A stretch of 64,000 bases of DNA, taken from the NCBI RefSeq assembly GCF_902459745.1, contig NZ_CABPSJ010000002.1, positions 868,001 to 932,000 on the forward strand, read 5' to 3'. Below are positions 1 through 64,000 of this stretch, piece by piece (position 1 is the stretch's first letter; every line of letters begins with the position of its first letter). This stretch comes from Pandoraea communis. GTDB taxonomy: Bacteria; Pseudomonadota; Gammaproteobacteria; Burkholderiales; Burkholderiaceae. The notes beneath the pieces are model-generated. The model saw only the letters and a program-made list of their open reading frames with translations, did no database searches and was not told where the DNA came from. Made by a program: the position numbers and the translations under genes.

Positions 1-7
1 CTCATCG

Positions 8-604
8 ATGACTAAGCTACCCGAAACCATTCGCCTGCACGCCAGCTCGCTTTCTGAGGGCGGCGTCCTGTCGCCCAAGGAATTCCTGCATTTGGGAAGT
101 CGAGCGGCTATTGATCAGGCGTTTTCGCGTCTTACGAAATCTGGCGAGCTTCTTCGTGTAGCCCGTGGCGTGTACGTTTCACCGATTCCGGGTAGGTTTG
201 GCACTCGCCCACCGGCGCCCGAAAAGGTTGTACGTGCGTTCGCGGAGAAGTCTGGCGAAGTCGTGGTGTCTCACGGCGCAAATTCGGCAAATGCCCTCGG
301 ACTTACGCAGCAGGTCCCGACTCGTGAGGTATTTCTATCGTCTGGTCGAAACCGGAAACTTCGGCTCGGACGGTCGGTGGTAGCGATAAAGCATGCCCCG
401 CAATGGATGCTTGCATTAGGAAGCGGAACGGCGGGAGACGCGGTGCGGGCACTGGCGTGGATGGGTCAAGCCCACGTGACCAAGTCGTTGAGCGCGCTCC
501 ATAAGCGATTGTCGGCAGACGACTGGAACACGCTCACTTCCGCACGCGCGGCCCTTCCATCTTGGATGGCGAAGGCAATAGGACAGGAGTCGTTACGTGG
601 CTGA
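8..604 (+). CDS. AbiEi-like antitoxin / winged-helix transcriptional regulator
   Basis: A 198-aa protein. Its N-terminal ~60 residues resemble the winged-helix domain of type IV AbiEi antitoxins: a helical segment SRAAIDQAFSRLTKSGEL followed by the wing RVARGVYVSP. In that family the protein autorepresses the operon and neutralises a nucleotidyltransferase toxin. The stop codon lies inside the start of the downstream toxin gene (8-nt overlap), so the two are translationally coupled. No stop codon separates this ATG from the window edge, so an upstream start is possible. The promoter and any operator are outside the window. Confidence 0.85.
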   Translation: MTKLPETIRLHASSLSEGGVLSPKEFLHLGSRAAIDQAFSRLTKSGELLRVARGVYVSPIPGRFGTRPPAPEKVVRAFAEKSGEVVVSHGANSANALGLTQQVPTREVFLSSGRNRKLRLGRSVVAIKHAPQWMLALGSGTAGDAVRALAWMGQAHVTKSLSALHKRLSADDWNTLTSARAALPSWMAKAIGQESLRG

Positions 605-1634
605 GTATTACTTTGATCTCAGCACTGACGAGCAATACGAAGCCTTAGCCTTTTCCAGCGCGCAGACCGGCAGGCCCGCTCATCTGTTGGAAAAAGACGT
701 ATGGGTGGTGTGGGTCTTGCGCGCGCTGTTCACGTCGGCGTTAGCAATGGACCTCACCTTCAAGGGTGGAACATCTCTATCCAAGGCTTACAAACTCATT
801 GATCGCTTTTCCGAAGACGTTGACCTCACATACGACATCCGCCGCTTGATTCCGGATTTGGTCCCGGAGGGCGCATCGCTTCCATCAAGCCGCAGCCAGT
901 CCAGCAAATGGACAGCCGCCGTCCGGCGCGCACTTCCTACGTGGATCAATGAACAGGTGCTCCCTGTTATCAGCGACGGCCTCACCCGCGAAGGGCTCGA
1001 CGCAACGGTCGGACTTGCCGAAGACTGCACGGACACTGTTTTGCTCAGTTACCCGGCGCTTGCAAGCGGAACGGGGTATGTAGCCCCAGCCGTCAGACTG
1101 GAATTCGGCGGACGCGCAACCGGAGAGCCTCACACCGAAATGCCCGTGCGATGCGATATGGACGGGATTTTGGATAGCGTCTCATTCCCTGAAGCAAGCC
1201 CACTCGTCATGAACTTGTCCCGGACGTTCTGGGAAAAGGCAACCGCTGCCCACGTCTATTGCGCGCAAGGAAGAATCCGAGGCGAGCGCTATGCGCGTCA
1301 CTGGCACGACTTAATGTCGATTGCCGATAGCAGTCAATTCGGTGCGATTCTCTCCGATACGGATGTCGCCGCGATGGTCGCCGACCATAAGTCCTGTTTC
1401 TTCATCGAAAAAGACAGCGATGGAAACGTCATCGATTATCGACAGGCCGTATCAGGAGGTCTGCGAATCGTGCCGGAAGGGCCAGCAAAGGACGCGCTTT
1501 TGACGGACTATCGCGCCATGATCGAGGACGACGTTCTGGTCGAAGGGAACGTGACGTTTGATGTGCTGATGAGTAAGTGCGAAGCCATCCAAGATATGTT
1601 GAATCAAGTCACATCCAGCACCTACGCAGCTTGA
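597..1634 (+). CDS. AbiEii/AbiGii-family nucleotidyltransferase toxin
   Basis: A 345-aa protein starting at GTG 597, with AGGAG at 585-589 as ribosome-binding site. Residues 56-60 (KGGTS) and 72-77 (SEDVDL) form the GG(T)S and D-x-D motifs of the polymerase-beta-like nucleotidyltransferase fold found in AbiEii toxins. These toxins block growth by nucleotidyl transfer, in characterised relatives onto tRNA or other RNA, and can cause abortive phage infection. It overlaps the antitoxin gene by 8 nt. It sits at the left of the prophage region, so it may be defence cargo of the island. The family call is firm; the target is unknown. Confidence 0.88.
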   Translation: MAEYYFDLSTDEQYEALAFSSAQTGRPAHLLEKDVWVVWVLRALFTSALAMDLTFKGGTSLSKAYKLIDRFSEDVDLTYDIRRLIPDLVPEGASLPSSRSQSSKWTAAVRRALPTWINEQVLPVISDGLTREGLDATVGLAEDCTDTVLLSYPALASGTGYVAPAVRLEFGGRATGEPHTEMPVRCDMDGILDSVSFPEASPLVMNLSRTFWEKATAAHVYCAQGRIRGERYARHWHDLMSIADSSQFGAILSDTDVAAMVADHKSCFFIEKDSDGNVIDYRQAVSGGLRIVPEGPAKDALLTDYRAMIEDDVLVEGNVTFDVLMSKCEAIQDMLNQVTSSTYAA

Positions 1635-1867
1635 GCACCACACACGTATTGAGTCAATGAGCGCAAGGCCCCGCGTCACTTGTGCGCCATCACTCAAATA
1701 TGGCTCTCGGGGGAAATATCCTTACCTTCCCCTAAGACCATTCCGAATTCGCGCATATCTCGCATAATTCGCCGCTTGCGTTCTTGTTGCATGCGAGTGG
1801 TCTCTGTAAGCTTGTTCTCGTCACGTCCCAAACGTGGCCGGACTTAGCGGTCCGATCGTTCCGTAGG

Positions 1868-1901
1868 GCACACAGCCGCAATGTATCGCGGCTTCGTGTG
1901 C
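1868..1901. repeat. Stem-loop with a 12-bp stem
   Basis: GCACACAGCCGC pairs with GCGGCT-tc-GTGTGC across an 8-nt loop; the two extra bases form a bulge. It lies just upstream of a larger folded element. It could be part of a phage origin or packaging signal, or of a structured RNA. Confidence 0.5.
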
Positions 1902-1929
1902 GGTCTCATGCATGCCCTCGAAAGCCAAC

Positions 1930-2013
1930 GGGCAGGCCTGGGCTGGGACACCTTCGGGTGTGCCGCCTAATCCTACTGAACAGCGGTCCGCTAACCCAGT
2001 CCAGTGCCTGCCC
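1930..2013. repeat. Branched cruciform: outer stem enclosing two small hairpins
   Basis: The outer arms are GGGCAGGC plus CTGGGCTGG (1930-1946) and CCAGTCCAG plus GCCTGCCC (1996-2013), which pair almost completely. Inside lie ACACC-ttcg-GGTGT near 1949-1962 and AGCGG-t-CCGCT near 1982-1992. The predicted shape is a multi-branch junction. Before the first inovirus gene, a single-strand packaging signal or origin is the most likely role. A structured small RNA is the alternative. Confidence 0.55.
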
Positions 2014-2050
2014 ACCCCCTCTCGTCTCACGAGGGGCAGGATTGAAACGG
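2014..2050 (+). repeat. Hairpin followed by a CRISPR-repeat-like ATTGAAAC tail
   Basis: CCCCT (2016-2020) pairs with AGGGG (2032-2036), and the sequence continues as GCAGGATTGAAACGG. A GC-rich hairpin ending in ATTGAAAC resembles the 3' end of several type I CRISPR repeats. Only one copy is present, so this is not an array. Confidence 0.35.
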
Positions 2051-2068
2051 TTAGCATGAGGACACAGC

Positions 2069-2317
2069 ATGACCTCTCTCGTATCTACCCCTGTCGCTGT
2101 TCGCGATTCCCTCGACAAACTGCACTGCCTGTCGGAACGTCTTGTCGCACTTTGCATGGTCGCGGCCAATCAAGAAAGTGCAGAAGCCATCCCCTCGGAA
2201 TTCACCAACGCATACTTTGAGCAGTTGGGCGACCTCGCAGACGAGGTTCTCGATGTAACGCAGCAGTTAGATGACGATCTGAGTTTTGCAGGAAACGCAC
2301 CGCTCCTGCTTTCTTGA
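2069..2317 (+). CDS. Small hypothetical prophage protein
   Basis: An 82-aa acidic, mostly helical protein. GAGGA about 6 nt upstream supports the start. It is followed at once by a clear rho-independent terminator. I do not recognise a family. It lies immediately downstream of the structured phage region and is transcribed in the same direction as the virion genes. Confidence 0.6.
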   Translation: MTSLVSTPVAVRDSLDKLHCLSERLVALCMVAANQESAEAIPSEFTNAYFEQLGDLADEVLDVTQQLDDDLSFAGNAPLLLS

Positions 2318-2343
2318 AGTCGTTACGCTTCACCACGTACTTG

Positions 2344-2374
2344 ATGCCTCTCATTGCGAGAGGCATTTTGCTTT
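2344..2374 (+). terminator. Rho-independent terminator
   Basis: A 9-bp perfect stem ATGCCTCTC/GAGAGGCAT with a 5-nt loop is followed by TTTGCTTT. It ends the short transcript of the 82-aa gene. Confidence 0.8.
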
Positions 2375-2486
2375 CTGCGCCCGTGAACATGCTCGTGGCA
2401 CAAGGCCTTCGAGCATGACGAGCCACGTCCGGAGAGTGACTGCGACGGGCAACGACACTTCTAACCGGCAGCTTGCCGGGGAGCCG

Positions 2487-2588
2487 ATGAACGATCTTGC
2501 TGTTTTCCTTAGCGGCTCAACCGCACAGAACGCAGTGATATCGCATTGCTGCCACCACATTGCGTTCGCCGTGCACCTTCCAACGTAA
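2487..2588 (+). CDS. Possible 33-aa protein
   Basis: ATG 2487 is preceded by GGGGAG with good spacing and opens a 33-codon frame containing a CCHH cluster (residues 22-25). Nothing else supports it. It could be a chance ORF in the intergenic region. Confidence 0.25.
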   Translation: MNDLAVFLSGSTAQNAVISHCCHHIAFAVHLPT

Positions 2589-2734
2589 AGCGACGACATC
2601 AAGTAGAACAACTGCCGGTCGCCCCCAGCACCTGATTGGCGCTCTCCACCTCAGCGAGGCAACGGGGACACTTCCATGAAACGTTCTCGCGGCTTAGCGC
2701 CGCTGCAACCATCGGTTTAGCACCTTAGCTGCGA

Positions 2735-3013
2735 CTACCCAGCCTTCCGGATTTTGTTTAAGTCCCGAGCCACTTGCTCCAGGGCAGGTGAGATATGCCC
2801 GCTCGCCTCGTCCGTGCGCCCCGTTACCAACCAGAAAGCAAACTGCGGCCAGACTTCGCCAATGGCTTCAATCATCTCGGATGTCGGGCGTTGCAGACCT
2901 CGCGAGACGTTCTGCCACCGCTTCGACGGGATACCCGTGAAGTCCTCCATCTCCCGCCAACATCGGTCGGCGTCGGCGACGTGCTCAATGAGTTCGCAGA
3001 TACGCTCGCGCAT
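2735..3013 (-). CDS. Phage repressor-like helix-turn-helix protein
   Basis: A 92-aa protein divergent from the phage structural genes. A helical DNA-binding segment around residues 25-55 (the WQNVSRGLQRPT region) resembles small inovirus and lambdoid-type transcriptional regulators. Its position, divergent from the ssDNA-binding protein gene across a 117-bp intergenic region with inverted and direct repeats, fits a lysogeny or copy-control repressor. The fold assignment is from pattern only. Confidence 0.65.
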   Translation of the reverse strand: MRERICELIEHVADADRCWREMEDFTGIPSKRWQNVSRGLQRPTSEMIEAIGEVWPQFAFWLVTGRTDEASGHISPALEQVARDLNKIRKAG

Positions 3014-3034
3014 CTCGGAATTTCCCCAAATACG

Positions 3035-3082
3035 TTCCAGACATGGAAACCTATACTTTAGGCATGTCTAATTTCTAGGCAT
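3035..3082. promoter_or_regulatory. Putative operator/promoter region between repressor and virion genes
   Basis: TTCCA-gaca-TGGAA (3035-3048) is a short inverted repeat. TAGGCAT occurs twice in direct orientation (3059-3065 and 3076-3082). Both lie between the divergent repressor and the ssDNA-binding protein gene. They are the natural place for repressor binding and for the main rightward phage promoter. Confidence 0.45.
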
Positions 3083-3130
3083 CGGTAGCTCGGATTCCCC
3101 TGCTGCCGCTCACATGCAACCGGTGACCTT

Positions 3131-3439
3131 ATGACCAGCAAACAAAAGCTCATCATCATCGACGTCACTCGACTCGAAGGCATCTCAAGCAAGACGGGTC
3201 GTCCCTACGACATGCGCACCGCACAGTGCGTGCTCTACCAATCGACAAGCGAAGGCGATCAAGCCGTCGTCGGCCGAGTCATGCTGCCGGACGGTCTCAA
3301 AGAAACGACCAAAGGCGAATACCTCGCGGAATTCGCCTTTTCTCAGTCGATGGACGGCCATCTAGTTCCGCGCATTGTAGCCCTGCATCCCTGTGCGAGC
3401 GGCGCGCGCCCCGCAACTTCCGGCAAATCCACAACCTGA
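3131..3439 (+). CDS. Phage single-stranded DNA-binding protein (pV-like)
   Basis: A 102-aa protein of the size and composition of inovirus gene V-type proteins: a short beta-rich N-terminus (KLIIIDVTRLEG), Tyr/Arg-rich strands and a low-complexity Ser/Gly/Pro tail. Such proteins coat viral ssDNA and switch replication from double to single strand. It is the first gene of the rightward virion-gene run, as in Ralstonia and Burkholderia inoviruses. Confidence 0.75.
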   Translation: MTSKQKLIIIDVTRLEGISSKTGRPYDMRTAQCVLYQSTSEGDQAVVGRVMLPDGLKETTKGEYLAEFAFSQSMDGHLVPRIVALHPCASGARPATSGKSTT

Positions 3440-3561
3440 TTTTTCTGCCTTGCGTCGCGTCTTCATGTAGACGCCGATAACTCATCTTCTATATCCGGCC
3501 CCCCCGCCAGATTCTTAACACCGTCACAGCTCAATAGTGGTGATGGAAATCGGGGGTTGCG

Positions 3562-3726
3562 ATGTTCCGTCAGTTCTCACTCAGCCTGTGCAACGGCTTC
3601 GGCCCGGCACGCGCCAAGCAAAGGCTTTCGCTCGCCGCCCGAATCTCGGACTACGACGGCCACCCGCTTCCTAAATGCGTTCGCGCGGCGAAGGGCCAGC
3701 AATGTACACAGGGAGGCTGCGCGTGA
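3562..3726 (+). CDS. 54-aa Cys-containing inovirus small protein
   Basis: ATG 3562 is preceded by GGGGG and opens a 54-codon frame starting MFRQFSLSLCNGF and ending CTQGGCA, with four cysteines. Its TGA overlaps the GTG start of the next gene (GTGA), which is typical coupling in compact phage genomes. It falls below usual ORF length cut-offs and I do not know its function. Size and position would suit a minor virion or regulatory protein. Confidence 0.55.
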   Translation: MFRQFSLSLCNGFGPARAKQRLSLAARISDYDGHPLPKCVRAAKGQQCTQGGCA

Positions 3727-3998
3727 CAGACCAAACCATCCGTCTGCTGGCCTGCCAACCCACTCGCCCACCTATGGCGGTTACCGCCATCGACCGCGAA
3801 CTCTGCCCGCCAGAGAACGGCGAGCAGTTCACGTTGGTCTCCGTCGCCCCCTCGATCGCGCAAGCACATGCACCCGCCACCTCACTCGACACCGTGCAGA
3901 TGGCGGGGTTCTGGACATTGGCACTCACAACCGTCGTTGGACTTTGGTTCGTAAGTGTCCATGTGGGCGCACTCCTCGGCTTCATCCGCCGAGGTTGA
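3723..3998 (+). CDS. Small single-TM inovirus protein
   Basis: A 91-aa product from GTG 3723, chosen because GGGAGG lies 6 nt upstream and because it overlaps the previous stop. An ATG frame further upstream has no such ribosome-binding site. A hydrophobic segment near the C-terminus (about residues 60-85) is followed by RRG, giving one membrane span with a basic end. It lies directly before the major coat gene, so it is probably a minor virion or assembly protein. It is not assigned to a named family. Confidence 0.6.
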   Translation: MTDQTIRLLACQPTRPPMAVTAIDRELCPPENGEQFTLVSVAPSIAQAHAPATSLDTVQMAGFWTLALTTVVGLWFVSVHVGALLGFIRRG

Positions 3999-4006
3999 GC
4001 CAGCGC

Positions 4007-4023
4007 GCCGGGCGCATCCCGGC
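4007..4023 (+). repeat. Stem-loop between the small TM gene and the coat gene
   Basis: GCCGGG-cgcat-CCCGGC, a 6-bp perfect stem immediately upstream of the coat protein ribosome-binding site. It may protect a processed coat mRNA end. Confidence 0.35.
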
Positions 4024-4045
4024 ATCTCAATTGGAGTCAGTAACC

Positions 4046-4294
4046 ATGAAAGAAGCACTTCAACACCTTCGCTCGATTGTCACGCGAACGACTCTCGGCA
4101 TTACGTTGGGTACGGCGTCCTGCTTGGCTAAGGCAGATGGCGGTGGAGGTGGCGGCCCTGACCTGTCCTCGCTAACCAACGGTATCAACATGGGCTCCAC
4201 CACCGCCGCAATCCTTGCGGTCGCCCTGTCGCTGGTCACCGTGTACGCCACGCTACGCGGCGCAAAGATCGTGCTCGGCGTTATCAAGGGCTAA
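4046..4294 (+). CDS. Major coat protein (pVIII-like)
   Basis: An 82-aa precursor with the classic architecture: a basic N-terminus and hydrophobic signal, a likely signal-peptidase site after AKA (residues 28-30), and a mature ~52-aa protein. The mature part has a Gly-rich start, an amphipathic stretch, a transmembrane helix (about residues 53-70) and a Lys/Arg C-terminus that would contact DNA. GGAG at 4032-4035 precedes the ATG. A 10-bp inverted repeat follows, as expected for a highly expressed coat gene isolated by a terminator. The reading frame is open far upstream, but this ATG gives the signal peptide. Confidence 0.85.
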   Translation: MKEALQHLRSIVTRTTLGITLGTASCLAKADGGGGGGPDLSSLTNGINMGSTTAAILAVALSLVTVYATLRGAKIVLGVIKG

Positions 4295-4307
4295 CCACTG
4301 AGCATGC

Positions 4308-4340
4308 CCGAGCGCTCCATCGCGCGTGTCGAGCGCTCGG
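4308..4340 (+). terminator. 10-bp perfect stem-loop after the coat gene
   Basis: CCGAGCGCTC (4308-4317) pairs perfectly with GAGCGCTCGG (4331-4340) across a 13-nt loop. Filamentous phages place a strong terminator after gene VIII. There is no T-tract here, so it may instead be a partial terminator or an mRNA-stabilising structure. Confidence 0.55.
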
Positions 4341-4381
4341 CCACATAGCACGGGGCACCGTATAACTCGCCGGAGACCATC

Positions 4382-4468
4382 ATGCCGACGCAAGAACTGT
4401 GGGATCTGACTTTCTTCGTCTGGGGAATCGTATGCGGATGGGCCGTCGTTCAAGGATTGCGGGGATAA
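4382..4468 (+). CDS. 28-aa pVII/pIX-like minor coat protein
   Basis: ATG 4382 is preceded by CGGAG. The short product (MPTQELWDLTFFVW..., ending QGLRG) is essentially one hydrophobic helix with a basic end. Size, composition and position between the coat and adsorption genes match the tiny pVII/pIX virion-tip proteins. It is followed after 2 nt by the pIII-like gene. Confidence 0.6.
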   Translation: MPTQELWDLTFFVWGIVCGWAVVQGLRG

Positions 4469-4470
4469 CG

Positions 4471-6135
4471 ATGAAACGAACGATGGTGACCCTAGCGCTA
4501 CTTGCGCTCCTCGCACCACAGCCGGCAATACCGCAAGCGCTCCCCGTCGCGAACTTCGCTATGAATCGCGCCATCGCTGGCGTCATTACGCGGATAGCAG
4601 CCTCCCGAGGTTTCGCGGCCAACGACGCTCGCGTTATTGCGACGTTAGAAGCGATCTCGTCATCGAGCACGGCGTTAAACGTCGTCTCAACTGGCGCGGG
4701 CATCGGCCTGTCCCTCGCTGGAGCACCCGTCTGGCTGACGATCCTCGCGGGGCTCGGCATAGTCGGCGCGGGTAGCCAATTGATCGCAACGTTGGGCGAC
4801 GCTGAGGTCGCTATCGGACAGACCTATGACGGCTCCGTTGCGCTCGCGAGCAAGCTCCCACGCAAGGAACCCGTGAAGTTACCGTCCTACCCGGACTTCC
4901 AGACGTCTCCCTCCCACGAACCGCTTTTCGAAACTCTCAGACGCCTCGGGGCACATGTGTATCGAACGCATGGATGCTCACCCACGAATACCCGAGTCGC
5001 ATGTCACGAATTTCCACTACTGCCGCCAGAGTCCACCGGCATCGCCTTGTCTTATCCAGAACACGGGATTCGCATCCCCTTCACGTCGATATCTGAGTTG
5101 GAGGAACTGCGCACACGTTGGCTGTTCCAGCCTGGCGATACAGATCTGCAACTGAAAATCATCGAGACGTTCGATGACTACGGCGAGTTCGCAGGCTTTG
5201 CCGAACGCATGTGGACGAACAAACACCGACCCTGCTACGACGACGCCCCGCCCTTTTGTCCCGCGCCGCATGAATGGGTGACACTCGAACTGAATCCCGC
5301 TGTTTTCGACATCAGCCGCGACGCCTTTTACGGACTCAACCGGATGACAACAGAATCGATTTACCCCGATCTGGATTCGGCGCGCGCTGGCATGAACCGG
5401 GAACTCATGAAGATGCCGATCAGCCCCAAGACGCTCGCCGACATTGTCGATGAATCGTGGCAGCAAGCGGCAGAAGCGCCTGACTATGCAGGACTCCCCT
5501 ATCGCGACTCGGAGCCCGTCACCGAAGAGGACGTGGTGATATGGGTCAAAGAGAATCCCAAGGAAGTACCGCACATCGGCGACGTATTCGAGCCCGCCAA
5601 TCCGCCGGACATCAAGACGGTGCCGATATCTCCTCGAATCCGCCCACGCGAAGATCCAAGCCCGCAGGTTGATCCCGAAACAGATCCGCGCGTCACGCCG
5701 AAGCCCGATCCAGAAATAGACCCGAACCCCGCGCGCGATCCCGATGAAGAGGGAGAGCCCAGCACCGGCCGCAACAGGAACACCGAGGGCGTCCAGGACG
5801 TGAATGTCGTCAACCGCCCAACTGTCAACATCGGCAACCGAGTCAAGGTCGATATGGGGCTAGGTGACGCCCCCGAAGTGGATAAGCCCAAACTGGAAGA
5901 AACGCCCACCGCAAAGATGATCATCGATCCGATCTTGGGGCTGACGGCCGACTTCAAAGCCTGGACGATGCCCTCGCACGGCGCTGCGTGTCCGCGCACA
6001 ACGTTCCAAGTCTTCGATCGCACCATTCCAATCGATGCCCACTGCGAAATTGTCGAGCGCATTGGGCCACAACTTCGCCAGGTGATGATCGCCGCCTTCG
6101 CGGTCATGGCGCTTTTGATTGTTCTCTCCGCCTGA
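4471..6135 (+). CDS. Adsorption protein (pIII / TspB-like)
   Basis: A 554-aa product. ATG 4471 is chosen over an upstream in-frame ATG because it follows GGGGAT and starts a clean signal peptide (MKRTMVTLALLALLAP). A large N-terminal region precedes a Pro/Asp-rich linker with repeated DP units (about residues 418-455). A cysteine-containing domain and a single C-terminal transmembrane helix (AAFAVMALLIVL) follow. This is the order of filamentous-phage pIII receptor-binding proteins, and the linker/C-terminal arrangement resembles the TspB family from Neisseria phages. It would cap the virion and bind the host receptor. Confidence 0.75.
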   Translation: MKRTMVTLALLALLAPQPAIPQALPVANFAMNRAIAGVITRIAASRGFAANDARVIATLEAISSSSTALNVVSTGAGIGLSLAGAPVWLTILAGLGIVGAGSQLIATLGDAEVAIGQTYDGSVALASKLPRKEPVKLPSYPDFQTSPSHEPLFETLRRLGAHVYRTHGCSPTNTRVACHEFPLLPPESTGIALSYPEHGIRIPFTSISELEELRTRWLFQPGDTDLQLKIIETFDDYGEFAGFAERMWTNKHRPCYDDAPPFCPAPHEWVTLELNPAVFDISRDAFYGLNRMTTESIYPDLDSARAGMNRELMKMPISPKTLADIVDESWQQAAEAPDYAGLPYRDSEPVTEEDVVIWVKENPKEVPHIGDVFEPANPPDIKTVPISPRIRPREDPSPQVDPETDPRVTPKPDPEIDPNPARDPDEEGEPSTGRNRNTEGVQDVNVVNRPTVNIGNRVKVDMGLGDAPEVDKPKLEETPTAKMIIDPILGLTADFKAWTMPSHGAACPRTTFQVFDRTIPIDAHCEIVERIGPQLRQVMIAAFAVMALLIVLSA

Positions 6136-6142
6136 GGTCCCC

Positions 6143-6442
6143 ATGCCGCTGTTTGCCATTATCGCGAGCGTTCTTAACACCGCGTTGGGCTTTATGTTCC
6201 GCGCGTCGGTGGTCAAGTGGGCGACATTCTTCGCGCTCTGGTATGTCGTCAGCGAATTTGTCGTCGCCCTCAAATCGAGCAACCTCTTCCCGCAGGTGTC
6301 AAAGCTTAACGAGGCGTTTTCGGGCATCCCTACCGGGGTCTGGTATTGGCTCGACCTGTTTGCCGTCTCACAAGGTGCGCCCATGATCATCAGCGCCATG
6401 GCAGCGCGCTTTCTCATCCGGCGTTTGCCGATCATTGGGTAA
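6143..6442 (+). CDS. pVI-like minor coat protein (DUF2523 type)
   Basis: A 99-aa hydrophobic protein with about three membrane segments. It starts at ATG 6143 after GAGG at the end of the previous gene. Size, hydrophobicity and position between pIII-like and Zot-like genes match the DUF2523/pVI minor coat proteins that anchor pIII in the virion. Confidence 0.75.
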   Translation: MPLFAIIASVLNTALGFMFRASVVKWATFFALWYVVSEFVVALKSSNLFPQVSKLNEAFSGIPTGVWYWLDLFAVSQGAPMIISAMAARFLIRRLPIIG

Positions 6443-6447
6443 GCGCC

Positions 6448-7506
6448 ATGGCAATCAACGCTTACACAGGCTTGATGGGATCGGGCAAGAGCTATGAGGT
6501 CGTTAGCAGCGTCATCGTGCCCGCGGTTTTAGCCGGTCGACGTGTGGTGACCAATGTCGACGGCATCAACGCGGACGCTATTCACGCTTACTGCACAGAC
6601 GTGAAGAAAGCAGACCCGACAACGCTTGGCCCGCTGATTCCTATTTCAAACGCAGACGTTCTCAAGGCAGGCTTCTTTCCCGACGAAACGAGGCCGGACC
6701 TCGACTCAATCGTCAAAGCAGGCGATCTAGTGGCGATTGATGAGGCGTGGGAGTTCTGGTCCGTCTCGCACAAGATCAGCCCCGAGCACATGCGCTTCTT
6801 CCGCATGCATCGACATTACGTACATCTGGAAACGGGCGTTTCGTGCGACGTCGCGTTGATGATCCAGTCGATCACGGATCTCCACCGGCAGTTGCGCTCG
6901 GTGATCGAAGTCACGTTCGTCACGAAGAAGCTCAAGGAATTGGGGCTGGGCAATCGCTATCGCGTCGAGATGTTCGGCGGCGGCAGGATCACCAAGGCGG
7001 CACGACTGGGGACCACGACCACAACATACGACAAAGCCATTTTTCCGCTGTATCAGTCGTATGCCGGCGGCAAAGGGAAAGAGCGCGCCATCGATTCCCG
7101 GCAAAACATGCTGCGCAATCCCAAGCTGTGGGTGACCGCCGTATTTTTCGTGGGCTGCTGGATCGGCGTCGGGGTGTTCCTCTGGCGATTCTTTCATCCA
7201 AAAACAGAGGCATCACCGTCCAATACGGTCGAATCGAACGCTAACCTGTCGGCCTTGGCGAACACAGCGTTGGAGTCTGCACCCCGCCTACCGCAGCTCA
7301 GCGAGAGATGGCGTGTCGCAGGACGGTATTCAGTCGCTGGAAAGCGTTACGTCGTGTTGAGCGATAACGCGGGGCGCTTACGCGTCGAGCCCTCATCTGC
7401 ATTTCGCAATAGCGGCCTCGGGATCATCGGTGAGGTCGACGGTCAACAGGTCACTGCATGGTCGGGGCAAAAGCCCGCATCCCAGCTCTTCGGAGAATCG
7501 CGATGA
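6448..7506 (+). CDS. Zot / pI-like phage assembly ATPase
   Basis: A 352-aa protein starting at ATG 6448. The Walker A motif GLMGSGKS is at residues 8-15, a Walker B-like segment LVAIDEAWEF is near residue 95, and there is one transmembrane helix (about 230-250; VTAVFFVGCWIGVGVF) with a periplasmic C-terminal domain. Inovirus pI/Zot proteins are inner-membrane ATPases driving virion extrusion with the secretin. The stop overlaps the secretin start (ATGA). Confidence 0.88.
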   Translation: MAINAYTGLMGSGKSYEVVSSVIVPAVLAGRRVVTNVDGINADAIHAYCTDVKKADPTTLGPLIPISNADVLKAGFFPDETRPDLDSIVKAGDLVAIDEAWEFWSVSHKISPEHMRFFRMHRHYVHLETGVSCDVALMIQSITDLHRQLRSVIEVTFVTKKLKELGLGNRYRVEMFGGGRITKAARLGTTTTTYDKAIFPLYQSYAGGKGKERAIDSRQNMLRNPKLWVTAVFFVGCWIGVGVFLWRFFHPKTEASPSNTVESNANLSALANTALESAPRLPQLSERWRVAGRYSVAGKRYVVLSDNAGRLRVEPSSAFRNSGLGIIGEVDGQQVTAWSGQKPASQLFGESR

Positions 7507-9170
7507 AGCCCCTATTCGCTGGCGCGATGTTGATCGCTGCAACCCAATCGTTTGCGGACGAGCCGCGCATCGTGCCCGCTCCCATCGATTACCGAGGGCC
7601 AGCCCTTCACGATGACGGCCCGGAGACTCGGGACAATATCGAGCGCCGCCCCTTGCCCGACTGGACCAACGCAAGTGTCCCGCCCCCTCGATTAAGGCCG
7701 AGCCCCTCATCCGGAAAATTCGACTTCCAGTTCGTCAATGTGGCGCAGCTCGTCTCGTTGCTCTATGGGGAAGCTATCAAGACGCCTTACGTCATTTCCC
7801 CCGAAGTGCTCGATGACCAGCGGATGGTCTCGATGCGATTTGATACGAGACGCGGCGACTTACGTGCGTTCCTCATCGCGTTTCTCGATTCGCTCGGGTT
7901 CGGCATCGAAAGACGCCAGGGTGTCGACTTCGTGTTCAAGCGATCAAGCGCTGGCATTGATGCGGAACCGCAATCCACCTACGTCTATCGCCCCCAATAT
8001 CGAGACACCGCCTATCTCGCCAATCTTGTCAGGCCAGTGTTTCGAGGCCAGTTCACCGTGAACCGGGAAGTCCCCGCCCCACCCGAGGGACGAGCGGGCG
8101 GCAACATCCCCGACGGTTCTGCGGCGATGCTCATTGACCAGAAAGGCGACACGCTCGTTTTCCGTGGGACGAAAGCCGAAATTCTGATGCTCAAGGAGTT
8201 ACTACCGCGAGTCGATACGCCGGTCGGTGAAGTCGCAGTGCGAGCAATGGCCTACGAGGTCACCCAAAGCAGCGAGCACGGCTCCGCGTTTCAACTCGCC
8301 CTGGAGCTGCTCTCCAAGGGCTTAGGACTGTCCATACAGGTAACGGGCGAGAGACTAAGCAACTCGGTACGCATCACAGCCGGCGATCTCGACACGGTGT
8401 TCTCGGCACTATCGAAAGACACACGATTTCAGGTCATCAACAGCCCCAACCTGCGTATTCGCTCCGGCTCGCGTGGAAAGCTCACCGTGGGGCAGAAAGT
8501 CCCCGTGTTGAAATCCGTCTCCTACCCTCGCGGCGGCGGCGAACCGGTTCAATCAGTCGAATACCACTCGTCCGGCGTCATCTTCGAGTTGCGGCCGACC
8601 GTGAAGGATTGCGTTATCGATCTGCACGTCTCGCAGCAAATCAGCGACTTCGTGAAAACGACGACGGGCGTCAACAAGTCACCAACGCTGAACACCCGGG
8701 AAGTGAGCACCGAAATCAGTTCGCGGGATGGCGACATCATCTTGATTGGCGGACTGACAACCAATAAGGCGTCCGACAACACCACGGGGCTGTCCTTCCT
8801 GCCTCGATTCCTCGATAGCCAGGCCGATGCGGCCTCGAACACGGAGATCCTTCTCGTCCTCCAGGTGGAGCGTGTCAGGACGTCTAGCGTCGGGAGTGTC
8901 GGCGCCGATGCCGAAGCCAGGGATGCCCACGGACGCACCTGCAACGTCCGGGCCGTTGACGCGCGACTCAGCGCGGCCCGCGCGACCGAGCAGCGGGTAA
9001 CACCTCAGACGCCCGCCGAAGTGCCGCCGCCGGCCACACCTCCTCTCATTGAAAACCGTCTTTCCGCTCCCGCCGACAAAGTGGCGCGGATCGAAGGAAG
9101 ACCGACGCTTCGCGCGACCGCCGCCGCCCGCAGGGTCGAGGACGGCGGGGGCGCGCGAAGCGCGCCCTAA
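7503..9170 (+). CDS. Phage outer-membrane secretin (pIV-like)
   Basis: A 555-aa product from ATG 7503, overlapping the Zot stop by 4 nt and opening a signal peptide (MKPLFAGAMLIAATQSFA). N0/N1-like domains precede the secretin core, which contains RSGSRGKLTVGQKVPVL, SSGVIFELRPTV and DGDIILIGGLTTN. The secretin would form the outer-membrane channel for virion release. About 80 residues after the core are Arg/Ala/Pro-rich and unusual for pIV; they may be an extension or late-gene drift. A self-encoded secretin means the phage need not borrow a host one. Confidence 0.85.
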   Translation: MKPLFAGAMLIAATQSFADEPRIVPAPIDYRGPALHDDGPETRDNIERRPLPDWTNASVPPPRLRPSPSSGKFDFQFVNVAQLVSLLYGEAIKTPYVISPEVLDDQRMVSMRFDTRRGDLRAFLIAFLDSLGFGIERRQGVDFVFKRSSAGIDAEPQSTYVYRPQYRDTAYLANLVRPVFRGQFTVNREVPAPPEGRAGGNIPDGSAAMLIDQKGDTLVFRGTKAEILMLKELLPRVDTPVGEVAVRAMAYEVTQSSEHGSAFQLALELLSKGLGLSIQVTGERLSNSVRITAGDLDTVFSALSKDTRFQVINSPNLRIRSGSRGKLTVGQKVPVLKSVSYPRGGGEPVQSVEYHSSGVIFELRPTVKDCVIDLHVSQQISDFVKTTTGVNKSPTLNTREVSTEISSRDGDIILIGGLTTNKASDNTTGLSFLPRFLDSQADAASNTEILLVLQVERVRTSSVGSVGADAEARDAHGRTCNVRAVDARLSAARATEQRVTPQTPAEVPPPATPPLIENRLSAPADKVARIEGRPTLRATAAARRVEDGGGARSAP

Positions 9171-9260
9171 ATTTATATCCGTAACACTTAACGAGAAAGG
9201 AGGTGGCAAAGCACATCCAGCCAGGACAGAAACACTTCGACTTCGATCCGGATGAAAAAA

Positions 9261-9285
9261 GGCCCCGATGCAGAACACCGGGGCC
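9261..9285. terminator. GC-rich stem-loop before rep
   Basis: GGCCCCG (9261-9267) pairs with CGGGGCC (9279-9285), with six A residues immediately before it. On the minus strand this reads as stem plus T-run. On the plus strand it may end or attenuate the secretin transcript. An ORF start inside the hairpin was rejected in favour of ATG 9325. Confidence 0.45.
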
Positions 9286-9324
9286 AACGCCTTCTCCGCG
9301 ATGACACATGACAAAGGAGCTGCC

Positions 9325-10104
9325 ATGCAAGAACCGAGTTTAGTGAACGATTCCGCCTTCCGACGAGAGTGGATCATCAGGGGACGAAATTTTGGAGAGG
9401 GTCAGGTCGAGGTCACCGTCACCCGATTCGACCGCTACATGGGCGCTCAGAGGCTTCACACCCTGCCAAAAGCGAAGCGCGGCGAGTCAGAAAATTCGGA
9501 AGATAACCAAATGGCGGCAGCCAAACGAGCCAAACAACAAGTCAGATTGCGTTGTAAGGCCATTGGCGCAGATCGCATGATTACGCTGACCTACCGGGAG
9601 AACATGCAGGACAAGGATCGCCTGAAGCGCCATTTCGACGCTCTACGCCGCCGCTTGAACAAGATTCAGGATTTCCAGTACGTCGCAGTCCCGGAACGTC
9701 AGAAACGGGGCGCGTGGCATCTACACATCGCGGTAAAGGGACGGCAGAACTACCGGGTGCTCCGCGCGATCTGGATATCCATCGTTGGCGAAGACAATGG
9801 CAACGTCAATGTCCGAAATCCATTTCGTCAGAAAGGTCAGCATCACAAGCTGGCGGCCTACCTCGGCAAATATCTGACCAAGGACTTTGCCGAGCACAAG
9901 ATGAACGAGAAGCGCTATTGGTCAAGCCGAGGAATCGTTATCCCGGAGCGTCATCCAATCGACCATATCCTGAGCGACGACCCGGTGAAGGCCATCGTCA
10001 TTGCGTTCGAAGCGGCACAGGAAGTCGGCGCAAGCTTGGCCCACTGCCAGGCATTTTGGAACCAGCATCTCGGGTGCTTTTGGCTAGCCACGAAGGAGAA
10101 CTGA
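9325..10104 (+). CDS. Rolling-circle replication initiator (Rep)
   Basis: A 259-aa protein from ATG 9325, preceded by AAAGGAG. HUH-endonuclease motifs are visible: motif I MITLTY (85-90), metal-binding WHLHIAV with H132 and H134, and motif III YLGKYLTK with Tyr179/Tyr183 and Lys186. The protein would nick the double-stranded origin to begin plus-strand synthesis. A small HTH gene starts 1 nt after its stop. Placement at the 3' end of the virion operon is common in Ralstonia/Burkholderia inoviruses. Confidence 0.85.
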   Translation: MQEPSLVNDSAFRREWIIRGRNFGEGQVEVTVTRFDRYMGAQRLHTLPKAKRGESENSEDNQMAAAKRAKQQVRLRCKAIGADRMITLTYRENMQDKDRLKRHFDALRRRLNKIQDFQYVAVPERQKRGAWHLHIAVKGRQNYRVLRAIWISIVGEDNGNVNVRNPFRQKGQHHKLAAYLGKYLTKDFAEHKMNEKRYWSSRGIVIPERHPIDHILSDDPVKAIVIAFEAAQEVGASLAHCQAFWNQHLGCFWLATKEN

Positions 10105-10105
10105 C

Positions 10106-10339
10106 ATGAGCTTGCTTACTCGTGCGTACATCCTTGAGCGGTACGGTGTGAGACTGGGTGTAGCCCAGCTCTCGCAACTGCTATGCGTTGCGGAAGGAAC
10201 CATCCGCAATCAGATAAGCGCTGACACGTTCCCCGTTCCAACTTACGTGGAAGGAGGCAGACGCTTCGCCTCATACGAGGCCATCGCTACCTATCTCGAC
10301 TCGATTGCTCAAGACGCAATTGTTCGCTACGGTGCATGA
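10106..10339 (+). CDS. Small helix-turn-helix protein (excisionase/regulator-like)
   Basis: A 77-aa protein. AAGGAG lies inside the end of rep and the start is one nucleotide after the rep stop, so it is co-transcribed. A MerR/excisionase-like winged-helix pattern spans residues 18-58 (LSQLLCVAEGTIRNQISADTFPVPTYVEGGRRFAS). It may act as excisionase for the downstream integrase or as a phage regulator; I cannot choose between these. Confidence 0.65.
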   Translation: MSLLTRAYILERYGVRLGVAQLSQLLCVAEGTIRNQISADTFPVPTYVEGGRRFASYEAIATYLDSIAQDAIVRYGA

Positions 10340-10349
10340 CAGATCGGAA

Positions 10350-10386
10350 GGGCTATCCGAGTCCGAGTTGCTCATCCGGATAGCCC
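10350..10386 (+). terminator. 10-bp perfect stem-loop after the phage operon
   Basis: GGGCTATCCG (10350-10359) pairs exactly with CGGATAGCCC (10377-10386) eleven bases after the HTH gene. This is a probable end of the virion/replication transcript, although no clear T-run follows. Confidence 0.6.
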
Positions 10387-10451
10387 AGCAGTAAATCAAT
10401 TGCCCGACGTGGGTTAAATTTACGAAGCACTTCGCATGTCGGCTCTCGGCT

Positions 10452-10952
10452 GTGGATTCAACCGGTCGACCCTGTCTCTGGAATCATCGACAATATTAGC
10501 TTTGGCAGTGCGCAGGAATTACTACTACCAACTCGGAACTTCATCCGATGAGGCCGACTCACTTTAACTAAACATCCTCCGCGATTCCCGGAGCGTTTCA
10601 ATATGCAATCACTTATCAATGAAATCTCAGTTGCGCTCGAGGCTTACCGGAAAGCAACTACGGAGAGCGGTGATGTGAAAGCGACAGAAGACTTTTCAAG
10701 GCTTATAGTGATTACAGAGAAGATAGTTGCCGCGATACAAACTGGTGACATTACCCAAGCAAAGCTCAGCTTGCTTGGGTTCTCACGACAAGTATCAGAT
10801 TCCTTTGCAGTTCAACCGCTGGAATTTGGATTGCTGGCGAAAAAAGTCGCTAAGTTAAGAAAACTTGTGATTTGAGATCTTCATTGGCGGCAAGAAACAA
10901 ACCGGATAAGTAGTGCTCTGCACGGGATTGAGTGACCGGTTGAATCCACAGT
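10452..10952. repeat. Cassette bounded by an 18-bp perfect inverted repeat
   Basis: CTGTGGATTCAACCGGTC begins at about 10451 and its exact reverse complement ends at about 10952. The ~10 bases outside each copy still match at about six positions, with only transitions differing. The interval holds one small gene (10603-10875) of lower GC than its surroundings. It could be a small mobile cassette, a recombinase-bounded segment or a long-range regulatory pairing. No transposase is present inside. Confidence 0.7.
10603..10875 (+). CDS. Hypothetical 90-aa helical protein inside the inverted-repeat cassette
   Basis: The predicted product is almost entirely helical, rich in Ala, Leu, Lys and Glu, with no cysteine. 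GGAG precedes the ATG. Base composition is noticeably less GC-rich than the phage genes, which suggests separate acquisition. I recognise no family. Its enclosure by the 18-bp inverted repeat is the most notable thing about it. Confidence 0.55.
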   Translation: MQSLINEISVALEAYRKATTESGDVKATEDFSRLIVITEKIVAAIQTGDITQAKLSLLGFSRQVSDSFAVQPLEFGLLAKKVAKLRKLVI

Positions 10953-10989
10953 CGGAAGTCGCCCGTCGCAGAGCAGCGGCCGGCGGAAT

Positions 10990-11337
10990 TTAGCCAGCAA
11001 GCGGGTAGGCCTCGCCTTCATCGCCCCGGACGACGGCAGAAAGCGTCACGGCCAGTTGCATAGCCGCAGCCATCGTTGGATCGACTGCGGATAGATTCCG
11101 AGGCGCGTTGAAACTTGCACAGCCACGATTCCAGCTAAAGGTCTTGATCCACTCGCCATTGACAAGGACCGCGACATCGCCAGGTCTTCCCGGAATCGAA
11201 ATCCTTTCGCCCGTCACTGGATTCACCGACGTTACCGGGCGCTCGTCTTCCTTTAAAGAGGCTTGCCCGAGGATAGCGGCCCGCCATTCATCCAGCGAGA
11301 TGGACGGATCACGTTCGATGTGCAGTCGATAAGCCAT
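10990..11337 (-). CDS. Hypothetical 115-aa protein
   Basis: A compact, evenly composed protein (MAYRLHIERDPSISLDEW...) with a plausible beta/alpha pattern and a GRPGDVAVLVNGEW segment. It reads like a real folded protein but I cannot name the family. It is the last gene of a minus-strand series running from the integrase. The 410-bp gap upstream argues for its own promoter. Confidence 0.55.
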   Translation of the reverse strand: MAYRLHIERDPSISLDEWRAAILGQASLKEDERPVTSVNPVTGERISIPGRPGDVAVLVNGEWIKTFSWNRGCASFNAPRNLSAVDPTMAAAMQLAVTLSAVVRGDEGEAYPLAG

Positions 11338-11747
11338 TGCAGAAACCGGAACGGTAGGGGGTGGATTACACTAACACGAATGACGGCTTAGGAGAAATCC
11401 GGGTGGTCGCAGGGGGGGGCGCACGAAGGTTTCGTCGAGCGGCGCGGGGCGGCATCCGGCCAACAACCGACGTTGGAATCCAATGACGTCTGGACATTCG
11501 GACAACCGCTATGCTGCGGAAACAGACACCCGTACCCGCGATGCCCGGCGACCAGCCTTCAAGTTTTTGTTTAAGCTTGTTGTTGAACCCGTTGAATGAG
11601 TGGCTGGCGCTGGAAAGAAGATACCCTAGGCTTAGCGGTGCGGTCTCCTGCAAAGACCAGGGTGCGGTTATCCGCTGGAAATGCTGACGAACTGGCTCCT
11701 GAGGTGCCTCCGCCGCGCCGGAGATGACGCAGAACCGAGCTATAGGG
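11338..11747. other. Gap with no recognisable gene
   Basis: A minus-strand frame crossing it overlaps the 145-aa gene in another frame and has the Arg/Pro/Ser-rich composition of a shadow ORF. I see no RNA gene and no repeat. Confidence 0.4.
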
Positions 11748-12185
11748 CTAACTTTCCGCTGAGTTTCGGCGATCAGGCATACGCATATATTTCTGGATAG
11801 TCTCACCGACCAACGGGTCTTGCAGCAGCGTTCCAAACGCTGTTTCCAGCCCCTTTCTGTCCTCGCAGTACCATTTACCATTCCCTGCGAGTTCGATTTC
11901 GCACGGATAGCCGGAGCGTGCCATATTCCATTTTGCAATCTCTGTAGGGTTCACCGTTGGAATGGTTGAGCAAACTGCCAAAGCAAAATACGTCACCGGC
12001 TGAAAATTTTTGGTGAACTGCCAACCATCCCGGAATTCCTTACGTTGAATTTGAACCTTGCCTTCTGTGGCGGCAAGCAGTTGCTTGTTTAATTCATCAA
12101 ACACGGCATCAATTTCCGCTCGATTATCCTCGGCGGTCTTCGCTGCGTCGAGGCCAATATTTAAATGCTTCGTAAAATCAACCAT
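11748..12185 (-). CDS. Hypothetical partner protein of the EEP nuclease
   Basis: A 145-aa protein overlapping the end of the upstream nuclease gene by 8 nt, so the two form a coupled pair. The N-terminal ~50 residues look like a coiled or helical segment (DAAKTAEDNRAEIDAVFDELNKQL), followed by a mixed domain containing CSTIPTV and KWYCEDRKG. I do not recognise the family. A stoichiometric partner, inhibitor or targeting subunit of the nuclease is a reasonable inference from the overlap. Confidence 0.6.
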   Translation of the reverse strand: MVDFTKHLNIGLDAAKTAEDNRAEIDAVFDELNKQLLAATEGKVQIQRKEFRDGWQFTKNFQPVTYFALAVCSTIPTVNPTEIAKWNMARSGYPCEIELAGNGKWYCEDRKGLETAFGTLLQDPLVGETIQKYMRMPDRRNSAES

Positions 12186-13122
12186 TTAAAATCACCTTTT
12201 CAATAAGTGCAAACACAGGCATATGATCAAATAATTTATCATCATCTTTAACCAGTTCGGTATAGAACGGTATATCCACGACCCTTACGGCATCCTCCCT
12301 CAGATGCCACTTGGAATTACCAAGAAATGACGAAGAGAATATAATTTGATCAAACGTATGCCATTTGGTTAATCCGCCCGATTTGTAATAGTAACTGCCG
12401 CCATAAGATGGCAGTTCCGAGGATTCTCCCGAGTATGGAACGTTCGACACCATGTACCGCCAAAACGGGTTGTACATTAGGTGACGGCGTCGCGAGGCAA
12501 GTGTGCGATCGCGAGTTGCTTTCAAATGTCCTTCCAACGATTTCGCGAATGGTTCGTCATTGAAGTCCCCCATCACGATAACGTGGGCCGAGTTGTCAGC
12601 GCCGATAATCCCGTCCACAGCGTCCCGGAGCTGCATGCCCAACCGGTGCCGGTCAATGTGATTTTCATCACACCACAACCGACTTGGCCAGTGCGAGACG
12701 AATATATGGATCAAGGTTTCGTTGTCTGCCACTCCAAAATCGATACGTTGACCAACCTTCAGAGTGCTTCCGCCGCTGAAACTTACTACTTCGTTATGAT
12801 CGAGCAAAAGGAGAGCAGCCGTTCGATAAAGCACACAAACATCAAAGGCACTCCTGCCCGCGCGGGAAAAACCCTCGTAAATCGAATACTCAGATATAGA
12901 GCATGCCGCCCGCATAGCGACCACGTCATCTGCCGACATCTCGCCAAGGCAAATCACGTCGATGGATAAGGTTCCGGCGAATAGATCGATCATCCCAAAC
13001 GCAGTGTCTCGGTCCGCTTGCGTGGAGCGTCCGGGCCTGGCGGTCGGAGAAAGGCTCGTATTCCACCAGATCATCGATACCTGCATAACTTTGGGGCTTT
13101 GTTGGTTAGCGAAGTCACTCAT
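12178..13122 (-). CDS. Endonuclease/exonuclease/phosphatase (EEP) family protein
   Basis: A 314-aa product from ATG 13122; the frame is open to 13245, but the EEP-like strand KVMQVSMIWWNTS begins shortly after this ATG. Catalytic-core motifs of the DNase I-like fold are present in order: a metal-binding Glu in ICLGEMS, HxxS-type FVSHWPSR, GDFNDEP with the Asp/Asn pair, FDQIIFS and a final DHMPVFALI. The substrate could be nucleic acid, phosphoinositide or another phosphodiester. It is paired with an overlapping 145-aa gene within the island cargo, so an anti-phage or competition role is possible but not shown. Confidence 0.78.
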   Translation of the reverse strand: MSDFANQQSPKVMQVSMIWWNTSLSPTARPGRSTQADRDTAFGMIDLFAGTLSIDVICLGEMSADDVVAMRAACSISEYSIYEGFSRAGRSAFDVCVLYRTAALLLLDHNEVVSFSGGSTLKVGQRIDFGVADNETLIHIFVSHWPSRLWCDENHIDRHRLGMQLRDAVDGIIGADNSAHVIVMGDFNDEPFAKSLEGHLKATRDRTLASRRRHLMYNPFWRYMVSNVPYSGESSELPSYGGSYYYKSGGLTKWHTFDQIIFSSSFLGNSKWHLREDAVRVVDIPFYTELVKDDDKLFDHMPVFALIEKVILNG

Positions 13123-13141
13123 TCGGTCGTCTCGGGTGCCA

Positions 13142-13157
13142 CCCCCCCCAAAAAAAA
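13142..13157 (-). repeat. C8-A8 homopolymer tract upstream of the nuclease gene
   Basis: Eight C then eight A on the plus strand (T8G8 on the coding strand) lie about 20 nt before the chosen nuclease ATG. If translation starts further upstream at 13161 or beyond, the tract falls inside the reading frame. Such tracts can vary by slippage and alter expression. Confidence 0.6.
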
Positions 13158-13245
13158 CGTCCATAATCGACATTATGGCGCACTTCTTTGCGCCGTTCGG
13201 AGTCGAGCCAGCCCGAGCCGCCCACTTACCGTATCCGACATCCAA

Positions 13246-13534
13246 CTAAGTACGAACGGCCGCTTGGTCTCGCAAGCAGCCTTCGTGTTCCTATTTGGTG
13301 AAAAGGCAGTTCAGGGTCGGAAGTTGACGTTCACCAAAGGATCAACGAATCAAACCTGATGAACGTGCCAGCTCGAGACTGGCAACCAGTGTGCATCCAA
13401 ATCCGATAATGCAACGCCTATCGCTAGGAAAATCTGCATAACAACATACTTTGAAAAGATATTTTTGAGTTGCCTGCATTTCCTGAGATTGGGGCATCCG
13501 GATGTCGGAACGGCAGGCGTCATGCCAACTCGCA
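13246..13534. other. Gap between nuclease and integrase genes
   Basis: I see no convincing gene. It should hold the promoter of the nuclease pair and the end of the integrase transcript. Short frames here lack ribosome-binding sites. Confidence 0.4.
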
Positions 13535-14596
13535 CTAACCATTGGCGCTGCGATTCTTTTTGAATGGAAGAAGCTTTCCCTTCTCAGCGAGATCTTCAGG
13601 TTGGAGGTTGGTATAGCGCTTCAAATGTCGCCAGTCCTTATGACCGGTAACGCCTGCGACCTCGGCAATCCCCCAACCTGCTTCAAATAGAGCACTGGTC
13701 GCCTCATGGCGAAAGTCGTGCAGATGCAGATCTATGATGCCTTTTGAATCGCATGCCATCTTAAAATACTTGCTGGCCGTCTGAGGCGAAAACGGAAAAA
13801 TACGCGCCTCACCCTCAATCTGTGCCTGCCGCTTAATCACATCTAACGACGTCCCAATCAGCGGCACCCATTCATGATTCCCGACCTTGTTGCGCGGATC
13901 CTTGCGATCACGTACGAGCACCATCCGGTTGATCTCATCCAAATCACGCCATTCGATGCGGAAAATTTCGCCACGCCGGAACCCCGACTGTCCATTGATT
14001 TCGATGACGTCGGCCAACGGCAACGTGTATTCCGGATGCTCCCGATCCCACGCTATGATTCTCGCGATCTCATCGGCCGTCGGTCGACGCTCCCGCTTCC
14101 CCGACGACCCGATCAACCTCAGGTGATGAAGCATTGGCCGAGCTTTGCCGATAACGTCCGGCACGTCGAAATCCAAAAAGCTCGACGTATGCCGCAGCAC
14201 CGTCCCGAGCTTCGAAATATCCATGTTGACGGTAGCCGCCCCAGCCCCGGCCCTATGCCGTGCCTGAGCGAACTTCACAAGCGTCTTCGGCGTAAGCTCG
14301 GCTATCGAGACCCCGCTGAAGTGCTCGGCTAACTGCTTCAGCGTGTAATCCTCAGTAGATTTGTCCCGAACCGGACGCTTCGACTCCTCACGCAAAATCC
14401 GGTAGTGCGCGATGATCGCCGGCAGCAGCGTCTTGGCCGACACCTTGTCCAGATTCCTGCCTTCATCAACCGCTACCTCAATTTCGCGTGCCCATGTGGA
14501 GGCCTGCGCCTTCGTCCGAAACGTTTTTGCTATACTCTTTCCCTCGCGTCGAACTTGAGCGCGCCAACGCGTTCCTACCTGCACAATCGATGCCAC
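13535..14596 (-). CDS. Tyrosine recombinase / phage integrase
   Basis: A 353-aa product. The start is GTG 14596 because AAGGAGG (14602-14608) lies 5 nt upstream; a longer ATG frame lacks this. An N-terminal AP2-like arm-binding region and a core-binding SAM-like domain precede the catalytic domain. Its residues are visible: Arg in GFRRGEI, Lys in the RDRKDPRNK strand, HDFRH, the GHKDW box and the nucleophile in LKRYTN. The gene lies 170 bp from tRNA-Arg and presumably integrates the island or prophage there. Confidence 0.88.
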   Translation of the reverse strand: MASIVQVGTRWRAQVRREGKSIAKTFRTKAQASTWAREIEVAVDEGRNLDKVSAKTLLPAIIAHYRILREESKRPVRDKSTEDYTLKQLAEHFSGVSIAELTPKTLVKFAQARHRAGAGAATVNMDISKLGTVLRHTSSFLDFDVPDVIGKARPMLHHLRLIGSSGKRERRPTADEIARIIAWDREHPEYTLPLADVIEINGQSGFRRGEIFRIEWRDLDEINRMVLVRDRKDPRNKVGNHEWVPLIGTSLDVIKRQAQIEGEARIFPFSPQTASKYFKMACDSKGIIDLHLHDFRHEATSALFEAGWGIAEVAGVTGHKDWRHLKRYTNLQPEDLAEKGKLLPFKKNRSANG

Positions 14597-14610
14597 TGTC
14601 GCCTCCTTGC

Positions 14611-14630
14611 TGTAGCAAAAGTGTAGCAAT
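14611..14630. repeat. Tandem TGTAGCAA repeats next to the integrase start
   Basis: TGTAGCAA occurs at 14611-14618 and again at 14622-14629, right upstream of the integrase ribosome-binding site. Closely spaced direct repeats here may be recombinase or accessory-factor arm sites. Confidence 0.35.
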
Positions 14631-14766
14631 GGCGACGTGAAACAGCAGGTTGCGGAGTGATCTGGAGTGATACGGTAGGGGTATCACGATGAGCCGGAAA
14701 GCCCCGTGAAATAAGGCGATGCCCTTGATTTCAAAGGACATCGCGCTAATGGATAGAATGCAGTCT

Positions 14767-14841
14767 CTCCCTGTAGTTCAATGGATAGAACGAGTGCCTC
14801 CTAAGCGCTAGATACAGGTTCGATTCCTGTCGGGGGGACCA
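14767..14841 (+). tRNA. tRNA-Arg (anticodon CCT)
   Basis: Full cloverleaf: acceptor CTCCCTG/CGGGGGG (two G-U pairs), D-stem GTTC/GAAC, anticodon stem AGTGC/GCGCT with loop CTCCTAA (anticodon CCT at 14800-14802) and T-arm ACAGG-TTCGATT-CCTGT. CCA is encoded at 14839-14841. It is a likely attachment site for the neighbouring integrase. The element would lie on the 5' side, the less usual orientation. No second copy of the tRNA end is visible in the window. Confidence 0.92.
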
Positions 14842-15096
14842 GCCAGATAAGGCTTTCAGCGTTCCCTGTGACACGTTTGTGTCAAATCGGCAAAGTGGGC
14901 CTATGCCTTCGGGGTCGCAGCGGCAACAGCAAGTCAAACGCTATCCCACCCGAAACCGTCGACTGGATCGACTGGTGTAGTGCGATCGACTAGGCGGCCA
15001 CAGCGCTGCTCGCCACGGCCATCGAGCTTCAAGGCTGGACGCGCTGACGCCTCAACGGCGCCATCGAATTGCGCGCCGTAGAAGCGCTATCGGGCA
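14842..15096. other. Short gap right of the tRNA
   Basis: No gene is seen. A minus-strand frame here reads back through the tRNA and is spurious. Confidence 0.4.
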
Positions 15097-15570
15097 TCAG
15101 GCTGTCCAGCGCTCACCCACTTGTGCCGTCTTGACCCACGCCATGAACGCTGTGGCTTCGGGGGTGTCTGCCGGTGCCGACCAACTCGCGTAATCGGACT
15201 CGACGAACGGTCGGTACGGGCCATGCTTCACTTCGAAAATCACCGCCCCCGCATCCAGCGACAGCACGGTGTGATGGGTGCCCTGCGGCATCTCCGTTAC
15301 GCTCGTGCCCTCTCCGAGCACCTTGCGGTCAGTGACGATACCCGCCTCGTCGAACGTCAGCACAATAAAACGGCCGCGCAGGGCCGTGAGCAACTCCCAC
15401 GTCTGGCGATGCAGATGCGGGCGAATGTACGTTGCCGGCTCCATCGCGATGGCCAGACGCTGAATCGGATCTTCCAGCGACTCGTGCAGGTTCTGGTTCA
15501 TGCGCGCACGCGGCGACTGCTCGGCTTGTTGCGTCAGCACGTCGAGTGCGGCGAAAGTCAACGTTTTCAT
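15097..15570 (-). CDS. WbuC-family cupin-fold metalloprotein
   Basis: A 157-aa product from ATG 15570; an upstream in-frame start would add a Pro/Ser-rich, non-conserved 19 residues. The cupin pattern is clear: RPHLHRQTWELLTALRGRF as the metal-binding first motif, then GTHHTVLSLDAGAVIFEVKHGPY as the second half. WbuC-like cupins occur next to sugar-nucleotide or surface-polysaccharide genes, but here no such neighbours exist. The biochemical role is unknown. Confidence 0.72.
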   Translation of the reverse strand: MKTLTFAALDVLTQQAEQSPRARMNQNLHESLEDPIQRLAIAMEPATYIRPHLHRQTWELLTALRGRFIVLTFDEAGIVTDRKVLGEGTSVTEMPQGTHHTVLSLDAGAVIFEVKHGPYRPFVESDYASWSAPADTPEATAFMAWVKTAQVGERWTA

Positions 15571-15666
15571 ATCGGAATCGTGGGGAGTCAGGGGATAAAA
15601 GGATCGCGGCGTGGCAGCGACGGCCACGAGTGTAGCAAATCGATACGCCGCTTCCGTCCATAAAAA

Positions 15667-15686
15667 AACCCGCCTCGCGGCGGGTT
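15667..15686 (-). terminator. Rho-independent terminator of rpsU
   Basis: AACCCGCC-tcgc-GGCGGGTT is a perfect 8-bp stem preceded on the plus strand by a run of A. On the minus strand it is therefore stem plus T-run, exactly downstream of rpsU. Confidence 0.85.
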
Positions 15687-15728
15687 CTTGACTTCACACT
15701 TCACTGCGCCATCGGCGCAACGACGTGC

Positions 15729-15941
15729 TTAGTACATCTTCTTCTTCAGCGTTTGGCTGCGCAGACGCTTACGCAGACGGGCCACGGCAGCGGCCTTCTT
15801 GCGCTTGCGCTCAGCCGTCGGCTTTTCGTAAGCAGCGCGTGCCTTGACTTCCTTGATCAGGCCCGTGCCGTCGATAGCGCGACGGAAACGACGCAGTGCA
15901 ACTTCAACGGGTTCACCGTCTTTGATAACGATCTTGGTCAT
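15729..15941 (-). CDS. rpsU: 30S ribosomal protein S21
   Basis: A 70-aa protein, very basic, with the S21 signature: an N-terminal strand ([18 protein letters not shown]), then Lys/Arg-rich helices ([17 protein letters not shown]) and a C-terminal KKKMY. S21 is needed for initiation on natural mRNAs and binds near the anti-Shine-Dalgarno region. It is transcribed alone, with a strong terminator downstream. Confidence 0.95.
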
Positions 15942-16879
15942 GCAATATCTCGAATAGTGATTCGGCTCATTCGAGCCGGATATTTAACTTACCGAGCAAA
16001 GATACCCTTCCCCGCCCTGCCGGAGACTCCTCCTGCCAGGCGCGACGAACGGACTTGCTACGGACTGCACTACACCACATCCGGCGGGACCGCGACTCAC
16101 CTCCTCTGCGATCTCCCGATTGGCATTCGACGCCTCGCTCGCTACCGCGAACCCGCATCGCGCCTTCCAGACTGGCTGAACGGTTGATTGATGGCGAAGC
16201 AGATACTCATCGTTCGTCAGTGAGCACCACTCCCCGCACTTGCCCAAATTTTGGACAAGGTCGTGATTATACACATAAAGTGAGTGAAATGCACACGAAT
16301 TGGCCTTCCCCGATACACAACAGACCCCGCCGGCAAGCGGCGGAGCCCTTTGCAACCGGATGAATGACTTCGGCCTCCCCCCTCCGGTCATGCCGACAAT
16401 GCGGTGCGAATCGGCCTGAAATCCGCCTTGAAACTTGTGACGCATGCCAGCGACGACGGCGATTTGCGACGGCGCGCCGGTGCCCGTCGTCCATCGCGGC
16501 CACGATGGGGTAGCGTCACCCGTTGCGCGCTGGTCGACACCCGTCAGGTACATCTCCGTGCGCTTGCTCAACGAGGGCACTCCCCTTGGCGTTGACTGGA
16601 ACCAACAACGCGGCTTCGTGCTCTTGGTGATGCCCGGGAGCGCCGTTGTACCACCCACGCTGCCATCGCTGTCGATGAAGGCCAAACCGCTCAGCAGGTA
16701 GCACTTGCTTCCACTGCATATGCAATGGAGTGCTTATTAAATGACTAGCGGTGCTTTCCTGCGAAGGAAAAAGCACCGCTGGTGATCGCAAAGCGGGCGC
16801 ATTTTGACACGTCCGCGACGAAGTCCGCACATGAATGCGGCAATCGTTCCCGATATGCGCCGCTCGCCCTCGTAAGACG
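15942..16879. other. 938-bp gap without a supported gene
   Basis: Minus-strand and plus-strand frames cross it (for example 15984-16685), but their composition is mixed and none has a good ribosome-binding site or a family I recognise. AT-richer sequence around 16240-16300 may be a promoter region. A decayed gene or an untranslated RNA is possible. The rpsU promoter must lie at its left end and a terminator at its right end. Confidence 0.4.
16747..16780 (-). terminator. Strong stem-loop after the Lys/Ala-rich gene
   Basis: AGCGGTGCTTTCCT pairs with AGGAAA-aa-GCACCGCT (two-base bulge) around a GCGA loop. It sits downstream of the minus-strand gene at 16880. Confidence 0.7.
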
Positions 16880-17509
16880 CTATGTCGTGCTACGACCCGG
16901 CGCCGTCTTGAGCGGCTTGGGTGCCGATGTTCCGACGGGCGCCGACGACGCAGTGCGCTTACGCGTCTTCGCGACACTGCCGGTCGCGACCGGTTTGGCC
17001 GTTCTCGCCGACTTTGCCGGTGCCGCGCCATTGGCTGCACCTACGGCGGCGGGCGAACCATTGCCCACTCTCGGCCCTTGCACCAACTTCGTCGCAGCGA
17101 CAACTTTGGACGTCTTGCCCGGCTTCACCACCTTATTAGGCTTGTCCGCCTTCGCCGCTTTTTTCGGCTTGGCGGCCTTCACGGCCTTCGCAGGTTTAGC
17201 CGGCTTGGCGGCTTTGGAAGCCTTGGGAGCTGCCGGCTTAGCAGGGGTCTCCGATGCGGTCTTCGCGGCGGCGGCCAACTCCAGATCGATGGTGTGCTTG
17301 AGTCCGGCGATGACCGGCGCTGCCAGATCATCCGCAAAGTGATCGAACCAGCGCTTGGCTTGCAGGAGCTTTTTTCCGCCGAGGCGTCGCTTGTGATCTT
17401 CGTCGCTGGCGAGCACCTTGGCCGACAACCGTGCACGACCCTTCGATAGGCGTTCGAGAACGGTGATGATGGTGAACCCGCGATGTAACGTCTTTTGCTC
17501 TGCAGACAT
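16880..17509 (-). CDS. Lys/Ala/Pro-rich protein with histone-H1-like tail
   Basis: A 209-aa product from ATG 17509, which has AGGAGG upstream. The first ~85 residues form an ordered domain (HRGFTIITVLERLSKGRARL...QAKRWFDHFADDL). The remaining ~120 residues are dominated by K, A, P, T and V, with many PAK/KAAKP units like bacterial H1-type nucleoid proteins. DNA or RNA binding is inferred from the tail; the N-terminal domain is not one I can name. It is transcribed alone, with a terminator behind it. Confidence 0.65.
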   Translation of the reverse strand: MSAEQKTLHRGFTIITVLERLSKGRARLSAKVLASDEDHKRRLGGKKLLQAKRWFDHFADDLAAPVIAGLKHTIDLELAAAAKTASETPAKPAAPKASKAAKPAKPAKAVKAAKPKKAAKADKPNKVVKPGKTSKVVAATKLVQGPRVGNGSPAAVGAANGAAPAKSARTAKPVATGSVAKTRKRTASSAPVGTSAPKPLKTAPGRSTT

Positions 17510-17782
17510 ACTGGCCTCCTGAAGTCCCCATCTCGAGACGGGACCGGATTGGATCGACGCCACGAACCGAATCACGTGGACACGAGCGATCCTACCACGC
17601 CGCAATGCTTATGCCAGCAGGCTCGAGCCCCCCGGGCGTCTAGTGTGTGGTGCACACGCCCCCCCCCGGAGGCTCGAACGCTTAAGCAAGCTATTGCACG
17701 ATGGCCGGAATCGCGAAACGGATGTCCGCTTCCACGAAGGCCCGCATGAGCGCCAGTTCGATGACCACGCTTCACCCACCGC
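17510..17782. other. Gap between the Lys/Ala-rich gene and the first giant exoprotein
   Basis: I see no gene. A GC-rich region near 17615-17680 with partly complementary CGAGCC/GGCTCG arms may end the 12.7-kb transcript. Confidence 0.4.
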
Positions 17783-20700
17783 CTATCGGTCCTGCCGCAA
17801 CGCCAGGCGTTCCGCGTCGCTCAGACGTGCCCAGAGCGCCGGATCGACCTTCTCGCCCAGCCCTACGATCTGCACCGGGTTTGAGGCGCTGTAGCGCACC
17901 GTCTCGGGCGACAACGGCGAGCGCAGCGGCAAGACCTTACCGGCGTCTGCCCCTGCTTCCGGCGCATTCCCCTGCCCCAACGTACGCACCGTGAAGATCG
18001 ACGGCTGCGATGCACGCGCGGCGCTTCGCTCGCGCTGCACGGCGTCCTGCGCGGCAGAGGCGGCTTGCGCTGCACTGGCGCTCGCGTTGGTGAGTGCCGC
18101 CACGTTCACGCCAGCGATGACCGGAATGCCGGTCGACTTCCCCTGCACCTGGATGTTCGCTGCGTTCACCACTTGCGGCGCCACCAGATTGATGTTCCCC
18201 GATACCCGAATCCCCGCCTCGCCGGCATCGATCGTCCCTAGCGGCGCCAGCAGATCGACGTCGCCCGGCTTCACCTCCGGAATCGGGTTGAGTGTGGCGA
18301 TCCCCGCGCCGGTGCTCGGCACCTGCGGCGACAGTTTCACGTTGCCCCACTGGTCGTATTCACGCTTGGGCGGCGTATAGACGATTGTGGACTTCGAACC
18401 GCGCCCCGCGTTGATATCCCCTTCCGACGACCAGCCAAGAATGCCGCCTCCGAAGGTCGTCATGATCCGGCTCTGGCCGAGCAGAATGCTGCCGCGCGAG
18501 AACATCTCGATATTGCCGCCGCCTTGCGTAAGCACACCGGACTCTGCCGGCGGCGCCGCGCCCTCGATACCGAAGACCTGGCGCCCGCCCGGCGTGAGGA
18601 GTTGAATGCCCCCGCCGTAGTTGGTGCGGATGTAGCCACTGCGCGGGTCATAAATGTTCACCTGATTCTGCTGGTCCCAGATCACCCGATTCCCCCGGAA
18701 GATCAGAATGTCGCCCGCGTACGCCGTGGGATTGCCATTCGCATCGGTGTCCGGGGCAAGCGCGGCAATGGCATTGCGGCTGCGCAGGAAGCTGCCGTAG
18801 CGCGGGCTGGCCGGATCGTTGTACTCGCGCCCGCCAGCCTTGAGTTCGGCGAAATAGACATCGCGCGCAAAAACCCTCTGCTGCTCCGCCGGCAATCCGA
18901 GGTAGTACGCGCGGGCTTCGTCTCCGGTGCCCGAAAAGCCGTAACGTTCGGCCAGCCACGTCGCCAATTCCGCTTCGTAGGTCTTCACGACCTTGCCCGC
19001 CTGATCAGCCAACGGCACGCCGGTGCGCGCCAGATTGGCCGGGTCCAGATAGGGTTTCACGAACTGGAGATAATCCAGCCCCTTGGCACCCACACCCGCC
19101 TGCATGGCGATGCTCGCACCGGGACGCGTATCGGCTGTCGTGACAGGTCCGACGCTGGTCACCGCAGCACGGTCTTCCATCAGAATGTTGCGCCCGGCGC
19201 TGATATCCAGCGTGCCCGGACCGGCGACGTTGAATGAGCTATAGAGAATGTCGCGTCCGGCAGAGACGACCGACACGTCGGTCGCGTTGTTATGAACGAA
19301 CAGATTGCCCGTGTAGCTCAAATCGAAACCGCTTGCAATGGCCCCAGAGCCTCCCTCAAGCAGCAGGTTGCCACTTCGCACGATGTCGCGTCCCGCCAGC
19401 ATCCGGACCGGCTGTGCACCCTCATACCAGGTGCGGCCGCGCCGCGGTTCCCGCTCGAAGAAAGTGCCTGTGCCGGCGAACTTGATGATCCGCCCGGTAC
19501 TCACCCCAACCAGATCACCATCCACGGCATAGAAGAGCGCCGGGATCGCGCCGGCATTCGGTTGCCCCGTCGCAGAATTCGCGTCGAATGCGAACAGCGG
19601 GAACATCCCGAGCCCCGCGCGATTACCGTCGCCAGAAAGATTGGTGGCGTCCGGTGTCTGTGCCATCGACCCACCCACGGGCAGCAACCAGGACAGATAC
19701 GCGGGCCGTTGCGGCGTCGCAATCGCGCGCTTCGACGCCCCGGACTGGCTGACCGTGAAGCCCCCTGCATAGATCGAGTCAGCGGCGAGGAACTGCAACT
19801 GACCACCCGTAGACGACGGTGCCAGCAAGACCGGGAACCCGTCGTTAGTGGTGCCCTGCACGAGCCCCGGCTTACTGTAGTAGAGGCTGCCACTGGCCGC
19901 TACAGCACGCAGCGTCGACGGATACATCACGGCCTCATCCGTCAACGTGCCGACCGAGGTGTTGACCGGCGTGAGGTTGCCGCCCGCGGTGACCATATCG
20001 ATGGCCGTGCGATCCGTCCACAAGGTGAACCAGCTCCAGCCGCTACCGTAAATGCCCGTCTTGCTGATATACGGCGAGGCATAGTCCATTGGAAGCCGGC
20101 CGGGATCGGCGACGTCGTGCGTGACCTGATCCGACAGGGTCGACAGGTTGAACGTCGAATCCCCCGGCACTAACGTGAATCCGCCTCTCATGTCGCCACG
20201 CGTGGATCGGAAGGGATCGAACGCGCGGGTCTCGCCCGCCGTATGTTGTAACCACGCGTTGCCGTAGACGAGGTCGATCGTACCCAGTTGGCCGGCCTTG
20301 ATCTCGGTGTGACCGCGCAGGTTGCTGACCACGCCGTTCGCGTGGTCGAGAGAATTACTGCCAACAGGATTCACCGCGCCGCTCACGCGCAAATCGAGGT
20401 CGCCGCCACCGGTCAACGTCATGCTGCCGTCCGCCGCGACACGGCCGGTGCTCGCAACAGCCAGCACCAGCCCTTGTGGGCGCGGGTTCACCACCTCAGA
20501 GAAACGACTGCCGACAAGCCTCGTCAATTGCCCTGCGTCGCCATCGACCTGCGCCGTCAGATTGCCCCCGCCCAGCGTCCCGAACCCTGTAAAGCCGATC
20601 AGTCGGCTCACGCCCCCGCCAAATGCGCTGACAAAACTGCCGAAGTTGATCCACCACGCCGTCGGTTGCGCCTGGGTGCCGGTGGCCACGCCATCGCTGC

Positions 20701-23700
20701 CCTGACGCCATAACCAGTTGCTGACACTGGCGCTGTCGTACCCGCCGTCGCCCGGAAGCGGCCGCTGGCTGATCCACGCGCTCGGTTGCAGTATCGACCC
20801 CGTCAGATTGCCGCCGACACGCAGCGACAGGTTGCCGCCCTGATCGGGATACCAGGCGCGATACACACTGTCGGCGCCACCGTCGACAAACGCTTCATTG
20901 TTGCCTGCGGGCTCGTTGAGCACGGTGCCGGCCGCACTTCTCGCTCGCGGCAGGTTGTACGGATCATCCGGGCGAGTCTTGGCCGACGACGTACCGGCGG
21001 TGTAGACACCGTACAACGAGTCCATTCGCATGTTGCCGCCACTGAGCAATTCAAGATCGCCCGTGCCAGTGCGCAAGACGCTGAAGCGCTGACTCGTCGC
21101 GTAGTAGTTGTACGTCATGCCCGGCGCGGTACACCACCCCGGGTTCTCATCACACATCGTCGGCCAGCCGAGTTTGACCGGGTCCAGCACGTCACCCACA
21201 TGGAGCGACGGATCGCCCCATTCGTCGATCCCTTGCTGCGTCCACGTATAGCTGACCTTGAGGACGCAATATGCCGGTGAATCCGAGCAGAAATCATCGA
21301 CGGAGGAGTCGACACCCAGCTTTTTGAGCAGGGCCTCGTCGATCTTTTCGCCTGCCACAATGCCGTCAATCCCCAAATCCGCCGCCTCCTGCGTCCAGTA
21401 CTGAACCCCTTTGGGTGGCACACCCTTGCCGTACATGCCGTAGTGGCTGTCTGCCAGCCGCAGGTCCCCATGCACCGGACGCGTTTGTACGATCCGGCTA
21501 TCGGCCGCAGTTGTATCGGCCCCCGCGACCAGCCGCAGCGACCACGACTGAGATCCCTCGGGCAGCATCTGGGCAATGGCCCACGACTTGCCTTGCCGGC
21601 CGGCAATCTCCGGACGCAGCTCGATTGAGTCGACCCCCGCGAGCAGTTTCACGTCGGTACCTGACGGGATCACCGCCCCCGCAGCAAGCGCCTGTGCCCC
21701 GTTGAGCAACACCACGTTTCGTTTCAGATCGCCTTCGCCCGGATCAGGTGTTCCTAGCAACGGCACGCCCTTAGGCCAGAGCATGGCGCGTGCGCTCACG
21801 CCCAACGGCAACACCGAGCCAGGGTCGATCCGGGAATCGGCGGCAAGCGTTACCGACGTCTTCAGCAGCGTGCCAGCCGCAAACAAGACATTGCCCGCGC
21901 TGTCGCGCACGGCGCCCGTGAGTACCGTGCCGGCGGGCAATGTCAGAGGCGCGTCGAGCGTCACTGTCACCGGCATGCGCGTACCGGCCGGTATGACAAC
22001 GCCCTTGATCGGCAAGTCGTAGTTGAGGATCGCCCCGGCGGGGAACGCGGTACCGTCGGCCAGCGTCACGCCCAGCCCCGGCACGACGATGTCGTCTCCG
22101 CCGAAGTTCATGCCCGGCAGCAGCTTCCACCCGTTATCGTCCTTGGTGATCGGCGGCGGCGAGAAGCCATCGTTGATGCTGCCGAAAATATCGAGATTTC
22201 CGCCCGCCCGCACGGTGAGCATGCCCACCTCTCCAGAACCGTAGACGTTGGTCTTCGCCGAGAGCGGATTGAGGCTCGCGTAGCGATAGCCCGACAGATC
22301 GAGGTCACCGCGAACGATCATGTCGCCGTCGGCGGTCTTGCTCACAACCTCCACGCCGGGACGCAAATGCAACGCGCCGAGGTAGTCGGCGTTATTGAGC
22401 CCCGCCATCTTCACGTTCAGCAAATTGCCGTTGGCCAGTGAGTGGTCGATGAAGGTCGTACTGTCTGCGTGCTTGCCGTCCATGTACGCCTGATCGATCA
22501 CCTGATACGGGCGCCCGCCGGCCGCCAGTTCCAGCACCGGCTTGCCGTTCACATCGAGCAGGACGTTGCCATTGGCATCCTTGAGCGTGGCATATGGGGC
22601 GTCGTCGTACCGCTGCATGCCGTTCAGTGCAATGGACTTGGCCCCGCGAATGGTCAGACCGCTGCGAGCGTCGATGGCAACGTCACCGTAGGTGGCGGCA
22701 TCGGCATCGCCCACGCTGCCCTGACTCCCCAGGCGCGGCGCGTTCAGCGTGAGCGTGCCGCGCGGCACGCCGTCGTTCTGCCCCGCTGCCGTGCCGAACG
22801 CCGCATTCGTGCCGTGACGCAAGTCGATCTGTGCGCCACGCCCCAGGGTGAGGGTGCCATTGCCCGAACTGAGTTCGACGATGGCTCGGTTCGGACTGTC
22901 GATGATCTTGCCGTAACTGTCCACGCGCAATACGGTGCTGTGCGCGTCGAGCACTGCAGTATCGGCCAGCGCGAGACCGTTTTTCCCCGCGAGCCGGATC
23001 GACCCGACACGCTCGCCGCTGGCGTCGATCATGCCGGCGATGGTCAGACTGCCGTTATCGACCGACACGTTGACGTCGCCCGCCTTGAGTTCACTGCCGA
23101 TGGTCAGGTCGCCGCGCTTGAGCTGGAAACTGCGCCCGCCGAACACGCCACCGTCGTTCAGCCGCGTGTTGAGCGCCGCGAACTGCGCATCCGGCGACCC
23201 GGCGCCCAGCGATTGCGCACGGATCTCCACTCTGCCCGGCATGAACGGGACCCACGTGCCGGCGGCATCGTAGCGGCCGCTGCTGTTGCCGAGAATCCGG
23301 CCTTCCAAATCCACTTGCCCCGCTGCCGCATCCAGGGCGATGGCCTTTAGCGTGCCCGCGCTGCTGTTGACGGCGGACAGATCGATGGTCGACCCGCCTG
23401 ACTGGAAGATGTTGCCGCCACGGCTCTCCAGCACAACGTCGCCTCCCCAGGTGAATTTGTCGACGTCGAAGAAGCTGCGTTTGCGCCCTGCCAGATCGAT
23501 CTGCGCGGCGTCGGCCAGCGTCAGATCCTTATCGGCAATCAGCGTGAGCTTGCCGCCAGGCAGCACCACGGCCGTCGCCACGCGCAAGCTATCCCCGTGC
23601 AGTGTCAGATCTGCGCCCAGCGCGTCGATATCCCGCGAGCGATCGACCGGCACCGCACCTGCGGGCGCCGCCACGGAAACCGCGCCGCCAGCGGTGATCC

Positions 23701-26700
23701 GGTTCGAGGAACCGGCCGCCCCCGTCATGAGTGGCGTCGTCAGGTTCAGGTTACCGCCGCTGTACTGGAAGCCGCTCAACGCGTCATAGGCGCCCTTTGA
23801 CTGATACACGGACAAACTGCCCTTGTGATTCGACGTCACGCGATCGCTGGCGCTGATGTTGACGTTGGCAAAACCCAGCGCCAGACGGTCGTACGACTTG
23901 ATGCTGCTTGGTTGCGAGAACGGTCCGAAACCGAACTCGAAGCGCTCCGTCTCCAGATTCAACGCGCCGCTGCCGGTGCCTGCCCCGTTGGTGATCACGG
24001 CGCCGGGCTCGCTCTGCGCCCCGCCCCAGATCAAGTTAGCGGTACGGATAGTGGCCGCCGTCGCGGCATTGCCCTGCCCGTAGATGGCCGGCGTGGTGAG
24101 CACCAGACGGCTCAGCACGGATTTGCCGGTTGTCTTGTCGTAGGTATCGAGCGTGACGTCGCCGTAGAAGTTGACGCTGTTCGCCGCGCTCAGTGTCAGC
24201 GTCTCCAATGCCGGGGCACCTGTCGACGTGTCGCCGCGCAGCAGTCGGTCCATCAGACTCTGGTTCATCGCCAGACCGTTCGCGCGAGTACCGTTCGCCT
24301 GCGCTTCGGCAAGCGCTTGCGAGGTACCGACGTTGATGGCGCCCACCGCAAGCGTGAGATTGCGCGTGCCGTAGCGCACAGCGTCGTCGAGCGTGAACGA
24401 GCCGGTCGTTGCGGCAGCGATCGTGCCTTCGGAATAGAGCGTTGTCGTGCCGGTGCATGCGCCACCGGGACAGTTGCCTATCTCGATCCCCCCTCGCGCG
24501 GCAGCACTGGACGGCAAGAGATTCACCAGCCCGTTGGACGCCGCGAGTACATAGCCGTTTGCCTGATAGATGAATCCGTCGTTCGCGTCGTAAGCGACCT
24601 TGCCCCGGCCGAGCGTGTTGATGCCCGCCCCCTGCTCCACGCGAATCAGACCACCCGCGAGCGGATTTCCGGTATTATCCGCCGCCACGAGGAACACCTC
24701 CGGTGCCGACAATATCGCGCCGCTACGCAAATAGAGCTGCTCGGGCATGTCATAGCCGAAGCTGATGTAGTTGCCCCCCTGACCATAGGTTGTCGCTGGC
24801 ATACCGCCAAGCACAATGCGTGACGCGCCGATATTGTTCAGGCTGTCCGCGCGCAGCGTGACGCCCCGGAATCCGGGCGTGGCGTTGGCGTTCGCGGCCA
24901 CGACTTCCAGCGCCTGAATCCCAGCGCTTCCTATCGGCGTCAATACCGACACCGTGCCGCCGTAGCCGCCTTGCGCCGCATCGAAACGGCCCGTGCCATC
25001 GAAACGGAAGGCATTGGCACCGTCGCCCGGCTGTAGCGCCAACTGAAGCGTTCTGGCGTCGACCGGCAACGCGGGACGCGGAATACCGCGCCGCGCCGCA
25101 TCGGCTATCGCGAACGTGGCATAGTCGGTCTCGTTGTATTGCGAGTAGGTACGCAACACATTCGCCGGTGTCAGGATCATCTGGCTGGCAAGACTGTCGC
25201 GAGACCCGGTGCCTGCCGTCGACAGGGTTCCGGAAGCGGACCACGAGCCGTTGCGCATGGCCTGCGCCGATGCGCCCGCGCCTTGTCCCGCACGTCCGTT
25301 GATTTCCACGCGGAACGCGCCCGGCAGCAGCGCGTAAGTCGAAGGCATCAACGTGTAGGTGCCTGCGGGCAGACCGGGCACGCCCGCGCCGATAGTGATC
25401 TGGCGGCCGATGGCCGGATCGCCAGTGCCGCCTGCCGACGGTGCGTAGGCCCTTTGCACGCCAGGAACGATGGCGTAGACCGGGTTGGTCTTCGAATCCG
25501 GCAAGACGAATCCGCCATTCGCACCAACCTGCATCAGCGGATAGAAGCGCGCGTCGGTGGAACCGCCTCGCCCCGACACGAAGCCGGCACCCATGAGGTC
25601 GCCACCGCCCGAAAGGTCGACCAGCGCGCCGCGCTCAACGCTGACCGACTTCCCCGCCAATACCAAGCCGGCAACGCCGCCCGCGCCCTGGAAGGTGACG
25701 TCCTTGCCGTTGTAAGTCCAGCTTTGACCGTCGAGCGTGCCCCCATAGGGCATGGTGAGACCGGCACCACTCACGGATGTCACGCTGCCGGGCAAAAGAC
25801 GGACGGCCAGGCTGTTCGCGCCGTCATAACCCGGTGTGCCAAGCTGAATGCGTCCCAATGGTGCACGGACCACACCGCCCTGTTCCACGTTCGCGGCCAG
25901 CAACGACAGCGAACCGAATGCCGAATACGGGAGCTCCGGAATGACATCAGTGGTGCGTGCGACGCTCAGCTTACGCGCCGGGTCGTAGCCGGCCAGACCC
26001 TTGACAACACTGTAGCCGGCCCTGACCGCAGCACCTGCACCGGTGCCCGGGTACAACTGCGCGGCGCGAAGCGTGATGTCTCCGGGACCGGCCAGCACCG
26101 TGACGGGCTCCCCGCCATTCCAACCGTCGCTGGTGGGCATAAACCGCAAGTCGCCACGGCTGGTCAACTCAATGTTACCGGCGTCGACGGCCACCCTGCC
26201 GCGAACGTCGATGAGGTTGGCTTTCGCATCCAGTTTGCCAATGAGCGGGCGCGGCGCAGGCGTTACCTCGCCCGGGACGACGTACCCGTCCCGAGCATTC
26301 AAACGTGCCTGAGCCAGACGCAGGTACGACGCATCGAGGTGGACGTTCGACGGCGCGGCAGCGCCTTTCGCCGTCGTGAGGCCGCCGTAGATCTGCAGAT
26401 TCTGGTTGAGCTTGAGCGAAACATCGCCAGAAAATCCAACTTGCCCGAGGATGGAAAAGTTATCGAAGCCACCTGCCTCGATCTGTGCCACGGACAATCG
26501 GCCGTACCCATAAGTCAGTGCGGCGGCGGCCTGTGCGGGCGTCAGCATGCCGTGCAAGGGGCCCTCACTCTGGACTTGCTCAACAGTCCATTCACGCGAT
26601 GCAAGCACGCGCTCGGTCGCCGCCTGCTTCAGATAGGCCGCACTCACCTGCGCAACGGAGAATGTGCCCCCCGTCGCACCAGCACCACCGGCAGCCGCTC

Positions 26701-29700
26701 TGAACGCACCGTCCAGATACAGGCCATTGTTCGACGCAATCGAGATATTGCCGCCGTTGGTCGTGACCTGTCTTACGCCCTGACCGTCGACGTTGAGCTT
26801 CGCCTGCGCGCCGGAAGCATCGAGTACGGCACCGTTACGCACGACGACGAACAGGTGCGTGCCTGTCGCGCTACCGGTAACATGATCGATCTCTGCGCCG
26901 ATGACGATATTGCCGCCGTTGCGCACCAGTCCGTAGGGATTGCCACGCGCGTCGCTCGCCGTCGCCGCCCGGGCCGCCACGTCCAGCACGGCGCTCTCGC
27001 CAATCCAGATCGAGCGGGCATGCCCGTGCGCGTTGACCGTCTCGGCCACCACGGCATTGTCCTTCATGTCGCCCAATGTAATGTTGCCGCCCCAGGCGTC
27101 CAAGGTGCCATTCACCGTGATCTGGCCGATGCCGCTCAATGCGATCGACTGGCCAGGGTCGACGCTGACGACAGCGCCCTTTCCAATGACCAACTGCGCC
27201 GTCGCCATGTCCTGCGCCGTCGAGAGGTAGTTGCCGGTTTGCAGGGCAAGACTCGCGCCTTTGCGCTGGGTGAGCACCGCCTTGGCAGCGTTCTCCTGAT
27301 ACAACTGCGGAGTCCACACCGTGAACCTGTCGCGCAGGTCGTTTGCCGTCGTCAGATCGCGCGCTTCGTCGGCACGTCGATAGACGGGCATCGTTACATC
27401 GACATGCGCGCCATCGCTCACGCTCAGGCCTACCGCACCGTTCACCCGATAATTGGAGAACCCCTTGTTGAAGAAGTCGCCGCCGAGCGTCAGGGTTCCC
27501 GCATCCGGCGCTGCGAGTGCATCGCCGATCAGTACCTTCTGCGAGAGCACGTCGAATGTGCCGCCACCGCCGAAGCCATAGGCACGAAGGTCGGCATCGG
27601 ACCCCAGCGCAAGCGTTGCGTTGTCGCCTGTTGCCGCCAGCGTCACATCGCCGCCGCGCCCGCCTTGCAATTTACCGTCGCTCGCGAGCGTCGCCCCCGA
27701 GGAAACGTCGATGAGACTGCCCTGCCCCAGCCTCACGTTGCCACTGCCGCGAATGACAACGCTGCCGCCATCGCGATACGGCAGACCGTCGATCCGGTCC
27801 GGGTTCGTCACCAGGTTGCTCCACAGGCCGCTCGCATCGAGTTTCACGCCCTGGGCCAGGGTGACGTTGCCCACGGGCGCGACGGAATTGACGACGGTGT
27901 TGACAAGACCGTTCGTATCCATCTGACTGAGCAGACTGCCAATCTGGATACGGCCGCCGTGCGCGCTCACGTTGGCGTTCACCGCCACGTCGTTGCCGTA
28001 CAAGGTGACGAGACCGCCGGACGCGGCCTGAAGGTCGCCGCCGACCTCGATACGGTCCTTGGCGGCAAGCCGTATCGCGCCGAGCGAAAAGCCGTTGAGC
28101 TGCGACGTGTCGAGCACCAGCTTGCCCTGACGCTCAGCGGGTGTCGCCGTGGTGAGATCCAACCCGGCCGCAACGCGCGCTTGCGTGTCGCGCAAGTCGA
28201 CCTCGTTCATCACCGCACTCAGGTTGTCGTAGAGCAGGCCGCTGGTCTTGTCGTACATCGACTGATACTTGCCGACGATCAACTGCCCTTGACGTGCGAC
28301 GGTGTTCTGCGACTGGTTGTACCCGTCGAGATCCGGTGCCGGGGCTTGTGTCTGCCGGGCACCCTGGAAGACGTTGCCGACAATGCCGCCTTCGAGCACC
28401 GCGCTCTTGGTCGAGACCAAGAGTCGCCCGGCGTCGCGACCGACCGTGTAGCCATTCTCAAGGCGTGTCGACGGCGCGATGAGCGGTGTGGCGTAGTAGC
28501 GGGTCGCGCGGTCACCCCAGCGGGCGTGGACATCCTCGAAGCCCTTGTAAATGCCGGTGTAAAGCAGGTCGGCCGGGGCCTTCGATACTTCGTACAGACT
28601 TCCGTCGGCACCCTTGAGCCAAGTCTGCTTCAGATAGCCGGTCTGCACATTGAACGTGCCGCCCGACAAATTGATGTTGGACCCCGATTGCGTAACGACG
28701 TCCGCGCCGCCGAAGGTCAGCGTGCCACCCTGTGCCATCCATTCGCCAACGCTATGTCCCTGGGTACCGAGGTAGCCGCTGACTTCGAGCAGGCCGCCTG
28801 CCGTGTACCAGCGGTCGCTGTCGTAGCCGTTCGTGCCCTTTGGAACGAAGACGACTTTGCGGCGGTCGATCCACACATCATTGCTGTTGAGCAGTTTGCT
28901 GCCGCGATTGCCCGGTGCATCGCGTTGCTCGTTGCCCTGAACGTTGACCTTGACGTTATTGCTCTCCATCGACAGATTGACGCCGACGGCACCGGAGACA
29001 TCGAGTTGGGCGCCGTCGCGCACCAGACTGCGTGTCGCCGCGTTGACGATGATCTGTCCGCCGGTCGCAAGCGTCAGCGAGTCCTGCAGGAAGTCGACGG
29101 TGCCCGCGCTGGTAATCTCGATACGCGACTGGTCGCGACGGTCGTCGACCGGTGTAATGTTGTAGGCCCCCTCGACGGGCGGCCCGAGCAAGGCGCTGCG
29201 CTGACTGTCCAGCGCGCTGCCGTTGCCATCGATCACGATGGCGGTCGCCGCCCCGCGCCCAACGGCGATCTTGCTATCGGCCCCCACGGCCAATAGATGG
29301 ATCGTGCCGCGCGTGTTGACCGATGTGGTGGCAATTGCCACGCCGTTTTGCTGGACATCGCGCCCGGCGAGCGTGACATCGCCCTCGCGAGCCATGATCA
29401 GGCCCGAATTGGTCACGAGTCCGGCCGCGCTGTTGGCGGCGAATTGCGGCGTAATCTCGCTGCCGCGTGTGGTCGACGCCGGGTTGCTGTTGGTCCCGAC
29501 ACCGCGCTTGATGACAAAGCTGTCGCCTGCCGCCAGCACCGCCTGCCCCTTGAGCGTGGCGATGTCTCCTGCGTTGTGCACTTCCTTACCGAGCAGTAAC
29601 ACGTATCCGCCACCGTCGGTCGACGCGCCGGGTGCGCGCGTCGCGATCTGCGCACCGGCCAATACCTCCACCTTGCCCGCAGCCCCGGTGAATGTCGGGG

Positions 29701-30505
29701 TGCTGGCCCCGACACCATAGATGCCGTTGTTCTGAAATTGGTCGTTGCTGATGTTGGCCGCCGCCGCCACGAGATTTCGCGTGTCGATCTGGCTGGACCC
29801 CGTGAACACAACACCGTTCCGGTTGGCGATCAGCACCGTGCCATCTGCCTTGATCTGCCCCTGAATCACGCTCGGCCGGGCTTTCGGATCGTTCACGCGA
29901 TTGAGCACCGCCCAGTCGCGCTGCTGCTCGAAAGCGACCGTGGTGTTCTTGCCGACGTTGAACGTCTCCCAGTTCAGAATGGCCTTGTCGGCGGTTTGTT
30001 GCACCGACACCGTGGTCTTGCCGCCGGACACGGTCTGGGTCGGCGCGTTGGCGTTGATCCAGCCCTGCGTCAGGCTGTTGGAGTCGACTTTCAGGCCGCC
30101 GGCGGTCAAACCGTCCGGCACTGAGGCGTCGTTCTGCGCGGCCTGTCTGGCGGCGGACTGCATCGATTGCTGCGCCGCGATGGCCTGCGCAGTGATGCCC
30201 AGATTATCGATGGAGCGTTGCAGTTGAACGTTCGCAAGACGCTGTTGCTCGGACGGCGTATTTAACGATGAAACTGGCATGCCGTTAGGCAGTCTGCCGG
30301 TCTGCGTCGCCGTATTCTGTGCAGCGCCCCGAGCGGCGAACCAACCTGCGCTGAAAGCCTGTTGCGCATGCGCCTCGACGAACATGCCGCCCGTCGCCAG
30401 CGCCATGGCAATAGCACGCGTCATCGGTGCTGCACGAAACACGTTTCTCAGTTGTTTAGGATACCGTAATTTTCGTGCTGCGCCCGTGTGACCGCGTGTG
30501 CTCAT
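17783..30505 (-). CDS. Giant filamentous-haemagglutinin-type exoprotein 1 (TpsA-like)
   Basis: A 4240-aa product from ATG 30505; the frame opens further upstream, but this start gives an extended signal peptide with a likely cut after AHA (residues 45-47). The TPS/haemagglutination domain follows, with LNWETFNVG, DWAVLNRVNDP, IQGQI and the NPNG-like NRNGVVF motifs and DTRNLVAAA. A very long beta-helix-like region of Gly/Asn/Ser/Val repeats is next (RGGD, GSGNVRLG, LGGDF types), then a DUF3739-like C-terminal part. It would be secreted across the outer membrane by a TpsB pore, which is not in this window. A FecI-type promoter motif precedes it. It is paralogous to the 34.8-47.1 kb gene. Confidence 0.85.
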   Translation of the reverse strand: MSTRGHTGAARKLRYPKQLRNVFRAAPMTRAIAMALATGGMFVEAHAQQAFSAGWFAARGAAQNTATQTGRLPNGMPVSSLNTPSEQQRLANVQLQRSIDNLGITAQAIAAQQSMQSAARQAAQNDASVPDGLTAGGLKVDSNSLTQGWINANAPTQTVSGGKTTVSVQQTADKAILNWETFNVGKNTTVAFEQQRDWAVLNRVNDPKARPSVIQGQIKADGTVLIANRNGVVFTGSSQIDTRNLVAAAANISNDQFQNNGIYGVGASTPTFTGAAGKVEVLAGAQIATRAPGASTDGGGYVLLLGKEVHNAGDIATLKGQAVLAAGDSFVIKRGVGTNSNPASTTRGSEITPQFAANSAAGLVTNSGLIMAREGDVTLAGRDVQQNGVAIATTSVNTRGTIHLLAVGADSKIAVGRGAATAIVIDGNGSALDSQRSALLGPPVEGAYNITPVDDRRDQSRIEITSAGTVDFLQDSLTLATGGQIIVNAATRSLVRDGAQLDVSGAVGVNLSMESNNVKVNVQGNEQRDAPGNRGSKLLNSNDVWIDRRKVVFVPKGTNGYDSDRWYTAGGLLEVSGYLGTQGHSVGEWMAQGGTLTFGGADVVTQSGSNINLSGGTFNVQTGYLKQTWLKGADGSLYEVSKAPADLLYTGIYKGFEDVHARWGDRATRYYATPLIAPSTRLENGYTVGRDAGRLLVSTKSAVLEGGIVGNVFQGARQTQAPAPDLDGYNQSQNTVARQGQLIVGKYQSMYDKTSGLLYDNLSAVMNEVDLRDTQARVAAGLDLTTATPAERQGKLVLDTSQLNGFSLGAIRLAAKDRIEVGGDLQAASGGLVTLYGNDVAVNANVSAHGGRIQIGSLLSQMDTNGLVNTVVNSVAPVGNVTLAQGVKLDASGLWSNLVTNPDRIDGLPYRDGGSVVIRGSGNVRLGQGSLIDVSSGATLASDGKLQGGRGGDVTLAATGDNATLALGSDADLRAYGFGGGGTFDVLSQKVLIGDALAAPDAGTLTLGGDFFNKGFSNYRVNGAVGLSVSDGAHVDVTMPVYRRADEARDLTTANDLRDRFTVWTPQLYQENAAKAVLTQRKGASLALQTGNYLSTAQDMATAQLVIGKGAVVSVDPGQSIALSGIGQITVNGTLDAWGGNITLGDMKDNAVVAETVNAHGHARSIWIGESAVLDVAARAATASDARGNPYGLVRNGGNIVIGAEIDHVTGSATGTHLFVVVRNGAVLDASGAQAKLNVDGQGVRQVTTNGGNISIASNNGLYLDGAFRAAAGGAGATGGTFSVAQVSAAYLKQAATERVLASREWTVEQVQSEGPLHGMLTPAQAAAALTYGYGRLSVAQIEAGGFDNFSILGQVGFSGDVSLKLNQNLQIYGGLTTAKGAAAPSNVHLDASYLRLAQARLNARDGYVVPGEVTPAPRPLIGKLDAKANLIDVRGRVAVDAGNIELTSRGDLRFMPTSDGWNGGEPVTVLAGPGDITLRAAQLYPGTGAGAAVRAGYSVVKGLAGYDPARKLSVARTTDVIPELPYSAFGSLSLLAANVEQGGVVRAPLGRIQLGTPGYDGANSLAVRLLPGSVTSVSGAGLTMPYGGTLDGQSWTYNGKDVTFQGAGGVAGLVLAGKSVSVERGALVDLSGGGDLMGAGFVSGRGGSTDARFYPLMQVGANGGFVLPDSKTNPVYAIVPGVQRAYAPSAGGTGDPAIGRQITIGAGVPGLPAGTYTLMPSTYALLPGAFRVEINGRAGQGAGASAQAMRNGSWSASGTLSTAGTGSRDSLASQMILTPANVLRTYSQYNETDYATFAIADAARRGIPRPALPVDARTLQLALQPGDGANAFRFDGTGRFDAAQGGYGGTVSVLTPIGSAGIQALEVVAANANATPGFRGVTLRADSLNNIGASRIVLGGMPATTYGQGGNYISFGYDMPEQLYLRSGAILSAPEVFLVAADNTGNPLAGGLIRVEQGAGINTLGRGKVAYDANDGFIYQANGYVLAASNGLVNLLPSSAAARGGIEIGNCPGGACTGTTTLYSEGTIAAATTGSFTLDDAVRYGTRNLTLAVGAINVGTSQALAEAQANGTRANGLAMNQSLMDRLLRGDTSTGAPALETLTLSAANSVNFYGDVTLDTYDKTTGKSVLSRLVLTTPAIYGQGNAATAATIRTANLIWGGAQSEPGAVITNGAGTGSGALNLETERFEFGFGPFSQPSSIKSYDRLALGFANVNISASDRVTSNHKGSLSVYQSKGAYDALSGFQYSGGNLNLTTPLMTGAAGSSNRITAGGAVSVAAPAGAVPVDRSRDIDALGADLTLHGDSLRVATAVVLPGGKLTLIADKDLTLADAAQIDLAGRKRSFFDVDKFTWGGDVVLESRGGNIFQSGGSTIDLSAVNSSAGTLKAIALDAAAGQVDLEGRILGNSSGRYDAAGTWVPFMPGRVEIRAQSLGAGSPDAQFAALNTRLNDGGVFGGRSFQLKRGDLTIGSELKAGDVNVSVDNGSLTIAGMIDASGERVGSIRLAGKNGLALADTAVLDAHSTVLRVDSYGKIIDSPNRAIVELSSGNGTLTLGRGAQIDLRHGTNAAFGTAAGQNDGVPRGTLTLNAPRLGSQGSVGDADAATYGDVAIDARSGLTIRGAKSIALNGMQRYDDAPYATLKDANGNVLLDVNGKPVLELAAGGRPYQVIDQAYMDGKHADSTTFIDHSLANGNLLNVKMAGLNNADYLGALHLRPGVEVVSKTADGDMIVRGDLDLSGYRYASLNPLSAKTNVYGSGEVGMLTVRAGGNLDIFGSINDGFSPPPITKDDNGWKLLPGMNFGGDDIVVPGLGVTLADGTAFPAGAILNYDLPIKGVVIPAGTRMPVTVTLDAPLTLPAGTVLTGAVRDSAGNVLFAAGTLLKTSVTLAADSRIDPGSVLPLGVSARAMLWPKGVPLLGTPDPGEGDLKRNVVLLNGAQALAAGAVIPSGTDVKLLAGVDSIELRPEIAGRQGKSWAIAQMLPEGSQSWSLRLVAGADTTAADSRIVQTRPVHGDLRLADSHYGMYGKGVPPKGVQYWTQEAADLGIDGIVAGEKIDEALLKKLGVDSSVDDFCSDSPAYCVLKVSYTWTQQGIDEWGDPSLHVGDVLDPVKLGWPTMCDENPGWCTAPGMTYNYYATSQRFSVLRTGTGDLELLSGGNMRMDSLYGVYTAGTSSAKTRPDDPYNLPRARSAAGTVLNEPAGNNEAFVDGGADSVYRAWYPDQGGNLSLRVGGNLTGSILQPSAWISQRPLPGDGGYDSASVSNWLWRQGSDGVATGTQAQPTAWWINFGSFVSAFGGGVSRLIGFTGFGTLGGGNLTAQVDGDAGQLTRLVGSRFSEVVNPRPQGLVLAVASTGRVAADGSMTLTGGGDLDLRVSGAVNPVGSNSLDHANGVVSNLRGHTEIKAGQLGTIDLVYGNAWLQHTAGETRAFDPFRSTRGDMRGGFTLVPGDSTFNLSTLSDQVTHDVADPGRLPMDYASPYISKTGIYGSGWSWFTLWTDRTAIDMVTAGGNLTPVNTSVGTLTDEAVMYPSTLRAVAASGSLYYSKPGLVQGTTNDGFPVLLAPSSTGGQLQFLAADSIYAGGFTVSQSGASKRAIATPQRPAYLSWLLPVGGSMAQTPDATNLSGDGNRAGLGMFPLFAFDANSATGQPNAGAIPALFYAVDGDLVGVSTGRIIKFAGTGTFFEREPRRGRTWYEGAQPVRMLAGRDIVRSGNLLLEGGSGAIASGFDLSYTGNLFVHNNATDVSVVSAGRDILYSSFNVAGPGTLDISAGRNILMEDRAAVTSVGPVTTADTRPGASIAMQAGVGAKGLDYLQFVKPYLDPANLARTGVPLADQAGKVVKTYEAELATWLAERYGFSGTGDEARAYYLGLPAEQQRVFARDVYFAELKAGGREYNDPASPRYGSFLRSRNAIAALAPDTDANGNPTAYAGDILIFRGNRVIWDQQNQVNIYDPRSGYIRTNYGGGIQLLTPGGRQVFGIEGAAPPAESGVLTQGGGNIEMFSRGSILLGQSRIMTTFGGGILGWSSEGDINAGRGSKSTIVYTPPKREYDQWGNVKLSPQVPSTGAGIATLNPIPEVKPGDVDLLAPLGTIDAGEAGIRVSGNINLVAPQVVNAANIQVQGKSTGIPVIAGVNVAALTNASASAAQAASAAQDAVQRERSAARASQPSIFTVRTLGQGNAPEAGADAGKVLPLRSPLSPETVRYSASNPVQIVGLGEKVDPALWARLSDAERLALRQDR

Positions 30506-30629
30506 CTCAAATCCTGCCGGTAAAGGGTCCATACCACTCGACCGCCCGCCCCGTGCCGGGAAGTCCTGTTCATCGGGGTACGCCGGACACCCACGACGTA
30601 TCGTCATGATGACAACGCAACCCCATGCT

Positions 30630-30669
30630 CAAGGACGAACGGCGAACCCATCCACCCGCAGAATATTTC
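30630..30669 (-). promoter_or_regulatory. Cassette-1 sigma promoter-like motif before giant gene 1
   Basis: Reading the minus strand: GAAATATTCTGCGG (30669-30656), 14 nt, then CGTTCGTCCTTG (30641-30630). The same two blocks at the same spacing occur upstream of the anti-sigma gene at 31808-31848. It lies about 125 nt before the giant gene's ATG. TTCGTC is a plausible ECF -10; the upstream block is either the -35 or an extended element. Confidence 0.65.
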
Positions 30670-30729
30670 GAAGAATTTTTTCTGTAAGAGACAGCGACAC
30701 GACATGGCGGCCACGTCGCTGCGAAGACG

Positions 30730-31722
30730 TCAGGAAAGTACGACCAATCCGCCCGGCAAAGCGCGGGCATTCAGGCCGAACGTGCGCTCCAGTTGCGCCA
30801 CGGCCATATCCAGCAACGTAATGTCGAAGCTCCCGCTCACGGGCTGGCTGCGCAGCGATGCGTTCATCAGCACCACCCTGCCGCGCCGGTAACGGTTGAT
30901 CTCGTCGAGTACCTGACTGAGCGGCGTCTCGCGGAACACCAGCATACCGTTGCGCCATGCGGAGACATCGGCCACCGCGACACGTCTGACGCGACCAACC
31001 GTCGCGTCGTCGTAGACGGTCTGGTCACCGGCCCTCAAGACATGGCGGCCGGCGGGGTGATCGACGCTCACGGCCCCGTCAATACACGTCACGCAAACAC
31101 CGCTGGCCAGACGGCGCACTTCGAAACGTCCCGCATTGGCTTCGCTGCGCCCCGCACCGGCGATGACGGCAAAGGCGGCACCGCCCGCCGCCACATCGAC
31201 CGCAGCCTCCCCGGTCAGCAGCCGAATACCGACCATTTTCGCACCTGCGGTTTCCCGGCGAATGCTGGTCTCGGTATTGAGCATGACGTTCACCCTCGAC
31301 GCCACCGAGATCGTGCGCTGCTCGCCGGTCGCCGTGCGGAAATCGGCCCCCCACGCTGCCGGGGCGGGCCAAAGGCCGGCAGGGGGATGCAGCACGGCAA
31401 CGCCGGCGACCACGGCAGCGCTCGCGGCCGCACCGAGAAACGCGCGGCGGCCGAGATTCGGTCCATTCAGCGCGCGCACATGCTGCCGGGCCGCTTCGGG
31501 ATTGCTCACCAGCACCTCGCGCGCGGCGGGCTTGATCAACGCCCACGCCTGCCTGGCCTCGCTGAAGGCAGCGTGATGCGCCGGACTGGTGTGCAGCCAG
31601 CGCTTGAACGCGTCGGCATCCCACGACGTCACGTCACCCGAGCTTAGACGACGCAGCCACGCCCATGCCTGGCGCTCAAGGTCGCCCGACGACGGGCCGC
31701 GGTTGTCGTCAGCGGAACTCAC
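30730..31722 (-). CDS. FecR/VreR-type anti-sigma factor 1
   Basis: A 330-aa protein starting at GTG 31722. An N-terminal cytoplasmic sigma-binding helix domain (about 1-85) precedes a twin-arginine-like GRRAFLG (Arg92-Arg93) and one membrane helix (96-113). A periplasmic FecR domain contains TATGEQRTISV, TGEAAVDV and a CVTC pair (Cys210/Cys213). A C-terminal STN-like SSD domain ends ALPGGLVVLS. Such proteins hold the ECF sigma factor until a periplasmic signal triggers proteolysis. It has its own promoter-like motif at the end of the sigma gene. Confidence 0.88.
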   Translation of the reverse strand: MSSADDNRGPSSGDLERQAWAWLRRLSSGDVTSWDADAFKRWLHTSPAHHAAFSEARQAWALIKPAAREVLVSNPEAARQHVRALNGPNLGRRAFLGAAASAAVVAGVAVLHPPAGLWPAPAAWGADFRTATGEQRTISVASRVNVMLNTETSIRRETAGAKMVGIRLLTGEAAVDVAAGGAAFAVIAGAGRSEANAGRFEVRRLASGVCVTCIDGAVSVDHPAGRHVLRAGDQTVYDDATVGRVRRVAVADVSAWRNGMLVFRETPLSQVLDEINRYRRGRVVLMNASLRSQPVSGSFDITLLDMAVAQLERTFGLNARALPGGLVVLS

Positions 31723-31807
31723 GCGTTTTCCCCATAGACTGCGCCATCCGGGAAGGATCTGGCATGCACGAGTGGCAGGCGGGCTGCCTGAAATTTGGCC
31801 TCATATG

Positions 31808-31848
31808 CAAGGACGAACGATCCCCCTGGGGAACCGCAGATTATTTTC
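31808..31848 (-). promoter_or_regulatory. Cassette-1 sigma promoter-like motif before fecR1
   Basis: Minus strand: GAAAATAATCTGCGG (31848-31834), 14 nt, CGTTCGTCCTTG (31819-31808). It sits directly after the sigma gene stop codon and about 86 nt before the anti-sigma start. It matches the motif before giant gene 1 block for block. Confidence 0.68.
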
Positions 31849-31849
31849 A

Positions 31850-32356
31850 TCATCGGTCTTTCCGGGCGATCAGGTAGTCGTGCGCCCGCTTCAGATCAGA
31901 CTCGACCGTGCGCAGCGAAACGCCGAGCCGACGAGCCACTTCCTTTTGTTCCAGTCCGTCCCAATGAACCATCAGCACAATCTGGCGACGCCGTTTGGGC
32001 ATGGCGTCGATGAACTGACGCAGCGCCTCCACGCGGGAGCGTGCCTCCGCGATCTGCTCCGGTCCGGGCGAGGGATCGGCCATGTCCATGAGTTCGGCGA
32101 TTTCGTCGAGCGGCAGGGCTCGCCCCTGACGGCGCTGTATGTCGACGGCGATATTGACGGCCATGCGCAACAGGTAGCCTGCCGGACTATGGATCGGCTC
32201 GTCTTCCTCGCGACTGTGCACGCGCAGCCAGGTGTCTTGAAGCGCATCGCCGGCGAGATCGCCGTTGCCCAGCAGGCGTGTCATGCGCGACTTGAGCGTG
32301 GTGTAGTGCTTGGTAAGATAGTCCACCAGCACCATCGGCGGCGTGTCGTCGCTCAT
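31850..32356 (-). CDS. FecI/VreI-type ECF sigma factor 1
   Basis: A 168-aa product from ATG 32356, overlapping the STN-gene stop by ATGA. The sigma-2 region contains KSRMTRLLGNGDLAGDALQDTWLRV and the sigma-4 region KRRRQIVLMVHWDGLEQKEVARRLGVSLRTVESDLKRA. Length and motifs match the FecI subgroup. It is predicted to read the cassette-1 promoters found upstream of the anti-sigma gene and the giant exoprotein gene. Coupled translation with the STN gene suggests fixed stoichiometry. Confidence 0.9.
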   Translation of the reverse strand: MSDDTPPMVLVDYLTKHYTTLKSRMTRLLGNGDLAGDALQDTWLRVHSREEDEPIHSPAGYLLRMAVNIAVDIQRRQGRALPLDEIAELMDMADPSPGPEQIAEARSRVEALRQFIDAMPKRRRQIVLMVHWDGLEQKEVARRLGVSLRTVESDLKRAHDYLIARKDR

Positions 32357-33084
32357 GAGCCCGCCCTGGCTGCCGGGTCGGCGTCGCACGACATGCCGAA
32401 TTCGGCATCGCGCGGCAGCAGCAACATCGTGACGGGTTGCGCGATGTCCTTGGGCGGTGCGGCGTCCATTCGGAGGTCACGTAGCGTTTCGAGTACTGCG
32501 ATGTCCCGGCGACGGTCGCCCGTCGAGCCGATCAGGCGGGGATGCTGGATGTGCCCGGAGGCGTCAAGCTCGAAGCGCAGCACGGCACGATAGCGGCCGG
32601 GCACGGTCAGCGGGTTGCCACACAACGCCTGCCAGACGCGTGCCTGCACAAATCCGGGATAGCCGGTCAGATTGCCCAGCCCATTGGGCGACGGCACGGC
32701 GGCACTATCACTCGCTGACTTCAGGATGAACGCGCTGCCTTGCCCCATATTGAATTTCTCGGCCGTCAGGCCCGTGCCTTCGAGCAATTTATGCAGGGCG
32801 GCCTCGGGCGAATATCTGCCCTGAACGGCCGTTGAGATTTGTCCCGCGAGGATTTCACTGCGATAGAGCGCCGGTTGACGCGCCGTGGCGCCATAACGCT
32901 GGAGCGCGTCGGTCAGCGCTAACGCCGGAATATCGAAGTCGATGCGTGATTCGGTCTCCTGCACTGGCGCGACCTGCCCTATTGCGGGGTTCGCACGCAC
33001 CGGCGAAATCGCCGAAGTCAGCGCCAGGAAAATCGAACATCCCGCCAGCGCCAGCCAACTTGTCGATGCCCGATCAGCTGTCAT
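32353..33084 (-). CDS. Exported STN plus TonB-C-like signalling protein 1 (VreA-like)
   Basis: A 243-aa product from ATG 33084, with an export signal (SWLALAGCSIFLALTSAISPVRA). Residues ~45-125 form an STN (secretin/TonB N-terminus) domain (FDIPALALTDALQRYGATARQPALY...ALHKLLEGTGLTAEKF). The C-terminal ~90 residues resemble a TonB C-terminal domain (PGRYRAVLRFELDASGHIQHPRL...LETLRDLRMDAAPP). There is no receptor beta-barrel. This is the unusual domain set of VreA in the P. aeruginosa PUMA3 system, so a periplasmic signal sensor acting on the FecR protein is expected. The start is uncertain (an in-frame TTG lies at 33129). Confidence 0.75.
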   Translation of the reverse strand: MTADRASTSWLALAGCSIFLALTSAISPVRANPAIGQVAPVQETESRIDFDIPALALTDALQRYGATARQPALYRSEILAGQISTAVQGRYSPEAALHKLLEGTGLTAEKFNMGQGSAFILKSASDSAAVPSPNGLGNLTGYPGFVQARVWQALCGNPLTVPGRYRAVLRFELDASGHIQHPRLIGSTGDRRRDIAVLETLRDLRMDAAPPKDIAQPVTMLLLPRDAEFGMSCDADPAARAGS

Positions 33085-33271
33085 CTTCTGTCGCGCGCCC
33101 GTCCAAACACCAAGGGCCGCGTGAACCAAACCTTTGGCAAATGCGAGTCAGATTACTTGTCCGACATGAAATTTCGGTGACAAACGGCATTGCGCGCCGT
33201 GTTTTAAGGTCTGCAAAAAGTTCGTGGGCCGAATGGAATCTTGACAGCTACGGGTAGCGGGTAAAAGCAAA

Positions 33272-33757
33272 CTATTCCTGCCGCCGCGACAATTCTGGCG
33301 ACGAATGCTTCGATGGCGATTTCTCGTCGTATCGCTGCCGGGCATCGCGAAAACCGGCCGCATTGTCGATAACCCATCGCCAGAGCGGGAGCATGCCCAC
33401 CAGCAGTCCTCGTCCTGACTCGCTCAGACAATAATCGACGCGCGGCGGCACTTCGCCATGGTCGTGCCTGACGATCAAACCGTCGCGCTCCAACTGACGC
33501 AAGGTCCTCGTCAACATGCGTTGCGTCACGCCATCGAGCCTGCGCGCAAGCGCCGCGTGGCGCAACGTGCCCGCCACCCCCAAGGCATGCACCACACCCA
33601 GCGACCAGCGATTCCCCGCATGCGTCAGTATCTCGCGCTTGAGGCCGTCGTCGTCTGTGCTCAGTGCGTCGCAAGCCTCTTGCGACTGTCGCAGGAGTTC
33701 GTCAAATGAGGGCGTCTTCGGCGGTATCACGGGTGTGCCTTCTTCTCGCGGGTCCAT
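33272..33757 (-). CDS. HxlR-family winged-helix regulator
   Basis: A 161-aa protein with a good AGGAG before ATG 33757. The core is the HxlR winged helix: GNRWSLGVVHALGVAGTLRHAALARRLDGVTQRMLTRTLRQLERDGLIVR followed by a VDYCLSESGRGL wing. Divergent from the reductase gene across 37 bp containing a 7-bp palindrome, it almost certainly controls that gene. Cys136 in the wing could be redox- or electrophile-sensing, but this is inference. Confidence 0.88.
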   Translation of the reverse strand: MDPREEGTPVIPPKTPSFDELLRQSQEACDALSTDDDGLKREILTHAGNRWSLGVVHALGVAGTLRHAALARRLDGVTQRMLTRTLRQLERDGLIVRHDHGEVPPRVDYCLSESGRGLLVGMLPLWRWVIDNAAGFRDARQRYDEKSPSKHSSPELSRRQE

Positions 33758-33773
33758 AACGCTCCTATTATTC

Positions 33774-33792
33774 GCAACTCAACAGGAGTTGC
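33774..33792. promoter_or_regulatory. HxlR operator candidate
   Basis: GCAACTC-aacag-GAGTTGC is a perfect inverted repeat in the divergent intergenic region. It overlaps the ribosome-binding site of the reductase gene. Confidence 0.6.
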
Positions 33793-33794
33793 AA

Positions 33795-34727
33795 ATGCCC
33801 AATCAAATCCCGCCGAAAGGCCCCACCCTCGTGCTCGGTGCAGGGGAACTCGGTGCGAGCGTGTTACGCGAACTCGCCAGACTTCGCGATGCAGGCCAAG
33901 TGACCTCCGTCTGCGTTCTGCTGCGCCCGGGTGCCAACGCCGCCTCCGTCGCCATGATGCGCCAGCTTCGAATCGACGTTGCCGAGGTGGACCTCGCCGC
34001 CGCCAGCGAGGAAGCGCTGGCCACCGTCTTCTCTGCATTCGACCAGATCATCTGCTGCACCGGCTTCGTCGGTGGCCTCGGCACTCAACGCAAGATCACC
34101 GCTGCCGTGTTGGCCGCAGGGGTTGCTCACTACATCCCCTGGCAATTCGGCGTGGATTACGACGTCGTCGGCCGGGGCAGCGGCCAGGATGTCTGGGATG
34201 AGCAATTGGACGTGCGCGAGATGTTGCGCAATCAGGACAAAGTACGCTGGACGATTGTGTCGACCGGGATGTTCACCAGTTTCGTCATTTTGCCGGCATT
34301 TGGTCTGGTGGACCTCGAACAGGACACCGTGCACGCACTGGGTGACTGGGACTACAAGCTGACCGTCACGACGCCGCACGACATCGGCCGATTGACCGCC
34401 CTGATCGCGTCGTCCCGGCCATCCTTCGATGACAAGGTCGTGTATCTGGCGGGCGACACGTTCACCTATCGCGAACTCGCCGACACGTTGGAGACCGTGC
34501 TTGGCCGTCCCTTCAAACGGGAACTCTGGCGCGTGCCGCAACTGAAAGCCGATGCGGCGGCGCATCCCGACGACGTGATGCGCAAGTACCGGGTTGCCTT
34601 CGCGCGGAACGATGGCGTTGCCTGGCCGAAAAACCAGACACTCAACGACAAACTGGGCATGCCGGTCACAGATCTCGCGACATGGTTGCGCGAATGGCGG
34701 GACCGCGGCAATGATCGGATGTCGTGA
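33795..34727 (+). CDS. NmrA-like NAD(P)-binding reductase (aromatic alcohol/isoflavone reductase type)
   Basis: A 310-aa product from ATG 33795, preceded by AGGAG; the frame is open further upstream but runs through the HxlR gene. The Rossmann motif LVLGAGELGASVLREL is at the N-terminus. IICCTGFVGG and HYIPWQFGVDYD correspond to the NmrA/isoflavone-reductase substrate-loop region. The substrate is unknown. It is controlled by the divergent HxlR gene and physically separates the two exoprotein cassettes. Confidence 0.8.
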   Translation: MPNQIPPKGPTLVLGAGELGASVLRELARLRDAGQVTSVCVLLRPGANAASVAMMRQLRIDVAEVDLAAASEEALATVFSAFDQIICCTGFVGGLGTQRKITAAVLAAGVAHYIPWQFGVDYDVVGRGSGQDVWDEQLDVREMLRNQDKVRWTIVSTGMFTSFVILPAFGLVDLEQDTVHALGDWDYKLTVTTPHDIGRLTALIASSRPSFDDKVVYLAGDTFTYRELADTLETVLGRPFKRELWRVPQLKADAAAHPDDVMRKYRVAFARNDGVAWPKNQTLNDKLGMPVTDLATWLREWRDRGNDRMS

Positions 34728-34776
34728 TCACAGGCGCCGACGGATGCCCCCACCGCCCGTGGACACGGAAACCATC

Positions 34777-34810
34777 GGCGGCGCCACCGTTCTTTCCCGG
34801 CGGCGCCGCC
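34777..34810. terminator. Bidirectional GC-rich stem-loop between convergent genes
   Basis: GGCGGCGCC (34777-34785) pairs with GGCGCCGCC (34802-34810) across a 16-nt loop with a pyrimidine run. It lies between the reductase gene (plus) and giant gene 2 (minus). Confidence 0.6.
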
Positions 34811-34820
34811 CCATGCCGGC

Positions 34821-37800
34821 TCAATGCGTGTTCAACGCGCGACGCTCCTCATCGGTAAGCCGCGCAAGCTGACGTGGATCGACGTGGTTGCCGCTGCCCA
34901 CCAGTTGGAGAAGGCTCGATGGGTCATAGCCAAGCGTGCCTCGCACGCGAGATGCGGGTGGCGTGTCGCTGCCCCCTGTGCCGTCGTTAGCGCCGGCCCC
35001 CGTGCTCAACATCCGTACCGAGAAAATCGACGGCGTGTTCTGGCGTTGTGCGACACGCTCACGTGCCACCGCATCCTGCGCGGCCGAAGCCGCCTGCGCG
35101 GCCGTTGCACTTGCGTTGGTGAGCGCACCGACGTTGACTGCCGCAATCACCGGCAGGCCCGTCGACTTGCCCTGCACCTGCACGTTCGCGGCGTTCACGA
35201 CGGCGAGCGCGGCAAAGTTGACGTTCCCCGACACCCGCACCCCCGCCTCGCCCGCATCGATCGTGCCCAGCGGCGCCACGAGGTCGACATCACCCGGCGG
35301 CACTTCCGGCAACGGCGCGAGCGTGGCAATGCCGGCGCCGCTCGACGGGACCGATGGCGACAACGTCACGTTCCCGCTGTCGTCGTACACGCGCTTGGGC
35401 GGCGTATAGAGTACGGTCGTCTTTGCGCCACGGCCGGCGTTGATATCGCCCTGCGCCGACCACGCCTGAATGCTGCCACCGAAGGTCGTCATCACGCGCG
35501 ACAGGCCCAGCAAAATGCTGTCCCGGCTATAGAGTTGAATGTCGCCTTCGCCCTGCGTGACGACGCCCGCGTTCGCCCCCGGCGTCACCCCTTCCACGCC
35601 GACAAGCGTGCGTCCGCCCGGGTTCAGCATTTGGATGGCGCCGCCGAAGTTGGTGCTCACCGTGGCGTCGGTCGTCACGGGAACCGGCTTGCCGTTGACG
35701 GTGGTCGATCCGGTCACGCTGCTGAACAGCGTGATCGCGCCGTCGTACGTGATCGGCTTGCCCTGCGCGTCGCTCGTCGGGAACAACGTCGCGATGGCTT
35801 CGCGGCCGCGCAGATAGCTGCCATAACGCGGACTGGTGGCGTCGTTGTACTCGCGCCCGCCCAGCAGCAACTCCTTGAAGTAGACGTCACGCACGAACAC
35901 CCCTTGCTGTTTCTGCGGCAATGCGAGGAAGTACGCGAGTGCGTCCGACGGCGCGCCCTGGTAACCGAAGCGGCTCTGGAGCCACGTGACGAGTTCGTCG
36001 CCATAGGCATGCACGACCTTGCCGCTGTCGGCCAGCGGTGCACCGCTCGCCAGTTGGTTCGCCGGATCGAAGTACAGGCGTGCGAATCGCGTGTAGTCCG
36101 GGCCATTGGCCCCCACGCCCGCAAGCACCGAAACCCCCGCCCCGCCGTTGGCGTTGGCCGGATGCGTCACGTCGCCAATGCTCTGCAACTGGCCGTAGTA
36201 GCCCTGATAGACGTTGCGGCCCGCCTGCACCTGAAGCAATCCGGGGCCGACGATGCTCGCCGACTGATAGATGATGTCGCGCCCGGCCTGCATCAGCGAG
36301 ACGTCGCTGGCAGATTGATTGAGGAACGTACTCGGCACAGTGCCCGTGCCCACAATGTCGCGGCCCGCGATGACCTCGAACGGCTTGGCGGCAACGTACC
36401 AGATGCCGTGATCCGGGATGAATCCGCTTGATGCCGTCCGGTTGCGGATGACCGACATTCCGATCTGCAAATCGTCGATGTCGATGCCCGCATAGATCTG
36501 GGCGGGCGTCGCATCCTGCGCGTGCAGATTGCCCGACGGATAGTCCTCGCCAAACGCGAGGGGACTGGCCGAATTGATGCGTGTTCCGGCGTTGATGGAG
36601 GCGTTCGTCAGTGTCGTAAGGCTGAAGCCGTCCAACGAAGCGAAGAACGGATGGCCCGGCGTCGCGACGCTCGCGTAGTCGGCGCCCGACATCGCAATCG
36701 ACAGGCCGCCGCCATAGATCGACCCGGCCGAGAGCACCCGAAGTTGCCCGACCGGCGACGGCATCAGCTCGATCGAACCGTCGCCGAACCGGATGTCGCC
36801 GTTGAGCGACGCAACGCTCAGGCTGCCCGGATAGAAGCCCAGCGCGTTCTGCCTGTCGCTGCCGCTGGCCCCCGACAAGGGCGCAACGTCACCACCGGCC
36901 GAGAGGAGGTTGAGCGCCGTGGACGGCGTCCACAGACTGAACTTCGTGAAGCCGCTCTTCGTCACGGCGCCCGATGCATTCGTGTAATACCCCCCTGCGA
37001 TATCGGTGAGAATCGACATGCCCGCGTCGCCCGCCCCGCCGAGTACCAGATCCCCTCGCGCGGTAACGTTCGCGATACCGTCGCCGGTCAGCACGGTCGG
37101 CCCCTTGGTTCGCGACGTCAGCTTGATCGCGTTGGGATCGGAAGCGCGCGGATCGTACGTGGTCCAGTTGACGCCGCCCGTCTCCACGGCGATGCTGCCG
37201 ACCGAACCGGCATTCACCGACGTATTGCCGCGCAATGCGCTCAGCGAACCGTAGTAGTCTCGGAGGAAGCCGGCGGCGGCTATCGGGGGCGCCCCGTTGA
37301 GCATGCCGCCGACCTTGAGCGTGAGATCACCGCCGCCGGTCTGCACGAGTGAGCCGTCGGCGAGCACCCGGCCTGTCGATGCCACGGCAAGATCAAGGCC
37401 CGTTGAGACGAGCCCCCCCGCCGTTGCCGAGGTGACGCCCGCGTCTCGACCGGCAATCACCGTCAGGTTGCCGCCGCCCAGCGTACCGATGCCCTGGAAG
37501 CCAATGAGTTGCAGGCCGGTCGTGTAAGCGTCCGTCTTCGCGAGCGAGCCGAAGTTGATCGACCACGCGGTCGGATCCGTTGTTGCGCCGCCACCGCCCT
37601 GCCGGTTCAGCCAGTTCCCCACCAGATTACTGTTCACGTAGCGCAGCGGGTTGTTCGTCATCTGGATGTTGCCGGTCACGTCCTGCTGCGCCTGAAGCAA
37701 CAGATCGCCGCCGTGCTCCGTGTACCAGGCCTGAAGCAGGTTGCCGGTCGCAATGCCGGGCAGGTTGTACGGATTGTGGCCGTCAGCAGCCAGAATCGGC

Positions 37801-40800
37801 GCCGCCTGCGTGCCTGCCGTATAGACGCCATACGGCGTCGCTTCGCTGAAGCTGCCCCCGGCGAGCAGGTCGAGGCCGCCCGTGCCGGTACGCAGCACAC
37901 TGAAGAACGTGCCGGTCTGCGACGGGTCGTAGACGCTATCGCTCAGCGTGAGATTGCCGCTGCCGCCCAGCGCCGCCACCGGCAGCAACGCGCGTTGGTC
38001 GGCGCCCGCCAGATCGGCACCGGCCACCAGGCGCAGCGACGCCGAGCGCATGCCGGGCGCGAGCATGGTGGCGCGTGCAGATGTGGCCGAGGCGGCGGGC
38101 GAACCGGGGTCCGTCTGAAGCTTCAGACTGTTCGCCGCCGACGTTTCGGCCCCCACGGGTACGTACAACTTGGTCAATTTCGTGCCGTAAGGAATCACCG
38201 CTCCGGTGGCATAAGTCGTACCGTCGGCCGACATCGGCCGGAACGGTGCCGGCAGGGCACCTCCCGTATTCAGCGTAGGCACAACCCAACCGGCGGAGTC
38301 GCTCACTTCCATCACGTTGCTCGGGAGCAACCTCCAAAGTAACGAGCCCTGCTTTGCGAAGTGCGCCGTATCCGTCGAGAACGTCGTGGGCGTCACCGCC
38401 GAGAAGACCGGCGCTCCCGCCGCCGTGCCCATAAAGCCATCTGAAATGCTGCCGTCGACCCTCAGATTGCCGCCGGCACGCAACACGAGCGCCATCGGCT
38501 CGCCTGCGCCGTACGTTGCCGACGACGGATTGCGGTCAGCCCCCGAGCCGTAGCGGTATTTCGCGAGATCGATGTCGCCCGAGGTTGCGAGGTCGCCCAG
38601 CGAAGCGATCTGCACGCCGGGGCGCAGGTGATACACGTTGCCGTAGGCTGCAAGACCCGCCGTGCGCGCCGTCAGCGCGCCGTTGCCCGTCGCAGTGTCG
38701 ATGAATGCGGTGCTCGCGGCGTCGTAGCCGTCCATCGTGCTCTGCGTGATGACACTGCCCGACGGCAGTGTGTACGTCCACACACCGTTCAGCGCCACGC
38801 TGTCGGCACCGCGAATCGTCAGCGGACCTGCGGCGTCGATCGCGATATCGCCCGACGTCTCCGCCGTGCGCATGGCATTCAGAATGATGTCGCCGTAGTG
38901 CTTCGCACCCGGCGTGCTCACGTCAATGGCGGCCCCCGGCGCGAGTGTGAGCGTGCCACCGGCAGCCGTGAGTTCGACATGCCCGCGATTCTTCGCTTCG
39001 ATGGGCGCTCCGTAGCTGTCGACCTGCAAAATCGTGCCGTGTGCGTCGAGCACGGCGCTGCTGCCGAGCGTCAGTCCGTTGCCGCCCGACAGACGAATGG
39101 TGCCCGGTGCGGCGCCCGACGCGTCGACGCTGCCGTTCACCGTCAGCGTGCCGCCGTCGGCCGAGATGCCGATGCTGTGCGCCTTCACGCCATTGCCGAC
39201 CACCAGATCGCCAAGCTTCTGATCGAAACTGCGCGACGCGAAGAAGCCCCCCTGTGTGAGCAACGCGTTCAGTCCGCCGAAGTCCGCGAAGGTGCCGGCC
39301 GTGGCGCCGAACGCCCCGCTGGTGAAGCCGTCGTCGGCCTTGCCCAGCAGGCTGCCGCCCAACGACAGCGTCCCCTTGGCCGCGTCGAACGACACGGTGC
39401 CCGCATCGGCCTGCTTCGCCGACACGTCGACGACCGATCCCGCCAATTGACGGAGGTTGCCTTGCGCGCTCCTGAAGCTTGCGGTGCCGCCGAAGCCATA
39501 CGCCGTCGCCGTCTGGATCACCGTCGGCTGGCCGCTCAGGTCGATGCGGCTGATGCCGTCGAGCACGATGTCGTTCGCCGCGTCGACCGCCAGCTTGCCG
39601 CTCGGCAGGAGCACCGTGCTGCCGAGATTCACGTTGTTGCCGGACAGATCGATCTCGGCGCCAGCGACGGTCGTCGTTGCCGTAGCCGGTGCCGCGCCCG
39701 CCGGCGCGACAACGCTCAGCGTGCCGCCCGCCGTGTAGTTCATGATCGACTTCGCCGCACCGGTGAGCAGCGGCGTGGTGAGCGTGAGATTGCCGCCCGT
39801 GCCGCTCTGGCCGAAGACGTCGCCCGCTTGCGTGCCGGGTGCCTGATAGACGTACAGCGCGCCGCGTCCGGCCGAGACGACCCTGTCGCTCGCAGCGAAG
39901 TTGATGTCGTTGAAACCGTAGATCGTGCGCGTGACGTTGGATGTGTCGAGCGTCTCGACATGACCGAGATCGATCTCCTTCGCGATGAATTGCAGTGACC
40001 CATTCCCGGTGCCCGGGCCACCGGCGGCAATCGCCGGTGCACCGACACCTTGCACACCGTTCCACGTGATGCGATCGGCCGCCACGACCGCCTGATCGCC
40101 CACGGCACCGACGCCGTAGATGGCCGAGGCATTGAGCACCAGATTGACGCCCGTCCCGCGCGTATCGAGACCGTTGCTGCCGAACAGGTTGATCGAGTTC
40201 GCGGTGCTCAGCGTGAGCCGTTGCAACGCGGGCGCACCGTGCGTCGGGTCGCCTTGCAGCAGCGTGTTGAGTACCGATTGGTTGAACACCACGCCCGCCG
40301 GATTACCTGCGGCCGCGACTTGCGCGGCATCACCCACGTTCAAAGTGCCCACTGCCAGCGCAATATTGCGTGCGCCGAAGCGCGCGCTGTCGTCAATGTT
40401 CGACGCGCCGTTGGTGGCGAATGCCAGCGTTCCCTCGGCATACAGGCCCGAGCCTGCACCGATGTTGATCGATCCGGCGCTCTGCGACGATCCGAGGAAC
40501 TGGATGTCACCGTTGGACAACCCCAACACGGTCGCAGTCCCCGGGGAAAACAGCATGCCGGTCGAGGCGGTATCGAAGGTCGCCGGACCGCGCCCGATCG
40601 TCGTCAGCGTCACGCCGTTGCCAATGTTCAGGTTGTTGCCGACGAGGTAGATTTCCCCCGCGCTCAGCGTCACACCGTCACGCACGTAGAGATCGTTCGC
40701 CTGAGGGCTCGTTTGAAACACGAAGACGCCATCGATCGGGCCAACCGTGCCGTTGATACTCAGTCGCGGCGCACCAATGGCGTTCAGGGACGCGGCATTG

Positions 40801-43800
40801 ACCGACAGCCCATTGAAGCCCGGCGTCACATCGCCCGTCGTAATCTCGCCGATGTTGAGCACGGCCACCTGCCCCGCGACACCACCGGCCGCAGGCTGGA
40901 ACAGTGCCTTGCCGTTGAATGACAGCACACTCGTCGACGGCATCGGGTCCGGCGCATACGGCACGTCGAAGGTGAACCCGAGCCCCTTGCCGTCGCGGGG
41001 CAGCATGGGCGCCAGGCCGCCGAACTGCCGGATCTGCGCGGTCATGAAGTCGGCGTAGCTCTGCTCGTTGTACTGCGAGTACTTGCGCACCGCCGTGCCG
41101 GGCGTGACGAGCACGGTCGAGGGCAACTGGCTGCGTGCAGATGTGTTGGCGATGCTCGTGTAACCGGACACCAGATACGTGCCATTACCGGCAGCCGTCG
41201 CAAGCGCAGGCAGGTGCTGTCCGGTGCCGCCGATTTCGACGCGGTACGCACCCGGCAACAACGCGTAGTTCGACGGCAGCAGCGTGTACGTCCCTGCGGG
41301 CAGGCCGGGCACGCCGTCACCGATCGTGACGCGTTGCCCCACCGCAGGATCGCCCGCGCCATTCTCTGCGGCGATGGGGGCGTAGGCCGACGTGTAGCCC
41401 GGCACGATGGCATACACCTTGTCGCTCGCTTTACTGAGCTTCATCGTCGGGTTAGCGTTCACCAGCGGCGTGTTGAGCACGTTGACAGAGCCGCCGCGCC
41501 CCGAGACGAAGCCTGCCCCCGCAATCGTGCCGCCGCCCGACAGGTCGAGCACCGCTCCGCTGTCGACGCGCATCGTTAGCCCTTCGAGCGAAATGCCCGA
41601 GCCGCCTGCGGTATAGGTGAGCCCGATGCCGTTGCCGATGAGCGGGGCAAGCGCCGTACCGTTGTACGTGTAGGTCACACCGTCGACAGTTCCGCCATAG
41701 GGCACGGTCATGCCGTCCATTGCCACGGACGTCAGACTGCCGGGCAGGAACTCGATGTCCTTGGTGTAGACACTCGCGCCTTGCAGCGCGGCCGTCGTCG
41801 GGCCGATCAGCAGCTTGCCGAACGGCGCACGCAATACGCCCCCCTGACGCACGTTCGGGGCCGACAGGAACAGCATGCCGAAGACGGACAGCGGTGCGTC
41901 GGGTGTGACAGCCGTGGTGCGCCCGAGGGTCAGCGTGCCCGCGAAGTCGCTGTTGCGCTGCTGCCCCGCGACGATGTTCGCCACCGCACCGGTGGTCGGA
42001 TACACCTGTGCGGCGTCAAGGTCCATATCCCACGAGGTGATCAACGTGGTGCCCTGCTGCATCGAGGGCGTCGGCAGGAAGCGAATGTCGCCCTGGCTGA
42101 CGAGGCGCGTGTTACGGAAGCCTGGCGACGACGTATCGACGTTGACGTAGTTCACCGAGTCGTAATAGCTGCTGTACGACGAGAAGATCACCGGCCCTTG
42201 CACGTCGATGAGGTTGGCATCGATCTCGAACGTCGCCGTCGTCGGACGCCCCGAGGCGCCGGGATTCGCGATCGAACCGCTGCGTACCCCGTCCGGCGGC
42301 GCAACGCGCGTGCCGCTCAGCAGGACATACGGGGCCGCCAGACGCACCGTATTGCCGGTAGCCTTCGCGGCCGGATCGTCACCCGCCACCAACTGCTCGC
42401 CGGAGGTATAGGCGTTGGCGTTGAGCTTGAGGCTCTTGTCGAGGGCGAGCGATACGTCGCCCTTGAACATCATGTAATCGCCTGACGTTAGCGAGAGCGA
42501 GCTGAAGCCGCCGCCCTTGACCATGTCGGCGCTCACGCTCGTGCGGCCCAGGGGCAACGCCGCGACCGGTGCACCCGGGCCGCTCAGGTCGGGGGCCTCC
42601 GGGCGCGACTGCGTCACCGTGAGTGTGCTCGGCACAAGCACGCTGCTTGGTATCAGACCCGCCTGATCCGGGTAGAACGGCGTGAGCATCGACACGGACA
42701 GGTCGCCGCCAGAGGCACCGGCGCCGCCGGAGAACGCGTGCAGATTTCCGTCGAGATAGCTGCCTGCGAAGGAACTCACGGCAATCGCGCCGCCGTTGGA
42801 CACGCGCGACATACGGCCGCTGGCGTTGGCCGGTTGGCCCGTCACCGTTGCTGTGTCGACCAGCACGCTAGCGCCATCGGCATTGAGCTCCGCCCCCGGA
42901 CGAATCACGACGAACGACGTACCGCCACTCAGGTTGATCGTGCCGCCGTCGAACACGGTGCCGTAGGTGCGTCCATTGGTGTCAAGTGCGGTATAGCCGA
43001 GTCCCGAGACATCGAGCTTCGCGTTCGGGCCGAGCCAGAGCGAGGTGCCGCGAACGACGCCGTTCTCGTCGAAGTTGCGCGACGTGGGGAACGCGCCATC
43101 GGCGTCGCCGATGAGATTGATCTTGCCCGCACGTGCGTTCAATGCGCCGTCGACCGTGATCTGACCGAAGCCGTCGAGCGTGATGCTCTGTCCCGGATCG
43201 ACCGTGATCGACGCCCCCGGTGCGATGGCGACGGTGCCCCCCGACGGATTGCCTTGTTCGTCCTTGGTCAGCGAGCGCAGCGCGATGCTCGCGCCCGCGC
43301 GTTGCGAGATCGTATCGGTCTGCGGGTTTTCCGCGAACAGCGGCGGCGTCCACAGAGCCAACGCTTTCGACGGATCGCTGCCGGTCACGGCCTTCATACT
43401 GTCGGCCGTGAAGCGGTAGACGGGCATGACCGGCGCGAGGGCCACGCCGTTGTCGACGCGCACGCCGTGTCCGCCATTGATGTCGTAGTTGGCGAAGCCC
43501 GCGTTGAACAGCGAACTCCCGCTGCCCGATGTGCCCGTGTTGAAGGTCGGCACTGGCGTGACGGCGATCGTCTGCGCGAGCGACGTGCCTGCAGGCAGGA
43601 TGGCCCCCACGTCGTAGGTCTTCGGCACCGACACCACCGAGCCTGCGGCAAAGACGAACTGATAGGGATTGACCGGTACGCCGTTCGGGAAGACGTTCGA
43701 CGGCACGACCGTACCCTTCAGGAACACTCCGTTGCCGCCCCAACCGGAGAGAACCGTCCCTGCCGGAAGCGTATCTCCGGCGAAGTAGTAGACGTCCTGG

Positions 43801-46800
43801 TTGTTGAAGTCCTTCGACTTGAGAATGAGCCCCGTCGGCACGATCCAATCCATCAGCGTCGCGCCGACCGGCACCGCAGACATCGTGACGTCGACCTGTA
43901 ACGGCGTGTCGTAGACCATCGTCGTGTGCTTTTCAACGAGATCCATCGGTAACGGCGTCCCTGCGGGGATGGTCAGCGTCTGGGCGAGCTTCACCGACAC
44001 CGGGGCTGGCGTGCCTGCCGCAAGCGTACCGCCCGCTACACCGGCGCTATTGCCGATCAGGATGCTGTCGGGGGTGGACAGCGTCAACGTGCCGCCGCCG
44101 TTCACGCCGTAGGCCACCACGGTGCCGTCGAAGGTCAGCGTGCCGACGCTCTTGCCGACGATACCGTCGCCCGCGATCAGGGTCACGTTACCGCCCGTGC
44201 CGCCCTTCGTCTTGCCGCCCGCAAGAATAGCGCCGCCCGAGGACACATCAATCACACTGCCGCTGCCGATGGTCAGGTCGCCAGTCGAATCGAATGTGAC
44301 GCTGCCGCCGTTGAGATAGGTGACCTGCGACGTGGTATCCGGGTCGAGCGCGGCGTTCACCCAGACGCCGCGTGTGCTGATGCGGTAGCCGGGCGCCAGC
44401 GTCAGGTGCACGGCACCGTCGGCCGGGAGCAGTACGGTGGCATACTGATCGCCAGCTTTGAGGAACTGATTGGCAATCGCGACCGTGCCGCTTGGCGCGA
44501 AGAGGTTGGCCATCACGTCGACGGAAGGCGCCGACAGCGCCAGACGTCCGCCGTTGTCGAGTTGAAGATCGGAGCGCACGCCGATGGTACCGGCCGTCAC
44601 CAGATCGATCTCGCCGAAGCGTGTCTGATTCAATCGTGAGGCATCGAGCCACACTGTGTTCTTGCGGGTATCCGTGAGCGTGTCGCCCACACTCATCCCG
44701 TTGGTGATGTCGTTGATGTCGCCGATCACGACATCCGTCGCGAAGGCCCCTGTGCGGCCCACGCCCGTGTACTGGCCAAGCGTAAGCGAACCGGCACGCG
44801 GTACGGCGAACTGGCTGAGGGTGTAGCCGTCGGTGAGCCCGGACGGACGTGCCTGCGTCTGCACCGGGCCGGTGTAGACGTTGGCGACCACATCGCCCTC
44901 GAGCACGGCCGTCGGTGCCGAGATCGACAGCCGGCCCGCGTCGCGCCCGACCGTGTAGCCGTTTTGCAGCACGCGCGTAGGCGCGATGAGCGGGCTGGCG
45001 TACGACTCGGTCAGGTTCTTGCCCCAACGCCGGTGCTCCACCTCGAAGCCGTTATAGACACCCGTATAGAGCACGTTCGATGGCGCAGTGTTGACGTTGT
45101 AGAGCTGACCGTCTACGCCCTTGAGCCACGTATGATTCAGATAGCCCGTCTGCACATTGAGCGAGCCGCCCGACAGGTTGATGAGCGCCCCCTTCTGCGT
45201 CACCACCTCGTTGCCGCCAATGGTCACAGTGCCGCCCTGCGCGGCCCACTCGCCAATGCCGTGCGTCTGATTGGCCAGATAGCCACCAACTTCCAGCAAA
45301 CCTCCGGCGGTGTACCAACGCTCGTTCGCGTAGCCCCCCACGGACGCCGGAACGTAGATCAGACGCCGGCGGTCGATGTAGACGTTCGCATTGTTCAGTG
45401 CCGTGTTGTCGCGGTTGCCCGGTGCGTCGCGCTGCTCGTTGCCTTGCACGTTGATCTTGACGTTGTTGCTGTCCATCGACAGCGACACGCCGACCGCGCC
45501 TGAAACATCCAGTTGTGCCCCGTTTGCCACGAAACTGCGACCCGTGGCGCTCACCGCCAGTTGGCCACCGGTCGCGAGCGTGAGCGAATTGCCCTGAAAC
45601 TCGACATTACCGCCGCTCACGATCTCGACGCGCGATTGATCGCGACGATCCGAGAGTCTCGACAAGTTGTCGAACAGTCCGGACGACATGCCGGCGCGCA
45701 GGCTGTCCTGTTTTGCGGAATCCTGCATCAACGCGGCACGTTGGCTGTCGAGCGCCGTCGCCCCGTTGTCGCTGATGAGCACCGACGTCAGCGCACCACT
45801 GCCCAACGTCACCTTGCCCAGCGTGTCGCTCGCCGAGTTCAGCAGGTGAATCGTGCCGCGTGTGTTCACCGTCGTGGTCGACACCGCCGTGCCCAACTGC
45901 TGCACGTCGCGGCCCGCTAGCGTGATGTCGCCTTCCGGGGACATCAGCAAGCCGCTGTTCACCACCTTGCCCGCCGTACTCTGTGCCACGAACTGCGGCG
46001 ACACTTCGTTACCGCGGGTGGTCGACGGCGTGTTCGCGTCCGTGCCCACGCCCTTGCGTATCACGAAGCTGTCGCCTGCGGCCAACGCCACCTGTCCTTG
46101 CGGTGCGACGATCGTCCCCGCGTTGCTCACCTGATTGCCCAGCAGCAGCACGTAGCCACCGCCTTGCGTCACCGACGTCGGCGTGCGCGTCGTGATATTC
46201 GCCCCCGCCTGCACTTCGACCTTGCCCAGCGCATCGGTGAACGTCGGCGTCGTGCCGTTCGCGCCGTAGATCCCGTTCATCTGAAACTGCGCGTCGCTCA
46301 TGCGAGCCGCCGCGACCACCAGATTGCGCGTATCGACCTGACTCGTGCCGCCGAAGATCACACCGTTACGGTTCAGGACCAGTACGGTGCCGTCGCCGTG
46401 AATCTGCCCCTGAATCTGGCTCGGACGCGCTTGCGGATCGTTCACACGATTCAGCACCGCCCAGTCGCTTTGCTGTGCGAAGTTCACCGACGTGTTGCGC
46501 CCGACGTTGAACGTCTCCCAGTTCAGGATTGCCTTATTGGCCGTTTGCTGGATGTTGACGTGGGTCTTGCCGTTGGCGCTCGTCTGCGTCGGCGCTTGAG
46601 CGTTGATCCAGCCCTTGGTCAGGCTGTTCGTGTCGACCTTCAGGCCGCCTTCGGTCAGGCCATCGGGGATGGTCGTATCGCTGCTCGCCGCTGCCGCGCG
46701 CGCATTGGCTTGTGCGGCCTGCATTGCCGCGATGTTCTGTGCGGCCGAACTCAGGTTCGCAATCGAGCGCTGCAACTGCGCGTTGGCCTGTTGCTGCTGC

Positions 46801-47063
46801 GCCGTGGGGTCCATCAGCGACGTGACCGGCATGCCGTTCGGCAGACGCCCCGTTTGCGACGCCGTTGCCTGTGCGGCACCGCGGGCGGCAAACCATGCGT
46901 TGCTGAACGCCTGTTGCGCATGCGCTGCCCCCATCGTGGTGAGAAGCAGCGTGATTGCCTGAGCAACGGGGGCCACCCTGCGTGAACGGCGCTTACGTCC
47001 TATGCCGTTTCTGCAACCGCTGCTCTGCATTGCCGTTGCCCCTTCGCGTCCACGCATGCTCAT
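34821..47063 (-). CDS. Giant filamentous-haemagglutinin-type exoprotein 2 (TpsA-like)
   Basis: A 4080-aa product from ATG 47063, with GAGG upstream and an extended signal peptide ending at AHA (47-49). It is closely parallel to exoprotein 1 at the N-terminus (QQAFS..WFAARGAAQ, GRLPNGMPV.SL, LNWETFNVGRNT, DWAVLNRVNDP, NRNGVIFGG, DTRNLV). A long beta-helix-like repeat region and a DUF3739-like C-terminal part follow. The two end in a common pattern, VDP..(L/W)ARL(T/S)D.ER.AL. The middle regions differ in length and sequence, so the pair is an old duplication. No TpsB gene is adjacent. Confidence 0.85.
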   Translation of the reverse strand: MSMRGREGATAMQSSGCRNGIGRKRRSRRVAPVAQAITLLLTTMGAAHAQQAFSNAWFAARGAAQATASQTGRLPNGMPVTSLMDPTAQQQQANAQLQRSIANLSSAAQNIAAMQAAQANARAAAASSDTTIPDGLTEGGLKVDTNSLTKGWINAQAPTQTSANGKTHVNIQQTANKAILNWETFNVGRNTSVNFAQQSDWAVLNRVNDPQARPSQIQGQIHGDGTVLVLNRNGVIFGGTSQVDTRNLVVAAARMSDAQFQMNGIYGANGTTPTFTDALGKVEVQAGANITTRTPTSVTQGGGYVLLLGNQVSNAGTIVAPQGQVALAAGDSFVIRKGVGTDANTPSTTRGNEVSPQFVAQSTAGKVVNSGLLMSPEGDITLAGRDVQQLGTAVSTTTVNTRGTIHLLNSASDTLGKVTLGSGALTSVLISDNGATALDSQRAALMQDSAKQDSLRAGMSSGLFDNLSRLSDRRDQSRVEIVSGGNVEFQGNSLTLATGGQLAVSATGRSFVANGAQLDVSGAVGVSLSMDSNNVKINVQGNEQRDAPGNRDNTALNNANVYIDRRRLIYVPASVGGYANERWYTAGGLLEVGGYLANQTHGIGEWAAQGGTVTIGGNEVVTQKGALINLSGGSLNVQTGYLNHTWLKGVDGQLYNVNTAPSNVLYTGVYNGFEVEHRRWGKNLTESYASPLIAPTRVLQNGYTVGRDAGRLSISAPTAVLEGDVVANVYTGPVQTQARPSGLTDGYTLSQFAVPRAGSLTLGQYTGVGRTGAFATDVVIGDINDITNGMSVGDTLTDTRKNTVWLDASRLNQTRFGEIDLVTAGTIGVRSDLQLDNGGRLALSAPSVDVMANLFAPSGTVAIANQFLKAGDQYATVLLPADGAVHLTLAPGYRISTRGVWVNAALDPDTTSQVTYLNGGSVTFDSTGDLTIGSGSVIDVSSGGAILAGGKTKGGTGGNVTLIAGDGIVGKSVGTLTFDGTVVAYGVNGGGTLTLSTPDSILIGNSAGVAGGTLAAGTPAPVSVKLAQTLTIPAGTPLPMDLVEKHTTMVYDTPLQVDVTMSAVPVGATLMDWIVPTGLILKSKDFNNQDVYYFAGDTLPAGTVLSGWGGNGVFLKGTVVPSNVFPNGVPVNPYQFVFAAGSVVSVPKTYDVGAILPAGTSLAQTIAVTPVPTFNTGTSGSGSSLFNAGFANYDINGGHGVRVDNGVALAPVMPVYRFTADSMKAVTGSDPSKALALWTPPLFAENPQTDTISQRAGASIALRSLTKDEQGNPSGGTVAIAPGASITVDPGQSITLDGFGQITVDGALNARAGKINLIGDADGAFPTSRNFDENGVVRGTSLWLGPNAKLDVSGLGYTALDTNGRTYGTVFDGGTINLSGGTSFVVIRPGAELNADGASVLVDTATVTGQPANASGRMSRVSNGGAIAVSSFAGSYLDGNLHAFSGGAGASGGDLSVSMLTPFYPDQAGLIPSSVLVPSTLTVTQSRPEAPDLSGPGAPVAALPLGRTSVSADMVKGGGFSSLSLTSGDYMMFKGDVSLALDKSLKLNANAYTSGEQLVAGDDPAAKATGNTVRLAAPYVLLSGTRVAPPDGVRSGSIANPGASGRPTTATFEIDANLIDVQGPVIFSSYSSYYDSVNYVNVDTSSPGFRNTRLVSQGDIRFLPTPSMQQGTTLITSWDMDLDAAQVYPTTGAVANIVAGQQRNSDFAGTLTLGRTTAVTPDAPLSVFGMLFLSAPNVRQGGVLRAPFGKLLIGPTTAALQGASVYTKDIEFLPGSLTSVAMDGMTVPYGGTVDGVTYTYNGTALAPLIGNGIGLTYTAGGSGISLEGLTMRVDSGAVLDLSGGGTIAGAGFVSGRGGSVNVLNTPLVNANPTMKLSKASDKVYAIVPGYTSAYAPIAAENGAGDPAVGQRVTIGDGVPGLPAGTYTLLPSNYALLPGAYRVEIGGTGQHLPALATAAGNGTYLVSGYTSIANTSARSQLPSTVLVTPGTAVRKYSQYNEQSYADFMTAQIRQFGGLAPMLPRDGKGLGFTFDVPYAPDPMPSTSVLSFNGKALFQPAAGGVAGQVAVLNIGEITTGDVTPGFNGLSVNAASLNAIGAPRLSINGTVGPIDGVFVFQTSPQANDLYVRDGVTLSAGEIYLVGNNLNIGNGVTLTTIGRGPATFDTASTGMLFSPGTATVLGLSNGDIQFLGSSQSAGSINIGAGSGLYAEGTLAFATNGASNIDDSARFGARNIALAVGTLNVGDAAQVAAAGNPAGVVFNQSVLNTLLQGDPTHGAPALQRLTLSTANSINLFGSNGLDTRGTGVNLVLNASAIYGVGAVGDQAVVAADRITWNGVQGVGAPAIAAGGPGTGNGSLQFIAKEIDLGHVETLDTSNVTRTIYGFNDINFAASDRVVSAGRGALYVYQAPGTQAGDVFGQSGTGGNLTLTTPLLTGAAKSIMNYTAGGTLSVVAPAGAAPATATTTVAGAEIDLSGNNVNLGSTVLLPSGKLAVDAANDIVLDGISRIDLSGQPTVIQTATAYGFGGTASFRSAQGNLRQLAGSVVDVSAKQADAGTVSFDAAKGTLSLGGSLLGKADDGFTSGAFGATAGTFADFGGLNALLTQGGFFASRSFDQKLGDLVVGNGVKAHSIGISADGGTLTVNGSVDASGAAPGTIRLSGGNGLTLGSSAVLDAHGTILQVDSYGAPIEAKNRGHVELTAAGGTLTLAPGAAIDVSTPGAKHYGDIILNAMRTAETSGDIAIDAAGPLTIRGADSVALNGVWTYTLPSGSVITQSTMDGYDAASTAFIDTATGNGALTARTAGLAAYGNVYHLRPGVQIASLGDLATSGDIDLAKYRYGSGADRNPSSATYGAGEPMALVLRAGGNLRVDGSISDGFMGTAAGAPVFSAVTPTTFSTDTAHFAKQGSLLWRLLPSNVMEVSDSAGWVVPTLNTGGALPAPFRPMSADGTTYATGAVIPYGTKLTKLYVPVGAETSAANSLKLQTDPGSPAASATSARATMLAPGMRSASLRLVAGADLAGADQRALLPVAALGGSGNLTLSDSVYDPSQTGTFFSVLRTGTGGLDLLAGGSFSEATPYGVYTAGTQAAPILAADGHNPYNLPGIATGNLLQAWYTEHGGDLLLQAQQDVTGNIQMTNNPLRYVNSNLVGNWLNRQGGGGATTDPTAWSINFGSLAKTDAYTTGLQLIGFQGIGTLGGGNLTVIAGRDAGVTSATAGGLVSTGLDLAVASTGRVLADGSLVQTGGGDLTLKVGGMLNGAPPIAAAGFLRDYYGSLSALRGNTSVNAGSVGSIAVETGGVNWTTYDPRASDPNAIKLTSRTKGPTVLTGDGIANVTARGDLVLGGAGDAGMSILTDIAGGYYTNASGAVTKSGFTKFSLWTPSTALNLLSAGGDVAPLSGASGSDRQNALGFYPGSLSVASLNGDIRFGDGSIELMPSPVGQLRVLSAGSIYGGGLSIAMSGADYASVATPGHPFFASLDGFSLTTLTNASINAGTRINSASPLAFGEDYPSGNLHAQDATPAQIYAGIDIDDLQIGMSVIRNRTASSGFIPDHGIWYVAAKPFEVIAGRDIVGTGTVPSTFLNQSASDVSLMQAGRDIIYQSASIVGPGLLQVQAGRNVYQGYYGQLQSIGDVTHPANANGGAGVSVLAGVGANGPDYTRFARLYFDPANQLASGAPLADSGKVVHAYGDELVTWLQSRFGYQGAPSDALAYFLALPQKQQGVFVRDVYFKELLLGGREYNDATSPRYGSYLRGREAIATLFPTSDAQGKPITYDGAITLFSSVTGSTTVNGKPVPVTTDATVSTNFGGAIQMLNPGGRTLVGVEGVTPGANAGVVTQGEGDIQLYSRDSILLGLSRVMTTFGGSIQAWSAQGDINAGRGAKTTVLYTPPKRVYDDSGNVTLSPSVPSSGAGIATLAPLPEVPPGDVDLVAPLGTIDAGEAGVRVSGNVNFAALAVVNAANVQVQGKSTGLPVIAAVNVGALTNASATAAQAASAAQDAVARERVAQRQNTPSIFSVRMLSTGAGANDGTGGSDTPPASRVRGTLGYDPSSLLQLVGSGNHVDPRQLARLTDEERRALNTH

Positions 47064-47170
47064 GCCCGAATCCTCGCTAATAGTTGATCGTTCCCGGCAA
47101 ACTCGCCATTGGCGTCCCGTCGGAAACGTGCACATCGCCGCTTTTGGCGTTGTGTTGGCTTCCCGAGTCG

Positions 47171-47211
47171 CTAAGACGAATGGGTATTGCGAAAACCCTC
47201 AACTATTTCCC
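47171..47211 (-). promoter_or_regulatory. Cassette-2 sigma promoter-like motif before giant gene 2
   Basis: Minus strand: GGGAAATAGTTGAGGG (47211-47196), 13 nt, CATTCGTCTTAG (47182-47171). TTCGTC is shared with cassette 1. The TTGAGGG block is shared only with the fecR2 motif. It is about 108 nt before the ATG. Confidence 0.6.
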
Positions 47212-47302
47212 GATCATCGATACCTGCGAAATGCCGTCGTCGAATCGATCAACGCTGCGTGCTGCACGCAGCCAGATGGCGGCACTTCCGCACAAGAGAC
47301 CG

Positions 47303-48304
47303 TCAGCTCAGAATCAGCAGTCCTCCCGGCAATGACCTGGCATTCAGATCGAATGTGCTCTCCAGTTGTGATAGCGCGGCGTCGAGCGAAGCGATGCGGA
47401 AACGTCCCGTTACCCGCTGATTTCGGGCGGCCTCGCTCACGAGCACGACGCGCCCGGCGCGATAGCGATTGATCTCGGCGACGACATCGACAAGGCGAAT
47501 CTGGTCGAACACCAGTTCGCCTCGGCGCCATGCGCTCACCGCTTGTGCATTGACGTTGCCGACATCGCTAATCACGTGGTCGTTGTAGGCCACCTGCTGA
47601 CGCGCCTGCAAGGCGCGCTTGCCTGCCGGATGGGAGACCTGCACCGAGCCGTCGATGCACGTGACACAAGCTTTGCCATCGAGATACCGCACTTCGAAGC
47701 GTCCGTCATGCGCGCGAGCGCTGCCCGCGCCCGCGGACATCGTAAACGGTTCGGCCACCCCCCCCAGATCGACGGCGGCCTCGCCAGAGAGCAGCGTCAT
47801 GCTCACCGTTTTGCCGTTGTGCACGCTTTGCCGGATGCGGGTCTGCGTGTTGAGCGTGACAACGGTCTGTGCCGCCAGCGTCAGCGTGCGTTGCTCGCCC
47901 ACGGCGGTACGTTCGTCGCCCCCCCATGGGTCCGGCAGGGTGCGGCGAAACACGTCCGGATAGAACCCTGCGACGGCCGCCGCCGCCCCTACTGCCACCG
48001 CGCCGCCGATGAACGCACGACGCCCCGCCGAGGGTTGCCGCCGTGCAGGACGAGCGGGCGCCGGTGCCGGAATCGCATTCGGATGCCGATCGGCATACAT
48101 GCCGCTTGCCGTGCGCAGTGTCGCCCAGCGGTGCTTCACTGTGTTGAAGGCCGCCTTGTGATCGGCGCTCGTGTCGAGCCAGCGACGAAAGGCTTGTGCA
48201 TCGACTTCGGTCACGTCACCGGAATCCAGCAGCCGCAGCCAGACGCGCGCCTGCCGTTGCAGGTCGTCCGAAGAGGAGGCTGAATGAGTGTCGCGTGTAT
48301 TCAT
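47303..48304 (-). CDS. FecR/VreR-type anti-sigma factor 2
   Basis: A 333-aa protein with the same layout as the first copy: an N-terminal sigma-binding domain, a Pro/Ala/Arg linker, twin-arginine-like GRRAFIGG (Arg95-Arg96), a membrane helix, then a FecR domain with TAVGEQRTLTL and SGEAAVDL. The CVTC pair is at 213-216 and the C-terminal STN-like domain ends SLPGGLLILS. Conservation of CVTC in both anti-sigma factors suggests a structural or redox role. It partners the sigma gene immediately upstream. Confidence 0.88.
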   Translation of the reverse strand: MNTRDTHSASSSDDLQRQARVWLRLLDSGDVTEVDAQAFRRWLDTSADHKAAFNTVKHRWATLRTASGMYADRHPNAIPAPAPARPARRQPSAGRRAFIGGAVAVGAAAAVAGFYPDVFRRTLPDPWGGDERTAVGEQRTLTLAAQTVVTLNTQTRIRQSVHNGKTVSMTLLSGEAAVDLGGVAEPFTMSAGAGSARAHDGRFEVRYLDGKACVTCIDGSVQVSHPAGKRALQARQQVAYNDHVISDVGNVNAQAVSAWRRGELVFDQIRLVDVVAEINRYRAGRVVLVSEAARNQRVTGRFRIASLDAALSQLESTFDLNARSLPGGLLILS

Positions 48305-48390
48305 TGCGTCAAAATGGGCGCCATGCCAAAGGCAGGCAATTTAGCGGTATCGATGTCGCGGAACTGCGCATCTCCGGATGCCGCCAATGT

Positions 48391-48430
48391 GTGGACGAAC
48401 GGCACCCCTCAAATCCCTCAATTATTTTTT
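48391..48430 (-). promoter_or_regulatory. Cassette-2 sigma promoter-like motif before fecR2
   Basis: Minus strand: AAAAAATAATTGAGGG (48430-48415), 13 nt, CGTTCGTCCAC (48401-48391). It overlaps the last codons of the sigma gene, the same arrangement as in cassette 1. Confidence 0.62.
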
Positions 48431-48934
48431 GGCTTTCAGTTTCTCGTCCAGAAAATCGTGTGCACGGCGCAACTCGTTCTCGACAACGCGCAGCGAAACC
48501 CCCAGGCGCTCGGCCACGGCTTTTTGAGGCAATCCTTCCCATCGAACCAGTAACAGCACCTGACGACGCCGTTCAGGCAGCCGCTCCATCAATTGCATGA
48601 GGGCATCGAGTTCCGACCGATCTTCCGCAACGCGTGCGGGGCCGGGCGCCGTGTCCGACAGATGCATCAACGTATCGACCTCGTCGAACGAAAGCGAACG
48701 GCTTTGCTTGCGCTGTGCGTCGAGCGCGATATTGACGGCCACACGTACCAGATAACTGCCCGGGCTCTGTACCGTCTCGCTCGCTCCCGGCTCCTGCGTT
48801 TGCAGCTTGACCCAGGCGTCGTGCAAGGCGTCGCCCGCCAGATCGCTGTTGCCGAGCAGGCGTGTGAGACGGCGCTTCAGATTGTGGTAGTGCCGGGTGA
48901 GGTACTCGGGCAGGGGTCTGACATTCTCGGTCAT
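48422..48934 (-). CDS. FecI/VreI-type ECF sigma factor 2
   Basis: A 170-aa product from ATG 48934, overlapping the STN-gene stop (ATGA). Sigma-2 shows KRRLTRLLGNSDLAGDALHDAWVKL and sigma-4 shows ERRRQVLLLVRWEGLPQKAVAERLGVSLRVVENELRRA. It is similar to sigma 1, but its recognition helix has V-VENELRRA instead of T-VESDLKRA. This fits the different upstream block of its two predicted promoters. Confidence 0.9.
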   Translation of the reverse strand: MTENVRPLPEYLTRHYHNLKRRLTRLLGNSDLAGDALHDAWVKLQTQEPGASETVQSPGSYLVRVAVNIALDAQRKQSRSLSFDEVDTLMHLSDTAPGPARVAEDRSELDALMQLMERLPERRRQVLLLVRWEGLPQKAVAERLGVSLRVVENELRRAHDFLDEKLKAKK

Positions 48935-49707
48935 GAATGACCGTCCTTGCCCTGCGACCGGCAAACGGGGGATGCGTCGGCGTGGTCAGGGTCGCGTGGC
49001 AGCAACACCATCGTCAGCGGTTGCGCCAGATCCGGAGGCGGCGCGCCGTCAATGCGCACAGTTGCCAGCACCCCGAGCACAGCAGCATCGCGCCTGCGCT
49101 CTCCGGTCGATGTCAGTAGACGGGCCTGACGCAGAGTCCCCGTCGCATCGATCTCGAAACGCAGCAGCGTTCGGTATTGCCCCGGCCGGGTGAGCGTATT
49201 GGCACAAAGCGCAGCCCAGACGCCCGCCTGCACCCGGCCGGCATAGGCAGTGGCCGGCGCGTCGTAGCTCGGCGACGACGACTCGGTCGTCGACGCCTTG
49301 AGTACGAACGCTTCTGCGGGACCCGTCCGGGCGCGCTGGACGGTGAGCCCCGAGCCCGTCAGCAAACGCTCCAGCGCGGTGTCGGCCGGAAGCTCGCCGT
49401 GTACGGGCGATGAGGTGAGGCCGGCCACCTGAGCACTGCTAAAGAGAGCGGGACGGCCGGAGATCATGGCGTAACGTTGCAGGGCATCGGCCAGTGGCTG
49501 CGCAGGAATATCGAAGAAGAACGACTTGGGTTCGGCGCCGGACTTCGGCGTTTGTTGCACGGTGATTGCCGGCACGGCAGACCGTCCGGGCTCACCGTCG
49601 GCACCGGCGAAGGCATCGACCGGCGCACTTCGCGCGGGCGTCGTCCCCACGCTCAACACCAGTAGCAGCCCCCCACAGCGGCGTAGACCAGGCAAGTACA
49701 GACGCAA
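48931..49707 (-). CDS. Exported STN plus TonB-C-like signalling protein 2 (VreA-like)
   Basis: The frame opens much further upstream, but coding character starts near TTG 49707, which has GGGAG about 9 nt before it; this gives 258 aa with a signal peptide (LRRCGGLLLVLSVGTTPARSA). An STN domain (FDIPAQPLADALQRYAMISGRPALF...ALERLLTGSGLTVQRA) is followed by a TonB-C-like domain (PGQYRTLLRFEIDATGTLRQARL). It is parallel to protein 1, including a Cys in WAALCANTLTRPG and one near the C-terminus. The start is tentative; no ATG in frame is well placed. Confidence 0.72.
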   Translation of the reverse strand: MRLYLPGLRRCGGLLLVLSVGTTPARSAPVDAFAGADGEPGRSAVPAITVQQTPKSGAEPKSFFFDIPAQPLADALQRYAMISGRPALFSSAQVAGLTSSPVHGELPADTALERLLTGSGLTVQRARTGPAEAFVLKASTTESSSPSYDAPATAYAGRVQAGVWAALCANTLTRPGQYRTLLRFEIDATGTLRQARLLTSTGERRRDAAVLGVLATVRIDGAPPPDLAQPLTMVLLPRDPDHADASPVCRSQGKDGHS

Positions 49708-49922
49708 GATGCATGCTCCCGACTTCCGAAAAGACAGCGCGTCAGGCAAAGCGCCGGCCTCGCTGCGCGCCGGACGGCACGCGTCAGTCGCCCATGCAGC
49801 ACGCAACTCTGGAAAATACGGATGATGACATCGGAGTACGACAATTCTGTTACACCCCGCGACTGGCATTCGATGGCAAGGGGAACACGTTGCTGGCGGG
49901 CAGTCGGCCCGCATCGGCCGTA

Positions 49923-51167
49923 TCAGGGAAGGCCGTGCCCTTCGAGGTGACATTGGCGAGGTCGATGAACCTGCCGGCGCAACGCGTAAGCGGCCACGAC
50001 GGCCGCAGCAAAACCCGATGCCGCACCGACACAGAGCGACCAGCGCGGGCCGCCATGGTCGGCGACCCAGCCCACGATCGGAGCCCCGATCGGGGTGCCC
50101 CCGAGTGCGATACCCAGGCGCAGCGCCATCACCCGCCCTCTCATGGCGGGCTCGGTCGAGAGCTGCATCAGGCTGTTGGTCGTGTTGGTGAAGGTCAGGG
50201 CGGCCACCCCGATGACGACCAGCGCGCCAGCGAACAGCCAATAGTTCGGGGCGATGGCGGCCAACGTGCAGCCCAGTCCGAAAGACAGGGTACTGATCAA
50301 TAGCGACACGAACTGCGGGCTGCTACGACCAGCGGCAAGCAGAGCGCCCGAGATCGTGCCAACGGCCATGATCGATGACAAGAGACCATAGCCGCGCGCA
50401 TCGGTGTGGAAGACCCCCACGGCCATGGTCGAGATGAAGATCGGAAAGTTAAGGCCGAATGTGCCGATCAGGAACAGCATGACCAGGATTGCCTTGAGGT
50501 CCGGCCGGGACCAGACATAGCGAAATCCCTCGGTGAAGCCGCCCTTGCTGCGGCGAGCCCTCGCGCTGAGACGCAGTTCGGAGACGCGCAACAACGACAA
50601 GGAGGCGAGAACCGCAACAAAACTGGCACCGTTGATCAGGAAAGCCCAGCCGGTGCCGACCGAAGCGATGACCGCGCCGGCCGCCGCAGGCCCGATCATC
50701 CGCGCGGCGTTGAACGAGGTCGAATTGAGCGCAACGGCGTTCGACAGATCCGCGTCGCCGACCAGTTCTGCCACGAAGGTCTGGCGCACGGGCGCATCGA
50801 AGGCTGCCGCGCAACCGGACAGAAAAGCCAATAGATAGACATGCCAGAGCTGGACGGCGCCCGCGACGGTGAGCCCTCCCAATGCCAAGGCAAGCGCGCC
50901 CATCGTTGCCTGAGTTGCCATGAGGAGCTTGCGCTGGTTGAAGCGATCTGCCGCGAAGCCCGTCCAGGGCAGTAGCAAAAGCTGCGGCCCGAACTGGAGC
51001 GCCATGACCGTACCCACGGCCGAAGCGCTATGGTGCGTAAGTTGAGTCAGCACCAGCCAGTCCTGAGCCGCTCGCTGCATCCAGGTGCCCACGTTGGAAA
51101 CCAACGCGCCGACCGCCCAGACCCGATAGTTGTAGCCCCTTAGCGAACGAAAGACACCGGAGGTCAT
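49923..51167 (-). CDS. MFS exporter (EntS-like MFS_3 type)
   Basis: A 414-aa protein with about 11-12 membrane segments. N-terminal features (NYRVWAVGALVSNVGTWMQRAAQDWLVLTQ; GFAADRFNQRKLL as the loop 2-3 motif A region) match the MFS_3/enterobactin-exporter subfamily. It is the last gene of the MarR-led operon, so export of the inducer of the MarR regulator is likely. The substrate is unknown. Confidence 0.88.
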   Translation of the reverse strand: MTSGVFRSLRGYNYRVWAVGALVSNVGTWMQRAAQDWLVLTQLTHHSASAVGTVMALQFGPQLLLLPWTGFAADRFNQRKLLMATQATMGALALALGGLTVAGAVQLWHVYLLAFLSGCAAAFDAPVRQTFVAELVGDADLSNAVALNSTSFNAARMIGPAAAGAVIASVGTGWAFLINGASFVAVLASLSLLRVSELRLSARARRSKGGFTEGFRYVWSRPDLKAILVMLFLIGTFGLNFPIFISTMAVGVFHTDARGYGLLSSIMAVGTISGALLAAGRSSPQFVSLLISTLSFGLGCTLAAIAPNYWLFAGALVVIGVAALTFTNTTNSLMQLSTEPAMRGRVMALRLGIALGGTPIGAPIVGWVADHGGPRWSLCVGAASGFAAAVVAAYALRRQVHRPRQCHLEGHGLP

Positions 51168-51172
51168 TGCGC

Positions 51173-51502
51173 TCAGGAACGCTCGAGCCTATGACCATCG
51201 TGCAGGCGGCCAAATAGCCGCGCGCAAAGCAGGCCAATGACCAGAATGCCGAGCGCGAACGCAACGGCATCGCCCGTGATCTTCAATTCGAAATCGCCGA
51301 CGCGGCAGACGAGCACGTAGCCGACGACGATATTGAAAAAGCCCCAGAGCACGTTCACGGTCGGAGACGAAAGCCCTTGCCCCGGCGGCTTGGCGAACGG
51401 GCTCTGAAACGGCTTTCCCATCACACCGCTGACGAAATGCGGCACCGCGTTCGTGAGAAAGGCACCGCCGAAGAAATAGGACACGAGATGCAGCCATTCC
51501 AT
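51173..51502 (-). CDS. Small membrane protein, unknown function
   Basis: A 109-aa protein with about three hydrophobic segments (LVSYFFGGAFLTNAVPHFVSG, VNVLWGFFNIVVGYVLV, AVAFALGILVIGLL). It is placed between the hydrolase and the exporter with tiny gaps, so it belongs to the operon. I recognise no family with confidence. Confidence 0.65.
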   Translation of the reverse strand: MEWLHLVSYFFGGAFLTNAVPHFVSGVMGKPFQSPFAKPPGQGLSSPTVNVLWGFFNIVVGYVLVCRVGDFELKITGDAVAFALGILVIGLLCARLFGRLHDGHRLERS

Positions 51503-51504
51503 TT

Positions 51505-52068
51505 TCAGGCGTTCCTCGTTCCGAGCAGATCGACGATTTCCTGGGCGGTGCCAGTTTCTCCCAGCCTCGGGAAGACATTCTTGATGCTGTAGTCGTGCGT
51601 CTCGAGGCGCGCGTCGGTCATGGCGTCGATGGCCAGAGTGACGTTGAATCCCTGCTCATATGCCTGGCGAGCGGTCGCCTCGATACCGGTTCCGGTGGCG
51701 ACGCCCGTGACGACAACCTGGGTGACGCCCCGTGCCTTCAACCGGTCTTCGAGGTCAGTGCTGGCGAACGCGCCCCAGGTCTGCTTCGTCACGACGATGT
51801 CGCCAGACTGTTGGTCGAGTTCGGGGATGAGATCAGTCCATCCGGGCGGGAACGGTTCACTGCGGCGAGGCTGCTCAGTGCGGCCCGGTGCGCCACCGGC
51901 GACATTGACGAGCACGACGGGCAAGCCGCGTGCGCGAAACGCGTCGAGCAACGCTCGCGTGCGTTCCACGACCTTGTCTATGCGGTGAACGAAGGGGAAG
52001 CCGACGATACCCTTTTGCAGGTCGACGATGATAAGGGCAGTGTTCGGATCGAGCGTGGTGATGGCCAT
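51505..52068 (-). CDS. Isochorismatase-family hydrolase
   Basis: A 187-aa protein with the isochorismatase fold: catalytic Asp16 in IIVDLQKG, Lys95 in VTKQTWGAF and the TGVATGTGIEATARQAYEQG loop. The nucleophilic Cys used by amidase members is Gly128. That position is also Gly in true isochorismatases such as PhzD, so the enzyme may cleave an ether rather than an amide. It sits in an operon with an MFS exporter and a MarR regulator. The substrate is unknown. Confidence 0.82.
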   Translation of the reverse strand: MAITTLDPNTALIIVDLQKGIVGFPFVHRIDKVVERTRALLDAFRARGLPVVLVNVAGGAPGRTEQPRRSEPFPPGWTDLIPELDQQSGDIVVTKQTWGAFASTDLEDRLKARGVTQVVVTGVATGTGIEATARQAYEQGFNVTLAIDAMTDARLETHDYSIKNVFPRLGETGTAQEIVDLLGTRNA

Positions 52069-52096
52069 AGCTATCCTGAAAGGGTGCTGGAATCAC

Positions 52097-52549
52097 TCAG
52101 AAGTCGGCGAGCCGCTGCAGCAATTTCACCGCGTCCGCGAGTGCGTCCTGTTCTTGGGGAGACAACTGCGTTTGCAGGGCACGAAACAGCCAATCCTCTT
52201 TGGCGGCCCGACTGGCGTAGAGGGTTTTGCGGAAATCGGGCGTCAGGGAGATCAGGGTTTGCCTGCCATCGGTCGGGTCGGGTTCGCCGCTCACGGCCCC
52301 CGTCGCCTCCAGACCGGCTACCGTGATACGCATGGACTGAGGACGCACGCTCTCCGCCCGCGCGAGGGCTGAGACGGTTGCAGGGCCGTCACGATCCAGA
52401 CGGAGAAGCACCGACTTCTGAGCGGATGTGAAGTCGCCCGGATGCGCTTGCTCCCGCACCCGTCGAACCAGTTTGCTCAGGGAAATGCGCAGCTCACCCG
52501 CCAAGGCGGCCAACCTGAGAGTCTCGGATGTGTGTGATTGTTTGACCAT
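52097..52549 (-). CDS. MarR-family transcriptional regulator
   Basis: A 150-aa protein with the MarR winged helix (FTSAQKSVLLRLDRDGPATVSALARAESVRPQSMRITVAGLEATGAVSGEPDPTDGRQTLISLT). It is the first gene of a four-gene minus-strand operon (hydrolase, membrane protein, MFS exporter). A perfect 10-bp inverted repeat sits about 23 nt upstream of its start and is very likely its own operator, giving autoregulation of the operon. Confidence 0.9.
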   Translation of the reverse strand: MVKQSHTSETLRLAALAGELRISLSKLVRRVREQAHPGDFTSAQKSVLLRLDRDGPATVSALARAESVRPQSMRITVAGLEATGAVSGEPDPTDGRQTLISLTPDFRKTLYASRAAKEDWLFRALQTQLSPQEQDALADAVKLLQRLADF

Positions 52550-52876
52550 GCGCGGATAATATCATACAGATAACCTGTACAGATAATATGTACAGGTTAC
52601 ATGTGTATATGCGTGACCGAACCGTTCATGTAACAACCACATTGGCTCGACGTCTCGGTCATTCACAACGAAACGCACCCGCCAATAGCATGCACTTGCG
52701 TCATTGAATACCGGCATCGAAACTGCCGTCGTACGAAATTCCATCGCACCATCTGCCTACCCAAAATGAGGGATCGCGACAGCGACGACTGCGTGCTAAC
52801 GTTGCCCCGGCCTCGCCGCACCGGCAAACAACACGCGGCACGCTGAACATCGTTCCCTGTCAAGGAGACCCTCGCG
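52550..52876. other. Divergent intergenic region
   Basis: It holds the MarR operator at its left. The right part must carry the promoter of the beta-lactamase-like gene, with AAGGAG at 52860-52865 as its ribosome-binding site. No other gene is seen. Confidence 0.5.
52572..52598. promoter_or_regulatory. MarR operator: perfect 10-bp inverted repeat
   Basis: AACCTGTACA, 7-nt spacer, TGTACAGGTT. The AT-rich surroundings are consistent with an overlapping promoter for the operon. Confidence 0.75.
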
Positions 52877-53902
52877 ATGACCGAATTTCGTCCAACCCGC
52901 CGACAGGCGCTGAAGCTCACGGCGGCGTCGCTCGCGGCACCGGCATTGCTGTCACCGGCAACCAGCGCCATCGCCGCCGGACGCGCAGATCTCGACGCCG
53001 CCATCAATCGCTTTGCCGCCCTCTCGCCGAAAACGACAAGTTGTCTCGTGGTGGCAACCCCGCCAGAAGGACTGGGCTGGCGTGCCGGCTACGCGCCCGA
53101 GCAACTCCTGTTCGTTGGCAGTGCTGTCAAAACTTACATCCTCGGCCAGTTCCTGCTCGACGTGGAGTCCGGCCGCAATCAACTCTCCGGCACACAACTG
53201 TGCACCGTCAGTGACGCCGTGCGCACGCCGGGCAGTCCGGTGTTCATCGGTCTGAGCGGACAGACGCAATACCGCACCGCTCTCGAATCGATGATCTCGC
53301 ACAGCGACAATATCGGCACCGACATCTCGCTGGCCGCCGTCGGACCGGCGCGCGTGCGTGAACTCGTCAGGCGAATGGGACTGAACACGGTGCGCATCCC
53401 CGATTCCACACGCATCCTCTTTTCCTATCTGGCGGGCGCGCCATCGGGCGTCGATCTCGGCTGGGAAGGCATGCAGAAACTGGCGCACAACGAGAAGGTT
53501 TATTACGACAATCGTCCTCTCGTTTCTCGCACCGATGTCATCAACGATAAGCAATCGATGACCAGTTCGGCAAACGATCTCGTGAATTGGTACCAGCAAA
53601 CCCTCGCGGGAAAAGTCTTCGCGAAGCCAACGTCGCTCGTCGAGTTCAAGCGAATCTCGGCGATGGCCGACGCGGTGTGGATGGCCGTGCCCCAAGGGCT
53701 GCTCGCCTACGGCAAGGGCGGCAGTCTTGACTGGGAGAAATTCCACGCTCTGTGCTTCGCCGGACAGATGTTCCTGGGCAAAACGCCCGTGACGTTCAGC
53801 TTCACGTCGAACTGGCAAGGCGACAAGACAAGCGTCGAGCGCACCGACGAATTCATCTCGGCGGTCAGCGACGTACTCAAGGCAGCCACGAATTCCGTCT
53901 GA
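52877..53902 (+). CDS. Class A beta-lactamase-like serine hydrolase, Tat-exported
   Basis: A 341-aa protein with AAGGAG before the start. An N-terminal TRRQALKLTAASLAAPALLSP is a twin-arginine signal. Catalytic motifs are S82-x-x-K85 (GSAVKT), S143-D144-N145 (SHSDN) and K280-G-G, the latter replacing the usual KTG/KSG. This is the layout of class A beta-lactamases and related penicillin-binding esterases. Whether it hydrolyses beta-lactams cannot be told, since I see no clear Glu166-type omega loop. Confidence 0.75.
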   Translation: MTEFRPTRRQALKLTAASLAAPALLSPATSAIAAGRADLDAAINRFAALSPKTTSCLVVATPPEGLGWRAGYAPEQLLFVGSAVKTYILGQFLLDVESGRNQLSGTQLCTVSDAVRTPGSPVFIGLSGQTQYRTALESMISHSDNIGTDISLAAVGPARVRELVRRMGLNTVRIPDSTRILFSYLAGAPSGVDLGWEGMQKLAHNEKVYYDNRPLVSRTDVINDKQSMTSSANDLVNWYQQTLAGKVFAKPTSLVEFKRISAMADAVWMAVPQGLLAYGKGGSLDWEKFHALCFAGQMFLGKTPVTFSFTSNWQGDKTSVERTDEFISAVSDVLKAATNSV

Positions 53903-53929
53903 GCGCCCGCCAGATCGGCTCCGGACAGT

Positions 53930-53947
53930 CGTCCGGGACCGTGAAGC
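53930..53947. terminator. Stem-loop between convergent genes
   Basis: CCGGAC-agtc-GTCCGG, a compact stem between the beta-lactamase-like gene and the autotransporter gene that ends at 53963. Confidence 0.4.
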
Positions 53948-53962
53948 GCCGGCCATCCGCAT

Positions 53963-56900
53963 TCAGAAGTGCTTCGCGAGCCGCAACGCGGCGCTTTGTA
54001 CCGTTTGCGACGCCGCCGTGCGAAGGTTGTACTCCGCACGGACCTCAAGCCCTTTCGACGACAGCAACTCGACCCCGAGCGCAAAGTTGGCATAGACACG
54101 CGGTTGTGAAGACGTAATGCGAAACGCCGCACCCGGGAACTGCACGAGCGACGCCTCGACGCTCACATCCCCTTTCGACGCAAAACTCATCCCCGCAGAC
54201 AGATAGGGACGCACAGTCACGCCGCGATAGTCGAGACGTGCGCCCACCTCGATGGCAGGACTCAGCACTGCCGTTGTGCGCCCTTCGCTTTGCATCGCAA
54301 GATCGAACACACCGGCGCCGCTTTCGAGGTAAGCCGAATTCCTGTCGTACACGACGTCCAGATCGGTATAAGGCTTCACGTACCAGGCGGCATGGTTCAA
54401 CTGATAGGACAACCGGGATCGCGCGCCGACGAAAAAGGCGTCCGGCCGACTCGTCGCTTGCGCGGACGCGCCCGGATAAGCGATCGTTCGATTCTGCGTG
54501 CCACTCTCGTAGCCGCCCAGCACGGCGAGCGCGATTTGCCACGGCCCCATCTGCCGCTTCAACGTCAGCCCGCCCCGAAAGCCATCGCTCGATACGTCCA
54601 GCGAGCGATCCGACGAGCGGGCATGCGTCACGACGTAACTCGCAGATCCGCCGAAAAACCAGTCATGCGCAATTTCCTTCTGTGCCCCGAATTGATACGT
54701 CACCTGCTGACTGCGAAAACCCACGTCGTCCGCCGTATCGAATCGATCGGCACGGGTGCCGATCACGCGAGCCCAGACGCAACTCCCTTCACCCATACGT
54801 GTGCCATTGGTGACGAACTGCGGGCAGCTCATCAATCGATTCAGGAAGTCGTAGTTCTCATGCCCCCGGGAACCCGCGCGCATGAGCGTCGCCGCCCCGG
54901 AGAGTACGTCCAGCGTCTTGCGGTAGGACGCCGCATCGCCCGCGCTCACGAACGGCTGGAACAATGGTCCGGCCTCGACCATGCCCGCATCCCAGTGAGT
55001 CTGTAGAAAGTCGGCGAACGACGCCTGATTGGTATTCAGCGACACGCCCGGCGGCCGGAAGTTGGCGTCCACCGATATCAGCGGATCCTGCGAGCCGCCA
55101 TAGTGATCCTTCATCCGATAGTCGAAGACTAGCGCCGTACTCTTTGCGACGGCCGTCTCACCAGTTGGCGCCTTGTCGAAGTGCCCGATGCCAAGCCAGA
55201 TGTTCTTGACCGGATTGCGAAGGATCGGCACGACGCTGCCTCCGAACGTCAATGCGCCCGTCACCGCCAGGAAGTCGCTGTTGTGGTTGGTGAAATCGAG
55301 GTCGGGCGCGTAGATGCCGGTGCCCGTCTGCCTGAAGTCTCCATACACTTGCGACGCCTGGAACACGCCCGGACCACCGGGGCTGATCGTGCCGTAGTTT
55401 TGCGTCAGCCCGGCCGAGAGCAACCGTGCCGTGCGTAACTCACCGCCCACGCGATTCAGAAACGTGCTGTCGGTGGTCAGTTGCACATTGCCCTGCATCA
55501 CGCCACTGTTGGCGACACTCGCCTTGCTCATCGAAACGATGGCCGTTGCGGCTGACACCGTGCCAGCGTTCTCGACATTCACACCATCGGTATTGATGGC
55601 CAGAATGCCGATGCCCGAGGTCGCATTGGCCACCACGCTCGCGCCTTTGCCGATCGTCACGCCGATCGGCTTGCCTTGCATTGAGCCGGCCCCCGCGTTG
55701 CCCATGCTGATCGCCGCAATCGCGGGAGAGCCTGCGCCCATGGCGCCGACCACGCTGCCCGGTTGAAGCGTCACGTCGATCGCGCCGCCCGCGTTGCCAC
55801 TCGCGCTCGCCGGCTGTTTCAGCCATACGCCGCCGTCGCTGAACACCGCCCCGCCGCCAAGACTCATCGCAAGGATGGCCGGGGCATTCGCGCCGTAGGT
55901 CACCACGCTGCCACTCGTACTCACCTGCACAGTGTTGCCCGCCCCCACCGCGCCGGAGACGTTGGCCTGTCGCACCATGTCGAGACCGTAAGTCACTGCG
56001 GCGGCATCGCCTGCGATACCGCCACCGCCGCCCACGGACTGCGCCAGCACGCCTGCCGCGCCGTCACCGTGGGTTCGGATGCCGCCATCGACAGCCACTT
56101 CCACCGTGCCGCCGTCATTTGCACCCGAGCGCGTGACGGAATTGTTGACCGACGCCAGCGTGACGCGTCCCGGCGCGGTGGTCGCCCCCGCAATGCCCCC
56201 GCCCCCGCCGACACTTTGGGCAACGATGCCATGCGCATCCTGACCGAGCGTTTGCACCGCGACGTTACGTGCGACGTTCACATTGACGTCGGCACCGCTG
56301 CCAAACGTATCGCCCTGCGCACCCAGTGTCAGGCTCGTGACCGGTAACGCGAACGGATTGCCGCCCTGAACGAGCGCGACATACCCGCCGCCACCGCCGA
56401 TACTCTGCGCGAGTACGCCAAAAGATAGCGCCCCTTGCGTCGACAGTACTGCCTGCGTTACCGCAAGGTTCGTCAGATCGACACTGACGCTCCCGGCGTT
56501 GGCTTGCAGACTGCTGCCCCCCGCTGGCGACGCACCGAGCTTGACGACCGCCCCGCCGAGCAACGACGCGACCTGCGCGCCGACGGTCATTCCCGCAGCG
56601 CCGCCGCCGCCCGCAACGGACTGCGCGAGGATGCCATGCGAGAGCACACCGCTCGTGTAGACGCTGCCGGAACTAACGACCGAAACGGGTGCACCGTTCA
56701 TGCTCGACGGCGACAGCGCACCGCTCAGGGTACTGCCCAGCGTGATGACGGGGGCGGCGACCTGCTGGCCAGCGGCGAGGTGCGTGCTCGCGTTCCCCGT
56801 AAGGCCGACCGCTGCCGCTCCCCCGCCGCCCGTGATGCTTTGCGCAACGACGCCGCTCGAATCTACGCCCTGTGTGGCGATCACGCCGCCGCTCTTGACG

Positions 56901-59900
56901 TTCACATGAGCGAACTGTCCCGCGTTGCCCGCCGGATTACCGGTGTACGCTCCTCCGAGGGAGAGCGACAGGGCCGGCGACGTCGATCCGGCAGCCGCGC
57001 CGAGGCTGCTCGCGCCGAAGGTGTAATCCGTCGCGGCCGCCTGCCCGCCCCCGCCGGAGATGCTTTGAGCGAGAATGCCCGGCGAACTGTCACCACGGGT
57101 CTGAATGCGGCTGGCGGGATCGCTGGCGTCGACATTGACCAGCCCCCCGCTTCCCGCGCTGCCACCCCGCCCGCCAACGCTGACATTGACGCTGTGCTGC
57201 GCGCTGGCGAGATTCGAGCCAAGCAGGTCGATGATGCGGGTTACCTCATTAATGATCCCCGGCGCATCTTTAGGTGCCCAATTTGAGAGAAAAAGCTCAA
57301 GGTTCTGCGACGTCGCTGCCCCCGTTCCGCCACCGCCACCCACGCTCTGCGCCAGGATGCCCGGCGCGCCGAACCCATTCGTGGATAACGTGCCGGTATT
57401 GAGCACGCTCACTTGCCTGCCATCGCCACCCCAGCCCCCCGATCCACCGACGGCGACATTCGTCCCGACGTTGGGCGAGACGTTGAAATAGGTGCCGACC
57501 TTGCCGGCCATTACGCCCAACAGGCTATCCAGACTCGAAAGCAGGCTCGATACGCTGGTCGATGCAGCAGTGCCGCCCTGACCGCCCCCGCCGCCGATAC
57601 TCTGCGCGACGATGGCCGCCGAGCCGTCGCCCGACGTCGTCACCCGACCGTAGTTACTGACGGTGGCTGCGTTACCGGCCCCGCCCTGACCGCCCGAGCC
57701 ACCCACGCGAACGTCCACACCGACCGTCAGCGAACCGAACGCCACATTCATCGAATTGCCGGGACGCATCAGCCAATTGCCAATCGTCTGCAACAGCCCC
57801 TGAACCGATCCGGGCGCGCCGAGCGTGGCGCCAAACGACTTCGCGGTTTCCTGTTGCACCATGCCGCCCACGCCACCGCCGCCACCGATGCTTTGCGCGA
57901 CGATGCCCGACGAGTGATCGCCGGTCGTGAGCACGCTGCCATCGATATTATTGGTCACCAAAGCGGCCGCGCCGTCGCCCCCGCCACCGCCGGCACCACC
58001 GATTGTCGCGCCCACGCTGATGTTGAAGCGACTGTTCGGCGCGGCAATCGATTGCGCCCGCAGCGCGGCGGCAGCACTTCCCCCGGCACCGCCGCCCCCT
58101 CCGATGCTCTGGGCGAGAATGCCGACACTCTTGTCGCCCTGCGTCCAGATGCCGCCGCTGTTGTCGACCTGCGCTATTCCTCCTCCGCCGCCGTCGCCGC
58201 CGCGACCTCCGATCGAGACGTGCGGGCTGAGCGTGGCGGTAGGCACCTCCGGGCCGAGATCCGGTGCGATGGTGAGCGTTGCCGAACTGGCGAGTCCGCC
58301 GTAGCCCCCGCCGCCGCCGACGCTTTGCACGACGGCGCCATCGCTTGCGGCGGCCTGCGTCGTGATGCTGCTCCCGTCTTCCAGCGTGAGATGCGCCAGG
58401 CCGCCCGCTCCGCCACCACCGGCGCTGCCGCCATGACTGACAGCGACGCCAAGCCCAACACCGACGGTCATGGCGCGGGAAGACCCACCGGCACCGCCGC
58501 CACCGCCGACGCTTTGCAGCAGAATGCCGGTCGAGCCCGCGCCGGCGGTGGAAATGGCGCCGCCCAGATCCATGACGGCGTTACCGCCATTTCCACCGGC
58601 ACCGCCATGGCCACCCGTGGCGATGCCGACGATGATGCCGGTCGTGTCAGCGTCGCCACCGTGCCCGCCACCGCCGCCAATGCTCTGCACCTGCACGCCG
58701 GGGCTCTGATCACCGGTCGTGAAAATCGAGCCGTTGCTGCCGACCGAAATGTTGCCGCCGAGTCCGCCGTTGCCACCCGACCCGCCGCCGATATTCATGA
58801 TCCCCTGACTCAGTTCGGCGCCACCCGCCCCGCCCCCGACCGCGTGCGCCAGGATACCGACGGCGTCATTCCCCATGGTCATGATCGTGCCGTCGTTTTT
58901 GATATCGACCGCCAGACTTCCGGTGTTACCGCCCGAGCCGCCATTGCCACCATGTCCCGACCAGGGTCCGGATTCGCCGCCGTTGCCGCCTGCGCCCCCG
59001 ATCACAGCGACCCGGATACCCATCGCGCCGACGCCTCGTGTCACGATGCTGCCGGTATTCGTGACCGTGACGGATCCCGGCGTTCCGCCGTCTCCGCCCT
59101 GAAATCCGTTCCCGGTGACACCGCCGCCGCCATCGCCGCCGTCGCCCCCCAGGCTATAGGCGGCAATGCCCGGCGCATTGGCCCCATCGGTCGTAATCGC
59201 CGCACCATTCGTGAGCGTGACGGTGCCGGCGTTACCGCCATTGGACCCTTTGACGTCCGTGCTATCGCTCATTCGTTTCGGCCCGTTACCGCCTACGGAG
59301 CGCGCGAGCACGCCGACTTCGCCGTCGCCGTGTGCCGTCACGGTGCCGTCCGCGATGGACACGGTGACATTACCGGCGTTACCGCCCCATCCGGAGAGCA
59401 CATAGCCGCCTTCCCAGTCATCGATCCCCAATCCACCCTGTCCGCCCAGCGACTCGGCACGAATGGCCGCACCACCGTTGCCGCCGCTTGCGCTCGCGGT
59501 GACGACGGCCCCGCCACGCACGACCACGCTGGCGTCTCCGGCATTTCCCCCGACTCCAGCATTCACGCCGGCTCCCCACGGAATCGCACTGGTCTGCCCA
59601 TTGCCTCCGATCGATTGCGCCGACAGCCCGTAGCCGATAGCGCTCACCGAGCCGCCGTCGAGCGTAAGGCGTGCAAAATTTCCGTTCCCGCCATTGCCGT
59701 TGCCATGGCCGCGATTGCCCCACAGACCGCCATCTCCCCCTTTGGACAGTACGGAGACGCCGAAACCGTTACTCACGACGGTGCTTTGCGCGAGAACGAA
59801 GTCGACGATGCGCCCGAAACCGCCGCTGCCGCCCCAGTGATCGCGGCCACTGACATCGTCGCCGTTGCCACCATTACCACCACTCACATCGACAGCGACG

Positions 59901-60199
59901 CCGGTCGCCCCGCCTGTCGAAAGAATGTTCAGGCCCGTGAGGGTGCGTTCGACGTCGATCTGACCGGGCTCGCCATCCGCGCCATTGGAGTCGTAACAGC
60001 AACCGCCCGTGGCGCCTCGATAGTCGAGGAACAACGGTCCCGACGTCTGTGCGACGGCTGGCCCTGCGAGCATGAGCCCCGCCACACCGCAGATTGCCCT
60101 GAGGCGACCCGGCGTCGCCCGTGCGGAAAACCGATCTCCCACGCTGCCCCCCCGATCCGAAAGCGTTTGTCCAATGCCCGGATTTGCACCCCATGTCAT
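53963..60199 (-). CDS. Glycine-rich autotransporter (type Va)
   Basis: A 2078-aa protein with a signal sequence (LRAICGVAGLMLAGPAVA). The passenger is built from repeats whose recurring unit is (I/V)(L/V)AQS(I/V)GGGGG, seen at least twelve times, alternating with GG.GG..G stretches: a typical beta-helical autotransporter passenger. The C-terminal ~280 residues are a beta-barrel (VTYQFGAQKEI...GLEVRAEYNLR...LAKHF) ending in Phe, as required for BAM-mediated insertion. It is divergent from a response regulator/kinase pair that probably controls it. The start could be slightly downstream; the upstream ribosome-binding site is poor. Confidence 0.88.
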   Translation of the reverse strand: MTWGANPGIGQTLSDRGGSVGDRFSARATPGRLRAICGVAGLMLAGPAVAQTSGPLFLDYRGATGGCCYDSNGADGEPGQIDVERTLTGLNILSTGGATGVAVDVSGGNGGNGDDVSGRDHWGGSGGFGRIVDFVLAQSTVVSNGFGVSVLSKGGDGGLWGNRGHGNGNGGNGNFARLTLDGGSVSAIGYGLSAQSIGGNGQTSAIPWGAGVNAGVGGNAGDASVVVRGGAVVTASASGGNGGAAIRAESLGGQGGLGIDDWEGGYVLSGWGGNAGNVTVSIADGTVTAHGDGEVGVLARSVGGNGPKRMSDSTDVKGSNGGNAGTVTLTNGAAITTDGANAPGIAAYSLGGDGGDGGGGVTGNGFQGGDGGTPGSVTVTNTGSIVTRGVGAMGIRVAVIGGAGGNGGESGPWSGHGGNGGSGGNTGSLAVDIKNDGTIMTMGNDAVGILAHAVGGGAGGAELSQGIMNIGGGSGGNGGLGGNISVGSNGSIFTTGDQSPGVQVQSIGGGGGHGGDADTTGIIVGIATGGHGGAGGNGGNAVMDLGGAISTAGAGSTGILLQSVGGGGGAGGSSRAMTVGVGLGVAVSHGGSAGGGGAGGLAHLTLEDGSSITTQAAASDGAVVQSVGGGGGYGGLASSATLTIAPDLGPEVPTATLSPHVSIGGRGGDGGGGGIAQVDNSGGIWTQGDKSVGILAQSIGGGGGAGGSAAAALRAQSIAAPNSRFNISVGATIGGAGGGGGDGAAALVTNNIDGSVLTTGDHSSGIVAQSIGGGGGVGGMVQQETAKSFGATLGAPGSVQGLLQTIGNWLMRPGNSMNVAFGSLTVGVDVRVGGSGGQGGAGNAATVSNYGRVTTSGDGSAAIVAQSIGGGGGQGGTAASTSVSSLLSSLDSLLGVMAGKVGTYFNVSPNVGTNVAVGGSGGWGGDGRQVSVLNTGTLSTNGFGAPGILAQSVGGGGGTGAATSQNLELFLSNWAPKDAPGIINEVTRIIDLLGSNLASAQHSVNVSVGGRGGSAGSGGLVNVDASDPASRIQTRGDSSPGILAQSISGGGGQAAATDYTFGASSLGAAAGSTSPALSLSLGGAYTGNPAGNAGQFAHVNVKSGGVIATQGVDSSGVVAQSITGGGGAAAVGLTGNASTHLAAGQQVAAPVITLGSTLSGALSPSSMNGAPVSVVSSGSVYTSGVLSHGILAQSVAGGGGAAGMTVGAQVASLLGGAVVKLGASPAGGSSLQANAGSVSVDLTNLAVTQAVLSTQGALSFGVLAQSIGGGGGYVALVQGGNPFALPVTSLTLGAQGDTFGSGADVNVNVARNVAVQTLGQDAHGIVAQSVGGGGGIAGATTAPGRVTLASVNNSVTRSGANDGGTVEVAVDGGIRTHGDGAAGVLAQSVGGGGGIAGDAAAVTYGLDMVRQANVSGAVGAGNTVQVSTSGSVVTYGANAPAILAMSLGGGAVFSDGGVWLKQPASASGNAGGAIDVTLQPGSVVGAMGAGSPAIAAISMGNAGAGSMQGKPIGVTIGKGASVVANATSGIGILAINTDGVNVENAGTVSAATAIVSMSKASVANSGVMQGNVQLTTDSTFLNRVGGELRTARLLSAGLTQNYGTISPGGPGVFQASQVYGDFRQTGTGIYAPDLDFTNHNSDFLAVTGALTFGGSVVPILRNPVKNIWLGIGHFDKAPTGETAVAKSTALVFDYRMKDHYGGSQDPLISVDANFRPPGVSLNTNQASFADFLQTHWDAGMVEAGPLFQPFVSAGDAASYRKTLDVLSGAATLMRAGSRGHENYDFLNRLMSCPQFVTNGTRMGEGSCVWARVIGTRADRFDTADDVGFRSQQVTYQFGAQKEIAHDWFFGGSASYVVTHARSSDRSLDVSSDGFRGGLTLKRQMGPWQIALAVLGGYESGTQNRTIAYPGASAQATSRPDAFFVGARSRLSYQLNHAAWYVKPYTDLDVVYDRNSAYLESGAGVFDLAMQSEGRTTAVLSPAIEVGARLDYRGVTVRPYLSAGMSFASKGDVSVEASLVQFPGAAFRITSSQPRVYANFALGVELLSSKGLEVRAEYNLRTAASQTVQSAALRLAKHF

Positions 60200-60400
60200 A
60201 TCGATGTCGTGCGCGTATTACCGAGCCTTGCGCAGCGCGAACCCGTTTGTGCGAAACGTAGCATTCGATGTGCGGCGTCCGGCATCCCCCGAATTGAGTA
60301 AATGCGAGCCATGCCTACCCTGTTTTGGGGATGGGCGCTACGATGGCGGTGCGCTAATTTGCACGACATTCCCCTTACTCATCCTCTGGAACCCTACGCC
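60200..60400. promoter_or_regulatory. Divergent promoter region of autotransporter and two-component system
   Basis: It must contain both promoters. I see no perfect palindrome of 8 bp or more. No copy of the FecI-type motif is present, so the autotransporter is not part of the sigma regulons. Confidence 0.4.
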
Positions 60401-61123
60401 ATGCCTGTCAACCCGCCAGTCGATACCGAACCGGTGCTCCCCGGGCCGTTATTGCTCGTGGAAGACGATCCGGCCACGCAAACGCGCATGAGCAGCATCC
60501 TCAAATCGCTGGGCTACAGGAATGAGACGGTCTGCCTGGCCGGGAGCCTCGCGCAAGCGCGTCAGCATCTGGCGAGCACGCCGTTCGCGCTGATACTCGT
60601 CGATGTCGGCCTGCCGGACGGCAGCGGCGTCGATCTGATCGGCGAGTTGCATGACAGCGATCCCGCGCTTCCGATTCTGGTAATCTCCGCGTGGAGTACG
60701 GAGCAGATCATCGTGCGTGCGCTAAGGGCAGGCGCGACCGGGTATTTGCTCAAGGAGCGCGACGACGAGGAAATTGCGCTCTCGATACGCAGCGCGCTGC
60801 GCGGGGGCGCGCCGATCGATCCGTTTGTTGCCAGGCATATTCTTAGCCTTGTCGGGGTCAGCCGACCGGCGCCACGCTCACCGGGGGCGGCGCCTGGCAC
60901 CGGTGAGCCGCCAACGGCCGAGGCCGTGCCAGCATTGAGCCCGCGAGAAATCGAGATTCTCGGGCTCGTCGCCAAGGGCATGACGAACCGCGAGATTGCA
61001 GCACTGCTCAATATCTCCAGTCTCACGGTCGCATGCCACATCAAAAACATCTACAAGAAGCTCGCGGTCAACTCGCGCACACAAGCTGTGTTCGAAGCGC
61101 GTACCTTCGGCTTGTTGCCCTGA
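60401..61123 (+). CDS. NarL/FixJ-type response regulator
   Basis: A 240-aa product from ATG 60401. Receiver domain: LLLVEDDPATQTRM, phosphoacceptor Asp68 in ILVDVGLPDG and the conserved Lys in YLLKERDDEE. A Pro/Ala-rich linker leads to a LuxR-type HTH (LSPREIEILGLVAKGMTNREIAALLNISSLTVACHIKNIYKKL). It is the partner of the overlapping histidine kinase gene and divergent from the autotransporter. Confidence 0.92.
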   Translation: MPVNPPVDTEPVLPGPLLLVEDDPATQTRMSSILKSLGYRNETVCLAGSLAQARQHLASTPFALILVDVGLPDGSGVDLIGELHDSDPALPILVISAWSTEQIIVRALRAGATGYLLKERDDEEIALSIRSALRGGAPIDPFVARHILSLVGVSRPAPRSPGAAPGTGEPPTAEAVPALSPREIEILGLVAKGMTNREIAALLNISSLTVACHIKNIYKKLAVNSRTQAVFEARTFGLLP

Positions 61124-63084
61124 CCCTGCGGATCGGCACGATCCATGTTGCGCTGGCCGGATCGCTGTCTCTGCTCTGTCTTATTGGTCTAGTCCCGGGC
61201 ATCGCAACCGCACAAGGGCAAACACGCCCGGCCGACAACACCACACTAACGTTCGATCGCATCGAGGCCGTACGCGCCACAAGCGACAGCGTCACGGGCA
61301 TGAACCCCACAGGGGCCAACTGGCGCGCCGCCCACGCCCCCGAAACCGGCTGGACCAATGTCACGCTGCCCGATGTCTGGACACGCCGCTGGCCCGGCTA
61401 TAACGGCGTGGTCTGGTATCGGCTCACATGGCGCGAACCGGCAAACCCGCAGCCGCGCGGACTGCTGCTGGAATACATGAACATGGCAGGTGCGGTCTAT
61501 CTGAACGATGTGCTGATCTTGCGCGACAACTCGCTTGTCGAGCCGCTCACGCGGGCATGGAATACGCCGAGGTACGGGGTCCTGGACGCACCGGTGCTAC
61601 GCCCCGGCGTGAATACGATGCTCGTGCGCGTCTCAGGCCTTGCCGCGTACAGCCCGGGACTCGGCCCGATCGTCCGGGGAGCACCCGACACCGTTCACGA
61701 GCGCTACGAGCGGGAGCAATGGGTGCGGCGCGATCTGCAACTCTTCAGTCTCGCGATCACCCTCACCCTGGGGATACTCGTGTTGATGCTCTGGCTGTAT
61801 CGCCGCAATGAAACGGCCTACGGCTGGTTCAGTGTGATGTCGCTCACCTGGTGGCTCTACGCGGTCAATCAGGTGGTCACCCGGCCCTGGCCATTTACAA
61901 CGAACGACGCATGGGAGATCTTCGTCTCCATCGCATTTCTGGCCTACTGCGGCAGCTTCACGATGTACGTACTGCGCTTTTGCGGCCGACGCATGCCGCG
62001 CACCGAAGCGCTGTTATGGACAACGTTCGGCGCCGGGGCGATCTGGCTAATCGTCATGCCGCATGATCGCATCGAGACGTCGCGCGCGCTCTGGGCCATC
62101 GTCCCCGGCGTGACTTATCTGGCGAGTTGCGTGCTGCTTTTCATCCTCACATGGCGGGAGCGAAGGCTGGAGCAACGCATCGTCTCAATGTGCGCGTTGA
62201 CCTTCGTGGTCGCTGGCACCCATGATTTTCTGGTGTATTTCGGCGTGCTTGCATCGAACGTCTATTACACGACGCAAACGTCTCAGGTGCTCATGATCGG
62301 CATGGCCATCGTACTGGCGAAACGATTTGCCGAAAATTCCCGGAGAATCGCGCAGTTCAATGACGAGCTGCGCGTTGGCATCGATAACGCGCGCGAGGAA
62401 CTGGCACATACACTCAATCGCCAGCACGAACTCGAAGTCGTCAACGCACGCCTCGCCGAGCGGCTGGATCTCGCACACGATCTGCATGACGGCCTTGGTG
62501 GGGCGTTGGTTTCGAGCATCGCGGCCATCGAACATGCGCCGCACACGTTGCCGCCGGCACGCTTTCTTGGATTGCTCAAGGAGATGCGCGACGAACTGCG
62601 TTTCGTCATCGACACGGCGGCAACGCATCAGCAAGGCGAACTGGCGCTCGCCGAACAAATTGCCCCATTGCGGCACCGGATTTCGGTGCTCTTCGAGACC
62701 CAGAACATCGAGTGCATCTGGCGGCTCGACGGCATCACGCAATGCGTGCTGAGCGCCGCACAATCGCTGGAGTTGCTGCGCATTCTTCAGGAAGCGCTCA
62801 CCAACGTGCTCAAGCACGCGCGAGCAACTCGGGTCATTGTCGAACTGCGGCACGACGATGGCCAGATCACCTTACACGTCGAAGACAACGGTGTCGGTTT
62901 CGACATGAACGGCGTGCGAATCAATGCCGATACCCCGGAGGGCGGACACCTTCACGGCACCGGCCTCAACAGCATGCACCGGCGTGCGCAACGATTGGGC
63001 GGCTCGCTCGCGTTGCGGCGGGAGAACAATGCGACGATTGTGATGGTGCAAATCGACCACCCGACGTCCCCCCGTCTTCAGTAG
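61033..63084 (+). CDS. Histidine kinase with extracytoplasmic sensor and 7TM-DISM-like region
   Basis: A 683-aa frame from ATG 61033; the first ~30 residues overlap the regulator gene, and a CTG at 61120 (CTGA with the regulator stop) is an alternative start, with a signal-anchor just after it. A jelly-roll/galactose-binding-like domain (WTNVTLPDVWTRRWPGYNGVVWYRLTW...LYLNDV-type) precedes about seven membrane helices. A coiled coil follows, then HisKA_3 with His485 in LAHDLHDGLGG. The ATPase has N (LLRILQEALTNVLKHA), G1 (VEDNGVGFD) and G2 (GTGLNSMHRRAQRLGG) boxes. The sensor may bind a periplasmic carbohydrate. Confidence 0.88.
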   Translation: MPHQKHLQEARGQLAHTSCVRSAYLRLVALTLRIGTIHVALAGSLSLLCLIGLVPGIATAQGQTRPADNTTLTFDRIEAVRATSDSVTGMNPTGANWRAAHAPETGWTNVTLPDVWTRRWPGYNGVVWYRLTWREPANPQPRGLLLEYMNMAGAVYLNDVLILRDNSLVEPLTRAWNTPRYGVLDAPVLRPGVNTMLVRVSGLAAYSPGLGPIVRGAPDTVHERYEREQWVRRDLQLFSLAITLTLGILVLMLWLYRRNETAYGWFSVMSLTWWLYAVNQVVTRPWPFTTNDAWEIFVSIAFLAYCGSFTMYVLRFCGRRMPRTEALLWTTFGAGAIWLIVMPHDRIETSRALWAIVPGVTYLASCVLLFILTWRERRLEQRIVSMCALTFVVAGTHDFLVYFGVLASNVYYTTQTSQVLMIGMAIVLAKRFAENSRRIAQFNDELRVGIDNAREELAHTLNRQHELEVVNARLAERLDLAHDLHDGLGGALVSSIAAIEHAPHTLPPARFLGLLKEMRDELRFVIDTAATHQQGELALAEQIAPLRHRISVLFETQNIECIWRLDGITQCVLSAAQSLELLRILQEALTNVLKHARATRVIVELRHDDGQITLHVEDNGVGFDMNGVRINADTPEGGHLHGTGLNSMHRRAQRLGGSLALRRENNATIVMVQIDHPTSPRLQ

Positions 63085-63107
63085 CACTGAGCTTTAGAGT
63101 CCGAGGG

Positions 63108-63330
63108 TTAATGTAACTGCTTTTCCGCCGGGTTCCGGGCGTAGGTTGCCGGCGTTAATCCGCCCAGTGATTTCTTCGGCCGCTCCTCGTTATATTCGCG
63201 TCGCCATGCCTCGATCACCACCTTGGCATACGGCAGGCTGGTGAACCAGTGTTCGTTCAGGCATTCATCCCGGAAGCGTCCGTTGAACGATTCGATGTAG
63301 GCATTCTGGTTGGGTTTGCCCGGCTCGATC
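63108..63330 (-). pseudogene. C-terminal remnant of IS3-type OrfB
   Basis: In the frame lost by OrfA the minus strand still encodes [19 protein letters not shown] (with the last Glu of the DDE triad), [25 protein letters not shown] and ...[11 protein letters not shown], then TAA at 63108-63110. It is an intact end of the transposase without a start. Confidence 0.78.
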
Positions 63331-63678
63331 AGGGAACAGTTTTACGCCTCGCTCGTGCACCCAGCTCAGCATTGAGCGACCGCAAAATTCCTTGCCGTTG
63401 TCGGTACGGATCGCTTGCGGCAAACTTCGCAACGCCTCGCGCGTCACCTCATTCTCCAGCCGCGATTCCGCCAGCAGTTTCTTCAACCGGGCGTTTTCGG
63501 CCTCCAGATCCTTCAGCCGCTTCGCGTCGGATACATTCATGCCGCCGAACTTACTGCGCCAAAGGTAGTAACTGGCTTCGGAGAAGCTGTGCTGGCGGCA
63601 TAGTTCCTTGACCAGTATTCCCGTCTCGGCTTCCCGCAGGAAGCCGACGATGTGCTCGTCGGTGAATCTCTTCTTCAT
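63265..63678 (-). pseudogene. IS3-type OrfA fused to a truncated OrfB
   Basis: The frame starts at ATG 63678 after AGGAG and gives a complete OrfA HTH and leucine-zipper segment (MKKRFTDEHIVGFLREAE; LKDLEAENARLKKLLAE). It then jumps into OrfB at SLPQAIRTDNGKEFCGR. Most of the DDE domain between is deleted. An extra C after GVKLF shifts the frame, so the tail is nonsense. Confidence 0.78.
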
Positions 63679-63749
63679 GTCCAATCTCCTGACTACGTGA
63701 TTGGACTCTAAATCGCCGCGCTACTCAAATCGGGGGGAGACGTCGGGTA

Positions 63750-64000
63750 TCAATTGTCTTGATGAAGCTCTGCACTTTGCAAACGTCTACCTCGCGGTGA
63801 GTTGCCAGCAAAACGCCGAAAAACGCGCCGAAATGCCGCAGGATCGGCATAACCAACACGAGCTGCGACGTCATCCACTGAAACACTGGTAGTTTCCAAA
63901 AGATGTGTTGCATGTGACACACGCAGGCGTTGAACAAGTTCGTTCGGCGTCATGCCAAGCCCGGTGTGCATGCGCCTTGCCAGCGTTCTTGGCGAAATAG
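63750..64000 (-). CDS. C-terminal end of an AraC/GlxA-type regulator (partial)
   Basis: Reading in from the right edge: SPRTLARRMHTGLGMTPNELV, then QRLRVSHATHLLETTSVSVDDVAARVGYADPAAFRRVFRRFAG. This is the double-HTH AraC domain in the form typical of GlxA-like regulators. The last ~15 residues (RGRRLQSAELHQDN) do not look conserved, and the gene ends 37 bp from the IS, so a small end change is possible. The N-terminus lies outside the window. Confidence 0.7.
   Translation of the reverse strand, partial: ISPRTLARRMHTGLGMTPNELVQRLRVSHATHLLETTSVSVDDVAARVGYADPAAFRRVFRRFAGNSPRGRRLQSAELHQDN

Follow-up and report, generated by a model that had tools for sequence, protein, structure and literature searches.

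PUMA3 has so far been studied in Pseudomonas aeruginosa as a single system. According to passages of PMC4971064, vreAIR of P. aeruginosa forms one operon that is transcribed with PhoB, and parts of PMC7035377 report that VreA is dispensable for activation of the sigma factor VreI. Repeats of PUMA3 in Rhodopseudomonas palustris and Janthinobacterium, with four copies of which three precede tpsA and the fourth tpsB-exbBD, are described in passages of PMC2729926; the multiplicity of such systems around a single tpsB is therefore not new, having been noted in print in 2009. Transporters of the TpsB kind that handle several substrates are also on record, for example Burkholderia BcpB (passages of PMC10449530; see also parts of the review PMC5422565). 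In the open-licence literature, we found no mention of the DUF3739 domain and nothing on two-partner secretion in Pandoraea.

The window analyzed here, a stretch of 64,000 nucleotides from Pandoraea communis, carries two minus-strand cassettes that each comprise an STN/TonB-C protein, an ECF sigma factor, a FecR-type anti-sigma factor and a giant exoprotein with TPS and DUF3739 domains (Table 1). The first-pass annotation had proposed both cassettes, and a domain search found them to be real, including the STN and TonB-C domains in the two small exported proteins. Both sigma factors are of the ECF type with regions 2 and 4 only, and each sigma gene adjoins the gene of a FecR-type anti-sigma factor. 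In cassette 2, the periplasmic domain of FecR matches the CCSSD of PupR (6ovk_R, E 1.5e-10), and the STN domain matches PupB, the partner of PupR (6ovk_B, E 7e-4). The TPS domain is N-terminal in both giants and DUF3739 lies near their ends, where the last ~400 residues are 60% identical between the two (a structure model of this end, with a pLDDT of 35, was left unused). A variable C-terminal toxin region of the CdiA/BcpA type was not found in giant 1 or 2. The kinship with PUMA3 that had been suggested at first pass gains support from the combination of STN and TolA/TonB-C without a beta-barrel and from a predicted structure model in which the VreA-like protein appears two-lobed; judged by domain architecture, both cassettes are relatives of PUMA3/VreAIR-PdtA. 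An NmrA-like gene lies on the opposite strand behind giant 2.

Table 1. Features of cassette 1 (type B) and cassette 2 (type E), numbered from the first nucleotide of the window
Feature	Position	Strand	Remark
STN + TonB/TolA-C periplasmic VreA-like protein, cassette 1	32353..33084	-	STN match 32755-32868
ECF sigma factor, cassette 1	31850..32356	-	ATGA overlap with STN gene
Predicted sigma-dependent promoter, upstream of cassette 1 anti-sigma gene	31811..31842	-	motif
FecR-type anti-sigma, cassette 1	30730..31722	-	periplasmic Cys-x-x-Cys
Predicted sigma-dependent promoter, upstream of giant 1	30633..30664	-	elements equal those at 31811-31842
Giant TpsA-like exoprotein 1	17783..30607	-	4274 aa as listed; start codon uncertain
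Domains of giant 1	TPS 29294-30046; DUF3739 18119-18451	-	
Pho-box-like repeat, upstream of cassette 1 STN gene	33166..33183	-	score 21.4 vs control 95th percentile 19.1 (assumed consensus)
STN + TonB/TolA-C periplasmic VreA-like protein, cassette 2	48931..49707	-	STN match 49333-49446; start codon uncertain
ECF sigma factor, cassette 2	48422..48934	-	ATGA overlap with STN gene
Predicted sigma-dependent promoter, upstream of cassette 2 anti-sigma gene	48393..48423	-	begins at sigma stop codon
FecR-type anti-sigma, cassette 2	47303..48304	-	periplasmic part matches PupR CCSSD
Predicted sigma-dependent promoter, upstream of giant 2	47174..47204	-	motif
Giant TpsA-like exoprotein 2	34821..47135	-	4104 aa as listed; start codon uncertain
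Domains of giant 2	TPS 45828-46598; DUF3739 35148-35480	-	
Pho-box-like repeat (weaker), upstream of cassette 2 STN gene	49838..49855	-	score 20.1 vs control 95th percentile 19.1 (assumed consensus)

The genome holds four such cassettes, with four STN places, four FecR places and five DUF3739 places. Besides the two in the window, one is located on contig C11 and one is split over the ends of contigs C8 (STN-sigma-FecR) and C10 (giant), which we infer to be a single cassette because the C10 giant falls into a cluster of giants that follow C8-type regulators. In addition, contig C6 has an orphan DUF3739 end of 1324 residues. Across 32 Pandoraea genomes, we obtained 56 DUF3739 matches in 18 genomes, including four fragments or orphan ends; four of the remaining 52 belong to the window genome and the other 48 were fetched with their surroundings. 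The complete STN-sigma-FecR-giant order is present in 47 of these 48 cassettes, and the last one is cut by a contig end. Sigma and FecR proteins fall into the same nine types, as do the STN proteins except that type G is split (cluster thresholds of 70, 60 and 55% for sigma, FecR and STN, respectively, chosen without a preset rule). Among the 51 typed cassettes, two of one type never occur in the same genome (0 of 70 pairs, with 16.7% expected from type frequencies). The number of giants per genome ranges from one to six in the 17 genomes with intact giants. Type F giants group with those of type A; for the type I giant, the N-terminus clusters with types E and C, and the C-terminus with type E. 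Altogether, 64 of 80 TPS-domain loci had STN, sigma and FecR matches, and in four the contig stops behind a FecR fragment. No STN, sigma or FecR match was found within 2.2 kb of one further locus (L066), nor within the 5-10 kb examined around 11 Pseudomonas loci. Cupriavidus basilensis has five giant loci.

One motif, a TTGnGG-like element followed by a CGTTCGTC-like element, occurs in the sigma-FecR gap (127 bp in cassette 1, 117 bp in cassette 2) and again in the FecR-giant gap of both window cassettes and of many relatives. Using a model trained on the same gaps, 90 of 136 gaps from 68 cassettes scored above the 99th percentile of Markov-shuffled controls. These include 36 anti-sigma and 54 giant gaps, and in 31 of the 68 cassettes both gaps exceeded the threshold. 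The paired motifs would be promoters of the cassette's own sigma factor, and since one of them lies upstream of the anti-sigma gene, negative feedback is predicted. Upstream of the STN genes, there was no convincing sigma motif overall (median score 6.8 vs control median 5.6), with single scores reaching 18.0 (type D); none was convincing upstream of TpsB either, where the scores were 10.6, 13.0 and 9.0, against a control 99th percentile of 13.4.

The two promoters of a cassette resemble each other. In our first pairing comparison, cassettes below the motif threshold were dropped, which kept 31 of 68 and collapsed them to 21. The comparison within genomes used 48 cassettes in 14 genomes with at least two, outside of which stand three lone cassettes. 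On average, an anti-sigma promoter agreed with its own giant promoter in 12.77 of 20 columns, compared with 10.01 for cross pairs (p 5e-5), and the pairing also held at the level of the nine types (p 0.001). It is located in the -35 (p 2e-4) and -10 (p 2e-4) elements and is absent from the spacer (p 0.56); thus, the promoter pair is not a local copy. Such cassette-specific pairs speak for one sigma factor per giant, as had been supposed at first pass. Some types do not conform to this pattern. The own partner promoter ranks first in four of nine types (A, B, E and H), second in type F, and fifth to seventh in types C, I, D and G; a convincing anti-sigma promoter was found neither in types D and I nor in one of the two G cassettes, and type G had no giant promoter motif. 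The cassette 2 form, TTGAGGG-N14-16-TTCGTC, has exactly two matches in its own 5.7 Mb genome, both at the cassette 2 sites (control 0). At the exact spacing of 15, it appears twice in each of five type E genomes, with two further matches among those listed, both in one other genome. The cassette 1 form is less exclusive, with four own-genome matches, two of them at cassette 1 (reversed-pattern control 1), and a loose joint pattern also matches many unrelated places in the 32 genomes.

Scored with an assumed consensus, 40 of 51 cassettes have pho-box-like sites upstream of the STN gene at or above the 95th percentile of controls, and 28 have sites above the 99th. Because eight of the nine types possess them (type C lies mostly just under the control threshold, in 11 of 12 cassettes), at least one input is probably common to the cassettes. 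On this evidence, STN-sigma transcription is probably gated by phosphate through PhoB. With the same assumed consensus, 16 of 51 FecR-giant gaps reach the 95th percentile and none exceeds the 99th; these are all 15 gaps of type A and that of cassette 1, and cassette 2 falls below.

The distribution of the TpsB transporter points to a common exit for the giants. Exactly one close TpsB ortholog (89-100% identical) is present in each of the 17 Pandoraea genomes with intact giants, and there is none in the other 15. In 15 of the 17, the TpsB start lies ~10 kb upstream of the type A FecR. The own genome has five POTRA_2 places, none of them on the contig of the window, and its ortholog of the co-occurring TpsB is on C11, followed downstream by a DUF2341/LamG/ExbB protein, ExbD, a TonB-like protein, Porin_5, a coiled-coil protein and YbjN (the TonB-like protein, without a Pfam match, and the coiled-coil protein were assigned by eye). 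Two genomes, G021 and G016, have kept the DNA of the TpsB operon (about 84% identical to C11), and the type A cassette is missing there between recognizable flanks; elsewhere they carry five giants and one giant, respectively. In other genera, one close ortholog (55-69%) was present in all nine genomes reached, among them that of Cupriavidus basilensis with its five giant loci. We infer that one TpsB secretes all giants; this exporter, encoded once per genome, is probably shared, with most genomes also having distant TpsBs (<=30% identity) that could contribute.

Giants of different types that share a genome have more similar TPS domains than expected (74.7 vs 73.15%, p 0.001), whereas the C-terminal DUF3739 end shows no such excess (66.19 vs 66.14, p 0.36). 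The excess stems from pairs among types C, D and E and from the A-F pair, and does not involve type B of cassette 1; the TPS domain of cassette 2 is nearest to that of a type C giant. Shared tracts are clearest between types C and D, where two genomes have about 1.2 kb at ~100% DNA identity, starting some 0.2 kb into the open frame of the giant and running across the TPS region. Upstream of these tracts, identity is 30-64%, and past about 2.4 kb it is mostly 30-60% (0-61% in gapped stretches). For the C-E and A-F tracts, the passengers are 48-84% identical. As read from these alignments, TPS secretion domains are homogenized between paralogues in some genomes, unlike the promoters and the passengers. 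Across genera, sigma, FecR and STN distances agree with each other (r 0.74-0.79), and the passenger follows the regulators only at r 0.11-0.19 (5 of the 56 tree rows dropped). On the 37 of 51 rows over the motif threshold, the giant promoter tracks the sigma factor (partial r 0.495, p 5e-4), with no such relation to the passenger (0.025, p 0.36). The cassette 1 passenger is nearest to one of Janthinobacterium (L065, 63%) and that of cassette 2 to one of Bordetella (L055, 54%).

At the level of sequence, the architecture, the paired cassette-specific motifs, the co-occurrence with one TpsB and the homogenization of TPS domains are what these genomes document. The reading that we favor, and regard as likely, is that each cassette acts as a self-contained PUMA3-type switch for one giant, with a phosphate gate, private twin promoters and a shared TpsB exit. 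Low phosphate, through PhoB, would turn on STN-sigma transcription, and the FecR anti-sigma factor would hold the sigma factor. The periplasmic STN/TonB-C protein would bind the periplasmic domain of FecR as PupB binds PupR, and would either transmit or protect. A signal would then remove FecR, and the freed sigma factor would read its private promoter code twice per cassette, at its own anti-sigma gene (negative feedback) and at its own giant. Since different sigma types would read different -35 and -10 elements, the cassettes would be insulated from each other. The giants would exit via one shared TpsB, encoded once per genome together with ExbB, ExbD and TonB-like genes, usually in the type A locus. 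Pandoraea thus seems to have several giants, each with a dedicated switch and probably with a common export gate, a known scheme made unusually modular.

More tentatively, with chances that we put a little below even, the cassettes may form a switchboard under three evolutionary regimes: regulators and twin promoters co-evolve, the TPS domain is kept uniform by conversion for one TpsB, and passengers are swapped between switches across genera. If so, sigma-driven anti-sigma feedback would lead each cassette to display its giant in pulses, in competition for one exporter and possibly with conserved periplasmic cysteines as the readout. Natural paralogues with differing promoter codes and passengers and one probable exporter provide replicates for studying the function of VreA-like proteins, the basis of ECF sigma promoter specificity, and a possible limit that a single TpsB places on the choice of giant displayed. 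The evolutionary picture would be one of an export signal kept uniform while its surroundings diverge.

The insulation of the cassettes has to be weighed against two other readings. The sigma factors could be redundant, all reading a loose TTGnGG/CGTC promoter, so that the giants are co-expressed as one coat under phosphate starvation. This would agree with the similar motif frame in most cassettes, the nearly invariant GTC of the -10 block, and the 40 of 51 cassettes with pho-box-like sites at or above the control threshold; moreover, the motif does not separate types F and H, the type F anti-sigma promoter fitting the type H giant promoter better than its own. We nevertheless consider redundancy unlikely, given that own pairing exceeds cross pairing within genomes, an excess seen in the -35 and -10 elements but absent from the spacer, and that no genome holds two cassettes of one type. 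A recent joint tandem duplication, still diverging and with extensive sigma cross-talk, would be in line with the spacing of the window cassettes (1.7 kb apart on one strand) and with their identities of 55% for sigma, 48.5% for FecR and 49% for STN, which are higher than with either of the remaining cassettes in this genome. In the regulator tree, however, from which 18 near-duplicate loci and 28 of the 51 Pandoraea cassettes had been dropped beforehand, cassette 1 groups with Variovorax (L062) and cassette 2 with Cupriavidus (L076 and L072), and forcing both types into one clade was rejected with a delta lnL of 135 (for a group named after the tree was seen). On these two results, we reject the joint local duplication raised by the first-pass annotation, and the passengers have yet another history than the regulators. 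Types B and E occur together in three genomes and side by side only in this one, and their -35 elements differ; recent duplication with cross-talk is strongly disfavored and in our view highly improbable.

The role of the STN protein and the meaning of the TPS tracts are more evenly contested. By analogy with the reported dispensability of VreA, the STN protein perhaps does not work as an activating sensor, which makes a protective role a serious rival, one that we hold possible at roughly one chance in three. Under it, STN would cap and protect FecR, in the manner suggested for FoxA/FoxR, and the signal would act on FecR itself, for example via periplasmic cysteines. Passages of PMC11637429 describe a signaling domain that protects its anti-sigma factor, and the cysteines are indeed conserved, in FecR the second in 56 and the first in 50 of 56 proteins, and in STN Cys145 in 51 of 51 and Cys226 in 50 of 51. 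However, they are perhaps only structural disulphides, with one iron-type FecR as the sole control, and we treat them as a lead. As for the TPS domains, their likeness may stem only from their being the most conserved stretch, in which case conversion would be a neutral by-product, uninformative about a shared TpsB. Similar sequence is a prerequisite of conversion, and the A-B, D-G and C-I pairs have no clear excess. Against this, the DUF3739 end is conserved too and lacks the within-genome excess, and the tracts begin inside the giant frame and spare the promoters; we rate the by-product reading as credible, somewhat short of an even chance.

Compared with PUMA3 (VreA-VreI-VreR with PdtA/PdtB; passages of PMC2729926, PMC4971064 and PMC7035377), the Pandoraea cassettes have the same barrel-less STN + TolA/TonB-C protein, ECF sigma factor, FecR and giant TpsA, and, as in the P. 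aeruginosa system described in these passages, pho-box-like sites precede the STN gene. On C11 (type A), the genes from tpsB to YbjN stand in the order that is reported for P. aeruginosa PA0692-PA0698. Unlike in PUMA3, the contig of the window has no TpsB, the scanned window ORFs included no ExbBD or Hxc gene, FecR is followed directly by the giant gene, and several divergent copies exist per genome. In contrast to the vreAIR operon (passages of PMC4971064), the anti-sigma gene has its own predicted sigma-type promoter here, with read-through from upstream possible. The passages of PMC2729926 on the R. palustris and Janthinobacterium repeats do not describe a promoter code, feedback, domain conversion or passenger exchange. 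As far as the open-licence literature shows, the strict co-occurrence with one TpsB in Pandoraea is new, as are the predicted cassette-specific twin promoters with anti-sigma feedback and the apparent TPS-domain conversion and passenger exchange. As in FecA-FecI-FecR and PupB-PupI-PupR (passages of PMC7186176), the contact partners STN and FecR are recognizable, FecR by sequence and STN by sequence and fold; unlike in those systems, there is no TonB-dependent barrel, and the target is an exoprotein instead of iron uptake. Finally, passages of PMC10449530 on BcpB describe several transporters alongside several BcpA proteins, whereas in Pandoraea as many as six giants occur alongside one TpsB ortholog, which persists without a neighboring giant in two genomes.

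Among the giants of type F, one of the nine regulator types of Pandoraea cassettes, those at loci L161 and L164 (two genomes) are 92-98% identical over their initial 750 residues, whereas the middle of their passengers is mostly only 56-77% identical. In contrast, type A giants do not show this combination of conserved start and divergent middle. On contig C6 of the window's own genome, we found an orphan giant C-terminus that is closest to type C giants (64%), and a listed open frame of equal length is present in genome G003. It is possible that this orphan end serves as a silent donor for recombination.

Features in the window and on contig C6
Feature	Position	Strand	Remarks
Inovirus (filamentous-phage) prophage genes	3557-10104	+	virion protein, TspB-like, Zot-like, secretin (pIV-like), rolling-circle Rep
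Integrase of prophage region	13535-14629	-	adjoins tRNA-Arg(CCT)
tRNA-Arg(CCT)	14767-14841		neighbour of integrase
Gly-rich repeat protein	53963-60199	-	2078 residues; ILAQSIGGGGG repeats
Orphan giant C-terminus (L022)	9895-13869 (C6)		1324 residues; without TPS domain

The window also contains inovirus prophage genes and a Gly-rich protein. The latter had no Pfam match at E 0.001; its C-terminus appears barrel-like by eye, and the protein is autotransporter-like. The neighbouring genes on the opposite strand encode a response regulator of the LuxR type and a 7TMR-DISM kinase.

Within the cassette regulator family, cysteines are near-invariant both in the STN proteins (residues 145 and 226, numbering of A2 row 1) and in the FecR 'CVTC' motif, which is absent from the one iron-type FecR protein examined for comparison. 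In cassettes of Variovorax (L044, L048, L051, L057, L059, L061, L064, L088) and Janthinobacterium (e.g. L065, L070, L073), the sigma-FecR gap lacks the predicted sigma-dependent promoter motif, and a motif above threshold precedes the giant. These cassettes may represent a feedback-free, VreAIR-like version of the system.
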